Part shown: one piece after another, positions 1 to 64,000 of the stretch
Layout of the letters: each line of letters opens with the position of its first letter
Numbering within the stretch: position 1 is the stretch's first letter
Assembly: GCA_015501585.1 (NCBI GenBank)
Contig: JADNRY010000221.1
Location: 37,381 to 101,380 of the forward strand
DNA length: 64,000 nucleotides
Direction: 5' to 3'
Source of the DNA: Rhodocollybia butyracea
Lineage: Eukaryota; Basidiomycota; Agaricomycetes; Agaricales; Omphalotaceae
Notes under the pieces: generated by a model
What the model was told of the DNA's origin: nothing
Databases searched by the model: none
What the model saw: only the letters and a program-made list of their open reading frames with translations
Program-made: the position numbers and the translations under genes

Positions 1-447
1 TGGACTAGATCCAAACGGAGGGCATGGCTAGTGGTCAGCCAATTGGCAAAGGGATTGCATGAAGTTATATCCAGTTAGAGCCTATTTGCAGCCAGTAAAA
101 ATGTTAGTTGTAACAATGAGATGCCGATGGGACAGCGTGACAAGCTTGTGGTCATCTTCCGCAATCGTTGGGTGACGTAGCAAGGAGACACCGAGGTAGC
201 TGAGCCGACTGCAAATACACTCTAATGTGGCAGCAGTGACACAGCGTGTAACGTGGGAGATGGTGTTAAGGTAATGGTGAAGCTTTGAAGCACTGTGTGG
301 ATACTAGTGCTGCTAAAATGGCTACAAAAAATGAGAATCTCCTGTATTGGTTTGAGTATTGAGGGACTCACAAAACCACTGGTCACAGCTTCAATAACAA
401 CAACCCTCCGAGGCCAAATTGTGTTAAAGGTATGATTTATACAAAGT

Positions 448-521
448 GTCCAGACTGGGGATTGAACCCAGGACCTTCTGGTGAAATCCCAAGATGCTCT
501 AACCAACTGAGCTATCTGGCC
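448..521 (-). tRNA. tRNA-like sequence (probable tRNA pseudogene or SINE head)
   Basis: The minus strand reads as a 74-nt cloverleaf. The acceptor arms GGCCAGA and TCTGGAC pair with one mismatch. The D arm is GCTC-AGTTGGTTA-GAGC and the T arm CTGGG-TTCAATC-CCCAG, so A-box and B-box promoter motifs are both recognisable. The anticodon arm is one base too long (18 instead of 17), so the anticodon cannot be assigned safely; TTC or TTT are possible. The extra base and the A in place of G in the B box suggest a decayed tRNA or a tRNA-derived SINE head rather than a working gene. No other gene is visible in bases 1-1070. Confidence 0.55.
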
Positions 522-1071
522 ATGGTTACAACTACTTGGTATCTCATCAATGTAGTGACAGAGGTGCCCTAGTGTCCTCAACCATTATAAGGCATTACAT
601 GGATATCTTTTGATCCAACCCCCTAGGTTGATTATATAGACAAGGGCATTTACACATAACACATACATCTCACCATTGTAGGGTGTCAGGATTGATTATT
701 AATCCCAACAAATTGTCCAATTTTCTAAGAGTAGTGTGATTATTGAGGAGCGGGACATGATCATTGAAAAATCAGAGTAAGCGCGCAATTGACATGGCAC
801 TTACGTTGACTAATGTTTACGTGGCTGTGCTCTTGTGCGGAATTTGCATGTCCGCGGCCCGAACACTTTTGTCAAAGTTGTTATGACTCGATCAATAGTC
901 TCGTCCAAACCTTCACAGTACGTAACTCAGCAGTAAAAATGATAAGAGAAATTAATGAGATTATAGAGCAAGCCTTTCCATTCGTTGAAACCGCTAGGCA
1001 AAAAATATATACTCAAACAACTAGGCTCAAGTACAGTTAGTAACTAGTTTGTAACGCAAAACTCACAGAAG

Positions 1072-1429
1072 TTATTATTTGGAGATAACTCGACAAATAA
1101 TAATATGATTACCCTCGGAGATAGCTCAACAAGCAGTAATATGAATCAGAACTAGTACTTGGAGATGGCTCAACAAGTAGTAGTGAGTGTGGTGTCTAAT
1201 ACTTGGAGATAGCTCAACAAGTAATAGTGAGTGTGATGTCTAATACTCGGAGATAGCTCAACAAGTAATAGGAAGTTGCAACTCGGAGATAGCTCAACAA
1301 GTGGCAATTAAAGAAGTATTCACTAGGAGATAGCTCAACAGGTGAATATTAGTGGATACAACTTGGAGTTAGCTCAACAAGATGTATAAATGTGTATTGT
1401 AGCTTGGAGATAGCTCAACAAGATACAAT
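1072..1429. repeat. Array of nine hairpins with a constant 12-nt core and covarying stems
   Basis: Nine units at 36-44 bp spacing each carry the core GAGATAGCTCAA, with a few changes, starting at 1082, 1118, 1162, 1206, 1250, 1286, 1327, 1366 and 1407. The core is flanked by arms that differ between units but pair with each other. Unit 1 pairs 1072-1081 with 1094-1103 (10 of 10). Unit 7 pairs 1317-1326 with 1339-1348 (8 Watson-Crick, one G-T, one mismatch). Unit 8 pairs ATACA with TGTAT outside CTTG/CAAG. Unit 9 pairs ATTGTA with TACAAT. Inside the core GAG and CTC can also pair around ATAG; core changes mostly fall in that tetraloop. Confidence 0.85.
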
Positions 1430-1914
1430 GAGTTGGTCTGGTGATTCACACAAGTGATAACAGCAAACAAGTGGGGGTTTGGATTTAAGAAAAATAATAC
1501 GTCTACTGTACATTGGTAAATCTAGCCTTCTTATATACTGTTTAATATGTACTAGTTAGGAAATGCTGCGGAATGACTAGATTTGAGTCATAACTGCGGA
1601 AATGCTGCGGATTGATCAGCCTGACTGTGGATGCTGTGCAATGACTGATGGTGAATCATTTAAGCAGAACTGTGATTGACTGATGTTGAGTCATTCAGTG
1701 GAACCGGAATTGAGTAATAATGAGTCAATACTGTATATAAGGGTCTGTGCAGCATTATCTCAAGCGGTGTGAAGAGAAAATGAGTAATGAATGTGTGTAA
1801 TAAGTGTGAAGTAGGAATGTTAATGATAGTGGCCATAGTTGGTTAATAGAAGAAAAAGGTGGGTGCATAGGATGTGGATGTGGGTCATAACAAAAGTAGT
1901 ATGTAGATTAGTAG

Positions 1915-2060
1915 GGCTCTTCACTGTATCCATAGGCTACGGTGTACGGCTGTAAGCTACGGGAAATCTTCCGTACTATAAGGCCTTCAAACGACCCATA
2001 TTTTACCGTACCATTATGCCATATATGGTACTTTTGGTGAACCTAAGGACATCAATGAAT
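1915..2060 (+). repeat. Dispersed repeat, copy 1
   Basis: This stretch shares a segment with 10600-10690: a GGCTACGG-like motif, GGCTGTAAG, GGAAATCTTC and CCTTCAAACGA occur in the same order and spacing. It carries no open frame worth calling. A TATA-like element (TGTATATAAGG) sits upstream near 1732-1742 in a region of short GAGTCAT-type words, which could be an LTR promoter remnant. Confidence 0.45.
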
Positions 2061-2862
2061 TGCATCAAGTTTTGGGGCTCTCCAGTTCAAAAGAGCACTT
2101 GAATGTCACTCCTATAGGTACTTTGGTACGGTCACAGGACGGTAATACCAGTAATAGTAGTTTTTATTTGTGCCATAACGACAGGAAAGCTTCAACAAAA
2201 TTGTGATACAAGAACCCATACCCTCTGATCTGACCAAAGAACCTTGTCCAAAAACTCCGTTACTCCATAGTTCTGAGATTGGGACAAACACCGTTACGCA
2301 ACGCTGAAGGGAAGAGATCTAGATGTAAAATATCAGTTAGTCAAGGCACTGAGAACTTCATGGCAAGAGGTATTGGTGGATCCGTCCCACTCAGATACCA
2401 TCAAACTCTGAAGTCACATCAAAGTCACAGTAAAGGCGCTCAATCCGGGCAGGGTCCTGGCTTGAACTGCTGTTTCTAGCCATGGCCATCACTGGGTGTA
2501 AAGATGTCCATGAGTCCAGATCCAGGTAAACCCGGATCTGTTGCGCAGGTACCTGTGGGCCCCAAGGGGCTACCCGTGACCCGCACGGATCCGTGGGAAA
2601 CGGATACCGGGATCTGCAGGTATTTTAACGCAGGTACTTGCAGATCCCAGTGAACACAGGTACTCACAATAACTTGTGAGTACCTGCAAGTATTTAGTAC
2701 TTACAATAATAGTGAAATGGCTACTACATGCAAGGTATGAGTGTGAGACACTTAGTAGGTGCTTAGTATGTAGAATAGAGCACAATGTGGGTAGAGAACA
2801 GTGGTCCTTGAGTGATACAAGTCACTGAAGCTAAAGAGGGACTATATTCATCATGATTGTAT

Positions 2863-3527
2863 TAGAGATGTCCATGAGTCCAAGTCAAGTATACTTGCAA
2901 CCCGTGGCGCAAGTACTTGCGGCCTATAAGGCTTGACTTGTGACCCGTGGCTGACTCGTGGGAAACGGGTCACTGACTCGCAAGTATTATCTGCAAGTAC
3001 TTGTGGGTCTCACAAGTACTTGTAGATCTGTCTATTAAACAAGTAATTACAGCTATAGTCACAAGTATTTACCATTATTTACTTGCATACATTGATTGTA
3101 CAGTGTATAATGCTATCAAAAACCTGTACTGTTGCTACACTCATTTCATACTATGTTATGAAGTAAAAATGTACTGACAGTTAGGCTTTGGATTGTAGAC
3201 AGCTCACGGCGATTGGGCGCTAATTTTTAGCGCCCAATCGCCGTGAGCTGTCTACAACCTCAAACATGTGTGGCAGCACTTGTTAAGTACTATAATAAAT
3301 ATGATACTGTTAATTACTGTAAGTTTTGATCACCAATTAATACATATATGAGTTCACAAGTCAGGCAAGTACTTGCAAGTCAACCAAAATTTCCCAAAGT
3401 CTGACTTGTGACCCGTGGCTGACCCGTGGAAAATGGATCTTGGGATCCGCGAGTCAGATACTTGCGAGTTTTCCCATGGATCTTACCTGCGAGTACCTGT
3501 GAAGACTTGGACTCATGGACATCTCTA
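2863..3527. mobile_element. hAT-type MITE B, nested in MITE A
   Basis: A 665-bp element with perfect terminal repeats TAGAGATGTCCATGAGTCC. It is flanked by a perfect 8-bp duplication GATTGTAT at 2855-2862 and 3528-3535. The TAGAG start and 8-bp duplication are the hAT signature. It has no coding capacity, so it would need a transposase in trans. Its sequence is close to the reverse complement of the element at 4121-4786. Confidence 0.9.
3194..3256. repeat. Perfect 30-bp-arm hairpin inside MITE B
   Basis: Bases 3194-3223 are the exact reverse complement of 3227-3256, with a 3-base loop (TTT) between them. The arms begin TGTAGACAGCTCACGG and are GC-rich compared with their surroundings. The equivalent place in MITE C (about 4402-4461) has the same hairpin with several mismatches. 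Confidence 0.85.
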
Positions 3528-4120
3528 GATTGTATACTGTACAACAGTGCATATAGCCACTTGTAGCTTGCTACATGCTAGGTGGACAGATGAGCTGCTC
3601 AGACAAGGTCTAGTGCATAGTGGAGAGCATATTCCAGCCGTTATTTGAGCGAAAAAAAATATTCTTGCCCTCCCCACAAATACTTGCAGGTACCTGCAGG
3701 TAGCACAAATTTACTTGGATCCATACCCGTACCCGTACGGATCCGTGGGAAACAGATACCTGGATCCGCAGGTAGACATACCTGCGAGTATTCTCACGGT
3801 CATACCTGTGAGTACCTGCAGATAACTCGGACTCATGGACATCTTTAACCAGGCGCTTTGGGTTTCCAGCCATCCCCGACACATGTGCATGGAGACATGA
3901 TGGAGTATTTCAGAATTGTAAGTACCGCACGGTCACAGCAAGTTGACAATAGGGCCTTCTAGTAGGTATTTTGCGGTGTGCATACTATTTTACGCTTCCT
4001 CTTGCTATTGTCCTTCTTAGTACCATGCCTTACTTATCCCACACAGTTAATCATGCTTACTTTAAGAGAAAGCAATCAACAAGCAATCAAATTCAGTCCA
4101 GGAGCACCTGGACTCTGAAA

Positions 4121-4786
4121 TAGAGATGTCCACGAGTCCAAGTCTTCACAAGTACTCGCAGGTAAGATCCGTGGGAAAACCCGCAAGTATGTGACTCGCA
4201 GATCCCAGGATCCGTTTCCCACGGGTCAGGCGTGGGTCACAAGTCAGACATTTGCAATTTTCGGTTGACTTGCAAGTACTTGTGTGACTTGTGCAAGCAA
4301 TATGAACTCATATATTTGTTGTTGGTGATCAAAACTTACAGTAATTAATAGTATCATATTTATTATAGTACTTATCAAGTACTGCCACACATGTTTGAGG
4401 TTGTAGACAGCTCACAGTGACTGAGCGCTTATTTAGCGCCCAATCGCCGTAGGCTGTCTACAATCCAAAGCCTAACTGTCAGTACATTTTTACTTCATAC
4501 CATAGTATGAAATTAGTGTAACAAGTAAAGTACAGGTTTTTAATAGCATTATACACTGTACAATCACTGTATGCAAGTAAATAATGGTAAATACTTGTGA
4601 ATATAGCTGTAACTACTTGATTAGTGTGCAGATCCACAAGTACTTGTGAGACTCGCAAGTAATACTTGCGAGTCAGTGACCCGTTTCCCACGAGTCAGCC
4701 GCGGGTCATGAGTCAGGCCTTTTAGGCCACAAGTACTTGCGCTCCGGATCCAAGTATACTTGGATCCGGACTCGTGGACATCTCTA
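4121..4786. mobile_element. hAT-type MITE C
   Basis: A 666-bp element with terminal repeats TAGAGATGTCCACGAGTCC and a perfect 8-bp target duplication CTCTGAAA at 4113-4120 and 4787-4794. It is the same family as MITE B in opposite orientation. Length differs by one base, so both are likely products of one active parent. Confidence 0.9.
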
Positions 4787-4864
4787 CTCTGAAACACTCA
4801 AGGAACTTACTAGTTGACTTGCAGAGGAATGCTGAAATACTAAGGGGCAACTGGAGGAGAGTAG

Positions 4865-5030
4865 TGATGTGCTGGCTTGGCCTAAAAGCTATGGGCCGGG
4901 CTGAGCCAAGCCAAGCCAGGCCGTGAAAAGCCGGGCCCTGATACTTGGCCTGGGGTGGCTTTTGGCCTGGCTTGAATTTTGTCAGGCCATGAGCTGGGGC
5001 TTCAGGCCGTGGCTTTTTGGCTTAGTGGAT
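4865..5030. repeat. Low-complexity GGCC/GGCTT word repeat
   Basis: The stretch is built from short permutations of GGCCTGGC, AAGCC and GGCTTTT on both strands and can fold on itself. No frame or terminal repeats were recognised. Confidence 0.5.
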
Positions 5031-5775
5031 AAGGTTTGCAAGGCATACTGACAAGGTATTTGGGGAGTCTGTGACAGATCTTTGCACTCTATGCAGTGTT
5101 CTCCGGTTGTTTTCTCTGCGTATGGTGACTTTTTGGATAAAAAATGTCCTATTCTGGGATCAGTATTTCCACTTATGACATTTTCCTCAGGAGAGGATAC
5201 ACAAATTTCTCCTCATAGTGTTTCTCGGGGTTTTTTACCCCCTGGCCGCCAGGATGTGACTCCACCACCAGATCCATTTGATGCAGGGTCAAGGATGTGG
5301 GTACTGCTAGCAATGAGGAATCTCTACTTGGAGAAGTGAAAACTGCAAAGACATTACTTTCAGTTGAGACTGAGAGGAAGGGTGTGATATTTCAATTGAG
5401 TTTGCACTCGGATTGAAGTATTGAGCTCGACGGGGGACCTGCTCAAGATATAGCCAGTTCCTACACGTCTCAGGGAGGTATCTCCAAAGCGCTGGAATTG
5501 AGATGGTGGTTTGGATACAAAGAATTCTTATTTGTCCCAGTACAAGTACAGAAATTATATACCGTAAATATTTGTACAAAATACTAAATAAAGTAATATG
5601 ATGAGATTCATATGTAGACGCGTACTTATGTTGAAGCTCGACAAGGGTTCCATGCTCACATGAATGCTGCATGTATACATCTCTTTTTTCCTTTCAGTAA
5701 GACAATGTTGAGTACCAATGTGCTCTGGTACATTGGTACAAACATCATGGCCGTACACCGGATGCGAAGGCAGGG

Positions 5776-6054
5776 ATGTGGATTGTGGAGTCACAGTACC
5801 GCAGCAATTTGGAGCCATTTATGGCTGTGATACATCTGGATGCCATCCTCCGACGAGGTGCTCACATTCTTCCTGTTTTTGGCCCAGCCACTATAGTACC
5901 CAAGAAACTTGATTTCTTGCAGTCATTGGATGACTTTACTGCATTTTATGTTAGTAAATACACTGACCATCAAATGAATGAAATTATCCACTACTTAGTA
6001 GCAGCTACAACTTTGTTTGAACTTAAACATACTGCCAGTAGTATAGTAACATAA
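5776..6054 (+). pseudogene. Transposase-type C-terminal remnant
   Basis: A 92-codon frame contains MAVIHLDAILRRGAHILPVF followed by LDDFTAFYVSKYTDHQMNEI. From memory this pattern (conserved HLD, RGAHLIPVFG, then a D..FYVNK..DHH segment) occurs near the C-terminus of long fungal transposon-encoded proteins, of the type annotated with DUF6830 or near Plavaka/KDZ transposases. Only this short segment remains, without the catalytic domain, and no start context is evident. An 85-codon frame upstream at 5082-5339 is unrecognised and may be another piece of the same dead element. Identification is by motif memory only. Confidence 0.45.
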
Positions 6055-6259
6055 CTTTGAAGATTTCAGATTCTCTGGTACTTGTCAGGGCACCAAATCG
6101 GCACCTATAACTACTCCCTTACAGGCCAAATCTCACATGGGCTAATTGTTACCTAGGCTGCCCACTGTCACGAATACCTGTAGCCGGGACTCCTTACATA
6201 CTAGGTGTGGGAGACTGGGAGAAGATTGAGATATGGTCGGGGTGGGTGTGTGTGGCACC

Positions 6260-6644
6260 GGGGCATTGACCATGGCATCTGAGAATCAGATGCTTTAATA
6301 TCATCTCCATAGGCACCTTGAGCGGCATCTGAAAGTCACACATTGGCCTTGCATTGGCCTTGTCACACTTTTATATAGAAGACCCGAATCAATGGCCAAT
6401 CCTTCCTTTAACAAGTCTCAAAGGTCTTTAAAGTAGAGACAAAGGGGTTAAACACCAAATTTTGTTTCTGCTTCAAAGGCCTTTGAGACTTGCTAAAGAA
6501 ATATATGGCCATTGATTCAGATCTTGATAGAAAAGTGTGACAAGGCCAATGCACAATTCTCAGATGCCATTCAAGGTGCCTATCGAGAGCCTATCGAGAT
6601 GATATTAGAGCATCTGACTTTCAGATGCCATGGTCAATGCCCCC
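6260..6644. mobile_element. Foldback MITE (GGGCATTGACCATGGC ends)
   Basis: The ends GGGCATTGACCATGGCATC and their complement form long inverted repeats. Similarity continues inward through the ATATCATCTC, AGGCACCTTGA and ATTGGCCTTGTCACAC words on both arms. The whole 385 bp can fold into one hairpin. No coding sequence. Confidence 0.75.
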
Positions 6645-6655
6645 AGTGTGGGAGG

Positions 6656-8117
6656 CATCAGGAAAAGTACATAATGCCCAGGCAAACCTAGAATATCCTG
6701 AGGCAACCCAGGAATTATCCAAATTCCTAGGCTGCCTCAGTGTCTCTCAAAGGCTCTGGTTGACCCAGTCACCAGGGAAACCCAGGTTTGAGGCCATATC
6801 CTGGGTTTCCTCAGTCATCTTTGGGTTGTCCTCAGGTTGCCCTGGGTTTCCCTGGCTGTCCCTGAGTCTCCCTGAGGTTGGGTTGTCCTCAGGCTGACCT
6901 GGGCTGCCCTGGCTATCTCTGAGTGTCCCTGAGGTTACAATTATAAAATCACTAAGAAGTTGACAGTCTGAAGTATGACTCATTTGTGAAGAGTGACTCC
7001 TTTTGACTGGAGTCATTTTGAGTGAAGTCAAAAATGTAAAGTTGAAAATGACTCCACCTGACTGGAGTCATTTTTGACATATAAGTACAGGCTCATTTTC
7101 GGCTCATTTTCGCCACCTCCTCCCTTTACCCCAGACCCAAAAATAAGTTTCATTCATATCTCCACCAGTTTTTGCTCAATTTTGACGATATAGGGCGCGT
7201 TTAGAATCGTTTATGACTCGTCTCTTTACTATATAAGTTTTAGGACATTATTTTGTATTTTTGTTACTACCTCCTCCTTCTCACCCAAGCCCTAAAGTGA
7301 GTTTTACTCATATCTCCATCATTTCTGACTCGATTTTTCCGTTTTAGGTCGCGTTTAGAATCGTCAATGGTCGTATCCATGCTTCGTAAGTTTCAGGGCA
7401 TCATTTTGTATTTTTGTTACTACCTCCTCCTCCTCACCCAAGCCCTAAAGTGAGTTTTACTCATAAAGTTTCCATCATTTCTGACTCGATTTTTCCGTTT
7501 TAGGGCGCATTTAGAATTGTCTAGGACCGTCTCCATGCTTCGTAAGTTTCTAGTCATTATTCCCCATGTTAATTACCTCCTCCTGCTCACAGGCCCAAAA
7601 GTGAGTTTTATTCATATCTCCATCAGTTCTTACTCAATTTTGACAATCCAGGGCATGTTTAGAATCGTTCAGAATGGTCTATCAGTCGTCTCTATGCTCC
7701 ATATGTTTTGGATCACCATCCCCCTCCTTGCCTTGCAGTTGATTACTGTACATTAAAGTTAGTAGTATGTTGCTAAATCCATATACAAATGATTTTCTGC
7801 TTCTCATTGATAACATGTATTGAACAGTCCAATAATACTGATTTCTGAACTGGTGCTTTTTGCTTCAGAAGTTCTGGGCAGACCCCAGAGAGCCTCAGGG
7901 AGCCTCAGGGAACCCCAGGGAGCCCAAGGAAAGCTCAGGGGCATTCAGGGACATTCAGGGATCTCCAATTTAATTTACGGTTCCCTAGGATTTAGGGGGT
8001 AGACCCTGGCACCCTGGAAGTACCTGTGCTCTTGGGGTGCACTGGGGCCCCTGGTTACACTAAGGCCATCTTGGGCCAATTTATGGTTGCCTGGGCCATA
8101 GGGACTTTTTCCTGATG
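6656..8117. mobile_element. CATCAGG-family element E1 with internal tandem array
   Basis: The left end is CATCAGGAAAAGTAC and the right end CTTTTTCCTGATG, flanked on both sides by GG, consistent with a 2-bp target duplication. Subterminal regions are inverted word repeats: CCCTGAGG/CCCTGGG words at 6700-6930 and CCTCAGGGA/CCCAGGGA words at 7870-7970. The centre is a four-unit tandem array (7140-7700). It has no transposase. Confidence 0.75.
7140..7700 (+). repeat. Four-unit tandem array of roughly 150-bp monomers
   Basis: Each unit contains TCATATCTCCATCA, then ACTCAATTTT or ACTCGATTTTTCC, then GGGCGCGTTTAGAATCGT, then CTCCATGCTTCGTAAGTTT, then TACTACCTCCTCC. Units are diverged, so the array is not young. 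The skeleton matches that of the 154-bp monomers in the large element at 19118-23973. Confidence 0.75.
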
Positions 8118-8352
8118 GGTGCAAGAGTAAGCGTAGAATGTAAAAGAACTTGACCTTCAAATCCGCTTTCACCAGCAGAGTTATTTTCTTGCCTGTCATT
8201 GCTAACAGATCCATATATGTCGAAACAGAAAGTCCTCAGATTTTCATACCTACTATTTAAACAGGCAGCCACGTGTGCTCTCGCATTGCCTGACTTCTGT
8301 ACATATGATATCAAAGTATTTAGGAAAGAATTGTCTGGGAGAAATTGACATC

Positions 8353-8430
8353 GGAAGAGAATTAGTACGGGATTGCCATGATGTCATTATCGGATCGGCT
8401 AACTACAACACTCCCCCTCAATCCGGGACT
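8353..8430 (-). mobile_element. Truncated Copia 3' LTR with polypurine tract
   Basis: Bases 8353-8410 match the end of the 244-bp LTR at 12445-12688 (shared AGAGAATTAGTAC and GGATTGCCATGATGTCAT) and end at ACTACAACA. Immediately outside lies CTCCCCCTC, which on the minus strand is a GA-rich tract next to the LTR start. The remainder of the LTR is missing, replaced by unrelated sequence toward the element ending at 8117. It is probably the 3' end of the same minus-strand element whose gag lies at 11.5-12.4 kb. Confidence 0.6.
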
Positions 8431-8543
8431 GTAACAACACAAGTAAGCTCCCCCTGGACTGAGATAGGGTGTGACATGAAATGGGGAACTGTAAGTAAAT
8501 TATACAGTGCGGATCCCCCGGGAGTAAGTATACAACTGTAACT

Positions 8544-8652
8544 ATGGAAAGCAAGAAGGGCCTGCCACCTTGGATCCAGATTTTTGATGTAGCTGAACTG
8601 ATGTTGCCAAATTGGGACATGGACCTCGGGCACTCATTACAATTATGTAAAT
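8544..8652 (+). other. Short conserved peptide copy (inverted partner at 11108-11203)
   Basis: The plus strand encodes MESKKGLPPWIQIFDVAELM and onward, and the minus strand at 11203-11108 encodes MESKKGLPPQIKIFDVAKLM and onward. The two copies stay alignable in the same frame for about 32 codons with only a few substitutions. I do not recognise the peptide. It could be part of a retroelement polyprotein or of the inverted ends of a lost DNA transposon. Bases 8650-10580 otherwise show no gene I can support. Confidence 0.4.
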
Positions 8653-10584
8653 ATATTACTATCTATCCATTGGTACGCCATTGGTTGAGAAAAAATGCTA
8701 AACATGCTGCAAATTAACAGCAGAGTATACTACTGCCTCATATACGGTCACAGCGGTGTCGTAAAAGATGGTCGTGACCGTGCAAAGTAAACTGTGCCAG
8801 TGACCATGTTGCCATCCCCCTTTACCTGTTTTTGAGCCTACCACTTGTAACCTGAGTGCTGAGTTCATCAAGGGCTCATTAGGAGGCAAGCACAATATTC
8901 AGGTCAGCTCAAGCCTGTACAGAATTGCCACTGAATTGATTACCCAGGCCCGGGATTTATTGCTGTTTGATGTTAGAGATGATATAGGGGCTCCTTCAGT
9001 CGACAAACATGATTCAGAGATTCAAGAAGAGCTAACAACTCTTTCTCTGTACCAGAAATCAAACCTCATTGCTATTGAGATTCCAAGCATAGGCCAGCCT
9101 TCCAGATTCCATTCATGATTCTTCTATGTAGTATGGGATAAGTAAGTACAATATCCCTCAGTAGTACACTTGAGTGTTAATCTACTGGATTAAATTGGAC
9201 TCAGTAGTACCTGTAGAATGAGTCATACTTGTATAAGTAACAGGCACTGATTACCTACTAGTAAAGCTACTTAAACTCACCCCAAGACAAGCCTTCAGAA
9301 GTAAATACACTTGACTGTAATCAACTGAGGGCACTGATGTAAGGGAGAAGTTTGAAACATACTAGATAGAAATCTAGATGGGTGAACAATTCAAGGTCAA
9401 TTCTGAGTCAGATGCAGGTAATTCAGATTTCCTCCTGATGAGCTTGGGATTAGAGTGGGACTCAGCCAGAGTACTTACCCTTAATGATATCTTGGCTAGA
9501 AAGTCTGTGTTTGTCACATACTTGTTCAATGTATTCGGTACCATTCGGGCTCTTGAACCATCTGGAACTTACCTCGTGCCTACGCTTGAACCAATTCTGA
9601 TCTAAGTATTCAAGGAGGGAAAGCCTAGCTTTTCAAAGCAAATTCCAAAGTCTTCTGAGTGAGAATAGTTAGGTTTTCTAGTGAGAGAGTCTGTCTAGCT
9701 ACTCCTAAGTAATTAGTCCTTTAAATATGAGCAAGAATTTCAGATTGAATAAATGGTCCTTGAAATAAGTATGTCCTGGTGGGTGTGTATAAGTCATGCT
9801 ACATGCACAACTGTGCATGTAGTTCAGCAAACCATGTGGCAGTTCACTGGCACTGGGCAGCTTGTACAAGACTGCCATACTTGCCATATTGGTCATAGCA
9901 ATGTATTAAGCAGCTGTTCTGTGTTGAAGGGAGTACTATGGGAAGAGGAGGCCTGCCCGACTTTTGCTTCCGACATAGATGGGACGTGTTTTGGTCCTGG
10001 TTTAATTTATCCTCCCGTGGGGAGCTTCATTTTTCCTTGCCTCTTTTATTTAACCTATGTATCTCGTTTATCTGAGTGCCTTTCTATGACTTGGCAGTTT
10101 TGTGCATTTACTTATATATTCAGGACATGTTGTCCTTTCCCCTCAGTTGTTTACTTTATCTATTTATCTGTGGAACTCGTACTTACGCTTATACATGTAG
10201 CTGTACTTATTCGTGTTTACAGGTACTTACTGTTCTCAATACAAGTTGGTTGTATTGCACACTTCTGAGGCCATACTTATTTGTGTTTTACATTTTGTCG
10301 CTGGCTCACTGGTAAAAGGTACTGCCAGGGAGAAGAATGACTCCAGGATATAAAGATGTTTGTTTGGAAACTAGAAGAAAACTGAGATGCCACAGATTTT
10401 TCTAGTTTAGTTTCAATAGTGACACAAGATGGCAAGCTTCTATTACTGGACCTACAGGCAATTATGACTTTGTTATGACTTTAGATTTAACCAAAGATTT
10501 GGAAACCCCAGAACTGACAGCCCCTATAATAGCAGTCCAAGTAGTGCAGTGTGATTACTTATTATTTCTGATGGCACTGAATAG

Positions 10585-10962
10585 TATGGGCTAGGGCTTG
10601 TCACCATATTTGTAGCCTACGGAGTGGGGCTGTAAGTTACAGGAAATCTTCTGTACTGTAAGACCTTCAAACGAGCTGTATTTTACCTACGCTGTATATG
10701 ACACATCATCACACGCAGGTATAACAACTTTTTCTTGCAATTCTGAAACAGGAAAAGCACAGAATAAGAGCCTTAAGCCCTTGTCAAGATACATGCAAAA
10801 TAATACCATTCACCACATATTTGGGGGCAAAGGAGTTCATTGTCACGAGTGAACCTAAGGTACAGTCTGTATATGGAATATGGCCATATTTTGCCTGTAC
10901 TGTACCATAGGAGACAAGAAAATCTCCGTACTGTGTATGTTACATATGGTGAAGAGACCTAT
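10585..10962. repeat. Dispersed repeat, copy 2, with possible terminal inverted repeats
   Basis: The left edge GGGCTTGTCACCATATTTG and the right edge ATATGGTGAAGAGACC are imperfect inverted repeats about 375 bp apart. The 10600-10690 part matches 1930-2020. It is probably a MITE with two copies in the window. Confidence 0.45.
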
Positions 10963-11107
10963 ACTACCAATGGGCGCACACTCTCACGTGAGGCATACAT
11001 AGAGCACTTAGCCTTGTACTCTTAGCTAAGGGCATTTAACTTCTTGTCCAAGAACAGAGCAATGAGAACAGCGGTGATAAATAAATTGGATTAGATTTAC
11101 ATGATTA

Positions 11108-11203
11108 TAACGGGTGCCTGAGGTCCATGTCCCGATTTGGCAACATCAGTTTGGCTACATCAAAAATCTTGATCTGAGGTGGCAGGCCCTTCTTGCTTTC
11201 CAT
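11108..11203 (-). other. Short conserved peptide copy (inverted partner at 8544-8652)
   Basis: This is the minus-strand partner of the plus-strand copy near 8.5 kb. It is followed on the minus strand by two stops after LRHPL. Upstream (11215-11430) short words such as CAGGAGTACACA and CGACTGG repeat four times, so the peptide sits next to a small tandem array rather than a normal gene body. Confidence 0.4.
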
Positions 11204-11497
11204 ATGTAACCTATAAATCCAACATAAGAGTGATTGCCCCAGGAGTACACAACTTCGACTGGGCAATAGGACCGTAAGTGAGCTCAGATTGCCCCAGGAG
11301 CGCACAGCTTCAACTGGGCAATGACCAACACAGGGGATGTCCAATTCCAACCTGTAAGTTTGATATAATAGCGGTGCAGGAGTACACAGCCTCGACTGCA
11401 AGAATAGAATGGGGCTGTGCACAGGAGTACATAACTTTGACTGGAGGCATGGGGGAACAGATCTCAACTATCAAACAAATAAAACTAATAACAACAT

Positions 11498-12354
11498 TTA
11501 CGGGAGCAACTTTCTCGACCATAAGACCAATACCAAATGAATAAACCGGTGGGGATTGATGACATGATCCCATATTGCGACACATAAAGCGGGCCTAAAA
11601 TGCGAAGTTGAAGGCAAGATGGGATGAATCACCATGATTGTCATCGAGTCAGATTCGGGCTCTCGGCAGTCTCGAATCATGTGGCCTTTCTTACCACAAT
11701 GGAAGCAGCATGGTCTGTGCTGGCGCTGGGATGCATGGGAACGGGAGTAATGACCTGATGCCGGAAGTGCAATTTCTGGGGTGGAATTCTTGGAGCGTAT
11801 ATGGAGGTCTTCCTCGAGAATTCTGGAAATCAATTACTGGAGTCTGGATCAGCTGTGTCAGACATGGAGGCGGGGTCAATGGAGGAAATAAATGTGTTCC
11901 ATGAATCGGGCAATGACATGAGTAGTGTCATCGAGAAATCAGATGCGTTAAGTGCTTGTCCCAAATTAGCAAGCTCAGTCTGGGATCCACAAAGTGTTCG
12001 GATATGGTTTTCTATGTCTGCACCATTGGGGCAATGTGCGCGGAACAACTTTCGATGCACTGTAACAATGCAGGTAGAACCAGCGGGCTCATACATTCTC
12101 TTCAGTGCGTCCCACACTCCCTTAGCAGTGGTGTCACTGGCAGTGTACACCAGGGGACCATCCTCAACACAGAGTCGGATGATGGGCAGTGCCATTGCAT
12201 TGATAGATGCTGGTGATGCCACTTCAATGTAGCCAATCAGGCCAAGATCCATAAGTATGTTGATCATCTTGATTTTCCATACAGCGTAATTTTTGGAGCC
12301 ACAGAGAGGTTCAATACAATAAGTGCTGGTGGTATCAGTGGAGCTTTCGGCCAT
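11498..12354 (-). pseudogene. Copia-type gag with zinc knuckle, frameshifted
   Basis: The likely start is the ATG at 12354 (MAESSTDTTSTY...). The first frame runs to 11830 and carries the hallmark of Copia Gag: CGSKNYAVWKIKMINILMDL, then a VWDALKRMYEP-type segment. A one-base loss near 11833 separates it from the second frame, which continues with a CCHC zinc knuckle CFHCGKKGHMIRDC, the nucleic-acid-binding motif of retroviral-type Gag. No protease, integrase or reverse transcriptase follows, so the element could only have moved in trans. The 5' LTR lies just upstream (12445-12688) and a truncated 3' LTR at 8353-8410, making this an internally deleted copy. Confidence 0.75.
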
Positions 12355-12444
12355 GGTGGAACCAGGTGATGTGTCAATTATACAAATGAGTGACAGAGAA
12401 GACCAACAGCAGGTGATTAGAGTCAAAGGCCAGGGCCCATAACC

Positions 12445-12688
12445 TGTTGTAGGTATCCGGCGCAGTGGGGACTCAGAGCCGTTAGGTTCAGGCAAAGAGG
12501 GATAAGAGAAGACAACTGTTATTCTACTTGGCCTTGGAGGTAGGCCTTATATACTACAGCACAGCTATTTTAGAGGTATCTACAATGTTCTACCTCTGTA
12601 AGTATTAGTAAGTACATCAGTAAGCAACATCAGAAGAGAATTAGTACCGGATTGCCATGATGTCATCATCGGATCGGCAACTACAGCA
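12445..12688 (-). mobile_element. Copia 5' LTR, 244 bp
   Basis: The segment is bounded by TGTTGTAGG and CTACAGCA, that is TG...CA with short inverted ends. On the minus strand it holds a TATATAAGGCC box at a plausible promoter place. It lies directly upstream of the gag frame. It equals in length the solo LTR at 13094-13337. Confidence 0.75.
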
Positions 12689-12866
12689 TTAAGGAGTGTG
12701 AAACTAGGGCAGCTGGCACTTCCACACCGTCACGGTCATATTACAGGTACAACCTCAGGGGCACAACTTTACTTGCTACTTGGCCATGCAAAATTGTATT
12801 GAGGATTGAGATTGAGAAGGGTCTTATCTTGACATTGTAAATACAGCTAAAATACCAATAGCCTCC

Positions 12867-13070
12867 ATCTGCAAAACCTGGGATGAACTATGGCTGCTAT
12901 GGCGTGCTCTGGAGCATTCCAGAGCAGTCATAGCAGCCATAGTAGCAGCCCTGAGTGCTACAGAGCCCATACACTCTGGTCCCCTCTGGTCCCTTGCTAT
13001 GGACAGCTATGGGCTGAATAGCAACTGAATTGAGTTGCTCTGATCAAAACCCAGGTTTTGCAGATGCTCA
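12867..13070. mobile_element. Small MITE with CATCTGCAAAACC ends
   Basis: The ends CATCTGCAAAACCTGGG and their complement enclose about 200 bp. Inside is a strong hairpin: CTATGGCTGCTATGGC and TGCTCTGGA pair with TCCAGAGCA and CATAGCAGCCATAG. The terminus is close to the CATCAGGAAAA terminus of the larger family in this window, so it may be a relative. Confidence 0.6.
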
Positions 13071-13093
13071 TAGTACTGCTAAGTACTTAGTAT

Positions 13094-13337
13094 TGTTGTA
13101 AATATCTGGCGCAGGGACTGAAGGAGCTGTGAGGCTCAAAGGAAAGAAGGACAAATTAATACTATAGGTACTGGCTTTAGAGAAAGCCTTATATACTGTG
13201 TACAATAATAAATATTTCTAACTTCTAAGGTAGTCTGGTACATACGAAGCATCAGTAGCCGGATAGGTAATGATTGGTAAGTACATCCGGAGTTGTATTA
13301 TGTCTGATATTGTATTATCAAAGTGTTACATACAACA
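13094..13337 (-). mobile_element. Solo LTR of the same Copia family
   Basis: It is 244 bp with TGTTGTA...TACAACA ends, a TATATACTGTG box and the ATCTGGCGCAG motif shared with the LTR at 12445. Flanking pentamers AGTAT and AGTTT differ by one base, consistent with an old 5-bp target duplication. No internal sequence follows, so it is a solo LTR left by recombination. Confidence 0.7.
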
Positions 13338-13830
13338 AGTTTATGGCGGCACAGTCCCTCACAATGACACTACTGTGTAAGTATGGTGGTCCCGTGGAAG
13401 TATGGTGGTCCCATGTACTGGGACAGAGCTTGTAGTGACTGTATATTGCTATATTCAGTGATCAGACTCGGACCAAGTAGTTACTAGTAAGATGAGCAAA
13501 GAAATCAAAATTAAGGATCATAAATTTATACCAAAAATAAACCTAAACCATAAAACGGCTACAGCCTTCCTGTGGCTAAACTGAAGAGTGGGATCAATAG
13601 AGGACATGCTGAGGGTCTTGCAGAAATGTAGATAAGGTGCATTGATAAGTGGAGGAATGGCCAGCAAAGTCGACATGAATTTGTAATAATGGCCATCAGT
13701 GATTTTGATGTGCCGAATCACCGATAGCCATTTCTGGCTTGTTGAGAGTGTTGTCTCTTCTTGTCCAGAAGGCAACTAGATCCTATTTTTTCTGAGGATT
13801 GAATAAATTACCTAAGTTGCTCTACCCTGA

Positions 13831-14328
13831 CATTAGTCAAAATGATTGCCTTAATTCTTGGCACTATGATTGTTTGCTCAAAGGCAATCCAGATGATTGT
13901 CCCCAATAGGAGACAATCTCACTGATTGTCCCCAATAGGAGACTATCTCACTGATTGTCCCCAATAGGAGACAATCTCACTGATTGTCTTGGGTTCGTCA
14001 CTCTAAATGATTGTTTGCTCAAGACAATCATTTTGATTGTCCTTAATAGTAGGCAATCCAAATGATTGTCTTAAATTGGGCACTCCAAATGATTGTCCTA
14101 AGTTGTGGGCATTCTAAATGATTGTTTGCTCAAGACAATCAAAATGAGTGTTTGGCAAAAAAACATCTAAATGATTGTTTTTTCAAAAAATGATTGTCTC
14201 AGACAATCAAATTAATTGTTTTTCCTTCCCATAGTGTGGGGGAGCCTGGGTATCCCAGGCTACCTCAGGTTGCCCAGAATTGGGGGGTGTCTCTGGGGAA
14301 CCTGGGCTTTAGGAACTTTTTCCTGATG
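13831..14328. mobile_element. CATCAGG-family element E7, left end decayed
   Basis: The right end CTTTTTCCTGATG at 14328 is clear. The proposed left end CATTAGTCAAAA is a guess at a decayed copy. The interior is a word array of GATTGTC and GACAATC in alternating orientation, including three exact 29-bp tandem units near 13890-13985. Each unit can fold as a 7-bp hairpin. Confidence 0.5.
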
Positions 14329-14517
14329 TAAGTAGGTAAAAATAGACAATAGCATGATAATAAAGCAATGGCAAGTGGCTTGAAGCCTTCATTTATGTAC
14401 TTTGTTAGGTGTGGTACCGTGTTATTGTTAAGTTGTTTTATAACACCTTTCATACACCTACACATAAATACCAAAATACTGGAGTGAGGTTAAACTTTAT
14501 TTGACAACTTCTTTACT

Positions 14518-16513
14518 TTACTCCAACTTCATAGTTGTCAATACATCAAGGTGATACTCCCCTATGGCTTTCTTGGGAAGTGCAATCACCTTCTTTTTTA
14601 GCTGTTCAGCACTTTCCAACTCTTCATCTTCATAATATGTACTGCCAAGGCTGGCCATAGGGGTCAATGTATCATCCTGATGCTCTCCGATAACCTTCTT
14701 GTGGAGCACAAGCATCTCATCCTCCAACTTCTCAGCACTTTCCCACTTTCCAAGTGAATGGTATGCAGCAGCAAGGCCAGCCATGAAGCTCAATGTATGA
14801 GGGTGGTGTTCCCCAATAACTTTCTTCTGGAGCACCTGCACAACCACCTCCTCTAGCAACTTCTCAGCACTGTTGAACTTTCCAAGTTCATGATATGTCC
14901 AGCCTAGGTTGGCCATGGAAGCTAATGTATCAGGGTGGTTCTCTCCAGTGACCTTCTTCCGTAGCACAAGTACCTCCTCTTCCAACTTCTCAGCACTTTC
15001 TGACTTTCCAAGTGAGTGGTATGCAGTGGAAAGGCTGGCCATGGATATCAATCTATCAGGGTGGTGTTCTCCAATAATTTTCTTCTGGAGCACAGCCACC
15101 TCCTCTAGCAACTTCTCAGCACTGTTAAGCTTTCCAAGTTCATGATATGTCCAGCCTAGGTTGGCCATGGAAGCTAATGTATCAGGGTGGTGCTCACCAA
15201 TGACCTTCTTCCGGAGCACAAGCACCTCCTCTTCCAACTTTTCAGCACTTTCCAACTTTCCAAGTGAGTGGTACGTAGCAGCAAGGCTGTCCATTGAAGT
15301 CAATGTATCAGGGTGGTGCTTTCCTATGATCTTCTTCCGAAGAACAACCACCTCCTCTTTCAACTTTTCAGCACTATCTAACTTTCCAAGTTCATGATAT
15401 GTCCAGCCTAGGTTGGCCATAGAAGCTAAAGTATCAGGGTGGTGCTCCCCAATGACCTTCTTTAGGAGCACAACCACCTCCTCTAGCATTTTCTCGGCAC
15501 TTTCTAGCTTTTCAAGTGCATAATATGTAGAGCCAAGGTCAGCCATTGAAGTCAGTTTATCTGGGTGATGCTCCCCAATTGCCTTTTTGCGCAACTGAAG
15601 TAACTCCTCTCTAAGCTTCTCTGCACTTGCAAACTTTCCATCTTTATGATATTCAGAGGCAAGGTTGGCCATGGATGTCAATCTATCAAGGTGGAATACT
15701 TCAAGATGTTCTTCTGGCAGTTGCAAAGCTTCATTGGTATTTACCCCTAACTCCTGTGTCCTGCCAAGAGTGTCTGTATCATCTTCTCTTGAATCCTGCC
15801 TTGACATTTCCATATGAGGTTCAAAGGTCAGCAATGACTGTGAATGCACCCCTTGAAATTTTGCAGTGAAGCATTCCACAAGCTCATCTTCGCTGGGGAG
15901 TTCTGAGTCTGACTATACCCAAATAAATGTTCCCCGTATTTGACCAATCATAAAGCCCTGAAATTCTGAATTGCTCACCTCTTCCAACAGGACTTCCCAC
16001 TGTTTGTCATGGGTCATAATAAATTCAATGTTGTTCTATGCAAAGGTCAGTGATCATACCTTATATATTAATTGAGTCAATGTACCACACTGTTGTAGAA
16101 ATATTGGTGAATAGTATTCATTGGATGAGGAAACTGTTAATTCTCTAGTTTCAGTGTCAACTCATGCCAAAGCAGATGAAACATCATACCTTTTGTTGGG
16201 GTGGTAGTAATCTCCACTCCAAATCCTTGGATGTCATTTCTTCAGTTGGTATCACAATGGGATCTAAGGTGTCAATTCCCTTCCCACTAGGGACTTCAGC
16301 TGTGATGCCAATACTTTGTTGATGTATTGTTCTTTTGCTAATCCAATACCCACGGAAGAACACAGTCTCCTTTTTCTGGTCCTTTGGGTTGATCGCAAAG
16401 TTGATTGGATTTGCCAGGCTGCTTTGTAAATTGTACAATGTATTGTCTGAAGAGTCCAGCGATTGCTTGGAGGTGAAGGTGATGTTGACTTGGCTTGTAT
16501 CTGTTACATTCAT
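14518..16513 (-). CDS. TPR (kinesin-light-chain-like) repeat protein
   Basis: The last exon, 15912-14518, encodes about nine 42-residue repeats of the form GEHHPDTLASMANLGWTYHE...SAEKLLEEVVVLRKK. These are tetratricopeptide repeats of the kinesin-light-chain/NPHP3 type, which fold into helical pairs that bind proteins. Two repeat subtypes (LGWTYHELGK and AAYHSLGK) alternate, giving an 84-residue (252-bp) double unit. An exon at 16035-15979 joins in frame across a 66-nt intron (GTGAGC...TATAG), giving ...QWEVLLEE-SDSELPSEDE. A frame at 16513-16184 probably supplies the N-terminus, but its junction phase could not be resolved. In fungi such repeats often form the C-terminus of NLR-like proteins; no NACHT or NB-ARC motif is visible here, so the role is unknown. 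Confidence 0.7.
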
Positions 16514-16536
16514 GCCTTTCCATCATTATTCCGAGA

Positions 16537-17186
16537 TGTTCCGGCTTGTTCCGAGACTCTCCGAGATTCCCTTACCTTCTCTCACGGTCTCTCACGGCTC
16601 CGATAGTTCCCACGACCTTTGGCGGCTCCGAAACTCCATTCTCTATTTTATCCCTTCCAATATACCTTTGGACTTCACAAATTCACTCCTACTTCGGCAC
16701 TCACATTTCCGATGCCTTTATCGGCCATACCTTCGGCCCGATATATTGGCGGACTCTTTCAGTACTCATTACTTTCCCACGGCAGTCCGCAGTGCGCTGA
16801 CATTCATCTCTTTTGTCTTTTCTACTCTATTGCTTATTGTTTTATCATTTGTATTGATTCCACCTCGTTCCGGCCTTGGCACTACCTCGGTCCGACTTTA
16901 TTGTCTTTATTTAACAATTAGGTCACTTGTATATAAGCTAGGTACTTTGTACTATTGTTCCTCAGCCAAAAATCACGAATTACATGAGTTACAAGCTATA
17001 CCAGTTATTGCACACTTTTCCGAGCTTTCCTTAAGTCTTTCTTTGTTCCTTATTCTCGCTGTTCTGTCCGATACCAGCCGACTCGGCTCGGTCCTTACCT
17101 CGGACATATCTTGGACCATTCTCATGCCCATACCTTGGTCCGACCTTGGTGATTTCTCGCACTTTACTTTCTTTCCTTCTGGGACA
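16537..17186. mobile_element. Probable solo LTR or LTR end (about 650 bp)
   Basis: The segment begins TGTTCCGGC, is rich in TTCCGAG/CCTTGG words, and ends near CTTCTGGGACA. It is followed by ACCTTGGTGGTGTGTTGG, which resembles the start of a retroelement internal region. Bases 17190-17440 then read like the 5' internal part of a gypsy-type element, but no gag or pol motif can be named. Boundaries are tentative. The 293-codon plus-strand frame across it is compositional. Confidence 0.4.
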
Positions 17187-17524
17187 ACCTTGGTGGTGTG
17201 TTGGGGGTGTTGCTAATAGCTTCACCGAAGTCCCACCATTTCCTTGGCCTTGTAGTCTATTCCGGATATCATTCCCACGATCCTGATCTTGCCTTTTGGC
17301 CCTACGTCCGCTCCGCTTCCATTCCGGCCTAGGTTGCACGACCTTGTCAGTATCTGCATTGGTGAAAACTGTCATGAAGCAGCAGCTACACTTATGGCAG
17401 CCAGTGATCACTCCTAGCTCCAGTGGTTTCACTTCAGAGAGAACTTTTTGGGTATTTTGATATCACATTTCCAGATTTTCTCAAATATAAGGATCAATAG
17501 CATCCTCTATATGGCGGTCTAACT

Positions 17525-18051
17525 GTTGATGTGTGATGCCTCTAGGGACAACGAGTAAAGTGCCATCAGGTTGCCCACTTTTGAACAGGAGTCCGCATTC
17601 AGATGGTTCATTATGATTGCAACTACTTGCAGTCATGTTAGTATGTGCAACTTCTCTGAGGACAATCTATGCATATGTACAGACCAAACATTGACATCAC
17701 GTCCTAGGTGATGGACATAAAGGCTTTCAGCACTTTGGTTGTGGGATGCAAGTTTTATTGTATAGGAGATATGTTGACCGGGCCTCAATCCTGCCCTAGT
17801 ATTATAACTGGAGGCTCAATTCCTTGCTTGAAAGGCTTGAAACCTTCAGGAGCAAACCGATTGTGTTCACTATTTTCGGGAAGGAAAATATTAAACAGGT
17901 AATCATAACCACCTTTGTCATTCAAGGTAATGACATCACCAACTAGTAAACTCTCTTCATGAAAGGGAGCTGGAGCACCTGTAGTGATAGGACTTGAGCT
18001 CCACAAGGGAATCCCTTGCCCTATCATAAGAAGCAGTTTAGAATAAGGCAC
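17525..18051 (-). pseudogene. Fragment of a conserved fungal hypothetical gene
   Basis: The frame at 18051-17785 contains LVGDVITLNDKGGYDYLFNI followed by LPENSEHN and PEGFKP. From memory this resembles an Agaricomycete family with an (L)GDVGY...GxFxxLFN....P.GFxPL signature and unknown function. Further down, about 17645-17525, a second piece reads CGLLFKSGQPDGTLLVVP, like the later GAVLVLPDG motif of the same family. Frames between the pieces are broken or spliced in a way I could not resolve. A CATCAGG element lies just upstream at 18163-18536, so the promoter side is disturbed. Confidence 0.4.
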
Positions 18052-18162
18052 ACTCTGGTGCTCTGGGTAGGGTGACTGGGCGGCAATAATTGTGGGCGGG
18101 ACACTGGTCCGAGACTGTAAACCTGATGAGACAGAAGAATCGGAGTTTGGTCCATCAGGGCT

Positions 18163-18536
18163 ACATCAGGAAAAGCCGTTTTTGCCTAGGTGGCCCCAGA
18201 GTGGCCTAAAGCAAACTAGGTGACCTATGAATCCTATGGCATCCTAGGAATTTGGGCTCGTCCCTTGCCAGTCAAGGCTCTTGAGGATTCCCTAGGCAAG
18301 CCTAGGTCTGCCCAGGTTTGCCCAGGTACTCCTGGGGAACACTTGGGGAACACCTGGGCAGACCTGGGCAAACCTAGGCTTGCCCTGGGTTTGCCTAGGA
18401 TACCCTAGGGAATCCTCAAGAGCCTTGACTGGCAAGGGATGAGCCCAAATTCCTAGGATGCCATAGGATTCATAGGTCACCTAGTTTGCTTTAGGCCACT
18501 CTGGGGTCACCTAGGCAAAAATGGCTTTTCCTGATG
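18163..18536. mobile_element. CATCAGG-family foldback element E2
   Basis: A 374-bp element whose two halves are reverse complements over almost the entire length (CATCAGGAAAAGCCGTTTTT...CTTTTCCTGATG), flanked by TA on both sides. The centre is made of GCCCAGGTTTGCCCAGG words. If transcribed it would form one long hairpin. No coding sequence. Confidence 0.85.
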
Positions 18537-19729
18537 TAGCCTCTTGTGTGGTAGAATTAGGAGGCAACTGAGGAACTGATGAATGTATATGAATCTGTTC
18601 AGCAGCATAAAAATTGCTCTGAGCAACATGAAAAGCATTTGCATCATGGAACATCAAGCTGATTTATAAGATTAGATCATGTTGCTAGGGGAAATTAACA
18701 TGAATGACCCATGTAGTCTTGAGGCTGGTTTTAATTCACTTGCATTCTTGTCCCTCCAATTACTATTGGTATTAAGTAACCATTAGCACTGACTCCGCAC
18801 ATGAGCAGCCCAGTGCAAGACACCTACATGGTAGCAGTAGGACCTTGCCAAACAGGTATTCTGCTAGGCCGCACTCTAGACTGTTGGTATGAGTCTCACC
18901 GTATTGATTAGATAGTTACATCAGATCACATGTATCTTGACAGGCGCTTAATTAATTGTTGTTTTGTCTCTTGCCACATCATTGTTGCTTGCTTGTCTTC
19001 TTTTGTGGAGCCGTCCGGGGTTGTAAAGTTTAACAGGTTATGGGCAAGTGTTAGCCACTGCCTTGCTGCTTAACTGCCACCACCTAGGTCTATTCCTATT
19101 GTCTGCTGTCACAATCACATCAGGAAAAGGCTAATAGACTCAAGCCAACTTGAGCCAACTTGAGGCCAACTTCAGTATATTTGCCAACTTGAGGCCAACC
19201 TGAGTATATTTGTCAACTTGAGGTTGACATGGGCCAACTTGAGTATATTTGTCAACTTGAGGTTGACCTGGGCCAACTTGAGTAGATTTGCCAACTTGAG
19301 GCTAACCTGGGTCAACTTGAGTAGATTTGTTAGCTTGAGATCAACCAGGGTCAACCTCAGTAGATTTGTCAACTTGAGGTTAACTTGAGATTAACTGAAG
19401 TCAACTTGAGCTTAACCTGGTATAAGGCATGTACTGAGTTCAACTGTAGAGTAGTAATGCCCAAAGTTGCTATTTAAGTTGAACTTGAATGAGGTTTAGG
19501 TTTAAAAAAGATCAATTGTGTAGACAGAGGTCATTAGGTATCTAGACAAATTCTATACAACTGGGGGTAGTGTGGGATGGGACCAGGGTAGAAAAGTGCA
19601 AAGACAGGAAGTGAATAAAGGAACATAGAGAGGCTCCCTAGAGACTGTGAATGTGCCCTACATTTAAAATGAGAGAAAACCAAGGGAGAGATGGCAAAAA
19701 CATCAAAAATCACCTAAGTGAGACTGACC

Positions 19730-22180
19730 AGGGGGAGATGACCCAGATGGAAAGTGACCAGGAAGTGAGTGGAGGAGCATAGAGAGGGTCCTAAGCGAAT
19801 GTGAATGGGCCCTACCTCGGAAAAATTGAATGGAAATTGAATGAGTTATGGCAAAAACATTGAAAATCACCTATATGATGAGAGAGTGATGGAAAAAGCT
19901 GGGAATTGCTCTAGCGTGAGTACAGCGACAGTGGGGGGTACCTAGGGGATCTAAACGAGCCCTGGACGAAAGAAATCGAATGGAAACTGATGGAAATATG
20001 GCAAATACAGCGAAAATCACCTAAGTGAGACTGACCAGGGGGAGATGACCAAGATGGAAGGTGACCAAGAAGTGAGTAGAGGAGCATGGAGAGGGTCCTA
20101 AGCGAATGTGAACGGGCCCTACCTCGGAAAAATTGAGTAAAAATTGAAGAAGTTATGGCAAAAACATTGAAAATCACCTATATGATGAGAGAGTGATGGA
20201 ACAAGTTGGGAATTGCTCTAGCGTGAGTAAGGCGATAGTGAGGGGGTACCTAGGGGATCTAAACGAGCCCTGGACGAAAGAAATCGAATGGAAACTGATG
20301 GAAATATGGCAAATACAGCGAAAATCACCTAAGTGAGACTGACCAGGGGGAGATGACCCAGATGGAAAGTGACCAGGAAGTGAGTAGAGGAGCATAGAGA
20401 GGGTCCTAAGCGAATGTGAATGGGCCCTACCTCGGAAAAATTGAATGAAAATTGAAGGAGTTATGGCAAAAACATTGAAAATCACCTATATGATGAGAGA
20501 GTGATGGAAAAAGTTGGGAATTCTCTAGCGTGAGTAAGGCGATAGTGAGGGGGTACCTAGGGGACCTAAACGAGCCCTGGACGAAAGAAATCGAATGGAA
20601 ACTGATGGAAATATGGCAAATACAGCGAAAATCACCTAAGTGAGACTGACCAGGGGGAGATGACCCAGATGGAAAGTGACCAGGAAGTGAGTAGAGGAGC
20701 ATGGAGAGGGTCCTAAGCGAATGTGAATGGGCCCTACCTCGGAAAAATTGAATGAAAATTGAAGGAGTTATGGCAAAAACATTGAAAATCACCTATATGA
20801 TGAGAGAGTGATGGAAAAAGTTGGGAATTGCTCTAGCGTGAGTAAGGCGATAGTGAGGGGGTACCTAGGGGATCTAAACGAGCCCTGGACGAAAGAAATT
20901 GAATAAGAACTGATGGAATTATGGCAAAAACAGCGAAAATCACCTAAGTGAGACTGACCAGGGGGAGATGAATAAGATGGAAAGTGACCAGGAAGTGAGT
21001 GAAGGAGCATGGAGAGGGTCCTAAGCGAATGTGAACGGGCCCTACCTCGGAAAAATTGAGTGAGAATTGAAGGAGTTATGGCAAAAACATTGAAAATCAC
21101 CTATATGACGAGAGAGAGATGGAAAAAGTTGGGAATTGCTCTAGCGTGAGTACAGCGACAGTGAGGGGGTACCTAGGGGATCTAAACGAGCCCTGGACGA
21201 AAGAAATTGAATGAGAACTGAGGGAAATATGGCAAATACAGCGAAAATCACCTAAGTGAGACTGACCAGGGGGAGATGACCAAGATGAAAGGTGATCAAG
21301 AAGTGAGTAGAGGAGCATGGAGAGGGTCCTAAGCGAATGTGAACGGGCCCTACCTCGGAAAAATTGAGTGAGAATTGAAGGAGTTATGGCAAAAACATTG
21401 AAAATCACCTATATGACGAGAGAGAGATGGGAAAAAGTTGGGAATTGCTCTAGCGTGAGTACAGCGACAGTGGGGGGTACCTAGGGGATCTAAACGAGCC
21501 CTGGACGAAAGAAATTGAATGAGAACTGAGGGAAATATGGCAAAAACAGCGAAAATCACCTAAGTGAGACTGACCAGGGGGAGATGACCAAGATGAAAGG
21601 TGATCAAGAAGTGAGTAGAGGAGCATGGAGAGGGTCCTAAGCGAATGTGAACGGGCCCTACCTCGGAAAAATTGAGTGAGAATTGAAGGAGTTATGGCAA
21701 AAACATTGAAAATCACCTATATGACGAGAGAGAGATGGAAAAAGTTGGGAATTGCTCTAGCGTGAGTACAGCGACAGTGGGGGGTACCTAGGGGATCTAA
21801 ACGAGCCCTGGACGAAAGAAATTGAATGAGAACTGAGGGAAATATGGCAAAAACAGCGAAAATCACCTAAGTGAGACTGACCAGGGGGAGATGACCAAGA
21901 TGAAAGGTGATCAAGAAGTGAGTAGAGGAGCATGGAGAGGGTCCTAAGCGAATGTGAACGGGCCCTACCTCGGAAAAATTGAGTGAAAATTGAAGAAGTT
22001 ATGGCAAAAACATTGAAAATCACCTATATGATGAGAGAGAGATGGAAAAAGTTGGGAATTGCTCTAGCGTGAGTAAGGCGATAGTGAGGGGGTACCTAGG
22101 GGATCTAAACGAGCCCTGGACGAAAGAAATCGAATGGAAACTGATGGAAATATGGCAAAAACAGCGAAAATCACTTAAGT
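19730..22180 (-). repeat. Left arm array: 308-bp dimeric higher-order repeat
   Basis: About eight copies of a 307-308-bp unit. Each unit is two diverged monomers of about 154 bp. One contains TTCAATGTTTTTGCCATAAC and a GAGGTAGGGCCC segment; the other contains TTCGCTGTTTTTGCCATA and a GTCCAGGGCTCGTTTAGATC segment (minus strand). Neighbouring dimers are much more alike than the two monomers within one, the pattern of a higher-order satellite. Open frames of 88-121 codons recur once per unit and are a by-product of the period. Confidence 0.85.
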
Positions 22181-22189
22181 GAGAATGAA

Positions 22190-22680
22190 CTGAGGAGTGC
22201 TGAACAACATGGGGAACTGATCATATGAGATCAAAGCAGCATAGAGAATGTCTTTAGGCAATGTGAGTGAGCCCTACTTTGAAGAAATTGCATGAAAACT
22301 GCAGGAGATATAATAAGAAGACAAAAAAAATGCCTAAGTCTGATGGTCATGTGTTAACTTATGACAAATCATTCAACTTGCATGTTCTCGCTCCTCCACC
22401 ATCGTCTCTGGGATTCCCTGCTGTGTTGCCAACAAATCCATCCACCATTAGTCTTTCTTTATTACCCATTTGTTTTGTTTATTTTCTCACTGTAACTGTC
22501 TTTCTCGAGAGGCCGAGCTTGGACATGGTTAAGATAGCACAGTTACAGGCAGCTGCCACCTTTCTCGAGGTTCTTTGGAACTGGTCATGATAGAGCGTTG
22601 CATTTTTACTCCTTCTTACTGTTCCTCTCTGCCTCTTTAATCTTGTCTCAGCAACTCCCCATACTGTCTGTCCCACTTAG
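22190..22680. other. Unique centre of element E3
   Basis: This 490-bp spacer separates the two inverted arrays. It shows no clear repeat. It has a plus frame at 22267-22590 and a minus frame at 22676-22479, neither recognised. It could be captured host sequence or a relic of an autonomous element. Confidence 0.4.
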
Positions 22681-23570
22681 GTGAGCTTTGGTGTTCTTGT
22701 CATATCTCCTTCAGTTTTCACTCAATTTCTTCGATGTAGAGCTCGTTTAGATCCCCTAGGGACCCTCTCCCCACCGCTTCAATATTGTTTGAATAGCTCC
22801 CCATCGTGGTTACTGTCCCCAGGTCAGTCTCACTTAGGTGATTTTCGCTGTTTTTGCCATAATTCCATCAGTTCTTATTCAATTTCTTTCGTCCAGGGCT
22901 CGTTTAGATCCCCTAGGTACCCCCTCACTATCGCCTTACTCACGCTAGAGCAATTCCCAACTTTTTCCATCTCTCTCTCATCATATAGGTGATTTTCAAT
23001 GTTTTTGCCATAACTCCTTCAATTTTCACTCAATTTTTCCGAGGTAGGGCCCGTTCACATTCGCTTAGGACCCTCTCCATGCTCCTCTACTCACTTCTTG
23101 ATCACCTTTCATCTTGGTCATCTCCCCCTGGTCAGTCTCACTTAGGTGATTTTCGCTGTTTTTGCCATATTTCCCTCAGTTCTCATTCAATTTCTTTCGT
23201 CCAGGGCTCGTTTAGATCCCCTAGGTACCCCCTCACTGTCGCTGTACTCACGCTAGAGCAATTCCCAAATTTTTCCATCTCTCTCTCGTCATATAGGTGA
23301 TTTTCAATGTTTTTGCCATAACTCCTTCAATTTTCACTCAATTTTTCCGAGGTAGGGCCCATTCCCATTCACTTAGGACCCTCTCCATGCTCCTCCACTC
23401 ACTTCTTGGTCACTTTCCATCTTGGTCATCTCACCCTGGTCAGTCTCATTTAGGTGGTTTTTCCTGTTTTTGCCATATTCCCCTCAGTTTTCATTCCATT
23501 TCTTTGTTATAGGGCTCGTTTAGATTCCCTAGGTACCCCCTTACTATTGCTGTACTCACGCTAAACTTTG
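22681..23570 (+). repeat. Right arm array: same 308-bp repeat in opposite orientation
   Basis: Nearly three 308-bp dimers, in the orientation opposite to the left arm. Each has TTCAATGTTTTTGCCATAAC and TTCGCTGTTTTTGCCATA monomers. The first monomer next to the centre is the most diverged. Confidence 0.85.
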
Positions 23571-24399
23571 CTATTATCTTATGTTATTATCATTTATTTT
23601 GTACTTTGTTTGTATACAAATTACATCATTTGAACACTTAGTTGTTGTGACTTGAATGTTCTTGAAGTAATATGTTGCCTACTCACAGGTGGCTTGAGAT
23701 TGACTTGGGACTACTCTAGCTGAGTTCAGGCTGACTTGAGACTGACTTGAGTTGCCTTGAAGTTGCTCAAGTTACCCAAGTTGGCTTGAAGCTGGCTTGA
23801 AGCTGGTTTGAAGTTGGTTTGAAGTTGGCTTCAGTGGATTGAAATAGATCAACCTTGCATTGAGTGCTGTATGGCCCCCAATGACCATTGGGGGCCATAC
23901 AGCCCTCAGGCTGGCTGAAGGGTCATCCAGGTTGGCTCAACTCTCCTTGAGTAAAGGGGGTATTTTCCTGATGCTTCTCCCATCCCTATATCTCTTTGAA
24001 AATTTTACATGGTTCACAGTCTGAACAAATGATTATCAATATGGCATTCACTCTCCATATGGCGCAACTTTTGGACCGTCTCACAAAATCGAAATCTGAC
24101 CCTCGCCCCCAATGCTCGTAATTCCTCCAGAACATCCCACCGTCGTTGAATCTGTGTCGACAATACCAACACAATTGTCTTCCTCTAGAAGTTATTTGGT
24201 TTCTTTGTAATGGTTGATGGTCTTTGAGATCACGACGTCCAGATATAGATAGTGTTTTTCATGATACCTTTTGGGCTTTCGTGTCATGATTTGTGGTACC
24301 AAGTGTTGACATGTCTCTCACACAAACATGACAGGTGTTTCAATCAGCGCGAGTGTTTCCCATTGCACCACTATCAAAGATTTGGTCTACTTTGACTGT

Positions 24400-24490
24400 G
24401 CTTGACACAGCGGGCAGGGACCATGGCAGTTGAATTGCAACTGCGTTTAACGCAGTTGAAAGGTGTTGCCCCAGACAGGTGCCGGCAAAG
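24400..24490. repeat. Inverted repeat arm with internal palindrome (left)
   Basis: It pairs with 25787-25876 (shared GGACCATGGCAGTTGA, GCAACTGCG and GAAAGGTGTTGCCCCAG, with a few mismatches). Inside, 24438-24458 is the palindrome CAACTGCGTT-T-AACGCAGTTG. The arms are 1.3 kb apart and enclose element E4. They may be two copies of one MITE or the ends of a decayed transposon. Confidence 0.65.
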
Positions 24491-25280
24491 TATATAACCA
24501 GTTCTTGAATTGAGTTGTTGTTGTAATGTAAACTCCGATACGGAGCGCCCATAGGCGCTCCTTCAATATGATCTTAGCGTTTCTGAGGTATCTCTCCGAG
24601 GCTCAGGCTCACTTCTCCTTGTGGACTGCTGGTGTGTCTCAGGAGACAGAGAGTCATTTGTAGGAATCAACAGTTAACATTGTCAAGCTGCACTGTCAGG
24701 CATCGGAACACGAGTATCAAACAAGTATCATACTATTAATTAGAGGCTGACAACAACTGAGGGCCTTGAGGATACATTGTCTGAAAGGAATTTATAGCTA
24801 AGAGTTCTTTGATGCCTACAGTACTACTACCTTTGAAAGTGTGGTCTCTACTGGAATTCTGCCAAAAGGCATTCATATTGGGGAATGGGGAAGACTCATT
24901 ACATGCATGTTATGGTCCTATGTATGGCAGGAGTATAGTAAGTAATATGGTGTGGGACCTGGTGTGGGACTCCCTTCCAACCCCTTCCAGCTCTCTTGCT
25001 AGTCCTGGCCAGTGACATGTTTGAGTGAGAGATCCTATGTTCAAGGCACCGTTTTGGCACCATTGATGTGAAAGGATTATAGTAGCAGTAGTATGAGCCA
25101 TATTATGAGTGCAACAACATCACAGGTGAAGATTTTAAGCATAGAAGAAATGAACATATACATTTCTTGGGCAAGCTCAGCAACGAAGTATAAATTAATT
25201 ACTAGATTCATTTACAAGGCAGGAAGAATGAGAGCAGCAGACAAAATCCAACCACATAAGCATATATAAAATGACCCCCA

Positions 25281-25631
25281 CATCAGGAAAAGCCGTTTTT
25301 GCCTAGGTGACCCCAGAGTGGCCTAAAGCAAACTAGGTGACCTATGAATCCTATGGCATCCTAGGAATTTGGGCTTGTCCCTTGCCAGTCAAGGCTCTTG
25401 AGGATTCCCTAGGGTATCCTAAGCAAGCCTAGGTTTGCCCAGGTCTCCCCAGGTGCTCCCCAGGAGCACCTGGGCAAACCTGGGCAAACCTAAGCTTGCC
25501 TAGGGAATCCTCAAGAGCCTTGACTGGCAAGGAACAAGCCCAAATTCCTAGGATGCCATAGGATTCATAGGTCACCTAGTTTGCCTTAGGCCACTCTGGG
25601 GTCACCTAGGCAAAAACGGCTTTTCCTGATG
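25281..25631. mobile_element. CATCAGG-family foldback element E4
   Basis: A 351-bp, almost fully palindromic element of the same sequence family as E2, with CA on both flanks (25279-25280 and 25632-25633) as a 2-bp target duplication. It lies between the two inverted arms at 24400 and 25787. Confidence 0.85.
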
Positions 25632-25786
25632 CAGCTGTCCTCGAGGAACGATGGCAGCAGGATAAGCACAAGCGCATGAGCGGGAGACATTGTTACAGAC
25701 GCCGGCTATGATGCCAAGATGGGCATGTGCAAGGGCCTAACCTAATTTATATTACAAGGGACATCAAAAGAATTCAACGGTTATTG

Positions 25787-25876
25787 CTTTGCCGGCAACT
25801 GCCTGGGGCAACACCTTTCAACTGCGTTAAACGCAGTTGCAAATCAACTGCCATGGTCCTTGCCCCCTGTGTGAGC
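25787..25876. repeat. Inverted repeat arm with internal palindrome (right)
   Basis: This is the reverse-complement partner of 24400-24490. Its internal palindrome CAACTGCGTT-A-AACGCAGTTG is at 25819-25839. Confidence 0.65.
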
Positions 25877-25982
25877 CTGCTATGCTTTCAAATTTGGCTC
25901 CATCATCTCGAACATTCCATTGCCTGATAAACAAATATAATTGATTGAACTCAATCACTATCAGTGGAGTGCACGCCCTCAT

Positions 25983-26181
25983 GCACTCCAAAAGTGGCCA
26001 AATTTCAATCGAGCAGAAATGACAACTGAAAAGTCACGTGTTTCTATACAAGGTATATCGACAGTCACCTGATATTTCCCACGAGCTTATATGGCTTATC
26101 GAAAATCACATGCTTCTATCAGTGTCCTTTTCTGCTCGGTAGAAATTTGTCCACTTTCGGAGTGTGATCATTGTGCATAGA
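25983..26181. mobile_element. Small MITE-like inverted repeat
   Basis: CACTCCAAAAGTGGCCAAATT and a CGAGCAGAAA segment on the left are matched in inverted orientation by TTTCTGCTCG and AAATTTGTCCACTTTCGGAGTG on the right, about 200 bp overall. No clear target duplication was found. Confidence 0.5.
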
Positions 26182-26339
26182 TTTAACAGCTTCATGACTA
26201 ACTCCGCTCTAACTTTCTCTCCTCATCCGCCTGAGCCATCCTTCCTCACCCTCTGATGCTAGCAGTCGGTATATCACAGTTTCTCTCAGCGCTACAAATC
26301 AGCAGGGTAGCCGGTCGAACTAATAGCTCTTCGCGCCGC

Positions 26340-26515
26340 CAATGGTCATTAAGCATCCTCGGATTCAGCCTTGGTATCACTTCTGCTATTTCAGGGTACA
26401 GGACTAACTTGCCAATCGTGACTGTATGTGGCTCAGGTGCTACTATATTACTTCCTGTGAGCACTCTTTTTAAGCCTCTGAATTCCACAGTCCAATAACT
26501 TCTACAATGTCACGG
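26340..26515. repeat. Dispersed duplicate, copy 1 (copy 2 at 34678-34815)
   Basis: The segment shares AGCATCCTCGGATTC-like, TAACTTGCCAATCGTGAC and AGTATGTGGCT words in the same order with 34678-34815. Both end near GTCCAATAACT. It has a minus frame of 80 codons, unrecognised. The sequence 26520-27210 shows nothing further I can name. Confidence 0.5.
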
Positions 26516-27224
26516 TAGAACCTTCATTCTTAGCCAATCTAGTCATTCCGATGCAGGCTATTTAGCACGCGAAGATCTCGTGGATCAATTGATGTTGCTG
26601 GAAGCTCAGAGCAATTCATCGAATACGACAGCCACGATGCTTCCAAGGCTTCTCCACTTGTTGGTTCGCTGGCTGAGATTCCCTACAGCAAGGCCGGTTA
26701 GTTTTTGATTTTTTAAGCTTTAAAGATGAGAATATTGAATGTCATCTATCTCTAGACAAGCAGGTATATATCATATGCACCAGCAGAATCCGATATGAAC
26801 TCAAGCCATGAAGGGGAAGAGGTTGACATTTCTTCTGGGCTGGGATACCTGTGAGGCAACCTGAGGCACAAATTGACTTTATTGACTCTTCGATATTCAT
26901 GATCCCTGTCTCTTTTTTTTTTTTGTAATCATTAGTACAAGTTTGTGAAATGTACATATGTTTATCGCCTTCACCTCTTTTTCTATCCCGCGCGAAATGC
27001 TCCGCGTTTCTAGGGCTATACCTTGCCGTTTCACAAACAGGGAGACTCTAACACTCTACTGGCGAGTCGCTAGTGCCTTCAAGTGGCAGACATGCAATGA
27101 ACGATACCAAACAGTCAATCTACCCAAGCAGCGCCATCACCGTTCAATATCACGCGCCTTCCATTCCTGCAATGGTACATCCTGAACAAAAGACCTCTCG
27201 TCCGAGGCGATGTGGAGCCCATAA

Positions 27225-29656
27225 TGCAATGTAAGATGGATGTGGCCACATCCTGCATTGCAATTTAAGATGGTTCTGTCCGCTGCGGCAAATGTGCCTG
27301 CATTGCAATGTGGTATATGTCACAGCCTGGCCTTTGAAAAATTACTGAATTAGGGAATTTTTCGCTGTGTGTAACATGAAGCTTGCATCTGCATGTCACA
27401 TCACAACTGTTTTAGCCAAATTTAGAAATATAACAGTTGGCCATATTAAGCTATGGCTAAAGCGGCGGCGCGGGTACACATTTGATGGGGTCATGTGACT
27501 CGCCGATTGCAGGTTTAGATAGCTTCGATAAAATAGGCAATTTACGAGCTTAATTGGGATGTTTCTGTATGGGTAGCTAGCCCAAAAAAGGCTATGGATA
27601 GTGTATTAATATTTTAGCACTGTACCTCGATGGATGGGGCACCGTAATGGGTTGGATTGAATGAAAAGATTTAGATTACCTTCGGTCAAAGCTGTACATC
27701 ACTGCCTAATTGGGAATGCCAGCAAAGCGGCCTAAAAGCCTGCTTGTACAGCAGATATCCTTGCTAATGGGGATGTACATAGTGTCTTTAGATATATCAG
27801 AGGTCCCTGAAGCGAAATCACAGCCAGAGCGGCGGTCAAAGCTGTTTTATTACCATATTTAGAATGCCAGCAAAGCGGCCTAAAAGCTTGTTTATGCATG
27901 GGTATTCTACCTAATAGCAGTCTACACAGTGTTTATAGATGCACAGTAGGTACCTAGAGCAAAATTAAAGCTGGTATGTGGTGTAATAGTGGCCCTGCTT
28001 CGAGGTTTGGGACTGTGGCTGTGCTTTAAAAAATCGAAGTAAAGGTAGGGATGTTTGATATACTAGTGGTACAGGCATGATTTCTACATAGTATATATAT
28101 ACCTGAAGCGAAATTAGAGCATTCTGTGGAGAGAATAAGCTGTAATTGCCAGCTCTAGGCCGGAGGAGGTCAAAGCTGTATGTCCAAATAGGGAAATATA
28201 TCATTACATACAGGTGGTGTTGAGTCGAAGTTGGGCTCAGTAATGGCATGGCCTCTCAAGGTCTGAGGTTTGGAATACATATCTGAGTAGTGTAGTATAC
28301 TAGCTACGCCCTCCAGGTGTTATATTTCCCAATATGTGGGCAGGAGGATGTACATGGAGTGATCAATGGTGAGTAACCATCAAAATTCGCATTTTTGAGG
28401 AATTAAATACTAATAATGAGTGCCTAAGCGCAGGTAGCACCTCAAAGCTTGGTAGGTAGACTTTACTACATGGTATACACTCGATCCGTGTCCAAGAACC
28501 ACTAATATGGCACCAGAGGCGATGGTATGTACTGATCTTTATAGATTTTGCCTGAAAACTCGATTTTTTGAGGAATTAGCATAGAATATTGGGGCCTTGA
28601 GAGTAGCCAAGAGGCTAAAACGTCGTATATAGACTGTACTACATAGTACTAGACGTCGCCATATGCAGAAACGATTTATAGAGCACCTGAAGCGATGGTA
28701 TTCCCTGATCTGTATGGATTCTGCCAAAAAATGCGATTCTCAGGAATAAAACAGGCATAGAGTGTGCTACAAGTCTCAGATCAAACCAAAAACTTGGGAA
28801 ACATGCCTGTACCACTAGTATATCAAACATCCCTACCTTTACTTCGATTTTTTAAAGCACAGCCACAGTCCCAAACCTCGAAGCAGGGCCACTATTACAC
28901 CACATACCAGCTTTAATTTTGCTCTAGGTACCTACTGTGCATCTATAAACACTGTGTAGACTGCTATTAGGTAGAATACCCATGCATAAACAAGCTTTTA
29001 GGCCGCTTTGCTGGCATTCTAAATATGGTAATAAAACAGCTTTGACCGCCGCTCTGGCTGTGATTTCGCTTCAGGGACCTCTGATATATCTAAAGACACT
29101 ATGTACATCCCCATTAGCAAGGATATCTGCTGTACAAGCAGGCTTTTAGGCCGCTTTGCTGGCATTCCCAATTAGGCAGTGATGTACAGCTTTGACCGAA
29201 GGTAATCTAAATCTTTTCATTCAATCCAACCCATTACGGTGCCCCATCCATCGAGGTACAGTGCTAAAATATTAATACACTATCCATAGCCTTTTTTGGG
29301 CTAGCTACCCATACAGAAACATCCCAATTAAGCTCGTAAATTGCCTATTTTATCGAAGCTATCTAAACCTGCAATCGGCGAGTCACATGACCCCATCAAA
29401 TGTGTACCCGCGCCGCCGCTTTAGCCATAGCTTAATATGGCCAACTGTTATATTTCTAAATTTGGCTAAAACAGTTGTGATGTGACATGCAGATGCAAGC
29501 TTCATGTTACACACAGCGAAAAATTCCCTAATTCAGTAATTTTTCAAAGGCCAGGCTGTGACATATACCACATTGCAATGCAGGCACATTTGCCGCAGCG
29601 GACAGAACCATCTTAAATTGCAATGCAGGATGTGGCCACATCCATCTTACATTGCA
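27225..29656. repeat. 2.43-kb near-perfect palindrome
   Basis: The left arm 27225-28079 and right arm 28802-29656 are each 855 bp, and every stretch I compared is identical in reverse complement. A 722-bp spacer separates them. The similarity continues weakly outward for about 15 bp with three mismatches (ATGTGG..CCCATA). Arms and spacer are themselves built from diverged units of roughly 165 bp sharing CCTGAAGCGAAAT and GCGGTCAAAGCTG motifs. No gene is inside. The right edge runs into the F-box frame. Confidence 0.9.
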
Positions 29657-29671
29657 ATATGGGAACCACAT

Positions 29672-30889
29672 AGGGTGCTCGTCCTTGACTGGCAAGTCCG
29701 CGAAAAATCCTTCCACCATTTCGAGTGCAATCGCAGACAGGAAGTCATATTCCTCCACATACAGTATCAGATTGACATACTGTAATGCACACTCTGACCG
29801 CTTCAAAATCTCTTTCAGCTCGCTAGCAGAAGTGTCAGCTTCATAAGCTGCTATGGGCCAGCGTTCAGCATCGACAAGGTCGGGCAGTGTAACTTGCAGT
29901 CTGGTCAACTTGGGGAGTGAAACACATTCCAGGCCCCGTATTCGATCTTCTCATCATTATCGAGGTCCCCACCAATGTCTAAGGCCAATAGGGAGGATCG
30001 ACAGGTGATTTGTTTATCGGGTTTCTGTGTAAATTTAAAACATTGGAGCGTCAAGGACTCCAAACAAGGGCATTGGTGGAGTAACCTAGCAAGAGATACA
30101 CCCCAGTAGTAGCCAACTTTTAAGACCTTCAAATTTCGACTTCCTATGACATCTGCATATGACTCCTCGAGCTCGCCTAGTTCCAGTTTCTGGAGAGGGC
30201 GACAATCTAAAATCCGATTAGAGAACGAACGGCGAGAGTCAACTGACAGATCTTCGAGAAGAGGAAAGTGTGTAGAGGAGGGTTCGAAAGGGAACAGGCT
30301 GTCAATATACTGTGAAGACACAAACGACAACTTGAATGTAGCTTGCCTCCATCTGTGAGCCTGTGCTACCAATATGGTAATCACAGATGGATGAACATCA
30401 GGGTTTACTAAAACGATCCCAATACTCAAGGGCGCCGAGACTCCTGATCGCAAAATGCATTCGGTCAGAAATGCAGTCATTTTGGTGGTGCGCAGCGAGT
30501 CCTTTATCTTTGTCCAGAAAGTAGCGTATGAAACAGCTTCATGTCGCCACCAAGAGCAGACCTAGGTGAGTAGAAAAAATATACCCAGATAGCTTAGTAT
30601 AATTGGAGACCCGGGTTGAGTAGGTGATATCAGGTTCATCAGATGCCTCGATGACTAGTTGAAAGATCGTTGTTAACATGTTCGAGGGAACGGTTCGAAT
30701 GGGAGCCAACAGAGATTCCTGCAGTTCCAGGACCCTCAAGATCTGGCTTAACATGTTCGAGGGAACGGTTCGAATGGGAGCCAACAGAGATTCCTGCAGT
30801 TCCAGGACCCTCAAGATCTGGCTATGAGTGGTATTCTCGGAGAATGTTTGTAGATCAATTCGGGTCTGATCGATTAGAGTGCGTGACAT
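29672..30889 (-). pseudogene. F-box/LRR-type protein, truncated and frameshifted
   Basis: F-box proteins bind SKP1 through the F-box and recruit substrates for SCF ubiquitin ligases. Exon 1 (30889-30611, start MSRTLIDQ) holds the F-box core IRTVPSNMLTTIFQLVIEA. A 49-nt intron (30562-30610) joins it to VCSWWRHEAVSYATFWTKIK, the usual continuation of fungal F-box proteins. Leucine-rich segments follow (LQKLELGELEESY, LKVLKVGYYW, CPCLESLTLQCFKF). A single-base frameshift near 29938 interrupts the frame, which resumes as LECVSLPKLTRLQV. The C-terminus then runs into the palindrome at 29656 and is lost. An exact 75-bp tandem duplication repeats half of the F-box. The upstream region is cut by a CATCAGC element. 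Confidence 0.65.
30680..30829 (-). repeat. Exact 75-bp in-frame tandem duplication within the F-box exon
   Basis: Two adjacent copies, identical as far as read, of a 25-codon segment ending VPSNML. The duplication inserts a second copy of the region around the first F-box helix without shifting the frame, so it is recent. Confidence 0.9.
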
Positions 30890-31035
30890 TGCTTGGGCGG
30901 AAGGAGAGTTAGGAATGTCGTTGTGGCGGCTTTTGGCAAGGAGCTCTGTATGGAGTTCTGCATAGAGTGCCCGGCAGGCGGATTCAAGGGAAGAGAACGT
31001 CTGAGAATGCGCGGGAGCCAAGGTTTTAGAGGCCA

Positions 31036-32624
31036 CATCAGCATTTCTCCACAATTGTGATCCGGTATAATTGGCATCAATACATGCCAATCACGCCTCT
31101 TTATACAAATTTCGGGAAGTATAATCAGGTATGTATAGATCCCCGAGTGCATAATAGAAATACCCGATTATACATGATTATAGATGTTTATGCTCTCGAT
31201 TCTCATCTGATTATACCTTGCTTTATACTCAGTAATACCAGATTATACAAGATTATACATCCCCATTATACACATTAATACACGGTTATACACCCAGTTT
31301 TTAGCTCAGTTGCTCATTACACGGCTGAAAAACTAGCAAAAATGTTGTTATTACTTCAATATATTACAACTACGTATACATAGTACAATATAGGCTAAAA
31401 AAACGTTACTACTGTTATGACCACACAAGACAAGCGGCGTCGCGTTGCGCAGAAAGCAAAACATCACTGAATACCAATCGGCGCATCAGTAAAAAGTTAT
31501 CACAAACGGGAAAAAGACTGACCTTGTAAGCCCCAGAGAATCGTTGCTATGTACAAAAACATCAAGTTAGTAAATATCGTCGAACTGATATGAAGTGATA
31601 AACCTAAACTCGAAGCCTGGCGAAAATCAAAAAATGGTCTGAGAGCCTGTGGACATGAAAATGGAGGCGGCCTGCAAAGGAAAGATGCCTGCGCAAGTAC
31701 TCAACACTCTGTGAATAGTCAGTACATATTCGAGTCTGGCTGGGAATCGACTTGCCTAGATTTATGGGAGGAGGTGGGGCTGGCGTCAACGCTTTTCCGA
31801 ACTTTGAAATGTATAGCTGTATGGTTGGTAGCAGTATGAAACAACGAGGACCAGAAAAAAAATAGTAAGTACTAATTGGCTAAAGAAAAAGAGACACGCA
31901 CCACAATAACACCGAGATCCAAGTCCTAGTGCACCTCTCCGAAAATCACTTAAAGAAGGCAAATTCTCGATAGGCAATTAAAAAACGCAGCAGCCCAAGC
32001 TGGAGGACTAACCGTAGGCCGCAAGTAGCAACAAGAGCAAGGATAAAATTTTAACATCCGAGGAAAAGAAAGATTAGAGATGGTTTGAGTTTTTAAAATT
32101 GAAAACGGCACTGGCGTCAAATCATGAAACGATCATGTGGTACTATACAGCTGTCGGAGTTTCAATGGACTTAGCTGTTCTGCATTGGACTTCAGGCGCT
32201 GTCAAGGCCGTTGTCCAACTTCATGTAAAGTTCCGCTATCTTGCTGCTGGAGCTCTGAATAACTGAGGGATGTCATGACTAAGATACTATGCCTGAGGCT
32301 GAGGCACAATACCTGTGTGCTCAGTACAATGTCAGTGTACCACCACTGTCACGGTACTACTACATATAAGTACTACGATTTGACTACAATGTACTAACGT
32401 CTCATTGGGTTAACATTATAATTTATTGAGAGTAAGTATAATGAGGCATAATCACGCATAATTGGACATAATTGGCGCGTATCATCACTGTATCATCGCG
32501 TATAATCATTATACCCTGGGTATAATTCACGAAATCTCAGGGTTGCATAATTGAGTATAAATCAGTGTTTTGATTACAACAGATATGCAATTATACCGTT
32601 TACATTTGTGGAGAATTGCTGATG
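31036..32624. mobile_element. CATCAGC-terminated element E8
   Basis: Imperfect inverted ends of about 40 bp (CATCAGCATTTCTCCACAA against CATCAGCAATTCTCCACAA, then GGTATAATTG on both) lie 1.59 kb apart. They are flanked by CA at 31034-31035 and 32625-32626. Subterminal zones are ATTATAC words on the left and GTATAAT/CATAAT words on the right. The middle (31430-32400) has no frame I recognise. The CATCAG start and 2-bp duplication tie it to the CATCAGG family. Its left end lies about 150 bp upstream of the F-box start codon. Confidence 0.7.
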
Positions 32625-32965
32625 CAACGGACTATCCTGAATGTCGTCTGACATGGTGGTTAAAACGTGAAGCGCTTAGCACGTAACAAGAGGTCACAAG
32701 GTTTACTTCCCGTTGTGGCAGGCCTAGGGTTGAGGAAATAACTACCTCAGAGGTTCAGAACCTGGGTCAAACCTCCAGCCTAGCGAAGGGGGTAGTTGCG
32801 AACAGGTTGCAAACCGTTTCAAACCTGTCACGTGATGACATATTACCTATATTTTTTCCCCCGCGCGCTACGCGTGCGCATTAGGTTCTAACTTGAACAG
32901 ACGTTACTGAGCATGTATTACTACAACAAATATTACCAGCATTAAGAGATAGGAACGGGGCTTCT

Positions 32966-33337
32966 CTAGTCAAAGCTTAAGGTAAAATCATTACTTGGCT
33001 CGTCCATAAACTTCATGTACCCGGACGATCCCGAATCTTCACACAGCGCGATGTGGTCAAAGTATGATTGCATATGTAATGTTGGAAGAATGGCTTGTGT
33101 ATGATGAATATCAGTCGAAATTTTACCTTGGAAGTTGTGAGAATTGACCCGAATTGCTATCAGCAAGAGATGAGGGAAGAGTCTACTAGAAGCTGGAACC
33201 CTGAGGGGAAGAGATCGGATATTGAAAGTGTTTTCGAAGGTAGGAGGTGCTTTCTGATATTTTTGGAAATAAGAGCGCGCTGAGAAAGTGTTACGTGAGT
33301 ATCATACTGAAGCTCCTCGACTTTTGAAGAATCCATG
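32966..33337 (-). CDS. Small hypothetical gene, uncertain
   Basis: An ATG at 33337 opens MDSSKVEELQYDTHVTLSQR and runs about 60 codons to a stop. An overlapping frame, 33166-32966, ends DEPSNDFTLSFD. One or two short introns (for example GTATGATACTCACG...TCTCAG) could join them, but I cannot settle the model. No family is recognised and there is no signal peptide. Confidence 0.25.
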
Positions 33338-33792
33338 GCGGGAGGTAAGTTTCACGCGAGCTGAGTAGGTGGGCGCCGCGCCATCATCATAATAAGTATC
33401 TAGGCTAAACTAATTTTCCAATGGCCGTACAGCGTATATACTATAAGTAAATTTTCTCAATAACTCAAGGTACATGTGACGGTTCGCTACCCCCGCCAAA
33501 CCTGGCTCTAGGAGGGGGAGGTTCGGAACAGGTTCGCAACATGTTGCGAACCTCAAAAGCACGTGACCGCGGGTCAAACCTAGGTTATTCCCTAGCCTAG
33601 CTAGCTGTCTTTTGTGAAGAGAATACTCGTTCACATATAAAGCCTAGTGGCCAGGGTTCGTGGGACCTTCGTGTTCATTTTTTAAAACTCCGATCCCTTG
33701 CCGTGTCTGTTCCGGCCCCTTGTAATCATAGCTTCGTAATACTCATTGCTGATAAGGTAATGCCTCGTACGGTAGAAATAATATCCCTTCAC

Positions 33793-34119
33793 CTACGTTG
33801 AAACCATGAGCTCAGATACAGACGTTTCTATGTCTGCATTTCGCGGGATTCTACGATTTAAACATTGCTTCAGATCATGAGAATCCGGTAGCTTATCCAG
33901 CTCCTGCAGAAGGACCATGAATCCCGCAAAATATGTAGTTTTCCCGCCGCCAGTCTTGATTACCGATATGACATGAAAACCATCGATAGCCTTGCATATT
34001 CCATGCAATGCATAATCATGTATATCATGGGCGAATCGCGGTCGGATTAGTTGGCGAACACGAGCTATATTATCCGGTGTCGAGAGTCTTGATGGCTCTT
34101 TGCCGGAATCGTTCGGCAT
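33793..34119 (-). pseudogene. DEAD/DEAH (RecQ-like) helicase N-terminal fragment
   Basis: A 108-codon frame opens MPNDSGKEPSRL. After an IRPRFAHDIHDYALHGICKA segment it carries the Walker A motif IKTGGGKTTYFAGFM. This layout, a DYQ..G...A..G....V.I.TGGGKT run, is that of fungal RecQ-type helicases. The frame then drifts into unrelated sequence and stops, so motifs II-VI are absent and the fragment cannot be an active helicase. It lies inside the inverted repeats at 32718-34312, which may have carried it. Confidence 0.6.
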
Positions 34120-34677
34120 TCAATAAATAGATAAAGTACGAGGAAATCAACGACGCGCAAAACGCGCCAGTGACCGTGCATGAGCCCACGTGAGTTTACT
34201 CATAGGCCGGCAAGTACACGGCATCATACGGCAAAGGCTCGGAATCGAACACGAGGGTCCATCAAACCCTGGCCACAAGGCTAGTTATTCCCTCAACCCT
34301 AGGCAGGCCGTTGTTATCGATCCTGTCGCGTGAAGCTTTGGGTGCAAATATGCCATAGATAGGTACATTGATCTCCATTCCAGCTTCTCGACTCGATAAT
34401 CATATTCACAAGCATTACTCATATGATATTGGGATAATACTTCCGCCTCTCAGTGGAAGTGTTTTTTGACTCGGTTTAGTACTAATAACCAACCTGAATA
34501 GGTGACTGAGATCAACTCTCCAAATCTTAGCTGGGATCTACGAGTGACATCCGTATAGGCACACAGTCATAATACGGCCTCATTTTAATTCTTGACTCGC
34601 ATACCAAGTTGGCCACTATCAAGTGGAGGGAAAGGAACGATCTCATGAATGAATTGTTCCATAATCTCTAGTGATTT

Positions 34678-34815
34678 TCAAGTTAATGGTTATTAAACAT
34701 CCTCGTATCCGGCCTTCTGCTATGCTATCGCGGGGTAGGAGTAACTTGCCAATGGTGACAGTATGTGGCTGCTACAGTATTATCTTCCGTCCAATAACTC
34801 CTACCATGTACGCTT
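34678..34815. repeat. Dispersed duplicate, copy 2 (copy 1 at 26340-26515)
   Basis: Same word order as 26340-26515, diverged, ending near CCAATAACTCCTACCATG. The overlapping minus-strand 60-codon frame is probably not a gene. Confidence 0.45.
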
Positions 34816-34879
34816 TCTGTCACCGACTCTTCCGATCTTATCGATGAGTATCTGACAATCAACAAGTCGACAACCACCT

Positions 34880-35799
34880 CTACCTCGGAATCCGACAACA
34901 ATGCCACGTATCCGGCACCTTCGTTCCACCACTATCACTCGCAACCTGCGCCTTCTGATCAATACTCCCATACACGATCCACCCATGCTGATTCAAGATA
35001 TTCATAAGCTGCAACAACATCCCCCTCATTCTCATCGTATCGCCTCCCATTGACGCCCATGGATATCCCTGCAGCTTAAACTCATAACATCCATCAGGAC
35101 CGTGCTCCTGCTGCGACTGCAGGTACTTTATCCGCGTTAGCATCTCCTTGGTAGATTCTAGAAGATCAGAGGGCGCATCAACGAAGCGCAGGCGATCCCC
35201 ATTGCTAAATGCGATACACATCCACTCGCGGGACTCGACAGGCACAGTTGGTATCTGCCGCGAGAATATTAACGTATCGAGCGACGTGGTCGTTTTGCTC
35301 ACAGCTGTGCTATATACCCAATTCTTTCACTCAATCAACCCCGCTCGTAGTATTATGGTCTAGAACCGTACCTGAGATTCAGAACCCAGCCCATGTCGAA
35401 CAGGGCCCCCAGTAACTTGCTCAACAATCTGCGGGACAGCATAGAATCATCCCCCTTTGTTATTGTAGGATACCAAGGGTATTTGTTCAGCTTGAATTCA
35501 TGAGAGCCGTGGTACTCTCTTTCAGATTGGAGCCCGTGGGGCCAGTGTCGGATAATGGTATCGCGGATGATGGATTGTTCGTCTGGTCCGAATTCCATTA
35601 GGCGGAGTCTGTTCACCATCATGAATATATGATTAGATTTCTGAATACTGTCGTAGCCTATGACCCTCACCGGTCTCCTTGATGCATACTCATTGATGCG
35701 AATACCACTGTTGGCGGGGTGTTTTTGACATCTTGATATGAAGGTAGAATCATTGTAGAATATTTGGGAAAGGGCAGAGTAATTTGAGTACACTAGCAC
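34880..35799 (-). CDS. Conserved fungal hypothetical protein with two related modules
   Basis: Two minus-strand frames form one gene across a short intron. The first (35799 to about 35362) ends ...ALFDMGWVLNLRY. Splicing at GTTCTAG...CACAG (about 35302-35361) continues it as AVSKTTTSLDTLIFSR in frame. Both modules share a motif: HEFKLNKYPWYP...LLSKLLGALFDMGW in the first, YEFKLQGYPWAS...MLLQLMNILNQHGWIVYGSIDQ in the second, which ends DTWHCCR. From memory, proteins with (Y/H)EFKL.G.PW...LL..L...GW..Y.SID and W.C.R are common in Agaricomycetes and have no assigned function. No ATG opens the first frame in frame; an upstream exon with ATG near 35840 is possible. Confidence 0.55.
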
Positions 35800-36803
35800 A
35801 CGACTCGACGAACCTTTTAAGCCTTCGAATCGCCATCATGGCTGTCCTTCTACAGCTATGAGTATCTGGAACGGGCTGCGCCGCAGACGGCAGCAGTGCC
35901 ACCCACTTCTGCTTTTGTATTACGCTCAGCCTGAACTCGTGAAAAATTGGGCGTCTGATAGGTTTTTTCAGCTCTTAGCTTCTCTTTTCCAGCTCCTTGC
36001 TGTGTGCTGGGCAGCCAACGCCGCCATGGTCACAATATGAACAGAAGAAACAGCGAGCTTTTTTGCAGAGGATGGCATTGAAGCTCTTCCGGCCAATTGT
36101 TTCAAGAGGCTGTGTTGTCAGTATCCTCGCCTTGGCTACCAATTACATTACCGACACCTACTTAGGGTACCTAATCAGCCGTTGGCAACCGCATAAATGA
36201 CTCGCATGTTCACCGAGTCCAAACAGAAATCAAAATCCCAATAGAGTAAAACTTAAAGCTATGAGAGCCGAGACGGCGCAAAGACGGCGGAATTGCGTTG
36301 TCTCCGACAGCTGTTTGAGGGTACTGATTGGGTTCATAAATCCGAACACTGAAAAAAGAGCCAATAATCAAATTGACGAAGAAGGCCCTCTTCAGAATGT
36401 AAAGCTTGAAATTGGACTGAAAACCCGAATCCGACTCCAATTCCGGCTGATAACCATAAGTAGTATAAGCAAAGCTGCCAGTCCTATCGGATTGCGATGC
36501 ATCTCTGTATTTTCTTACTCTACTATCGACTAGGCCCGCCGAGTCAAGTCTCTTCATGCGAAGCTGTTCAATGATCGTATGAGGCATGATATAAATCGCT
36601 TTGACCACTCAGGTGATCAATGTATTCGGATATTCCGGTCCGTTCTGACTTTTTTCAGTTGGTTTGCATGTTGACAGAAGTTGTGTCTTTCCTAGATCAA
36701 GTTGAAAGCTTTATTTCTTTTTGCACAAGCTAATCTTCAACTGCTTGTTCGACTGGCAAAAAGAACTAGGGCTATAGTACATTCCTTTTGAAAGCTGGTA
36801 GCC

Positions 36804-39661
36804 GTGCCGGGCAATTCCGTGATACGCCCCATGACTTTCTTCGGACGAATCTTTCGCTTAACGGTCACAGTCTCTAGGACTGGAAACCGCTTTCGACCCT
36901 TTTCTTCCTCCTCTTTGCCCACAGACATGACTATTCCGACGACAGAAAGACTTGCGAAGCTGCGAGAGCTGATGAAGAAGGCTGAGAACAACGTAGATGC
37001 GTATGTTGTTCCCAGCGAGGACCAACGTGAGTTGGAGCTTGGACCAAGTATAGTGATCTGGGCTGCGTACTGAGAAGGGCTAAATAGATGGAAGCGAGTA
37101 CATTGCGGGCTGCGATGAACGACGGGCTTGGATATCTGGATTCAACGGATCTGCTGGTGCGTTTCTCTATATTGAATATTTTCGCCTGAACATTGAACTC
37201 ATTCATTGATCATGACAGGATGCGCAATAATAACACCAGACAAAGCTCTCATGTTCACCGATGGTCGATATTTCCTGCAGGCTTCGCAGCAAATGGACGA
37301 TAATTGGGAGTTAATGAAGCAAGGCTTGCCGGGCGTTCCAACATGGCAAGAATATCTTGCCAATAATCTCCCTGACTCCTCCCGCATTGGCATCGATCCT
37401 ACTCTCCTCACTGCAAGCGACTCCAAGTCTCTTGTCGGTCAAAAGGGCAACAAAACCCTTGTAACGATCAATGATAACCTCGTCGACCGCATCTGGGCCT
37501 CAGATCGTCCTGCTCGGCCGAACAACCCCGTGGTCCCTCTGAACGAAAAGTACTCCGGTGAATCGGTCACCAGTAAACTTGATCGTCTTGCTTCCGCCGT
37601 CTGTACAGAAACTACCAAGCCCAAACCTCGAGCACTCGTCCTCACCGCACTAGACGACATCGCATGGCTTTTTAACCTTCGCGGATCTGATATCGCCTAC
37701 AACCCCGTTTTCTTCGCTTATGCCGTCGTCTATTTCCACCCAACATCCAAACCCTCTGCGGTTCTGTTCCTCCAACAAAACGCCGTGGAACCCGATGTGG
37801 AGCTGAAAACCGTACTGGGGCCACAAGTCGAGATCCGGCCCTACGAAGGGGTGTGGGGACATCTCAAGGATTTGGGCGGTCAATTACGCGTGGATAAAGA
37901 ACAGCAAAAGTTGGTTCTGATTCCGGATAAAGCAAGCTTGGCTATCGCGCAGGCTGTTGGTGAGGTAATGTTTACTTTTTTGCTTGTGAGAGGCGAGCGG
38001 CGTTGATGCCAGAATAGGATTTGTCGACGGCCCTCCCATCACCTATAGCTGTCCTTAAAGCCATCAAAAACGCGACGGAGCTCGAAGGTTTTAGACAGAG
38101 TCATATTAGGGACGGAGTCGCGTTGGCAAGGTATTTCTCATGGCTGGAGGAACAGCTTCAAGGGGGCAAGGTGTTGACCGAATGGGAAGGCGCAGAACAG
38201 CTGGAGAGATATAGGAGGTTCGTATAGTAACTCGCTCTTTATCAGTTGTCGAGGCTAAGCGGGTTATTAGCGAACTCTCGTTGTTCAAGGGACTGAGCTT
38301 CGACACTATTTCTTCAACGGGCCCGAATGGAGGTGTGTTCCTGTGGCTTCTCATATCCGTTACATCTGATGTCTTCTTCCCTTTAGCTATCATTCACTAC
38401 TCTCCCGACCCGACGGACTGCGCGGTCATCAAACAAGACCAAATATACCTCTGTGATTCCGGGGGTAAGCTTTTTCTCGAAGTTTCTTTCTTCTCACAAT
38501 TCTAAAACTCGCTCTATATCCCCCCAGCCCAATTTCTCGACGGAACGACCGATGTTACGCGCACATGGGTGAGTGATATCCGATGCTCCTCGACCGATAC
38601 CTTTATCCCCTCGCAAGCACTTCGGCACCCCGACAGAGGAAGAGAAACGCACTGCGACACGTGTATTGCAAGGGCACATCGCTATCGATTCTGCGGTATT
38701 CCCTAACGGAACAACCGGTGAGCACAGAGCATTTATCAGAGTAATTATCGGCCCTAATTGTGATTTTTACAGGGTACATAATGTAAGTGCTTTCGTTCGA
38801 GTCCACCAAAGTGATCTTACGAACGAGATGATAGTGATTCATGGGCAAGGAAAGCGTTATGGAAAGATGGACTCGGTTAGTAGTCTCTTCGTGTTGCTGT
38901 GCCTCTCAGATGGCTCATCCTTCGCACTACAGATTTCCGGTCCGTTGTCCAGTTCTACCGTTCTACCTTAGGATCTGACATAACCTAAAGCCACGGCACC
39001 GGACATGGCGTAGGGCACTACCTTAACGTCCATGAAGGCCCTCATGGGATCGGTACGCGCATATGTACGTATCATATTCCGATGCCTTTTTCTCTGCTTC
39101 GGCGCATCGTGCCTATTCCCCTGTTTGCATATGGTTGTTTTCTCATCTTCACGCCTCTACTTACATCTTTTTCCTCTACTAGCATGCAACTCGTCTCCTC
39201 TCAAAGCCGGCATGATCGTCACTAACGAACCCGGATACTACGCGGACGGCAAGTATGGTATCCGTATCGAGAACGTGTTGATAGTCAAAGAGGTCCAAAC
39301 GCTTGCGAATTTCGGGGAGAAAGGGTTCTTGGGATTCGAGTGTGTCACTATGTACGACGATTCTGTTTTTATTATTTCCGTCGGTCTTCATATTATCTTG
39401 AACTTTTTACTCTTAGGTGTCCAATTCAAACGAAACTCGTCGATACAAGTCTGCTGGCTGTCGATGGTGAGTCCATTGATACCCCCACGCAGATACTAAC
39501 TTGGAATTGACCGTTTTTCCTCGTTCACGTTTCTTTCTCTGGCAGAAAAACAATGGTTAAACAACTATAATCAAGAAGTATGGAAGAAGATTTCGCCTGT
39601 GTTAAAGAATGATGAGAGAGCGCTGAAATGGCTGGAGAGGGAGTGTATGGCCATCGCCTAA
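36804..39661 (+). CDS. AMPP: Xaa-Pro aminopeptidase P (AMPP, peptidase family M24B)
   Basis: This enzyme removes an N-terminal residue preceding proline and needs two metal ions. Fourteen exons from the ATG at 36927 give a phase-consistent 624-residue frame, the usual family length: 36927-37026, 37088-37156, 37219-37964, 38018-38217, 38271-38332, 38387-38464, 38528-38568, 38618-38717, 38773-38782, 38835-38875, 38972-39064, 39183-39351, 39417-39466, 39546-39661. Family motifs are in order: [43 protein letters not shown] and [16 protein letters not shown] (metal ligands), then [19 protein letters not shown] (His ligand), [18 protein letters not shown] (Glu) and GFECVTM (Glu). A 10-nt microexon is inferred. 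Exon 11 as modelled contains one in-frame TAA just before SHGTGHG. An in-frame upstream ATG at 36804 would add an Arg- and Ser-rich N-terminus ending [12 protein letters not shown], possibly a mitochondrial presequence. Confidence 0.85.
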
Positions 39662-40081
39662 GTATTGTATGTAGCTTCCGGACTGATATTAGTGCCGAAC
39701 AATTTTAGGATTAAGCTTACAACCGATTGTCCTGAGGGAGCTGGTCCAGTGAGCAAAATCAGCTGAAAGTTGGGGAGTCATCGTCAACTGCTTTACTCAA
39801 CTCAGACTAAACTTTACAGGTTGTATTCCTGACTGGCAGATTTCTCAGGTACTGGTAATGACCCGATGAGCGTTCCGATGGCTGAACACAGTTTGATCGT
39901 GAGTTGATTGATCTTTGATACAGCTTTGATACAGCTTTCTTTATTGCTGACTCGTCTAGACATTTACTGACGATGACAGTTGGCTTGAACTAAGCTTAAG
40001 ATGGATCCCCCTGGATGGGATTGAGATTAAATAAGAACCCTCGATAGCTCCTCCGGTCCAGTTTCTCCCAAAAGCTTATTC

Positions 40082-40620
40082 ATGGATCTTCTATGGCGCG
40101 GTACTGATATTCTTCATGCAGAGTTGTGTACCAAGTTGGATAATCAATGCACATACACCTTGGACACATCGCCCGAGCAAATTATACGTCTAAATAATCG
40201 CATATACACCTTCGACACGTCGCCCGAGACACTCCTACGCTTAAACAATCCCGACGGCGCCACCGTTGGGGCAATCCGCTGGTTCAACCAACCTGGTAAT
40301 AAAGACAAAATGTTGGAGATTAATGGGGAACGAAATTAAACTTGCAAGGCCTGACCAAGTGAGTTTCATCACCAAACTCAAGTTGTTCGAAGAAATACTG
40401 AGGCCATTTGAAAAGATACTGGAAATGGAACGATGGCGGACAGGAATACAGAATCAAGTATCGTATATATGATTGGGAGGTATTCGTCTGCTTTTTTAGA
40501 CTAAACGAAGAGTCCTAATATAGGACCCATACTAGGTTAGAAGAACGAACCACGATGGGTCTTCAACATTTGCTGGACGCTTTAGGTCATCCCGTGATTC
40601 CGGCTGGGCACGAATAGAGT
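40082..40620 (+). CDS. DUF6593-like protein, model incomplete
   Basis: The frame at 40082-40339 opens MDLLWRGTDILHAELCTKL and continues with CTYTLDTSPEQIIRLNNRIY and GATVGAIRWFNQ. This is the pattern of the fungal DUF6593 family (short beta-rich proteins, unknown function). A later stretch at about 40427-40478 reads WNDGGQEYRIKYRIYDWE, the expected DGxxYxWk motif. A further piece near 40545-40618 reads EERTTMGLQHLLDALGHPVIPAGHE. The pieces are in different frames and are presumably joined by short introns (for example GTATTC...AATATAG near 40479-40524). I cannot prove all junctions. The 60-codon frame at 40753-40935 may be a further exon or noncoding. Confidence 0.5.
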
Positions 40621-41365
40621 GGTTGAAAAAGGAATGGGATGGGATCTTCCTTACATTGGTCTTCCTATACTTAGAAATCAACTATCGGAAGAAATGTGTA
40701 AGAACGACCAGTTGAAAATTACCTTCGCTGATTCAGTTATCATGTATAGGGATTGGACCTTGCACCGGTTGTAAAAGCTTCTCCGCCAGCACACAAGCCC
40801 GTGGCAGCCACGTCTGCTCGACGAGGCAATACACGAACACCATCAATGGGCTCTGCAGCATCGATTGGAGATGCAAGAATCACTCAGAACCATGACGCAA
40901 CCTCAACATATTCCAATACATATTCCTATTGTTGATTTTAGCGTGAAGTAGTAAGTACATTGAAATTATGCCGATCATTCTCCTGTGCTAGTTTGGTCTA
41001 GTTCAGCCAAGATCTGGAAATGCCCAGTTGCCACCTCATATGCCTGGTAGACCTAGATCAAACCTAGATAGTAGCCTTTGACATGTGGGGGTTGCCTGGA
41101 TGCGGGATTCGAGGGACCGGAAGAGACCGAATCTGAGCGTTGCATGAGGACAAGGAAATTGTAAAAGTTTGAGATACTATTCCAAGAAAACAAAGTGTGC
41201 GCCTCAGGCTCAAACTACCTGTCTCGTATCTCACAGCGGTGTTGTGTGACTGGAGGAACCAGCCTCTCATCACAGCAATGTTGAGGTTAGATGCCTACGG
41301 CTCATATCTAGGTGCGATATGTTGCTGGAACCTGGCTTTCTAAATGGGACCGCGCCGGTTACACC

Positions 41366-41402
41366 TACGGTGTGACCTACCCACCTACCTACCTACCTAC
41401 CC
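41366..41402. repeat. ACCT microsatellite
   Basis: About eight imperfect CCTA/ACCT tetramers in a row. It is not telomeric in sequence or position. Confidence 0.7.
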
Positions 41403-41685
41403 ATAAGTTGTGATGTGGCGCATCACAGGGCGCGGGACCTATCCGGCCATTGTCGCACTGCGGGACCTGCCCGGCCACTGTCAATCAGGTTGCCCAATAG
41501 CAGAGGGGTTGCCGGGCTGGTAATGGGGGTACCAAAGAGAATTACCCGTCCTCATGTGCCACAATCAAATATCTCAAAATTGTGCTATCATAGGAGTGAG
41601 TTATAATCTCAAAGATGTAGATGTACAATCAGACAGTAATTTTTTTGGATTTTTTTTCGATATTACAACACTGCAAAAAGCACGT

Positions 41686-42260
41686 TCAAGCACCCTCGTC
41701 GGCTATATTGGAAGCGCAAATTCCTGGGTTCGGTTGCATAGTGAACAAGAAGTTCCCACCAGTGAATATAGCCTGGCCGCCCTGCAGACAATTTTTTGAT
41801 TAATCTTTGATTATTGTAGCAAGACTTTCGTACCAAGTCACACAATGCAACATCTTCAAGAGCGGTGTTACAGTTGCTGACACTTGGAGTATTACCGCCT
41901 ATGCCGGGAAGTTCGTTCCAAGCTGTGAGATCGCCTAGATACGATAGATAAGTATGGTACTACCCAGCTAGCACAATGTAAAAATTAAAACACATACACT
42001 TGAAACTACCCGTATTGAAGCAGCGACCAACAGAGTCTGCCGCTTGAACCTAGATATGATGCGTAAGTAAATACCTCTGCAGACTAAGAGAGCAGAAAGA
42101 TACTCGCCAGGCTAGTTCCAATGGTGTTGCAGAATGCACTGATAAACTGGGAGCAGTCTCCAACGGTACCAGTCGTAAAGCACTCAGTGTTGAGCTGCCC
42201 AAGGACAGGCACTCCAGTGAGCACAATGGCGAGGGTACTATATCCAGTAAGCTGGTGGCA
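41686..42260 (-). CDS. Small secreted cysteine-rich protein, 5' end unclear
   Basis: Four minus-strand exons fit in phase: one ending at 42104, then 42042-42000, 41876-41834 and 41781-41686. Exon 1 ends LAIVLTGVPVLGQLNTECFTTGTV...CSQFISAFCNTIGTSLA, whose first part looks like the core of a signal peptide. The rest reads TADSVGRCFNTGSFN-NCNTALEDVALCDL-GGQAIFTGGNFLFTMQPNPGIC, ending with a stop at 41686. Cysteine spacing and the CFNT and GGQ..F.G..F.FTM.PN.G.C motifs match a group of small secreted Agaricomycete proteins I recall as conserved and uncharacterised. No ATG precedes the signal core in frame, so the start is missing, spliced, or mutated. Its target and role are unknown. Confidence 0.6.
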
Positions 42261-42854
42261 ATAACAAGTCAGGAGTAGCCAAGATTGGCATGAAATCGGA
42301 GCGCACTTTTCGGTAACCAAGGAGCATTGTATGTGGTGTCCACTTCTGAGTGAGCAGTGTGTTGGAGGCTCATCCAGTATCCGCTTTTATAGTTGAGCCA
42401 CCAGAATAAGGAACGACTTGAAAGGCCAAGTACTCAAGGTTAGCCACAGAAGCCTAGGTATGAAAACAGTGAATGGCGCTGATTGGAGGGATGGCGAGGT
42501 GCCTGTTTATAATGCCATCCATTGGAAAACTAGACTAAAGTGCACTGCGGACCTATTTATAGCCGGTCACGGTGCTACCGCAGACCATCATGACCATATT
42601 CCGGAGAATCGCTTCCCAGAAACAACTTGGGCTCTTCTGTTCTCTCACCAATCTAATTAAATCTACTATTAGTAGTAGAGGGGACTCAGTCACTTCAGGG
42701 GTTTATTGAATTACACAGTCACAACTAAACAGAGAATCGGTGCATTCAGCTTCTCCTCTTCTTGTCCAGAATCAAGTACAGTCATCCATCACCATTTGGG
42801 ACAACATCATCAAATGGGATAAATCGCTATTCGTTGTCCATCTGGAGTCCTTAT

Positions 42855-43155
42855 TGTAGAACGAAGCCTCAGTTGTAGTGTACGAACAACTCTATATTGA
42901 GTATGTATACCTGTAGAACGAAGCTACGTTATTATAGGAGTAAGATTGTTAAAGGAAAATATAAGTAACGCTCACCCTCAGTTGTAGTGTACGAACAACT
43001 GAGGGTGATGATTCTGGGGCTTGAGTATAAGTATTAGGCTGGAAGAATAGATGAGCCTGTAACCGGACGGGAGCAACTAATGGATAAACAGAAAAGTGAA
43101 ACGAAGAATATAAATGGAATGCCAAAGCATTATCGGACGAATACCTTTCCTAACA
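42855..43155 (-). mobile_element. Copia 3' LTR, 301 bp
   Basis: Plus-strand limits are TGTAGAACG and CCTAACA. It differs from the partner LTR at 48020-48319 at about six or seven sites. It contains a hairpin, CACCCTCAGTTGT pairing with ACAACTGAGGGTG around about 42977-43011. The flank CTTAT at 42850-42854 resembles CTTAG beyond the other LTR. The preceding stretch 42300-42850 shows only an 80-codon unrecognised frame. Confidence 0.85.
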
Positions 43156-44478
43156 CACCCCCTGATTTGTACGATCCAATCCCAACATTTTGACAAACTT
43201 TGAGTTTACAGTCCCATTCAGTGCTTTGGTGAAGATGTCAGCGACGTTTTCCCCTGTCCTTATGAGAGTTAATGCAATCTCATTATTCGCTACCTTCTCC
43301 CGGATGAAGTGGTAACGCATCTCGATGTGCTTCACCAACATGTGCTTCTTTGTGTTTTGCGTGAGACTAACTGCAGCGAAGTTATCTCCATGAAGCATGA
43401 GCGGCCCCTCCTGGGTTAGGTCAACTTCAGCCAAGAATGACATTAACCAGCTAGCTTGCTGGCATGCCCTCGCACCCGAAATGTATTCAGCTTCAGCGGT
43501 TGATAATGCCACTGTCGGTTGACGCTTTGAGCTCCACGTCACTGGTGCTCCGGCCATAAAGAAGACGTTCCCAGATGTTGACCGACGAGTATCCATGCAT
43601 CCCGCATGGTCGGCATCAAGGTACCCACATGGTTTCAGGCCTTCACCTTTGCTGAGCTCAGATCTGGGTGGTGGCTTTCGGTAGGTGATGGAGTAATCGA
43701 GCATTGCCAAAATATACCCTGCCAACCATTCTACCGCTTCCCAGTGCTGACGACCTGGGTTAGTTTGATAGTGGGCAAGCTTACCGGCAGCGAAAGCAAT
43801 GTCGGGGCATGTGCAGACCTGTCCCCATTGGCATGAGCCCACTACGGGACGATAAGGTTTGTTGTGCATAAAGATTTGTTCTTCTTCCGGGAGCAGGTTT
43901 GGAGCAGCCCCAAGCTTGTTATCAGGAGGGAGAGGTGTTTTCCTGCGTCTGACATTCTGTAACCCAAAATGTTCAAGCATGCGGATAAAATATGCTTTCT
44001 GGGAGAGTGTGATTGCGCCAGTCACCTTATCTTGAGTGATGCTCATTCCAAGGAGCATTTGCGACCTGACTTCCCCGCTTTCCCATCGCTTCCCAAGATC
44101 TCTGATGGCCTCTGCTCTCGCTTCTTCACCCTCTGCGCCTCCCAAAACATCGTCGCCATATGTACTCATTATGGTGTAGTTCCCATTTTGGCGACGGTAG
44201 CGAACACATGGATCAGCCTTAGATGATATATACCCATCATCTTTGAAACCCGTTGCAAGTGTGTCCTGCCAGTCGTGGCTCCCCTGCATTGTACCATAGA
44301 TTGACTTCTTCAATTTGCAGACCAAGTGTTCAGTCCCGGGTTTGATGAATCCTTTGGGTTGCTTCATGTACATGTCATGCTTTATTGGGCTGTTGAGGAA
44401 AGCAGATTTGAAGTCTACTTGGAATAGGGACAGTCCGAGGACAACAATGATACAAATCACAATTTGAAATGATTCCAT
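43156..44478 (-). CDS. Copia reverse transcriptase/RNase H frame
   Basis: A long frame begins after a frame break and carries LFQVDFKSAFLNSPIKHDMY (RT motif with the first catalytic Asp), KLKKSIYGTMQGSHDW and STYGDDVL. The catalytic motif is YGDD, where Copia elements usually have YVDD. RNase H follows: GYLDADHAGCMDTRRSTSG, TVALSTAEAEYIS, LHGDNFAAVSL and a C-terminal VKHIEMRYHFIREKV...DIFTKAL. All RNase H acidic residues appear present. The frame reaches the edge of the 3' LTR. The domain could be catalytically sound, but it has no intact upstream polyprotein. Confidence 0.85.
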
Positions 44479-44500
44479 TCAAGCAACTGCACCAAAAGTT

Positions 44501-44815
44501 TCATCGTAATCGACCCCATAAACCTGTGTGAAACCTTTTGCTACATATCTCGCCTAACTCGCTGTCCGCACCCCATTTTGACGTCAGAATCCACATTCCA
44601 TCAGTCAGGTTTGCTCCTGGTGGTAGCAGCACCAACTCCCAGACATCTTTTGCCATCAGAGCATCATACTCAGCTTGTATTGGCGGTCCCCAGAGATCCC
44701 AGCGAAGCTTGGCCTCTTTGAAGTTCCTAGGGGTCCATTTTTCATCAGCGAATGCCCATGGTTCGTGAGCGACAAGAGCCAGGGATGTTTCCGTTTGGGG
44801 TATATTCCACCCCAT
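44501..44815 (-). pseudogene. Copia reverse transcriptase N-terminal part
   Basis: The frame contains WTPRNFKEAKLRWDLWGPPI, EYDALMAKDVWELVLLPPGA and TDGMWILTSKWGADSELGEI. These correspond to the conserved A...E..AL..N.TWELV..P.G...I..KW.....DGE start of Copia RT. It is separated from the main RT frame by a frameshift near 44500 and by stops. Confidence 0.75.
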
Positions 44816-44892
44816 CTCTTTGCGGACAAGCTTGTCAACATTGAGAGACCCACCAGTGTGTTCTCATAAACTTCGACATGGCTCTGGAGGAA

Positions 44893-45294
44893 TCAAAGGC
44901 GGGGGAATTGGTGCTTCAGGCATTGCAGTCGGAGGAGTAGAAGAAAGTGGAGTAAGAGGTGAGGAGGAGTCGAGATAGGAGGGGAAGGCCATGTTGAGAT
45001 CATGAAATCGGACTTACCAGCCCCCACAGATTTTGTGATCTCGGCATCAGTACCGGAGTTAACGCTGTCAGACATCTCTTCATCCTCTCCAGTAGACGTC
45101 ATTGGTCTTGTTCTCCTTGCCAATCCTTCCTTGAATCTCACATCTCTGGATTCAATAATTGCTTTTGACTCAGGCAGCCAGATGTGATAATCCCTTTGCC
45201 CTAAATAACCCAACAGTCGGCCTTTCACTGCTCGGTGACCCAGTTTACCAGTTCCGTGCTCTTCTGGTAATGTCACCCAAGCATCACACCCAAG
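44893..45294 (-). pseudogene. Copia integrase C-terminal part and linker
   Basis: The frame begins GCDAWVTLPEEHGTGKLGHR followed by GRLLGYLGQRDYHIWLPESK and VRFKEGLA. This is the GC.A.V.....K...R...G.FLGY......Y.I.....................V.F.E segment that ends Copia integrases. It is cut off from the catalytic core by the element at 45295-45651. Confidence 0.8.
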
Positions 45295-45651
45295 CATCAG
45301 GAAAAGCCATTTTTGCCTAGGTGACCCCAGAGTGGCCTAAAGCAAACTAGGTGACCTATGAATCCTATGGCATCCTACCTTGCCAGTCAAGGCTCTTGAG
45401 GATTCCCTAGGGTATCCTAGGCAAACCCAGGGCAAGCCTAGGTTTGCCCAGGTTTGCCCAGGTGTTCCCCAGGTGTTCCCCAGGAGCACCTGGGCAAACC
45501 TGGGCAAACCTAGGCTTGCCTAGGGAATCCTCAAGAGCCTTGACTGGCAAGGGATGAGCCCAAATTCCTAGGGTGCCATAGGATTCATAGGTCACCTAGT
45601 TTGCTTTAGGCCACTCTGGGGTCACCTAGGCAAAAATGGCTTTTCCTGATG
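45295..45651. mobile_element. CATCAGG-family foldback element E5 in Copia integrase
   Basis: A 357-bp palindromic element nearly identical in plan to E2 and E4. It splits the integrase between ...SHLWPF and GCDAWV. If the left boundary is shifted out by one base, AA flanks both sides, and removing the element with one AA copy leaves a continuous frame, supporting a 2-bp target duplication. Confidence 0.85.
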
Positions 45652-46160
45652 AAATGGCCACAGGTGCGAGACATCCTGTTGTCTCCCTTTCCATGCCTCC
45701 ATCGGTACCACATCTGGGTTTCGTGCTGTTGGGACAAAATTATCAACATAGACAAAAGCACTAACAGCTTCTGCCCAGAATGATGGTGGAAAACCTGAGT
45801 CTTCGAGGAGTGTTCTGGCGCCCCAATCACTGTGCGATTTCCGCGTTCTGCCATTCCATTGGCAGCTGAGGAGTATGGAGTTATCTTTTCGATGACAATA
45901 CCATGCTTAGCGCAGTACTCCTCCATAAGCGTGTTGCTCAGTTTGCCACCTCTGTCTATGCGAATGACTTGGATGCATTTACTTGTTTGGTTTTCTGCCA
46001 TCATGCGGTATTTGTGGAAGCAGTCGACTGTGGTCTCCTTGCGCTTGTTCGAGAGGAAATAGGGAATACGGACAGAAGATTTTCTGTCACTACACAGCAT
46101 CATGTAACTCGCGCCGCCTCTGCTCTGTGTCCTCGACGGGCCCCAGAGATCAATGTGCAC
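45652..46160 (-). pseudogene. Copia integrase catalytic core
   Basis: MHIDLWGPSRTQSR, then IRIDRGGKLSNTLMEEYC, then SSAANGMAERGNRTV give the Asp-Asp-Glu triad of retroviral-type integrases (D in DLWGP, D in RIDRGG, E in MAERGN). After this the frame is shifted: the SHLWPF end of the core lies in another frame, just before the inserted E5. Confidence 0.8.
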
Positions 46161-46434
46161 CCTTTCTAGTCAGTCTCATGTGTGACTTTCTCGTCAAATG
46201 GGCGCCGTGTTGCTTTACCATAGAGGCATGGTTTGCACATTCCAATGGTTTCTTTGGACGTGATCTGAATTCCGTTAACAAGGTTGCGACTCGCCATTTG
46301 CAGGATTCTAGGGATGCCAACATGGCCAAGGCGCCGGTGCCAGGTGTGTATATCTGTTGGTTTTTCATGGGATCAAGCTGAGTTTGCATAGGTCTCTGTG
46401 TTGACCTGATACATTTTCCCTTCCTGTGCTCCAA
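46161..46434 (-). pseudogene. Copia integrase zinc-binding (pre-integrase) part
   Basis: Overlapping frames here encode the H...H...C..C pre-integrase domain, visible in an alternative frame as a HRRLGHVGIPRILQMASRNL segment and a later MCKPCLYGKA. The ORF reading is broken, so only a remnant is claimed. Confidence 0.55.
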
Positions 46435-46690
46435 CCATTACCATCTCTCCCGATGGCCCTTTAACTGAGAGTTTTCCGCCACCCCATTCTCTACTGTATC
46501 CCTGCAGGTCCAGAGTTGGCAAGGAGATTAGGTTGTTCAAGAACTCAGGGGTATGTCACACTCCAGTAAGCTCAACCATCTTCTCGGTGCCATCCACCCT
46601 CGAAGACACTGTGACGTTACCCATTCCTGGTATCTGAAATCTCCCTCCTGCTACTGTGCTGTTCCCTGTTTCACCTGCGATACCTTGGTA

Positions 46691-47008
46691 TCAGGAGATC
46701 TCGGATTTATTCACCCAGCAATGCTCTGATGCTGCCAAACCTAAGTAGATTTTTGGTTGGGGTGTATGGCTGGGTGCATTGCTATTGCATATGGTGCATT
46801 CGGCAGGATTAGCTACAAGGAAACAGGTAATGGGTATGTCCCTATCTACACTAATGTTCTCCCCTGCATTTAGAATGGAAGTGCCATATCTATTAGGTGC
46901 GGCGTCAGGGGATTGCATTGTGACAGATGTGGTATCAGACATACCCGGCTTGGTATTGGCGAGGTTGGCGTATAGCTCGGAGGGACTGGGATCGGCCTCG
47001 ATGTACAC
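46691..47008 (-). pseudogene. Copia protease region with destroyed active site
   Basis: The C-terminal part reads KIYLGLAASEHCWVNKSEIS, where active fungal Copia proteases have a (W/Y)LDSGAS.H motif. The catalytic Asp-Ser-Gly is replaced (G, L, A), so the aspartic protease cannot work. Confidence 0.65.
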
Positions 47009-47107
47009 ATTGGAAGCTGTAGTAGAGGTCGCAGCTGGAGTTGAGGTGATTGATGCAGCATTCGCAGGTGCATTGCTCTTGTTATATCTCCAGCCTTTCA
47101 GCCCTTT

Positions 47108-47941
47108 TCATTCGGCACCACCTCCCTTCTTCCAGCACATCTCAATCGTATGACCAAGCTTTCTGCACACTGGATTTGAACAGACAGGACGTGTTCCTTG
47201 AGCTCGGTTGGCCACTGCAGCTGCGGCGTGAACCGCATTCGCTCTAGCTATCAGGGCCTTGACTTTTGTCTGCTCTATTTCCTCCTCCTCCTGCCGCCTC
47301 TTCTTATTGAGCCAAAAGGCTTCGAGATGAGTGAAGGCGTCAGCGCTAGATGTTCCAGGTGTATGCAACATGGTGAAGTCCCAAGACTTGGGGAAGGAAT
47401 TGAGAAGAATGGTCCGAAATTGGGAGTCAGAGATACTAGACCCAAGGTCTCTGGCGTCCTTGACCAAACGGCGCAGTTTCTTGGCATGCGCCTCATAATC
47501 TGCATCCTCTCCCATCTTCTCGCCACAAAGACAATCCTCAGCGATCATCATGAGTTGGATGGTCTTGGAGCCAAGCTCCTTATTGAGATAGAACCAGATC
47601 TTCGCCGCGGAATCATTGTCTCCTATTCCCAATCCAACAGGATCCTCAGTATTGTTGACAACCACACTAGCAACCCAGCGGTCACAAGTATGTCACTCTT
47701 CATATGAGGGAGTTGGGCTGGTGAGTGGAGTGCTCTGAGTCTGGGGGTAAATTGGAGTGATGTAGGCAGCAGAGAGATTGGTATTCGGTGAGCATAGGAT
47801 CACTCCTCTGAGATATCTACCTAGCCCTCTTGCTCCAACTGCAAGCTCAACTTGGCGTTTGAATGGAATCCAATTCTTCCGCCCCATCAGTCGTTCGTCA
47901 TCTCTGAATGTTGGTGGATTTGGCAGATTGCCGCTCGACAT
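47108..47941 (-). pseudogene. Copia gag with zinc knuckle, frameshifted
   Basis: The N-terminal frame at 47941-47693 starts MSSGNLPNPPTFRDDERLMG and carries NWIPFKRQVELAVGARGLGRYL. The second frame, 47665-47108, has AAKIWFYLNKELGSKTIQLM, LRRLVKDARDLGSSISDSQF and a knuckle CSNPVCRKLGHTIEMC, with a C-X4-C first pair. A stop and shift near 47680 separate the halves. Confidence 0.8.
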
Positions 47942-48019
47942 ATCTCTCTAGATGAACCTCTGGAATGGCAGTAGTATAAGTTATTGTCAGTAGCTCAGTT
48001 TGAGCCAAGTCTCATCATC

Positions 48020-48319
48020 TGTAGAACGAAGCCTCAGTTGTAGTGTACGAACAACTCTATATTGAGTATGTATACCTGTAGAACAAAGCTACGTTATTAT
48101 ATGAGTAAGATTGTTAAAGGAAAATATAAGTAACGCTCACCCTCAGTTGTAGTGTACAAACAACTGAGGGTGATGATTCTGGGGCTTGAGTATAAGTATT
48201 AGGCTGGAAGAATAGATGAGCCTGTAACCGGACGGAAGCAACTAATGGATAAACAGAAAAGTGAAATGAAGAATATAAATGGAATGCCAAAGCAGTATCG
48301 GACGAATACCTTTCCTAAC
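48020..48319 (-). mobile_element. Copia 5' LTR, 300 bp
   Basis: Partner of 42855-43155, with the same hairpin near 48142-48176. On the minus strand the first base differs from the other LTR. It abuts a CATCAGG element starting at 48323. Confidence 0.85.
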
Positions 48320-48322
48320 GCT

Positions 48323-48537
48323 CATCAGGAAAAGCCGTTTTTGCCTAGGTGACCCCAGAGTGGCCTAAAGCAAACTAGGTGACCTATGAATCCTATGGCA
48401 TCCTACTAGGGAATCCTCAAGAGCCTTGACTGGCAAGGGACGAGCCCAAATTCCTAGGATGCCATAGGATTCATAGGTCACCTAGTTTGCTTTAGGCCAC
48501 TCTGGGGTCACCTAGGCAAAAACAGCTTTTCCTGATG
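48323..48537. mobile_element. CATCAGG-family element E6, internally deleted
   Basis: A 215-bp derivative of the E2/E4/E5 type lacking the central part. It lies against the outer edge of the Copia 5' LTR, with flanks CT and TA. Behind it comes TACTTAG, which may contain the displaced 5-bp duplication CTTAG (CTTAT at the other LTR). Confidence 0.75.
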
Positions 48538-48669
48538 TACTTAGAATACTTAAAGAATACTTATAGGTTTTCTTAAAGTATATGATCATAAATAATGTTC
48601 ATGCTTTAAGATCAATTGAATCCCACTGTACCATACTCCCGCTGAAAAGTGGTCGAATGAGAAACCTTG

Positions 48670-49240
48670 CAGTGGTCCTTTCCATGATTGAACAATATCA
48701 ACTGATATGAGAAGCGCGAACTCTGGATGAATCCAAGGTGTTTGTAGATATCCTTGAATGTCAGTTATCTTTTTAATCTATTTTATGGACTGAAGCTCTT
48801 TACAGGTTACCATTCGTGGATTCGTGCGTACAGGAAGGGCAATACCTAGATCGCGACATCACTGAAACTAACTTGATGATGGCCCGGAGCGCCTTGAGGA
48901 CGGTTCCGTGGTGGGCATCCTGAATGACTGGGATCTTTCTTCGGCAGTCGATAACCACGGATCAATTGCACCGTCGAATTCGACACATCTTACTGGTCCT
49001 TATCCCTTCTTGGCCACGGACCTAGTCACCAAAAACACACCTGATCATCTATATCGCCGACCTCGAGTCCTTTTTTTCTATATTCTCATCTGGACGGCTC
49101 TCCACCGCTCGCTCAAGCGCCCAACAGCGAAACATTACGCGTACGAACCGTCTATCCAGATGTGAAACCATGGAGCGATGGTGACTATGAAGTCGCGCAG
49201 AAAGATAATCGATACACGTTCGTTGTTCATTACTCGGCAT
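48670..49240 (+). pseudogene. FunK1 protein kinase pseudogene
   Basis: Fragments of the FunK1 catalytic domain appear in shifting frames: an RDITETNLMM-like catalytic loop at about 48855-48885, VVGILNDWDLSSAVDNHGSI (the DFG-equivalent DWD) at about 48908-48970, and LLTFYILIW-type helix sequence near 49070. A degenerate intron with a CTTTACAG end near 48805 matches the intron of the complete gene downstream. Several one-base shifts break it. It probably derives from the FunK1 locus at 51.5-54.7 kb. Confidence 0.7.
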
Positions 49241-49415
49241 AATCTTACACAACCAGCTTTGCTCCAAAATAACGCCTTCGTTTGTTCCTCTTGCTTGACC
49301 AATGGATCAACCCACTTCATATGAGGGTTCTGTCCGGCGTTTATCCGAAGAGGGGACTTTGCATTTTGTCCGAATGCTCAGTGTAACCAGGCTTTTGAAA
49401 GTCTATGGAAGGGCC

Positions 49416-49458
49416 CTTTGAGCGGAGAGCGAAGGGGATAGACTTGCTCCGCTCAAAG
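49416..49458. other. Perfect 12-bp-stem hairpin
   Basis: CTTTGAGCGGAG (49416-49427) pairs with CTCCGCTCAAAG (49447-49458) around a 19-base loop, in the gap between the FunK1 pseudogene and the next gene. No function is known. Confidence 0.5.
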
Positions 49459-49826
49459 CATGGAATTTCTAGATCTTAAGTACATCTATGTATTATGTAG
49501 AGAGCTGTGGTTTCAATGGTCATATCCGTGTTCCATTTCCGAGAGTTCAAATGATGGATTTTGGCTCGGAGTTTTTCCACCCCCCTTTCGTTCTTAGGAT
49601 TAATTCCAAGTGCTGGTTCCGTGCCGTGTAAAGATCTAGCTTGAAAAGACATGCAGCACCCAGCAGTGTTCTAGTGCCTGATACTTCGTCTTGGCCGCCG
49701 ATTGGGCGAGGCTGTGGCGTAAAAGGTACGGCCCGGCTCGGCGGTGCCGAGTTCAGCTCTCTCATGTCACTTTCAAGACGATTTGATATTTTTACTGGCT
49801 TTCGCAGCTAGAAATCTCTCCTAATC

Positions 49827-51148
49827 ATGTCTGGCTCTCCAATGTCTATACGCAGATTGTCTTCAGCTAGTGCGAACAAAGAACAAGAAGATTTAATCAA
49901 TGCCTACGAAGCAGAGGAAGAAAGGATCACAAATGTCTTGTCTAGGAAACTGGAACAGGTGCGTTTTCGAAAAACCGAGTTCAAGATCTATATTGAGTAC
50001 CTTGGTTCGTAGCTGAGAGTTGAAAAGATTGAACTAGAAAATATTCTGGAAGCCGAGTCAGAGGCTCATGTCAATAAATTGAGCAGAGAACTTTCTTTAC
50101 TTCGTGCAGCTCAGCAGCAACAGGCAAATGGCGAAGATGGCGGAAATGGCGGAAATGGTCGTGCTCCTACCCCTGTCGGCGCAGATCCCAGCGTTGAAGT
50201 CTTGCTCGAAGCGCTGCGCCGTGAAAACGAACAACTGCGGAACAAGCTTGCAGATATAGAACGCGATTATATCCGAATGTCGAGATTGAATGAGATTTAT
50301 CGTGAAGAGCTGATTGATCATCGGAATCGTGTAAGTAGAATCTTGGCGATATCTTTCGATTCTGATTATTTTTCGTACAGTTAGGACAGTCAGTAGACAA
50401 TTTGATTGGGATGCCATCTGCAGATCCTTTCTCCCAACCTACGCACCGCAGGTCTTCTTCAAGCTCCAACTCTCCCGTTTCTTCCATGTTCTCTTCCACG
50501 CACACTGTTTCCCGACCAAACAATGGCGTGCCTATTCCTCGACCTCCTTCTCAGATTCGTCGTCCAACCAATAATGTCTCAGAGGGAAATACGCCCTTGT
50601 CACATTCACCAACGTCAGGTTCCTCTGCCTCAGAGTCTCCGTACGCTTTATCTTCTCCCGTTATGATATCAGGTGGCCCGACAAGCCTGTTGAGCAACTT
50701 GACAACTCCGCCTTCTTCTGCTTCTCTGCACAATCTCTATAATGGGTACGGGACGGTTGGTTCACGGGGACTCTCGTATCCTTCCGTCCCTCCGCCTTCA
50801 CTATCTTCGTCGTTCGGATCTCCTACTGTCTCATATCATATGGGCCATCGGGAACCTTCGCTTTCACCTGTTGAGCCCCTTAGTCGACGCAACTCAAACG
50901 CTGGACACAGCGGTTCCAGGCGAGGAGACTGGCGAGTAGCCGAGACCGGAAACTTGAGGAGTATCAGTGCCAGTCGCAGCCAGAGTCGGAGAGAAAGCCT
51001 CGAGCGTGGGGCGCGTGTGGCGGAAACAGGAAGTCTAGCCAGAAGTCGTGCAGGAAGTAACACCCAGGGACTGCCACTCACGTTGCCGTCTACGAGCGAG
51101 GATGTCGATGATGTGACTTTTGCTGGCGATGAATCAGCGTTTGCTTAA
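49827..51148 (+). CDS. Conserved fungal coiled-coil protein with Ser-rich tail (405 aa)
   Basis: Three exons, 49827-49958, 50013-50330 and 50381-51148, join with canonical GT-AG introns of 54 and 50 nt to a complete 405-codon frame. The N-terminus reads MSGSPMSIRRLSSASANKEQ, then two heptad-rich segments (EEERITNVLSRKLEQLRVEK and ALRRENEQLRNKLADIERDY) that should form coiled coils. A PSADPFSQPTHRRSS motif leads into a long Ser/Pro-rich, probably disordered tail with RxxS sites. From memory very similar proteins occur widely in Agaricomycetes as conserved hypotheticals. It is intact and not interrupted, unlike its FunK1 neighbours. Function unknown; a scaffold role is only a guess. Confidence 0.85.
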
Positions 51149-51538
51149 GCCTGTTTCGATTTTTTTGTTGCGTTATTTTGTTCTTTGCAGCGTCTGCTCT
51201 CTATCATGTATTATACGACCCATTATATTCATTGTCAACCACGAGCTAATAAATATTACGATTGACGTAAATCTTGCACACTACCTAGGAAGCAATTTGG
51301 CAATAGTGCCTTACAACCTGGTCGTGCTGAACTGCTGCAAACTGTTTATTTGGTTGCGCGCGAATGACTAGTGGAATCCAGCTCAATGTCTTTGTGTTGG
51401 AATCAGGAAATTCGAGGCGGCTTCGAAACACAAACACGATGAGTCAATTCCTTGTGTGGCGTTGTCTTCAAGTCACGTGTTTCTTTGTGAGTTGTCCTAA
51501 GAAACACTCCTTAAACCAAAAATCCTGGACTATTTAAA

Positions 51539-54500
51539 ATGGATTGCAGTTCGACCTCTTCCTCTGGCTCCTACTGCGAGAACTCGAGCGGTTTTGCGCA
51601 CCTAAGTACTCTCAACCCCAACGCCAACAGTCTACAAAAACAACTCATCGTCGATTTAGACAGACAAATCTATGGCAACATCGAGGTACCCAAATTTGTG
51701 AAGAGCGTTTTCGGCTTGGGTGACGACGAAATCAAGGCAATTCTGTCACATAATTTCCGGCATGATCTCGCTGCGGTATTCAACTACAACGAAATCCTCG
51801 AATCTAGTCAACACGAGTCTAATCTCTATGAACCTTTTCGCCAAATGTGCTACAGTCTTCTTGACGCATATCTTGCGGCACACCATCCTCAGGAAGCTCG
51901 CTCGATTCAGATCTGGCAAGATCCTACTACGAACGTACACTCTAAAACAGTTGGACCAGGTAGAGTCACTGTTTGGACAGCTGCGACACTTGATGGTGCG
52001 GTGTATAACTTGAACTGTGTTCAGAGTCCTATCGAGTTCAAAAGGAGAAAACGGCGCAAAATGGTCCATATAGATAGTCCTACCAGGAAGGCGCTCTCGG
52101 AATCAATGGCTCCGTTACCTCGCAAACCAAGAGAGTTGTTTGGTGTTTCAAGGCCGAGAAACGTGAAATCTTCTGGTGCCCAGGGTATCAATCCACCTAT
52201 GCAAAGATTGCCGCAACTACATACTATTGATGAGAGCTCCGACGATAGTACAAGCTCTGATATCAACGTTGCGACAGGCTCCAAGCGCCGTCGCTCAGTC
52301 GAGGATGTCGGTGGTAGGGCGAATTTTACCCAGGATGAGTTTCAGCTTGCTTTGTACGCTTCCAAGTGTTTCGAGGCAAGCAGTAGATTCTATGTCGTCG
52401 GGCTCTATATCAAACATTGGACCATCAGCATCTGGTATTACGACCGTATGGGCGCCATTCGCACAGTTTCGTTTGAGTTTTCGGTGAATGACGCACATAT
52501 GCTTGGTTTCTTACTGGTAGCTCTTCACAAATCCGATGCCACCAATTCCGGTTTTAGCCCTTTCCTCCACGCTCGAGATCCCACCCTGTATTCAACAACC
52601 AACGCTGTATTTGCCTCCCCTTCCCATGTTTCTCCGGAAATCGGCAACTCAGCTCCATCTGGCGAGAGACATTCCAGGCTTCCTCCCTATGAGATGAAGG
52701 GTGCGGTACTACGGTTCCCTTGTGCTGGTACTGATGATGATGGCCATGAAGCTACTGGTTATCGTGCGTTCGTTATCGAAGCCGTACTTTTTTGCAATGC
52801 AGGACTTGTTGGACGAGGAACCGAGGCCTACTCATGCTACGAGCTATTTCCAGTACCAAAGAAAAACCCAAAGAAGCTTGTCATCAAACTTGCGTGGTCC
52901 AGCATAAGCCGCACTCCTGAACAGATGACGCTCAAGAACCTTTTAACACGAGCTCTTGAGCTCAAACGGTATCTTCCCGACGTCGTCTTCGCCTTCCTCG
53001 TTACAAAATGCTGTCCGCCGAACAGTGGTTGAATGAAAAGGTTTCCGGTGTCCACTTTGAGAAGCGAAATCTTGTTGTAATTGCCATGAAACGATACCAG
53101 CCGTTATGGGAAGCACGAACGTTGGAGGAATTTAAAAGGGTGTTTGTAGATATCCTCGAATGTCCGTTATCATATTCTCTGTCATCTTCGGTTTACTTAC
53201 TGACTCTTTTGACAGGTCACCACCGCGCATACAAGAAGGGGCGGTACCTCCACCGCGACATCAGCGACACAAACTTGATGATGGACCGACTTGAGGATGG
53301 TTCAGTCATGGGCATCTTGAGCGATTGGGACCTTTCTTCAGCAGTGGATGATCATGGATCGGTTGCATCCCCGAACTCGAGACATCGGACGGGTACTTAT
53401 CCCTTCTTGGCTGCAGATTTGCTCACCGAAAACCCGCCTGAACACCTATACCGCCACGACCTAGAGTCGTTTTTCTATATTCTCATCTGGGCAGGTCTCC
53501 ACCACTCGCTTAACGGTAAAGAAACCCCAGCCGATCATCCCGCCGTGAAATTGCTGGTGTTGATAGCGATGGTCGAGAAGTTACTGCTTATCGTGCGTTC
53601 GTCATTGCATCTATACTCTTCTGCGATCCCGAACCCGTTGGTCGAGGAACTGAGGTCTACTCGTGCTATGAGCTATTTCGAGCATCAAAGAAAAACTCAA
53701 AGAAGACCGTCGTCAAACTTGCCTGGCCCAGCACATGCCGAGCTCCTGAAACGCAGACACTGAGGAGCCTGTCAACGCAAACTCCCGAGCTCAGACGGTA
53801 TCTGCCCGACGTCGTCTTCGCTTGTGTCTATGACTCCGACGCAGATCTTCATCTTCCTCGATACAAGATGCTGTCCACTGCACAGTGGTTGAATGAAAAG
53901 ATATCCGGCGTTGAATTTGAGAAGCGAAATCTTGTCGTCATCGCTATGAAGCAATACCAACCATTATGGGAAGCGAGAACTCTGGACGAATTCAAAAAGG
54001 CGTTCGTAGATGCCCTCGAGTGTCAGTTTCCTTTACTCATTCCCATCTTCTTTTTTATTTACTGATTCTTTTACAGGCCACCATCGTGCATACAAGAAGG
54101 GGCGGTACCTCCATCGCGATATCAGCGAAACCAACTTGATGATGGACCGTCTTGAGGACGGTTCCGTCGTGGGCGTCCTGAGCGATTGGGATCTTTCTTC
54201 GCCAGTGGACGACCATGGATCGATTGCACCCTTGAACTCAGAACGGACCGGTACCTATCCTTTCTTGGCAGCAGACTTGCTCACCGATACCCCACCTGAA
54301 CATCTATACCGCCACGACCTCGAGTCCTTTTTCTATGTTCTCATCTGGCTGGGCCTCCACTACTCGCTGAATGGCGAAGCATTACCAACCGTGCACCCGG
54401 AGGTGAAAGCCTGGGATGATGATGACTGCCATGACTCTGCCCAGAAAGATAAAAGACGTATGTTCATCTCGCACAGCGGTGTTGAGGACTTTTGCGAGGA

Positions 54501-54732
54501 GTTTAATCCGTCATTTGCTCCTTTGGTTGATCAGTGGATCATCCCGCTTCATACGAAGGTGTTCCATCCTGCGTTTTTGCGGAAAGAGGAATTTAAGTAT
54601 GGTTCAGATCCTACTGAATATGACGATATTACGCTGGATGGTTTGCTGACTTTTGAGAATTTCATGGAAGCTATCGGGGAGACACCTCGAACGGAGAGTG
54701 AGTGGGATGAACCCGCCCCCGTCGACGGGTAA
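51539..54732 (+). CDS. FunK1 protein kinase gene with tandemly duplicated kinase portion
   Basis: FunK1 kinases are a fungal-specific family of protein kinase fold, expanded in mushrooms; substrates are unknown. The first frame (51539-53032) has the N-terminal region of the family. The frame then shifts into a first kinase copy (53008-53570) with a YLHRDISDTNLMM catalytic loop and LSDWDLSS in place of DFG, ending LHHSLNGK without the C-lobe end. From about 53551 the sequence restarts with a diverged copy of 52722 onward and gives a second, complete kinase end (YLHRDISETNLMM, LSDWDLSSPVDDHG, HDLESFFYVLIWLGLHY) to a stop at 54732. Each copy has a 50-60-nt intron ending in ACAG. A 31-bp loss in the first copy near 52990 causes the frameshift. 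Confidence 0.75.
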
Positions 54733-55819
54733 ATTGTGATACAATTTCTGGACCTACCGTCACGGTGTCTCTTCCATCGTGTTTGATATTGGGTAAGGAC
54801 CTGTAGACTATCGTAATGGTATCTAAGTATTTCATTTCTAGGAGTTCCTCCCTCCCTTTGCCAATGGATTCATGAGCTGTAGCTCCGTGATGACAGAAGC
54901 CATGCTTGGTACGTATCATAGTTCGATATCCCTGCTGACATGCTTGGCTTGAAAACCGTGCTGCTCTTTGGAGTTCAGGTGCGCGGTTTTGCAGTGCTCA
55001 ATTTTTCGAGAACACTGCGAGAGCTCTTCCACATAAAGAAAGGGCCCAGGTGAACTGGCCTGTTCTAGAGCAGTCCCCTTAGGAGTAAGTCAGTGAGCTC
55101 AGTTAGGGCTGCTGCGGACCAGTGTTTCTTGCAGATAGGTCTATAACTTGAAAGCGTAAGGTCCCTTGACGACTGTAAATTATTTAAACATCTCTTTTGA
55201 ACCTCTATTCTCATTAGAACGAGGCACTGAAGGTTTGTAGGAAACTGATGAATCCTTCACGGGTCTTCTTATTCCAAGAAGGTTTCAACACGTCGTTCTG
55301 GGTGACGGCTTCTGAGACAATGCGGACAATGAGATGGACTTCGTCCCCAAGAAAAGCGGAGAAATCGGACAAAAGGAAGATCATAACACGAACACTGGAA
55401 TAAATAAACCAGGAAATTTAACCTTCCTGTCGGGTTACTATGGTCTAGGTTAACCACGACGACGATGGTATAAATAACCTGTTTGCTGTTCAGAACGTTC
55501 AAAACCAAGTCACTCTCACCCAACATATGGTTTTGATCTGGTTTGGTTGATTTGATTCGCTTGGTTCACTCGCGGATACCCTGAAACATAGGTACATAAC
55601 GTATACATCGATACGAGGAAATTGTACTCGATATTTGAGAGGAAATAAATCCCGCATTGCGTGTATTGGGCTCAATCCTTATGATACCTCGCAGTGAATC
55701 TAGAGTAACGGAATGAGCAATGAACATTCTAAAAGAACATAAAACGCACCAACTATCCCCTTCTGCGGGCTCATCCTCGTACTGGTGGTCAGATAGGGCG
55801 CTGTTATTGCCTCCAAGTC
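54733..55819. other. Intergenic region
   Basis: No gene is supported in this kilobase. It includes the 3' flank of the secreted-protein gene, parts of which (TATACATCGATACGAGGAAATT, the AATCTAGAGTAA word) recur behind the other two copies near 58050 and 60710, showing that the duplicated block includes flanking DNA. Confidence 0.5.
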
Positions 55820-57029
55820 CTACACATCACCAGATGGATCTTCAAATCCTTCATTGCGTTCCATAACTGGCTGAGGGCCGCTGAAGCGGCGATTCTTCTT
55901 GTGTCCACCGCGTCGGGGCTTAGAGCGCTTAGGCCTAGGTCCGGATGCAGGCTTATGCCCATGTTTGGCTTGATAATCCTCGAGGTACATCTTCAGTGCT
56001 TCTCGAGTTGCCCAGAAATTTGGAAAGCGGATATCATTAAAATATGAGAGAACATCAGCAATTGCAACCTAATGTCTTGTTAGCATACAAAACAAGAATG
56101 TACAATATCGAATACCTGGCGACAGATCTCGTCGGTATGGAAGTTTGGTTGCTCCATGTAAGGTAGGTCATAGTTAATGCCGACCACACCCGCGGCGTTT
56201 GCAACATAGGTCTTGTGGAAAAGAGAGATTGAGCGTGAGAAGAAAAGTAACAAATGTGACTGACGCGAAACCTCTCGAAACTATCCGAGTCCTTTTCCAA
56301 ACGCACCGCAGCTTGAAGAGTTTTGTAGGTGAAATCTATCTTATTAGGACGCGCAATGACCTCAATTGGTGCCTTTATCGGTGCTTCCAGGCTTTTGGGC
56401 AGGTTTTTGGTCTTATTCTCCAAAAACGTCAAGAATTCGCCAATTTCTGCTGGTTTTGCCGGACTTCGCTCATATTCTCGACCCTTCCTGAGAGAAAGCA
56501 TGCGGAATTCACCCTGTTTGTCGATGTAGTGAAGTTCACCATGGGTTTCCGTCGGCCCTGACCCCTTTGAAAACGGATCGCCGGGCAACGTAGCACGAAC
56601 AATGAACCCAAGGCAATAAGGATCGCAAACCAGCCCCCTGATCTCAAAATAGGTCACCAGCTCTGGCCTATCAACATAGGTTGTGTCCCAGCGAAGTCCA
56701 GCGCCAAAGAGTTTTTGCAGGGACTCGTCCTGATCTACTTTGGCCTGGTGTTCTATACACATTTCCCTAAGGGCCTTGGTAACTTGGCTTTTCACTAGCG
56801 AGGTGATAGGGTCGTGCGGCCGACTGCCCTTATTACGTTCGGGTCTCCTTGGTCTGGGTTCACCTTGATAAGTAAGTAAAGACGTTGTGAACTAGAGGAG
56901 TAGAAAAGGATGAATGTGAGCATGGGACATCTCGGAAAAAACACTTACAGTACGGGGTATATACGCACACTCAATACTGGTGAACATGAGCACGGCAAGA
57001 AGATATAGGCAGACAACTTTGGAGTGCAT
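55820..57029 (-). CDS. Secreted protein of unknown function, intact copy 1 (350 aa)
   Basis: Four minus-strand exons (57029-56949, 56891-56265, 56211-56116, 56068-55820) join in frame across introns of 57, 53 and 47 nt to 350 codons. The N-terminus MHSKVVCLYLLAVLMFTSIE is a clear signal peptide. The mature part has a conserved GLRWDTTYVDRPELVTYFEI, RGLVCDPYCLGFIV, THGELHYIDKQGEFRMLSLR and FTYKTLQAAVRLEKDSDSFE. Exons 3-4 give TYVANAAGVVGINYDLPYME and DVLSYFNDIRFPNFW. The tail is very basic (KPASGPRPKRSKPRRGGHKK). I recognise no domain. Two diverged copies follow upstream, so this is a tandem lineage-specific family. A secreted or cell-surface role is inferred from the signal peptide only. Confidence 0.75.
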
Positions 57030-58200
57030 CTTTTTTGATTCAAAGAACGTGGGGCAGTGAGTGTAGCGTGCGTGCCTTGAACTGGACCAGCAGCTGAGGG
57101 GATTTTTTCTACTTTCTTCCTTTATATGATTACGCAGCTGTACAGGTGACGCGAAAGCGGATCCCAATATGATGGTAGCAGCGCGATTTTTGCGTCTTGA
57201 AACTCGCGCTTCGCCAAATCATGATGGTGGTTCAGCTGTATGATAGAGTATGATAGCCAACCTACCGTCCCTTAGATAGTCCACTGATAGTCCTTAGTCC
57301 AAAAGGAGACTTGTACATATAGCGAAGCGAGCATCGCAACTTGCGAGCTCCGTCCAAGACACTGGACTGGTAGTATCTAGTGTGGGCTACGTGCGTGCGG
57401 CGGTCTGTGGTATATGAGCAAGCTGCGAGTTTTCCTAGAAGCTAAGGACCATTAGAACAGATGATATTTATCATGGGGTCTACGCTGAGTCTGTTGGTTA
57501 CGCATGATGCATCATCTCGTTGATCTCGTTGATTGAGCAGTCCAAAGTATTAGTAGTAAGGCTGAGCGCACCAGTGTTCCTTGGGGATAGGTCCCCTGAG
57601 GACTGTACAACGTTTAGACTTAGTACTCGTTAGAAAACAAGGCGCTGAAGGTTTGTAGGACACTAATGAATCCTCCATACCCTTTGTATTCTAGGAAGGT
57701 TTCTACATATTTTTCTGATACAATGTTGAGGGTGAGATGGACTAGAAGTCAGAGAGAAGGAGAGATCGAAGAGAAGACCAGAAGATGTGAGCACTGGATT
57801 AATAAACCAACCCAATATTTAACCTTCCTATCTGATTATCCACAGCCACAACGACGATGTAAATAACCTGTTTGTCGTTGTCCAGAATCCCGAGCGATCT
57901 TCAACCAACATACATATGGTTTTAATCCGGTTTGGGTGGGTGTTATCAACGCGAAATTACTCGAAAACCAGGTTGATTTGACTCGCCTGGTTTGGCTCAC
58001 AGATACGCTGAAACATAGGTGGATTTAATGAATAAATAGTAATGTATAGATTGATACGAGGAAATTGAGATTGGATAGGAAATAAATCGTCTGTCACATG
58101 TATCAAGCTCAAGCCTCACGATATCTTGCAGTGAATCTAGAGTAATGAAATGAGTAAATAACCTTCTAAAAAGAATATAAAACTCACCAAATATCACCTT
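57030..58200. other. Spacer between copies 1 and 2
   Basis: Promoter side of copy 1 and 3' flank of copy 2. It contains repeated flank words of the triplication (TTTGTAGGAAACTGATGAATCC near 55237 recurs in related form near 57650). No gene is supported. Confidence 0.4.
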
Positions 58201-58219
58201 CTACATCCTTCATTATGTT

Positions 58220-59358
58220 CCATCACTGTGTTGGGGGCTGAAGCGTCGATTCTTCTTGTGTCCACTGCGTTGGGGCTCAGTTCCGGATGCAATTTTTACG
58301 TTCGGCTTGATAATCCTCAAGGTACATCCTCAGTGCTTCTCGTATTGGCCAGAAATTCAGAAAATGGGTATCGTCGAAATACGAGAGAGCATCAGCAACC
58401 TAATGTCTTGTTGTCAGCATATGCAACAAGAATGTGTAATATCAAATACCTGGCGACAGAGCTCGTCGATAGGGAAGTCTGGTTGTTTTGTGTAAGGTAG
58501 GTCATGGTTAATGGCGAGCACACTTGCAGTGGTTGCAACGAGGGACTTGAGTATAGAAAAGAGTGAGTGCGAGTACAAAGCAACAAATGTGAAGGCTTAC
58601 GCAAAACGTCCCAAATGTATTCCATGGGTCCTCTTCCAAGCCCACCGCAACTTGGAGAGCTGCGTGATTGGCAATGGCCTCGGCTGGTGCCTTTATCGGC
58701 GCGATAGAGGGTGGGAAGAGTAATTTTTTCCAAGTTTTGGGTCTTCGCCACCTCCAAAAACTTCAAGAACTCGCCAAGTTTCTCTGCTGGACTATTTTCA
58801 TAGTCTCGACCTTTCTGAGTGTAAGCATCCCGAATCTTGATTTGTCGGATTTGTCAGGGTGGTGAAGTTCACCATGGGTTTTCGATTTTTGCCACATTTT
58901 TCTGATTATGTGTACCGGCAACAATGAACCCAAGGCAATAGGGACTGCAAACCAGCCCCCGGATTGCAAAATAAGTCACCCGTTCTGGCTTATCAACATA
59001 GCTTGTGTCCCAGCGAAGTTGAGCATTAAGAAGTTTTCGCATGGGGTCGTTCAAGTTCTGTTTTTCGTTGGCTTTTTCTCTAAGAATTGCCACAAGGCCT
59101 CTGACAACCTTGGTTTTCGCTCCCATGGTAATAACATCGTGCGTCCGACTGCCCTTCTTAAGTTCGGGTCTCCTGGGTCTGGGTTTACCTTGATAATCAA
59201 GTAAAGTTGCTTCAAACTACAGTAGTAGAAAAAGATGAATGTGAACATGGGACGTCTCGGAAGAAAACACTTACAGGTTTCTGACGAGATGTACGCACAC
59301 ACCCAGTACTGGTCATGAGCATGGCAAGGAGGAATAGACAGACAACTTTGGGGTGCAT
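58220..59358 (-). pseudogene. Secreted-protein family copy 2, frameshifted
   Basis: The start and signal peptide are kept (ATG at 59358, MHPKVVCLFLLAMLMTSTGC, donor GTAAGTG). The next exon reads QLRWDTSYVDKPERVTYFAI and RGLVCSPYCLGFIVAG as in copy 1. One shift separates this from THGELHHPDKSDKSRFGMLT, and a missing G after RK shifts it again before DYENSPAEKLGEFLKFLEVA. Downstream exons are recognisable near 58380-58450 but broken. It is a pseudogene unless the indels are sequence errors. Confidence 0.7.
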
Positions 59359-59739
59359 ATTTTTCGATTCGAAGAAAGAACGTGAGCGTAATGTGAGGTT
59401 GAACTGGACCAGCAGCTGAGGGAATTTTTTCTACTTTCTTCTTTTTACATGATTACGCAGAAGCGGATCCCAATCTATTCCAATATAGCGTGATTTTTGC
59501 ATCCTGGAACAGGACCTGAAAATACCTATTGGGTCGTTGGAAATTTCCGGACCTGCGGCCGGTATTATACAAACCAAAATTGGTAAATCACCTTAAATCA
59601 CCCGCTTGCCATTGTCCGGAACCAAGTGATGATCTTCACAAATAGGTCGTGTTAATCCGGTTTTGCGCGTGCGTTAGCCCGGAAGTACCTGAAAACCAGG
59701 TTGATTTGAATCACCTAGTAGCACCTAGTTCACTCGCAG

Positions 59740-60644
59740 TAGGCTCGCTAGCCAGCCGTTCTCCGATATTTCAATCATGCTGCTACCGCTATTAGCATGT
59801 TCGGAGAACGGCTGGAACGGAATCAGCATCACCAACCGAGTCACAAATTTGTGACTTTGACTTAGAAATTTTTTTTGCTTTTTACCCCACCCGCTCCCGT
59901 TGCAACGGCGTAAAGTACAACGTCCGCTGAATTTACCTCCGAATATACCTCAATAATGGTTCTGGATCCTGTTCAAGCTATTTTTTGACTAGGTTGCCCT
60001 TGGAATTCAAGATACATAGCAAGATCCTTTCGTTGTGTCCAAGTTCTTCAAGATGACTCCAATCCTCTCACAGTTAGAGGTAAAAAATAAGTAAACATAC
60101 TCAATAAGGCCTCCGTTACTCTATTTGCCTCTCTGCTGGCTATACTTTGTGGAAATTCAATATAAAAAGTACAGTATTTCTCTCTCATTCAAGTGGTGGG
60201 TCTGTAACTGCTTTTTTGTTCTCATTTTTGGATGAAGAGTACCTCCATAAACTCAAATATAACCTCCAAGACTGTCCACTGATATTTGCTGGTTCAATTG
60301 CAGATTTTTCAGCTCATTTTTGCCAGTTTTGTGTCTCATTCAAGTTCGGTATGTCTATTCCTGTTCTAATAGCGATTTTCTAACTTAGAACAATGGTACG
60401 AGTCTGTCTACTTACTTTTTATTTGGGCATTTTCCAACGAGGGAGTCCCGCACACAAATTGTGATTTTGCGACGGTTGATGAGGCGAAATTTCGCTAAGT
60501 CAAAGTCACAAAATTTGTGACTCTGTTAGTGACGCGGAAGCCGTTCCAGTCCTTCTGTAGTCACTCAGCTCAGCTGTTTACCTGAGCGCAATTCAAATTT
60601 ATTTGAATTGGGTGGCGACAGAACGGACTGGCAACGCGAGTCTA
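59740..60644. mobile_element. hAT-like non-autonomous element in the secreted-gene cluster
   Basis: A 905-bp insert flanked by CACTCGCAG on both sides (59731-59739 and 60645-60653; an 8-bp duplication ACTCGCAG fits hAT). Ends are imperfect inverted repeats TAGGCTCGCTAGCCAGCCG and TAGACTCGCGTTGCCAGTCC, both continuing with CGTTCT. Inside are a 15-bp-stem hairpin (CCAGCCGTTCTCCGA) at about 59752-59814 and inverted GAGTCACAAATTTGTGACTT segments near 59839 and 60496. Unoccupied counterparts of the site flank copies 1 and 2. Confidence 0.75.
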
Positions 60645-60852
60645 CACTCGCAGATACTTAGGTTAAAAAGTTGAAACATAGCCGGATTTCCAAATAGGCA
60701 AATATAGGTATGTAGATCGATACTTACGAGGAAATTCTAGAGTAAATCGCATTGCATGCATTGGGCTCAATCCTCACGATACCTCGCAGTGAATCTAGAG
60801 TGATGGAATGAGTAAATAACCTTCTAAAAGAACATAAAACTCACCAATTACT

Positions 60853-62145
60853 TATCCCCTTCTGCCGGCTCATCCTCATACTGGTGGTCAGATAGGCTAG
60901 CTGGTTGAGGGCCGCTGGAGCGTCGATTCTTCTTGCGTCCACCGCGTCGGGCTTACGCGTACGTCCAGATGCAGGCTTACGAGTACGTCCGGATGCAGGC
61001 TTATGTGTATGTTTGGCTTGATAATTCTCGAGGTGCATCTTCAGTGCTTCTCGTGTTGGCCAGAAATTTGGAAAGCGGGTATCGTCGAAATACGGGAGAG
61101 CATCAGCAACCTAGTGTCTTGTGGTTAGCATACACAGGAAGAATGTACAGCGTCGAATACCTGGCGACAGAGCTCTCCGATAGCGCGGTCTGATTGCTCT
61201 TTGTGATTGTAAGGTAGGTAATGGTTAATGCCGACCAAACCCGCGGAATTTGCAACGAGGGACTTGTGGAAAAGACTCAGAGATTGAGGTGAATACAAAG
61301 CAATACATGTGACTTACGCGAAACGTTTCGAATGTATCCGAGTCCTTTTCCAAACGCACCGCAGCTTGGAGGGCTTCGTAGGTGAACTCATCCTGATTAG
61401 GATGCGCAATGACCTCAACTTCTCTCGATGCTTCCTGGCTTTTGGGAATTTGTGTGCGATCCTGGGTCTGGTGTAGTGTGACCTCGGCTGACTGCAGAAA
61501 AAGCAATCCCTCCATGTTTTCAGGCTTCGCTATCTTGAATTTCGCCTCGAAATCCTTCCAAAAAATTGAAGAATCGTTAAGTTCCGCTTTAATGTCTGCT
61601 GGACTTTTTTCATAGTGTCGACCTTTTCTGAGGGAAAGCATCTGGAATCCGTGACCCGACGGGTAATGAAGTTCACCATGGGTGTCGGTTCGTGTCGCCC
61701 TTTCCCCCTCATTATTTTTACCGCTAACAACGAACCCAAAGCAATAAGGATCACAAAGGAATCCACGGATCGCAAAATAAGTCACCCGTCCTGGTAATCA
61801 AGATATGTGTGTCCCAGCTAAGTTGAGCATTAAGGAGTCTTCGCAGGGGCTCGTTAGGATCTATTTGCGCCCTTAAGTCTTTGTCTCTAAGCATTGCCAC
61901 AAAGGCTTTGCCAACTTGAGATTTCGCTACGCCCGTGGCTCTATAATTAGGCATCTCGCCCTTCTTGCTACTGCGTCTGAGTCTACCACGAGAATCAAGT
62001 AAAGACGCTTCAGGTTGGAGCTAGAGTAATGGAAAAATATGAAGGTGATAACGAGTTTCGGAAGGAAACACTTACACCCTCAGCACAGCATGAACATGGG
62101 CATGGCGAGGAGTAGTAGGCGGACAAAAAAAACTTTAGGGTGCAT
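60853..62145 (-). pseudogene. Secreted-protein family copy 3, frameshifted
   Basis: The signal exon starts at 62145 (MHPKVFFVRLLLLAMPMFML) but meets a TGA before the donor used by the other copies. Two single-base losses near 61800, where copy 1 has DTTYVDRPELVTYF, shift the frame. A long frame then resumes, 61785-61225, with ITYFAIRGFLCDPYC-like, THGELHYPSGHGFQMLSLRK and FTYEALQAAVRLEKDSDTFE. A further one-base loss in the basic tail breaks the end. The tail repeat GRTRKPASGRTRKP is a short internal duplication. Confidence 0.7.
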
Positions 62146-63045
62146 GATGATATGAGTGTTTTGATTCGAAGAAAGAACGTGGGGTAGCACCGAGTGTAGC
62201 GTGAGTTGAACCGGACCAGCAGTTGAGGGGCTCGGGATTTTTTCTACGCTCTTTTATATAATTACGCATTAGTGAAAGCGGTTCCTAACATGACGCGATT
62301 TTTGCATCTTGAAACAGCTTAAAACTCGGCCTAACCACTAATAATGTCGATGAGGTTTCGAAATGGCGGTCGAACTGTATGATAGCCGGTAGTCTACTCA
62401 GTGACTAGTCTCCTTCCGTTTTATACTTGCTTTTTTTTTGGCTTTTTTTCATCCTTCTTTCGTACTAACAATCACCTCTCGATCTGGCGATTTGACTGTT
62501 AGTCCAGCGCTCTAGGTGATGCGGAACTTGCATACATGAACGACTTGGCCAATGCAGTTTTAATGCAGGCTAAAGCTTTCGATAAAATCATCCACTCACC
62601 TGAACCGATTACTAATTAGGAATAACACCTTCCTTCTTTGCCAAGCGCCCAGAACTTTCTTTTTCTTTCATGCATCTCTCCGTCAAGTCTGCAATGTTGA
62701 AGCTGAAACCCGTTGACTCTTGAAGCTTGAAAGCTTGAAAGCATGGAGAGCTGAGGTTGTAACCGGCTGGACTTGGGGCCATCGATAAGGGAAATGAAGT
62801 TGAAAGAGGGCCCACAAGCATCTGTAAACTGTATACTTTGCGTGGCTTGAAAGGTGTGTTTGTGGATCCATTTGTCAACGAGGCTAATAGCAACTTAGAA
62901 CTGAACTTGCGCAGCAGTAGAAGACTGTAACGGAGCGCAGCGACAGCCTCGAGGTAGCAGCGGCGTCAATCATCGAACTTCTTATATATAACAAAGAAAC
63001 GGATAAACTTTTGGGCTTTGCCTTTTCCCTTTCTTCCTTTCCACT
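62146..63045. other. Intergenic region before the helicase gene
   Basis: Promoter side of copy 3 and upstream of the helicase. A minus frame of 93 codons without ATG (62893-62612, ending LAKKEGVIPN) may be an exon of an unrecognised gene but is not supported further. Confidence 0.35.
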
Positions 63046-64000
63046 ATGGTTCAAACGACTTGCCCCTCTGTCTCGCACAGGGAACATGCGCAGATCCGTT
63101 GTGCCAATACGAGCATAACGCCTATAACTGTACTCTATGCTCCCTCGTGTTCGGCGATCAAACCACGTACAAACATCATCTCTCTACCAAAAAACCATCT
63201 CAACCGGGTAGGAGGCGAAACTGGATCGCTTCTTTTCTGCTCAATTTGCGGAAAATACGTGTCGGGCATAAAAAATTGGCACGGGCACGTTTCGAGCGCA
63301 AAGCACGCGTCACAGGCTGCTATCAAAGGAATGTCGCCCGACGTGCCTCCAGAAGAGCCTGAACAGGTACCAGGCCATCAGTTGTGTGTGGTTTGCAACC
63401 GGCATATCCCAAGTCGCTTTTGGGCTCGACATCCATCGCAACCGCAACACAAGGAACGTGAACAGTTCCTCAAGTTCACTTCTGCAGTGGAAGAGACCGA
63501 GAAAGACAAGAATGGGCTTAGTGTAGTAGGTGATTTCGATTTCAAGATTGTCGAGCCCGAAAAAGCTGCGGCGGGTGTCGTCGTCGGTGGCACGATTCAG
63601 ACTCAAGTCCCCGCGACTCGTATAGCGCTGATAGACATCAGACTGGCTTCTTTGAAAGGAGAAAAAACGCTTTCTCCGTGAGTGGCAATTTCTTTCGTAC
63701 TTTGCATGTTATCTTACACGCCGATGTAGCTTACCGTCACTCTCAACGGTTCTACTCGAACCATCACGTCGCGCTTCGCCTCACTTTAAGTGAAGATGTC
63801 ACAGGTCATATTGGTCGAGCTGAAGACCGCCTTGAACTTCTTTTCGAGGATGTCCGCCTTCAATCGCACTTCATATAACGCGTCCCTTGTCCGTCATAGT
63901 TGGTTCGAAGGCTGATCACGATATGTTTGAACAAAAAGCACCTTATGTTCCCGAAAACGCACCGAGCGACAACCAGAGACCAGTATTTCTCGAAGGCGAG
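63046..64000 (+). pseudogene. SDE3/MOV10-like RNA helicase, N-terminal part, frame broken repeatedly
   Basis: Fungal relatives of SDE3/MOV10 are UPF1-type RNA helicases linked to RNA silencing; their N-terminus has zinc-finger-like repeats. Here MVQTTCP (63046) is followed in another frame by GTCADPLCQYEHNAYNCTLC and DQTTYKHHLSTKK, then back in the first frame by LFCSICGKYVSGIKNWHGHV, LCVVCNRHIPSRFWARH, EETEKDKNGLSVVGDFDFKI and ALIDIRLASLKGEKTLSP. A probable intron (63677-63728, GTGAGT...TGTAG) follows, then RAEDRLELLFEDVRLQSHFI and, after another shift, ITRPLSVIVGSKADHD. At least four one-base shifts occur in 850 bp, so this is a pseudogene or uncorrected sequence. The helicase motifs lie beyond the window. 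Confidence 0.65.

What the first reader, a model, noticed from the sequence alone, without database searches (positions are those of the whole stretch)
6656..48537. A family of CATCAG...CTGATG elements with conserved ends and element-specific inverted word interiors
At least seven elements (6656-8117, 18163-18536, 19118-23973, 25281-25631, 45295-45651, 48323-48537, 31036-32624) and a decayed one ending at 14328 share CATCAG(G/C) termini. Four have matching 2-bp flanks (GG, TA, CA, CA). Interiors are unrelated between subfamilies, yet each is filled with its own short words in inverted orientation: CCTGAGG, CCCAGG, CAACTTGA, ATTATAC, GATTGTC. Conserved ends with free but self-complementary interiors suggest a transposition or replication mode that builds palindromes. 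I cannot place it in a known superfamily; a 2-bp duplication fits CACTA-like groups but the ends do not.
Basis: partly seen in the sequence, partly recalled or inferred. Interest (0 to 1): 0.82.

Follow-up and report, generated by a model that had tools for sequence, protein, structure and literature searches.

The report
Non-autonomous fungal Plavaka DNA transposons
The CATCAG-ended elements in this fungal genome are small passenger copies of a recently described kind of mushroom jumping gene (Plavaka), so they are real and numerous but not a new kind of transposon.

Summary
The failure to place them does not. The window's genome (95.6 Mb) supports this. CATCAGGAAAAG occurs 1,419 times, 15 for the reversed control. 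Of 26 copies of a longer end, 23 lie 3' of a Plavaka domain and point inward (0.40 expected). Eleven Plavaka-coding elements with such ends were read at both ends, and 11 of 11 have an exact 2-bp duplication (about nine insertions). The window's 23973 end shares 18 bases with their 5' ends. Empty sites fix boundaries; 27 of 30 miniature copies have a 2-bp duplication. Inverted words fit CACTA-type subterminal repeats; nothing requires a palindrome-building mode. Oddest: a non-autonomous family with converging 308-bp satellite arrays, 26 paired copies. The 31036 element is placed by ends and duplication only.

The parts
6656..8117 (.). Non-autonomous element, 1462 bp, CATCAGGAAAAG..TTTTTCCTGATG, flanks GG/GG, CCCAGG/CCTGAGG words near both ends, central ~153-bp tandem repeats
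   Evidence: 54 genome matches, 8 of them (window's own included) starting within the first 4 bases and reaching base 1462 in one piece
18164..18536 (.). Palindromic miniature element (MITE), 373 bp, flanks TA/TA
   Evidence: related empty sites at C524 and C664, 77-78% identity
19118..23973 (.). Non-autonomous element, 4856 bp, with two converging 308-bp satellite arrays; its 23973 end is the coding elements' 5'-type end (CATCAGGAAAATACCCCC)
   Evidence: no matching flanks
19691..22188 (-). Satellite array 1, about 8 units of 308 bp
22817..23563 (+). Satellite array 2, about 2.4 units, opposite orientation
25281..25631 (.). Palindromic MITE, 351 bp, flanks CA/CA, near-perfect hairpin
   Evidence: DNA fold -206.5 kcal/mol, z -35.9; empty-site junctions
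31036..32624 (.). CATCAGCA-ended element, 1589 bp, flanks CA/CA, ATTATAC words; separate family, same end type
   Evidence: 41 genome matches; copies L071, L072 flanked TA/TA; related empty sites C709, C472 at 80%; no coding partner identified
45295..45651 (.). Palindromic MITE, 357 bp, inside a copia element; flanks AAG/AAA
48323..48537 (.). Palindromic MITE, 215 bp, abutting the end of a copia LTR; no matching flanks
13831..14328 (.). Decayed element: right end TTTTTCCTGATG at 14328; left end at 13831 only a candidate (3 mismatches)

Best explanation
The CATCAGGAAAAG elements are non-autonomous derivatives of PlavakaB DNA transposons (CMCT clade, CACTA-like) in a fungal genome. Shown: the ends, the 2-bp duplication, coding Plavaka elements with the same ends and duplication in the same genome, and empty sites. 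Inferred: Plavaka transposase made by the coding elements recognises CATCAGGAAAA plus subterminal words, excises the passenger copies by cut and paste, and inserts them with a 2-bp staggered cut. The element-specific words are subterminal binding-site arrays like those of CACTA elements, which diverge between subfamilies because the protein that reads them diverges. The 31036 family is probably a second PlavakaB-type lineage, placed by ends and duplication only.
For: Published PlavakaB features: CATCA..TGATG, 2 or 3 bp duplications (PMC12730594). 138 Plavaka (PF18759) matches in the genome, best E 2e-108, none in 14 control genomes; they merge into 88 loci. CATCAGGAAAAGCAC: 26 sites, 23 within 0.9-5.1 kb on the 3' side of a Plavaka domain and pointing inward, 0.40 expected. 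Eleven coding elements, picked because they carry such ends on both sides, all have an exact 2-bp duplication, which was not part of the choice (C114; ten); about 9 independent insertions. The 23973 end matches the C114 coding element's 5' end at 26 of its first 28 bases; CATCAGGAAAATACCCCC occurs 83 times against 0 for the control, 16 Plavaka loci having one within 12 kb upstream, pointing inward. 27 of 30 MITE loci (window's own included) have an exact 2-bp duplication of 13 different sequences. Nine related empty sites for 25281; 8 read straight through the junction with one copy of the duplication. Copia integrase frame at 45295: 74.7 bits with element plus 3 bp left out against 65.8 with the extra codon kept. 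ACTTGAG/CTCAAGT: 10 times in 837 bp of C114 ends, 0 in 4,008 bp around its transposase domain.
Against: No transposase in the window: no PF18759 match is listed on contig C519, and none in 30 of the 113 window ORFs of 90 aa or more. Three of seven window elements lack an exact 2-bp duplication. 65 of 88 Plavaka loci were not linked to the 15-base end, and only 2 of 30 loci had CATCAGGAAAA within the 1.5 kb first read on each side; PF18759 covers other lineages too. The MITE and 6656 words (CCTAGG, CCCAGG, CCTGGG) were absent from the C114 ends, so which coding lineage drives them is not shown. 31036 shares only CATCAG and the duplication. The PlavakaA/B split by transposase phylogeny was not tested. 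Mobilisation in trans is inference.
Confidence: 0.93

Rival explanations
1. A new superfamily whose transposition or replication builds palindromes.
For: MITEs are near-perfect hairpins; the 19118 family has converging satellite arrays; the ends of the larger elements align weakly but above shuffles; a slight within-element arm excess (184 of 5,000 permutations).
Against: Ends and duplication belong to a published lineage and to transposase-coding elements in the same genome. Arms of one MITE are barely more alike than arms of different MITEs.
Confidence: 0.03
2. Classical CACTA/EnSpm elements.
For: Same wider clade; subterminal repeats and internal satellites are also described in plant CACTA elements (PMC2613891, PMC8978399, passages).
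Against: Termini are CATCA rather than CAC/CACTA, the duplication is 2 bp rather than 3 bp, and the domain found next to the ends is Plavaka PF18759.
Confidence: 0.02
3. The satellite-bearing elements multiply mainly as satellites by unequal exchange, with the transposon ends incidental.
For: Unit number varies; 20 of 26 element lengths lie within 45 bp of a 308-bp grid, best phase (random lengths: mean 12.2, maximum 19 in 1,000). The window copy has no matching flanks.
Against: Copies begin at the CATCAG end: 35 other matches start at query positions 198-201 where the element begins at 201. The listed array begins 540-543 bp from the 5'-type end in 17 of 29 array-bearing contigs. Exchange could still set array length inside a transposing family.
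Confidence: 0.06

Closest known systems
PlavakaB DNA transposons (Kojima 2025, PMC12730594)
   Same: CATCA..TGATG termini, 2-bp target duplication, Plavaka transposase domain in coding copies of the same genome, fungal host
   Different: Window copies code no transposase; several are full palindromes or carry inverted satellite arrays, features not mentioned in the sections and passages read
CACTA/EnSpm elements with subterminal repeats (Spm/En, Tgmt*; PMC2613891)
   Same: Short words repeated near both ends, differing between subfamilies of one species; related clade
   Different: CACTA termini and 3-bp duplication
CACTA-like Jozin elements with internal satellite DNA (PMC8978399)
   Same: Transposon carrying a tandem satellite array inside
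   Different: There the array sits close to the 3' end of a coding element; here two converging arrays in a non-coding family
Foldback-type elements (recalled, no call)
   Same: Long inverted arms made of tandem repeats
   Different: Here the ends are Plavaka-type and the arrays begin about 541 bp inside

Membership tests
PlavakaB | Termini CATCA..TGATG | tested here: met
   7 of 7 window elements. The 11 coding elements were chosen by such ends, so they do not test this row
PlavakaB | 2 or 3 bp target duplication | tested here: met
   4 of 7 in the window, 27 of 30 MITE loci, 11 of 11 coding elements
PlavakaB | Plavaka transposase (PF18759) in elements with the same ends | tested here: met
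   23 of 26 long 3'-type ends next to a Plavaka domain; 11 Plavaka loci have both exact end types. Met for CATCAGGAAAA ends, not for the CATCAGCA ends of 31036
PlavakaB | Transposase falls in the B lineage of the Plavaka tree | not tested
   No tree was built; the reference sequences are in supplements that were not opened
PlavakaB (31036 element only) | Coding partner with the same CATCAGCA end | not tested
   Its genome copies were listed, but a coding partner was not systematically sought
CACTA/EnSpm | CAC(TA) termini and 3-bp duplication | tested here: not met
   Ends CATCAG; 0 of 30 MITE loci with an exact 3-bp duplication
PlavakaA | TGT..ACA termini | tested here: not met
MITE | Short, non-coding, inverted ends, many near-identical copies | tested here: met
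   671 first-look candidates, 40 scored, 92-100% identity over query 1-2 to 350-351

The most novel reading that the evidence does not exclude
A foldback-like PlavakaB family whose core is a pair of converging 308-bp satellite arrays at a fixed 541 bp from the 5'-type end, growing and shrinking in 308-bp steps and spread by transposition, so that a DNA transposon makes and disperses a satellite; the related ~153-bp unit in the 6656 family would mean the satellite is an old functional part of these elements rather than a chance capture.
Probability: 0.4. Interest if true: 0.5.

Novelty: new member of a known kind. Interest (0 to 1): 0.36.

Why it matters
It places a puzzling repeat class in a lineage whose termini were described in December 2025, links non-coding copies to coding elements in one genome, and supplies ends, duplication length and empty sites for annotating Plavaka-type elements. 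The satellite-bearing family gives a case for testing how DNA transposons make and spread satellites.

Tried and rejected
Scans for the ends in viral contigs and in prokaryotic genome contigs gave nothing useful; the single viral match (L001) was not read and is taken as chance by a rough estimate that no call computed. A protein search with the ORF next to 31036 found no relatives, and a solved-structure search with the joined copia fragment found none. A literature search for CATCAGG with 'terminal inverted repeat' found no paper. New superfamily, classical CACTA and pure satellite readings are set out as rivals. C114 and C453, nearly identical at the 3' side, have no homology in the upstream stretches read, so C453 was not used as a full element. 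The 13-bp tandem repeat at 45274-45299 is largely copia coding sequence meeting the element start. Rows dropped before counts: 12 of the 83 CATCAGGAAAATACCCCC sites (5' ends of coding elements) were left out before pairing, as were the 4 flank-only matches and the lower-scoring word matches, L039 and 48323 were left out.

Full report
What was checked. The seven named end pairs are in the window; the second starts at 18164. Four of seven have identical 2-bp flanks (GG, TA, CA, CA), P about 5e-4 against chance. CATCAGGAAAAG with up to 2 mismatches gives 18 window matches against a mean of 8.15 in shuffles, none of 100 shuffles reaching 18.

Setting. Pfam finds fungal protein kinases, copia gag and reverse transcriptase, an aminopeptidase-type enzyme and TPR repeats. 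The window is G000:C519:37381-101380 of an unnamed 95.6-Mb assembly in 1381 contigs. That it is a mushroom-type fungus is inference.

Placement. Kojima 2025 (PMC12730594; outline and abstract, passages, and the sections on Agaricomycotina and ESTA) states that PlavakaB families generate 2 or 3 bp duplications and have termini CATCA..TGATG. In the window's genome PF18759 Plavaka has 138 matches, which merge into 88 loci. CATCAGGAAAAG occurs 705 times forward and 714 reverse, control 9 and 6. The longer end CATCAGGAAAAGCAC has 26 sites; 23 lie 0.9-5.1 kb beyond the 3' side of a Plavaka domain and point inward, against 0.40 expected within 8 kb; the other three are C428 and C454 (no Plavaka match on the contig) and C561 (20 kb away). 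So 23 of 88 Plavaka loci have this end; the other 65 were not linked to it, and PF18759 may cover several lineages. With only 1.5 kb read on each side, 2 of 30 loci showed CATCAGGAAAA. In C114 the element runs 187189-195206, 8018 bp, flanks GA/GA. Ten further coding elements (C175, C635, C574, C613, C620, C907, C926, C443, C1058, C820), chosen because they carry both end types around a Plavaka domain, were read at both ends: 10 of 10 have an exact 2-bp duplication. The ends are shared by choice; the duplication is the test. C114, C620 and C907 share flanks, so these 11 stand for about nine insertions. Two more (C1369, C839) could not be read.

Link to the window. The end at 23973 and the coding elements' 5' ends share CATCAGGAAAATACCCCC; 26 of the first 28 bases agree with C114. 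The 18-mer has 83 genome sites, control 0; 16 Plavaka loci have one within 12 kb upstream, pointing inward, and 11 have both end types. The other CATCAGGAAAAG elements of the window share the first 11-12 bases and, in part, the 2-bp duplication. The 25281 MITE family has 671 first-look candidates, of which 40 were scored. Of the 30 loci read, the window's own included, 27 have an exact 2-bp duplication of 13 different sequences, none 3 bp; L044 and L061 have none, and L039 was not measured because its match stops short.

Empty sites. The joined flanks of 25281 match nine other places across the junction; in 8 of 9 the sequence passes it without the element and with one CA, and in L084 four extra bases stand there. 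Joined flanks of 18164 match C524 and C664 at 77-78%, and those of 31036 match C709 and C472 at 80%, across the junction; those alignments were not inspected base by base. For 6656 no match goes more than 3 bases past the junction and for 19118 none beyond 4. For 45295 the copia integrase frame serves: SH3_retrovirus scores 74.7 bits, aligned without a length change, when the element and 3 bp are left out, and 65.8 with the extra codon. That means a 3-bp duplication with one change, or 2 bp plus one added base; the family rule favours 2 bp.

Interiors. K-mer tests show inverted sharing above all 300 shuffles for 6656, 19118, 18164 and 25281; 19118 also has direct sharing above shuffles, and 31036 shows no orientation preference. 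The two ends of 6656, 19118 and 31036 also align colinearly above all 100 shuffles, with 168 of 288, 137 of 308 and 190 of 278 identical bases, against 143 of 158 and 148 of 168 for the two MITEs; this is a weak colinear resemblance, which repeated words at similar spacing could give and which does not exclude old, decayed palindromes. In C114, ACTTGAG/CTCAAGT occurs 10 times in 837 bp of ends and 0 in 4,008 bp around the transposase domain, while the MITE and 6656 words are absent from its ends. Subterminal repeats that differ between subfamilies and are bound by a transposon protein are described for plant CACTA elements (PMC2613891, passages; PMC8978399, passages). The 25281 MITE is a near-perfect hairpin (z -35.9). 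In 31 MITEs the mean arm distance is 0.0199 within an element, 0.0219 left-left, 0.0219 right-right and 0.0217 left-right between elements. This fits expansion from one ancestor with already matching arms; a weak within-element excess remains (184 of 5,000 permutations).

Satellite family. The 19118 element has two converging arrays of a 308-bp unit. The unit has 229 genome matches from 40 of 117 scored candidates; the 150 listed lie on 29 contigs, 26 of which hold an inward-pointing CATCAGGAAAATACCCCC. The nearest listed unit begins 540-543 bp from it in 17 of these, 819-848 bp in 6 and 2.1-3.0 kb in 3. Ten of the 29 contigs list units in both orientations. The 19118-type end has 35 other matches, starting at query positions 198-201 where the element begins at 201, while 4 matches cover the flank and stop there. 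Pairing the two end types gives 26 copies including the window's, 1,533 to 5,479 bp; 20 of 26 lengths lie within 45 bp of a 308-bp grid at its best phase, against a mean of 12.2 and a maximum of 19 in 1,000 random sets. The 6656 element carries a related unit of about 153 bp; it has 54 genome matches, of which eight, its own included, start within the first 4 bases and reach base 1462 in one piece.

Left open. 19118 and 48323 have no matching flanks. 48323 abuts a copia LTR; the copia's possible 5-bp duplication (one mismatch) would include the first bases of the element, so the copia may have landed on its edge. Which coding lineage serves the MITE and 6656 families, and what serves 31036, is not shown. 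Literature searches made: (listings); none of these asked for satellite arrays in Plavaka elements, so that those are undescribed is not claimed. Other papers seen as passages only: PMC9674265, PMC7473861, PMC8290104, PMC11075540. PMC8290104 says it characterised Plavaka and KDZ inverted-repeat motifs of Marasmius oreades in a supplement, which was not seen.

Noticed in passing
42855-48320: A copia retrotransposon, minus strand, LTRs 98% identical, with the 45295 MITE nested between its integrase core and SH3-like domain.
   Followed up: partly
27210-29671: Two inverted arms of 873 bp, 99.5% identical, possibly another young inverted-repeat element.
   Followed up: no
6260-6643: A separate palindromic repeat directly left of the 6656 element, with several genome relatives.
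   Followed up: no
2498-4787: Imperfect inverted repeat with arms of about 680 bp, 86% identical.
   Followed up: no
14518-15912: A 464-aa open frame of TPR_10-type repeats.
   Followed up: no
48679-54732: Repeated copies of a region with fungal protein kinase (Pkinase_fungal) matches.
   Followed up: no
55210-62317: Three diverged copies of one region, 64-87% alike, with no Pfam match in the three ORFs scanned there.
   Followed up: no
G000:C114, C620, C907: Three contigs carry a Plavaka-coding element at what looks like the same insertion site, suggesting alleles or duplicated assembly.
   Followed up: no
L084 (C579): An otherwise empty 25281 site with four extra bases at the junction, possibly an excision footprint.
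   Followed up: no
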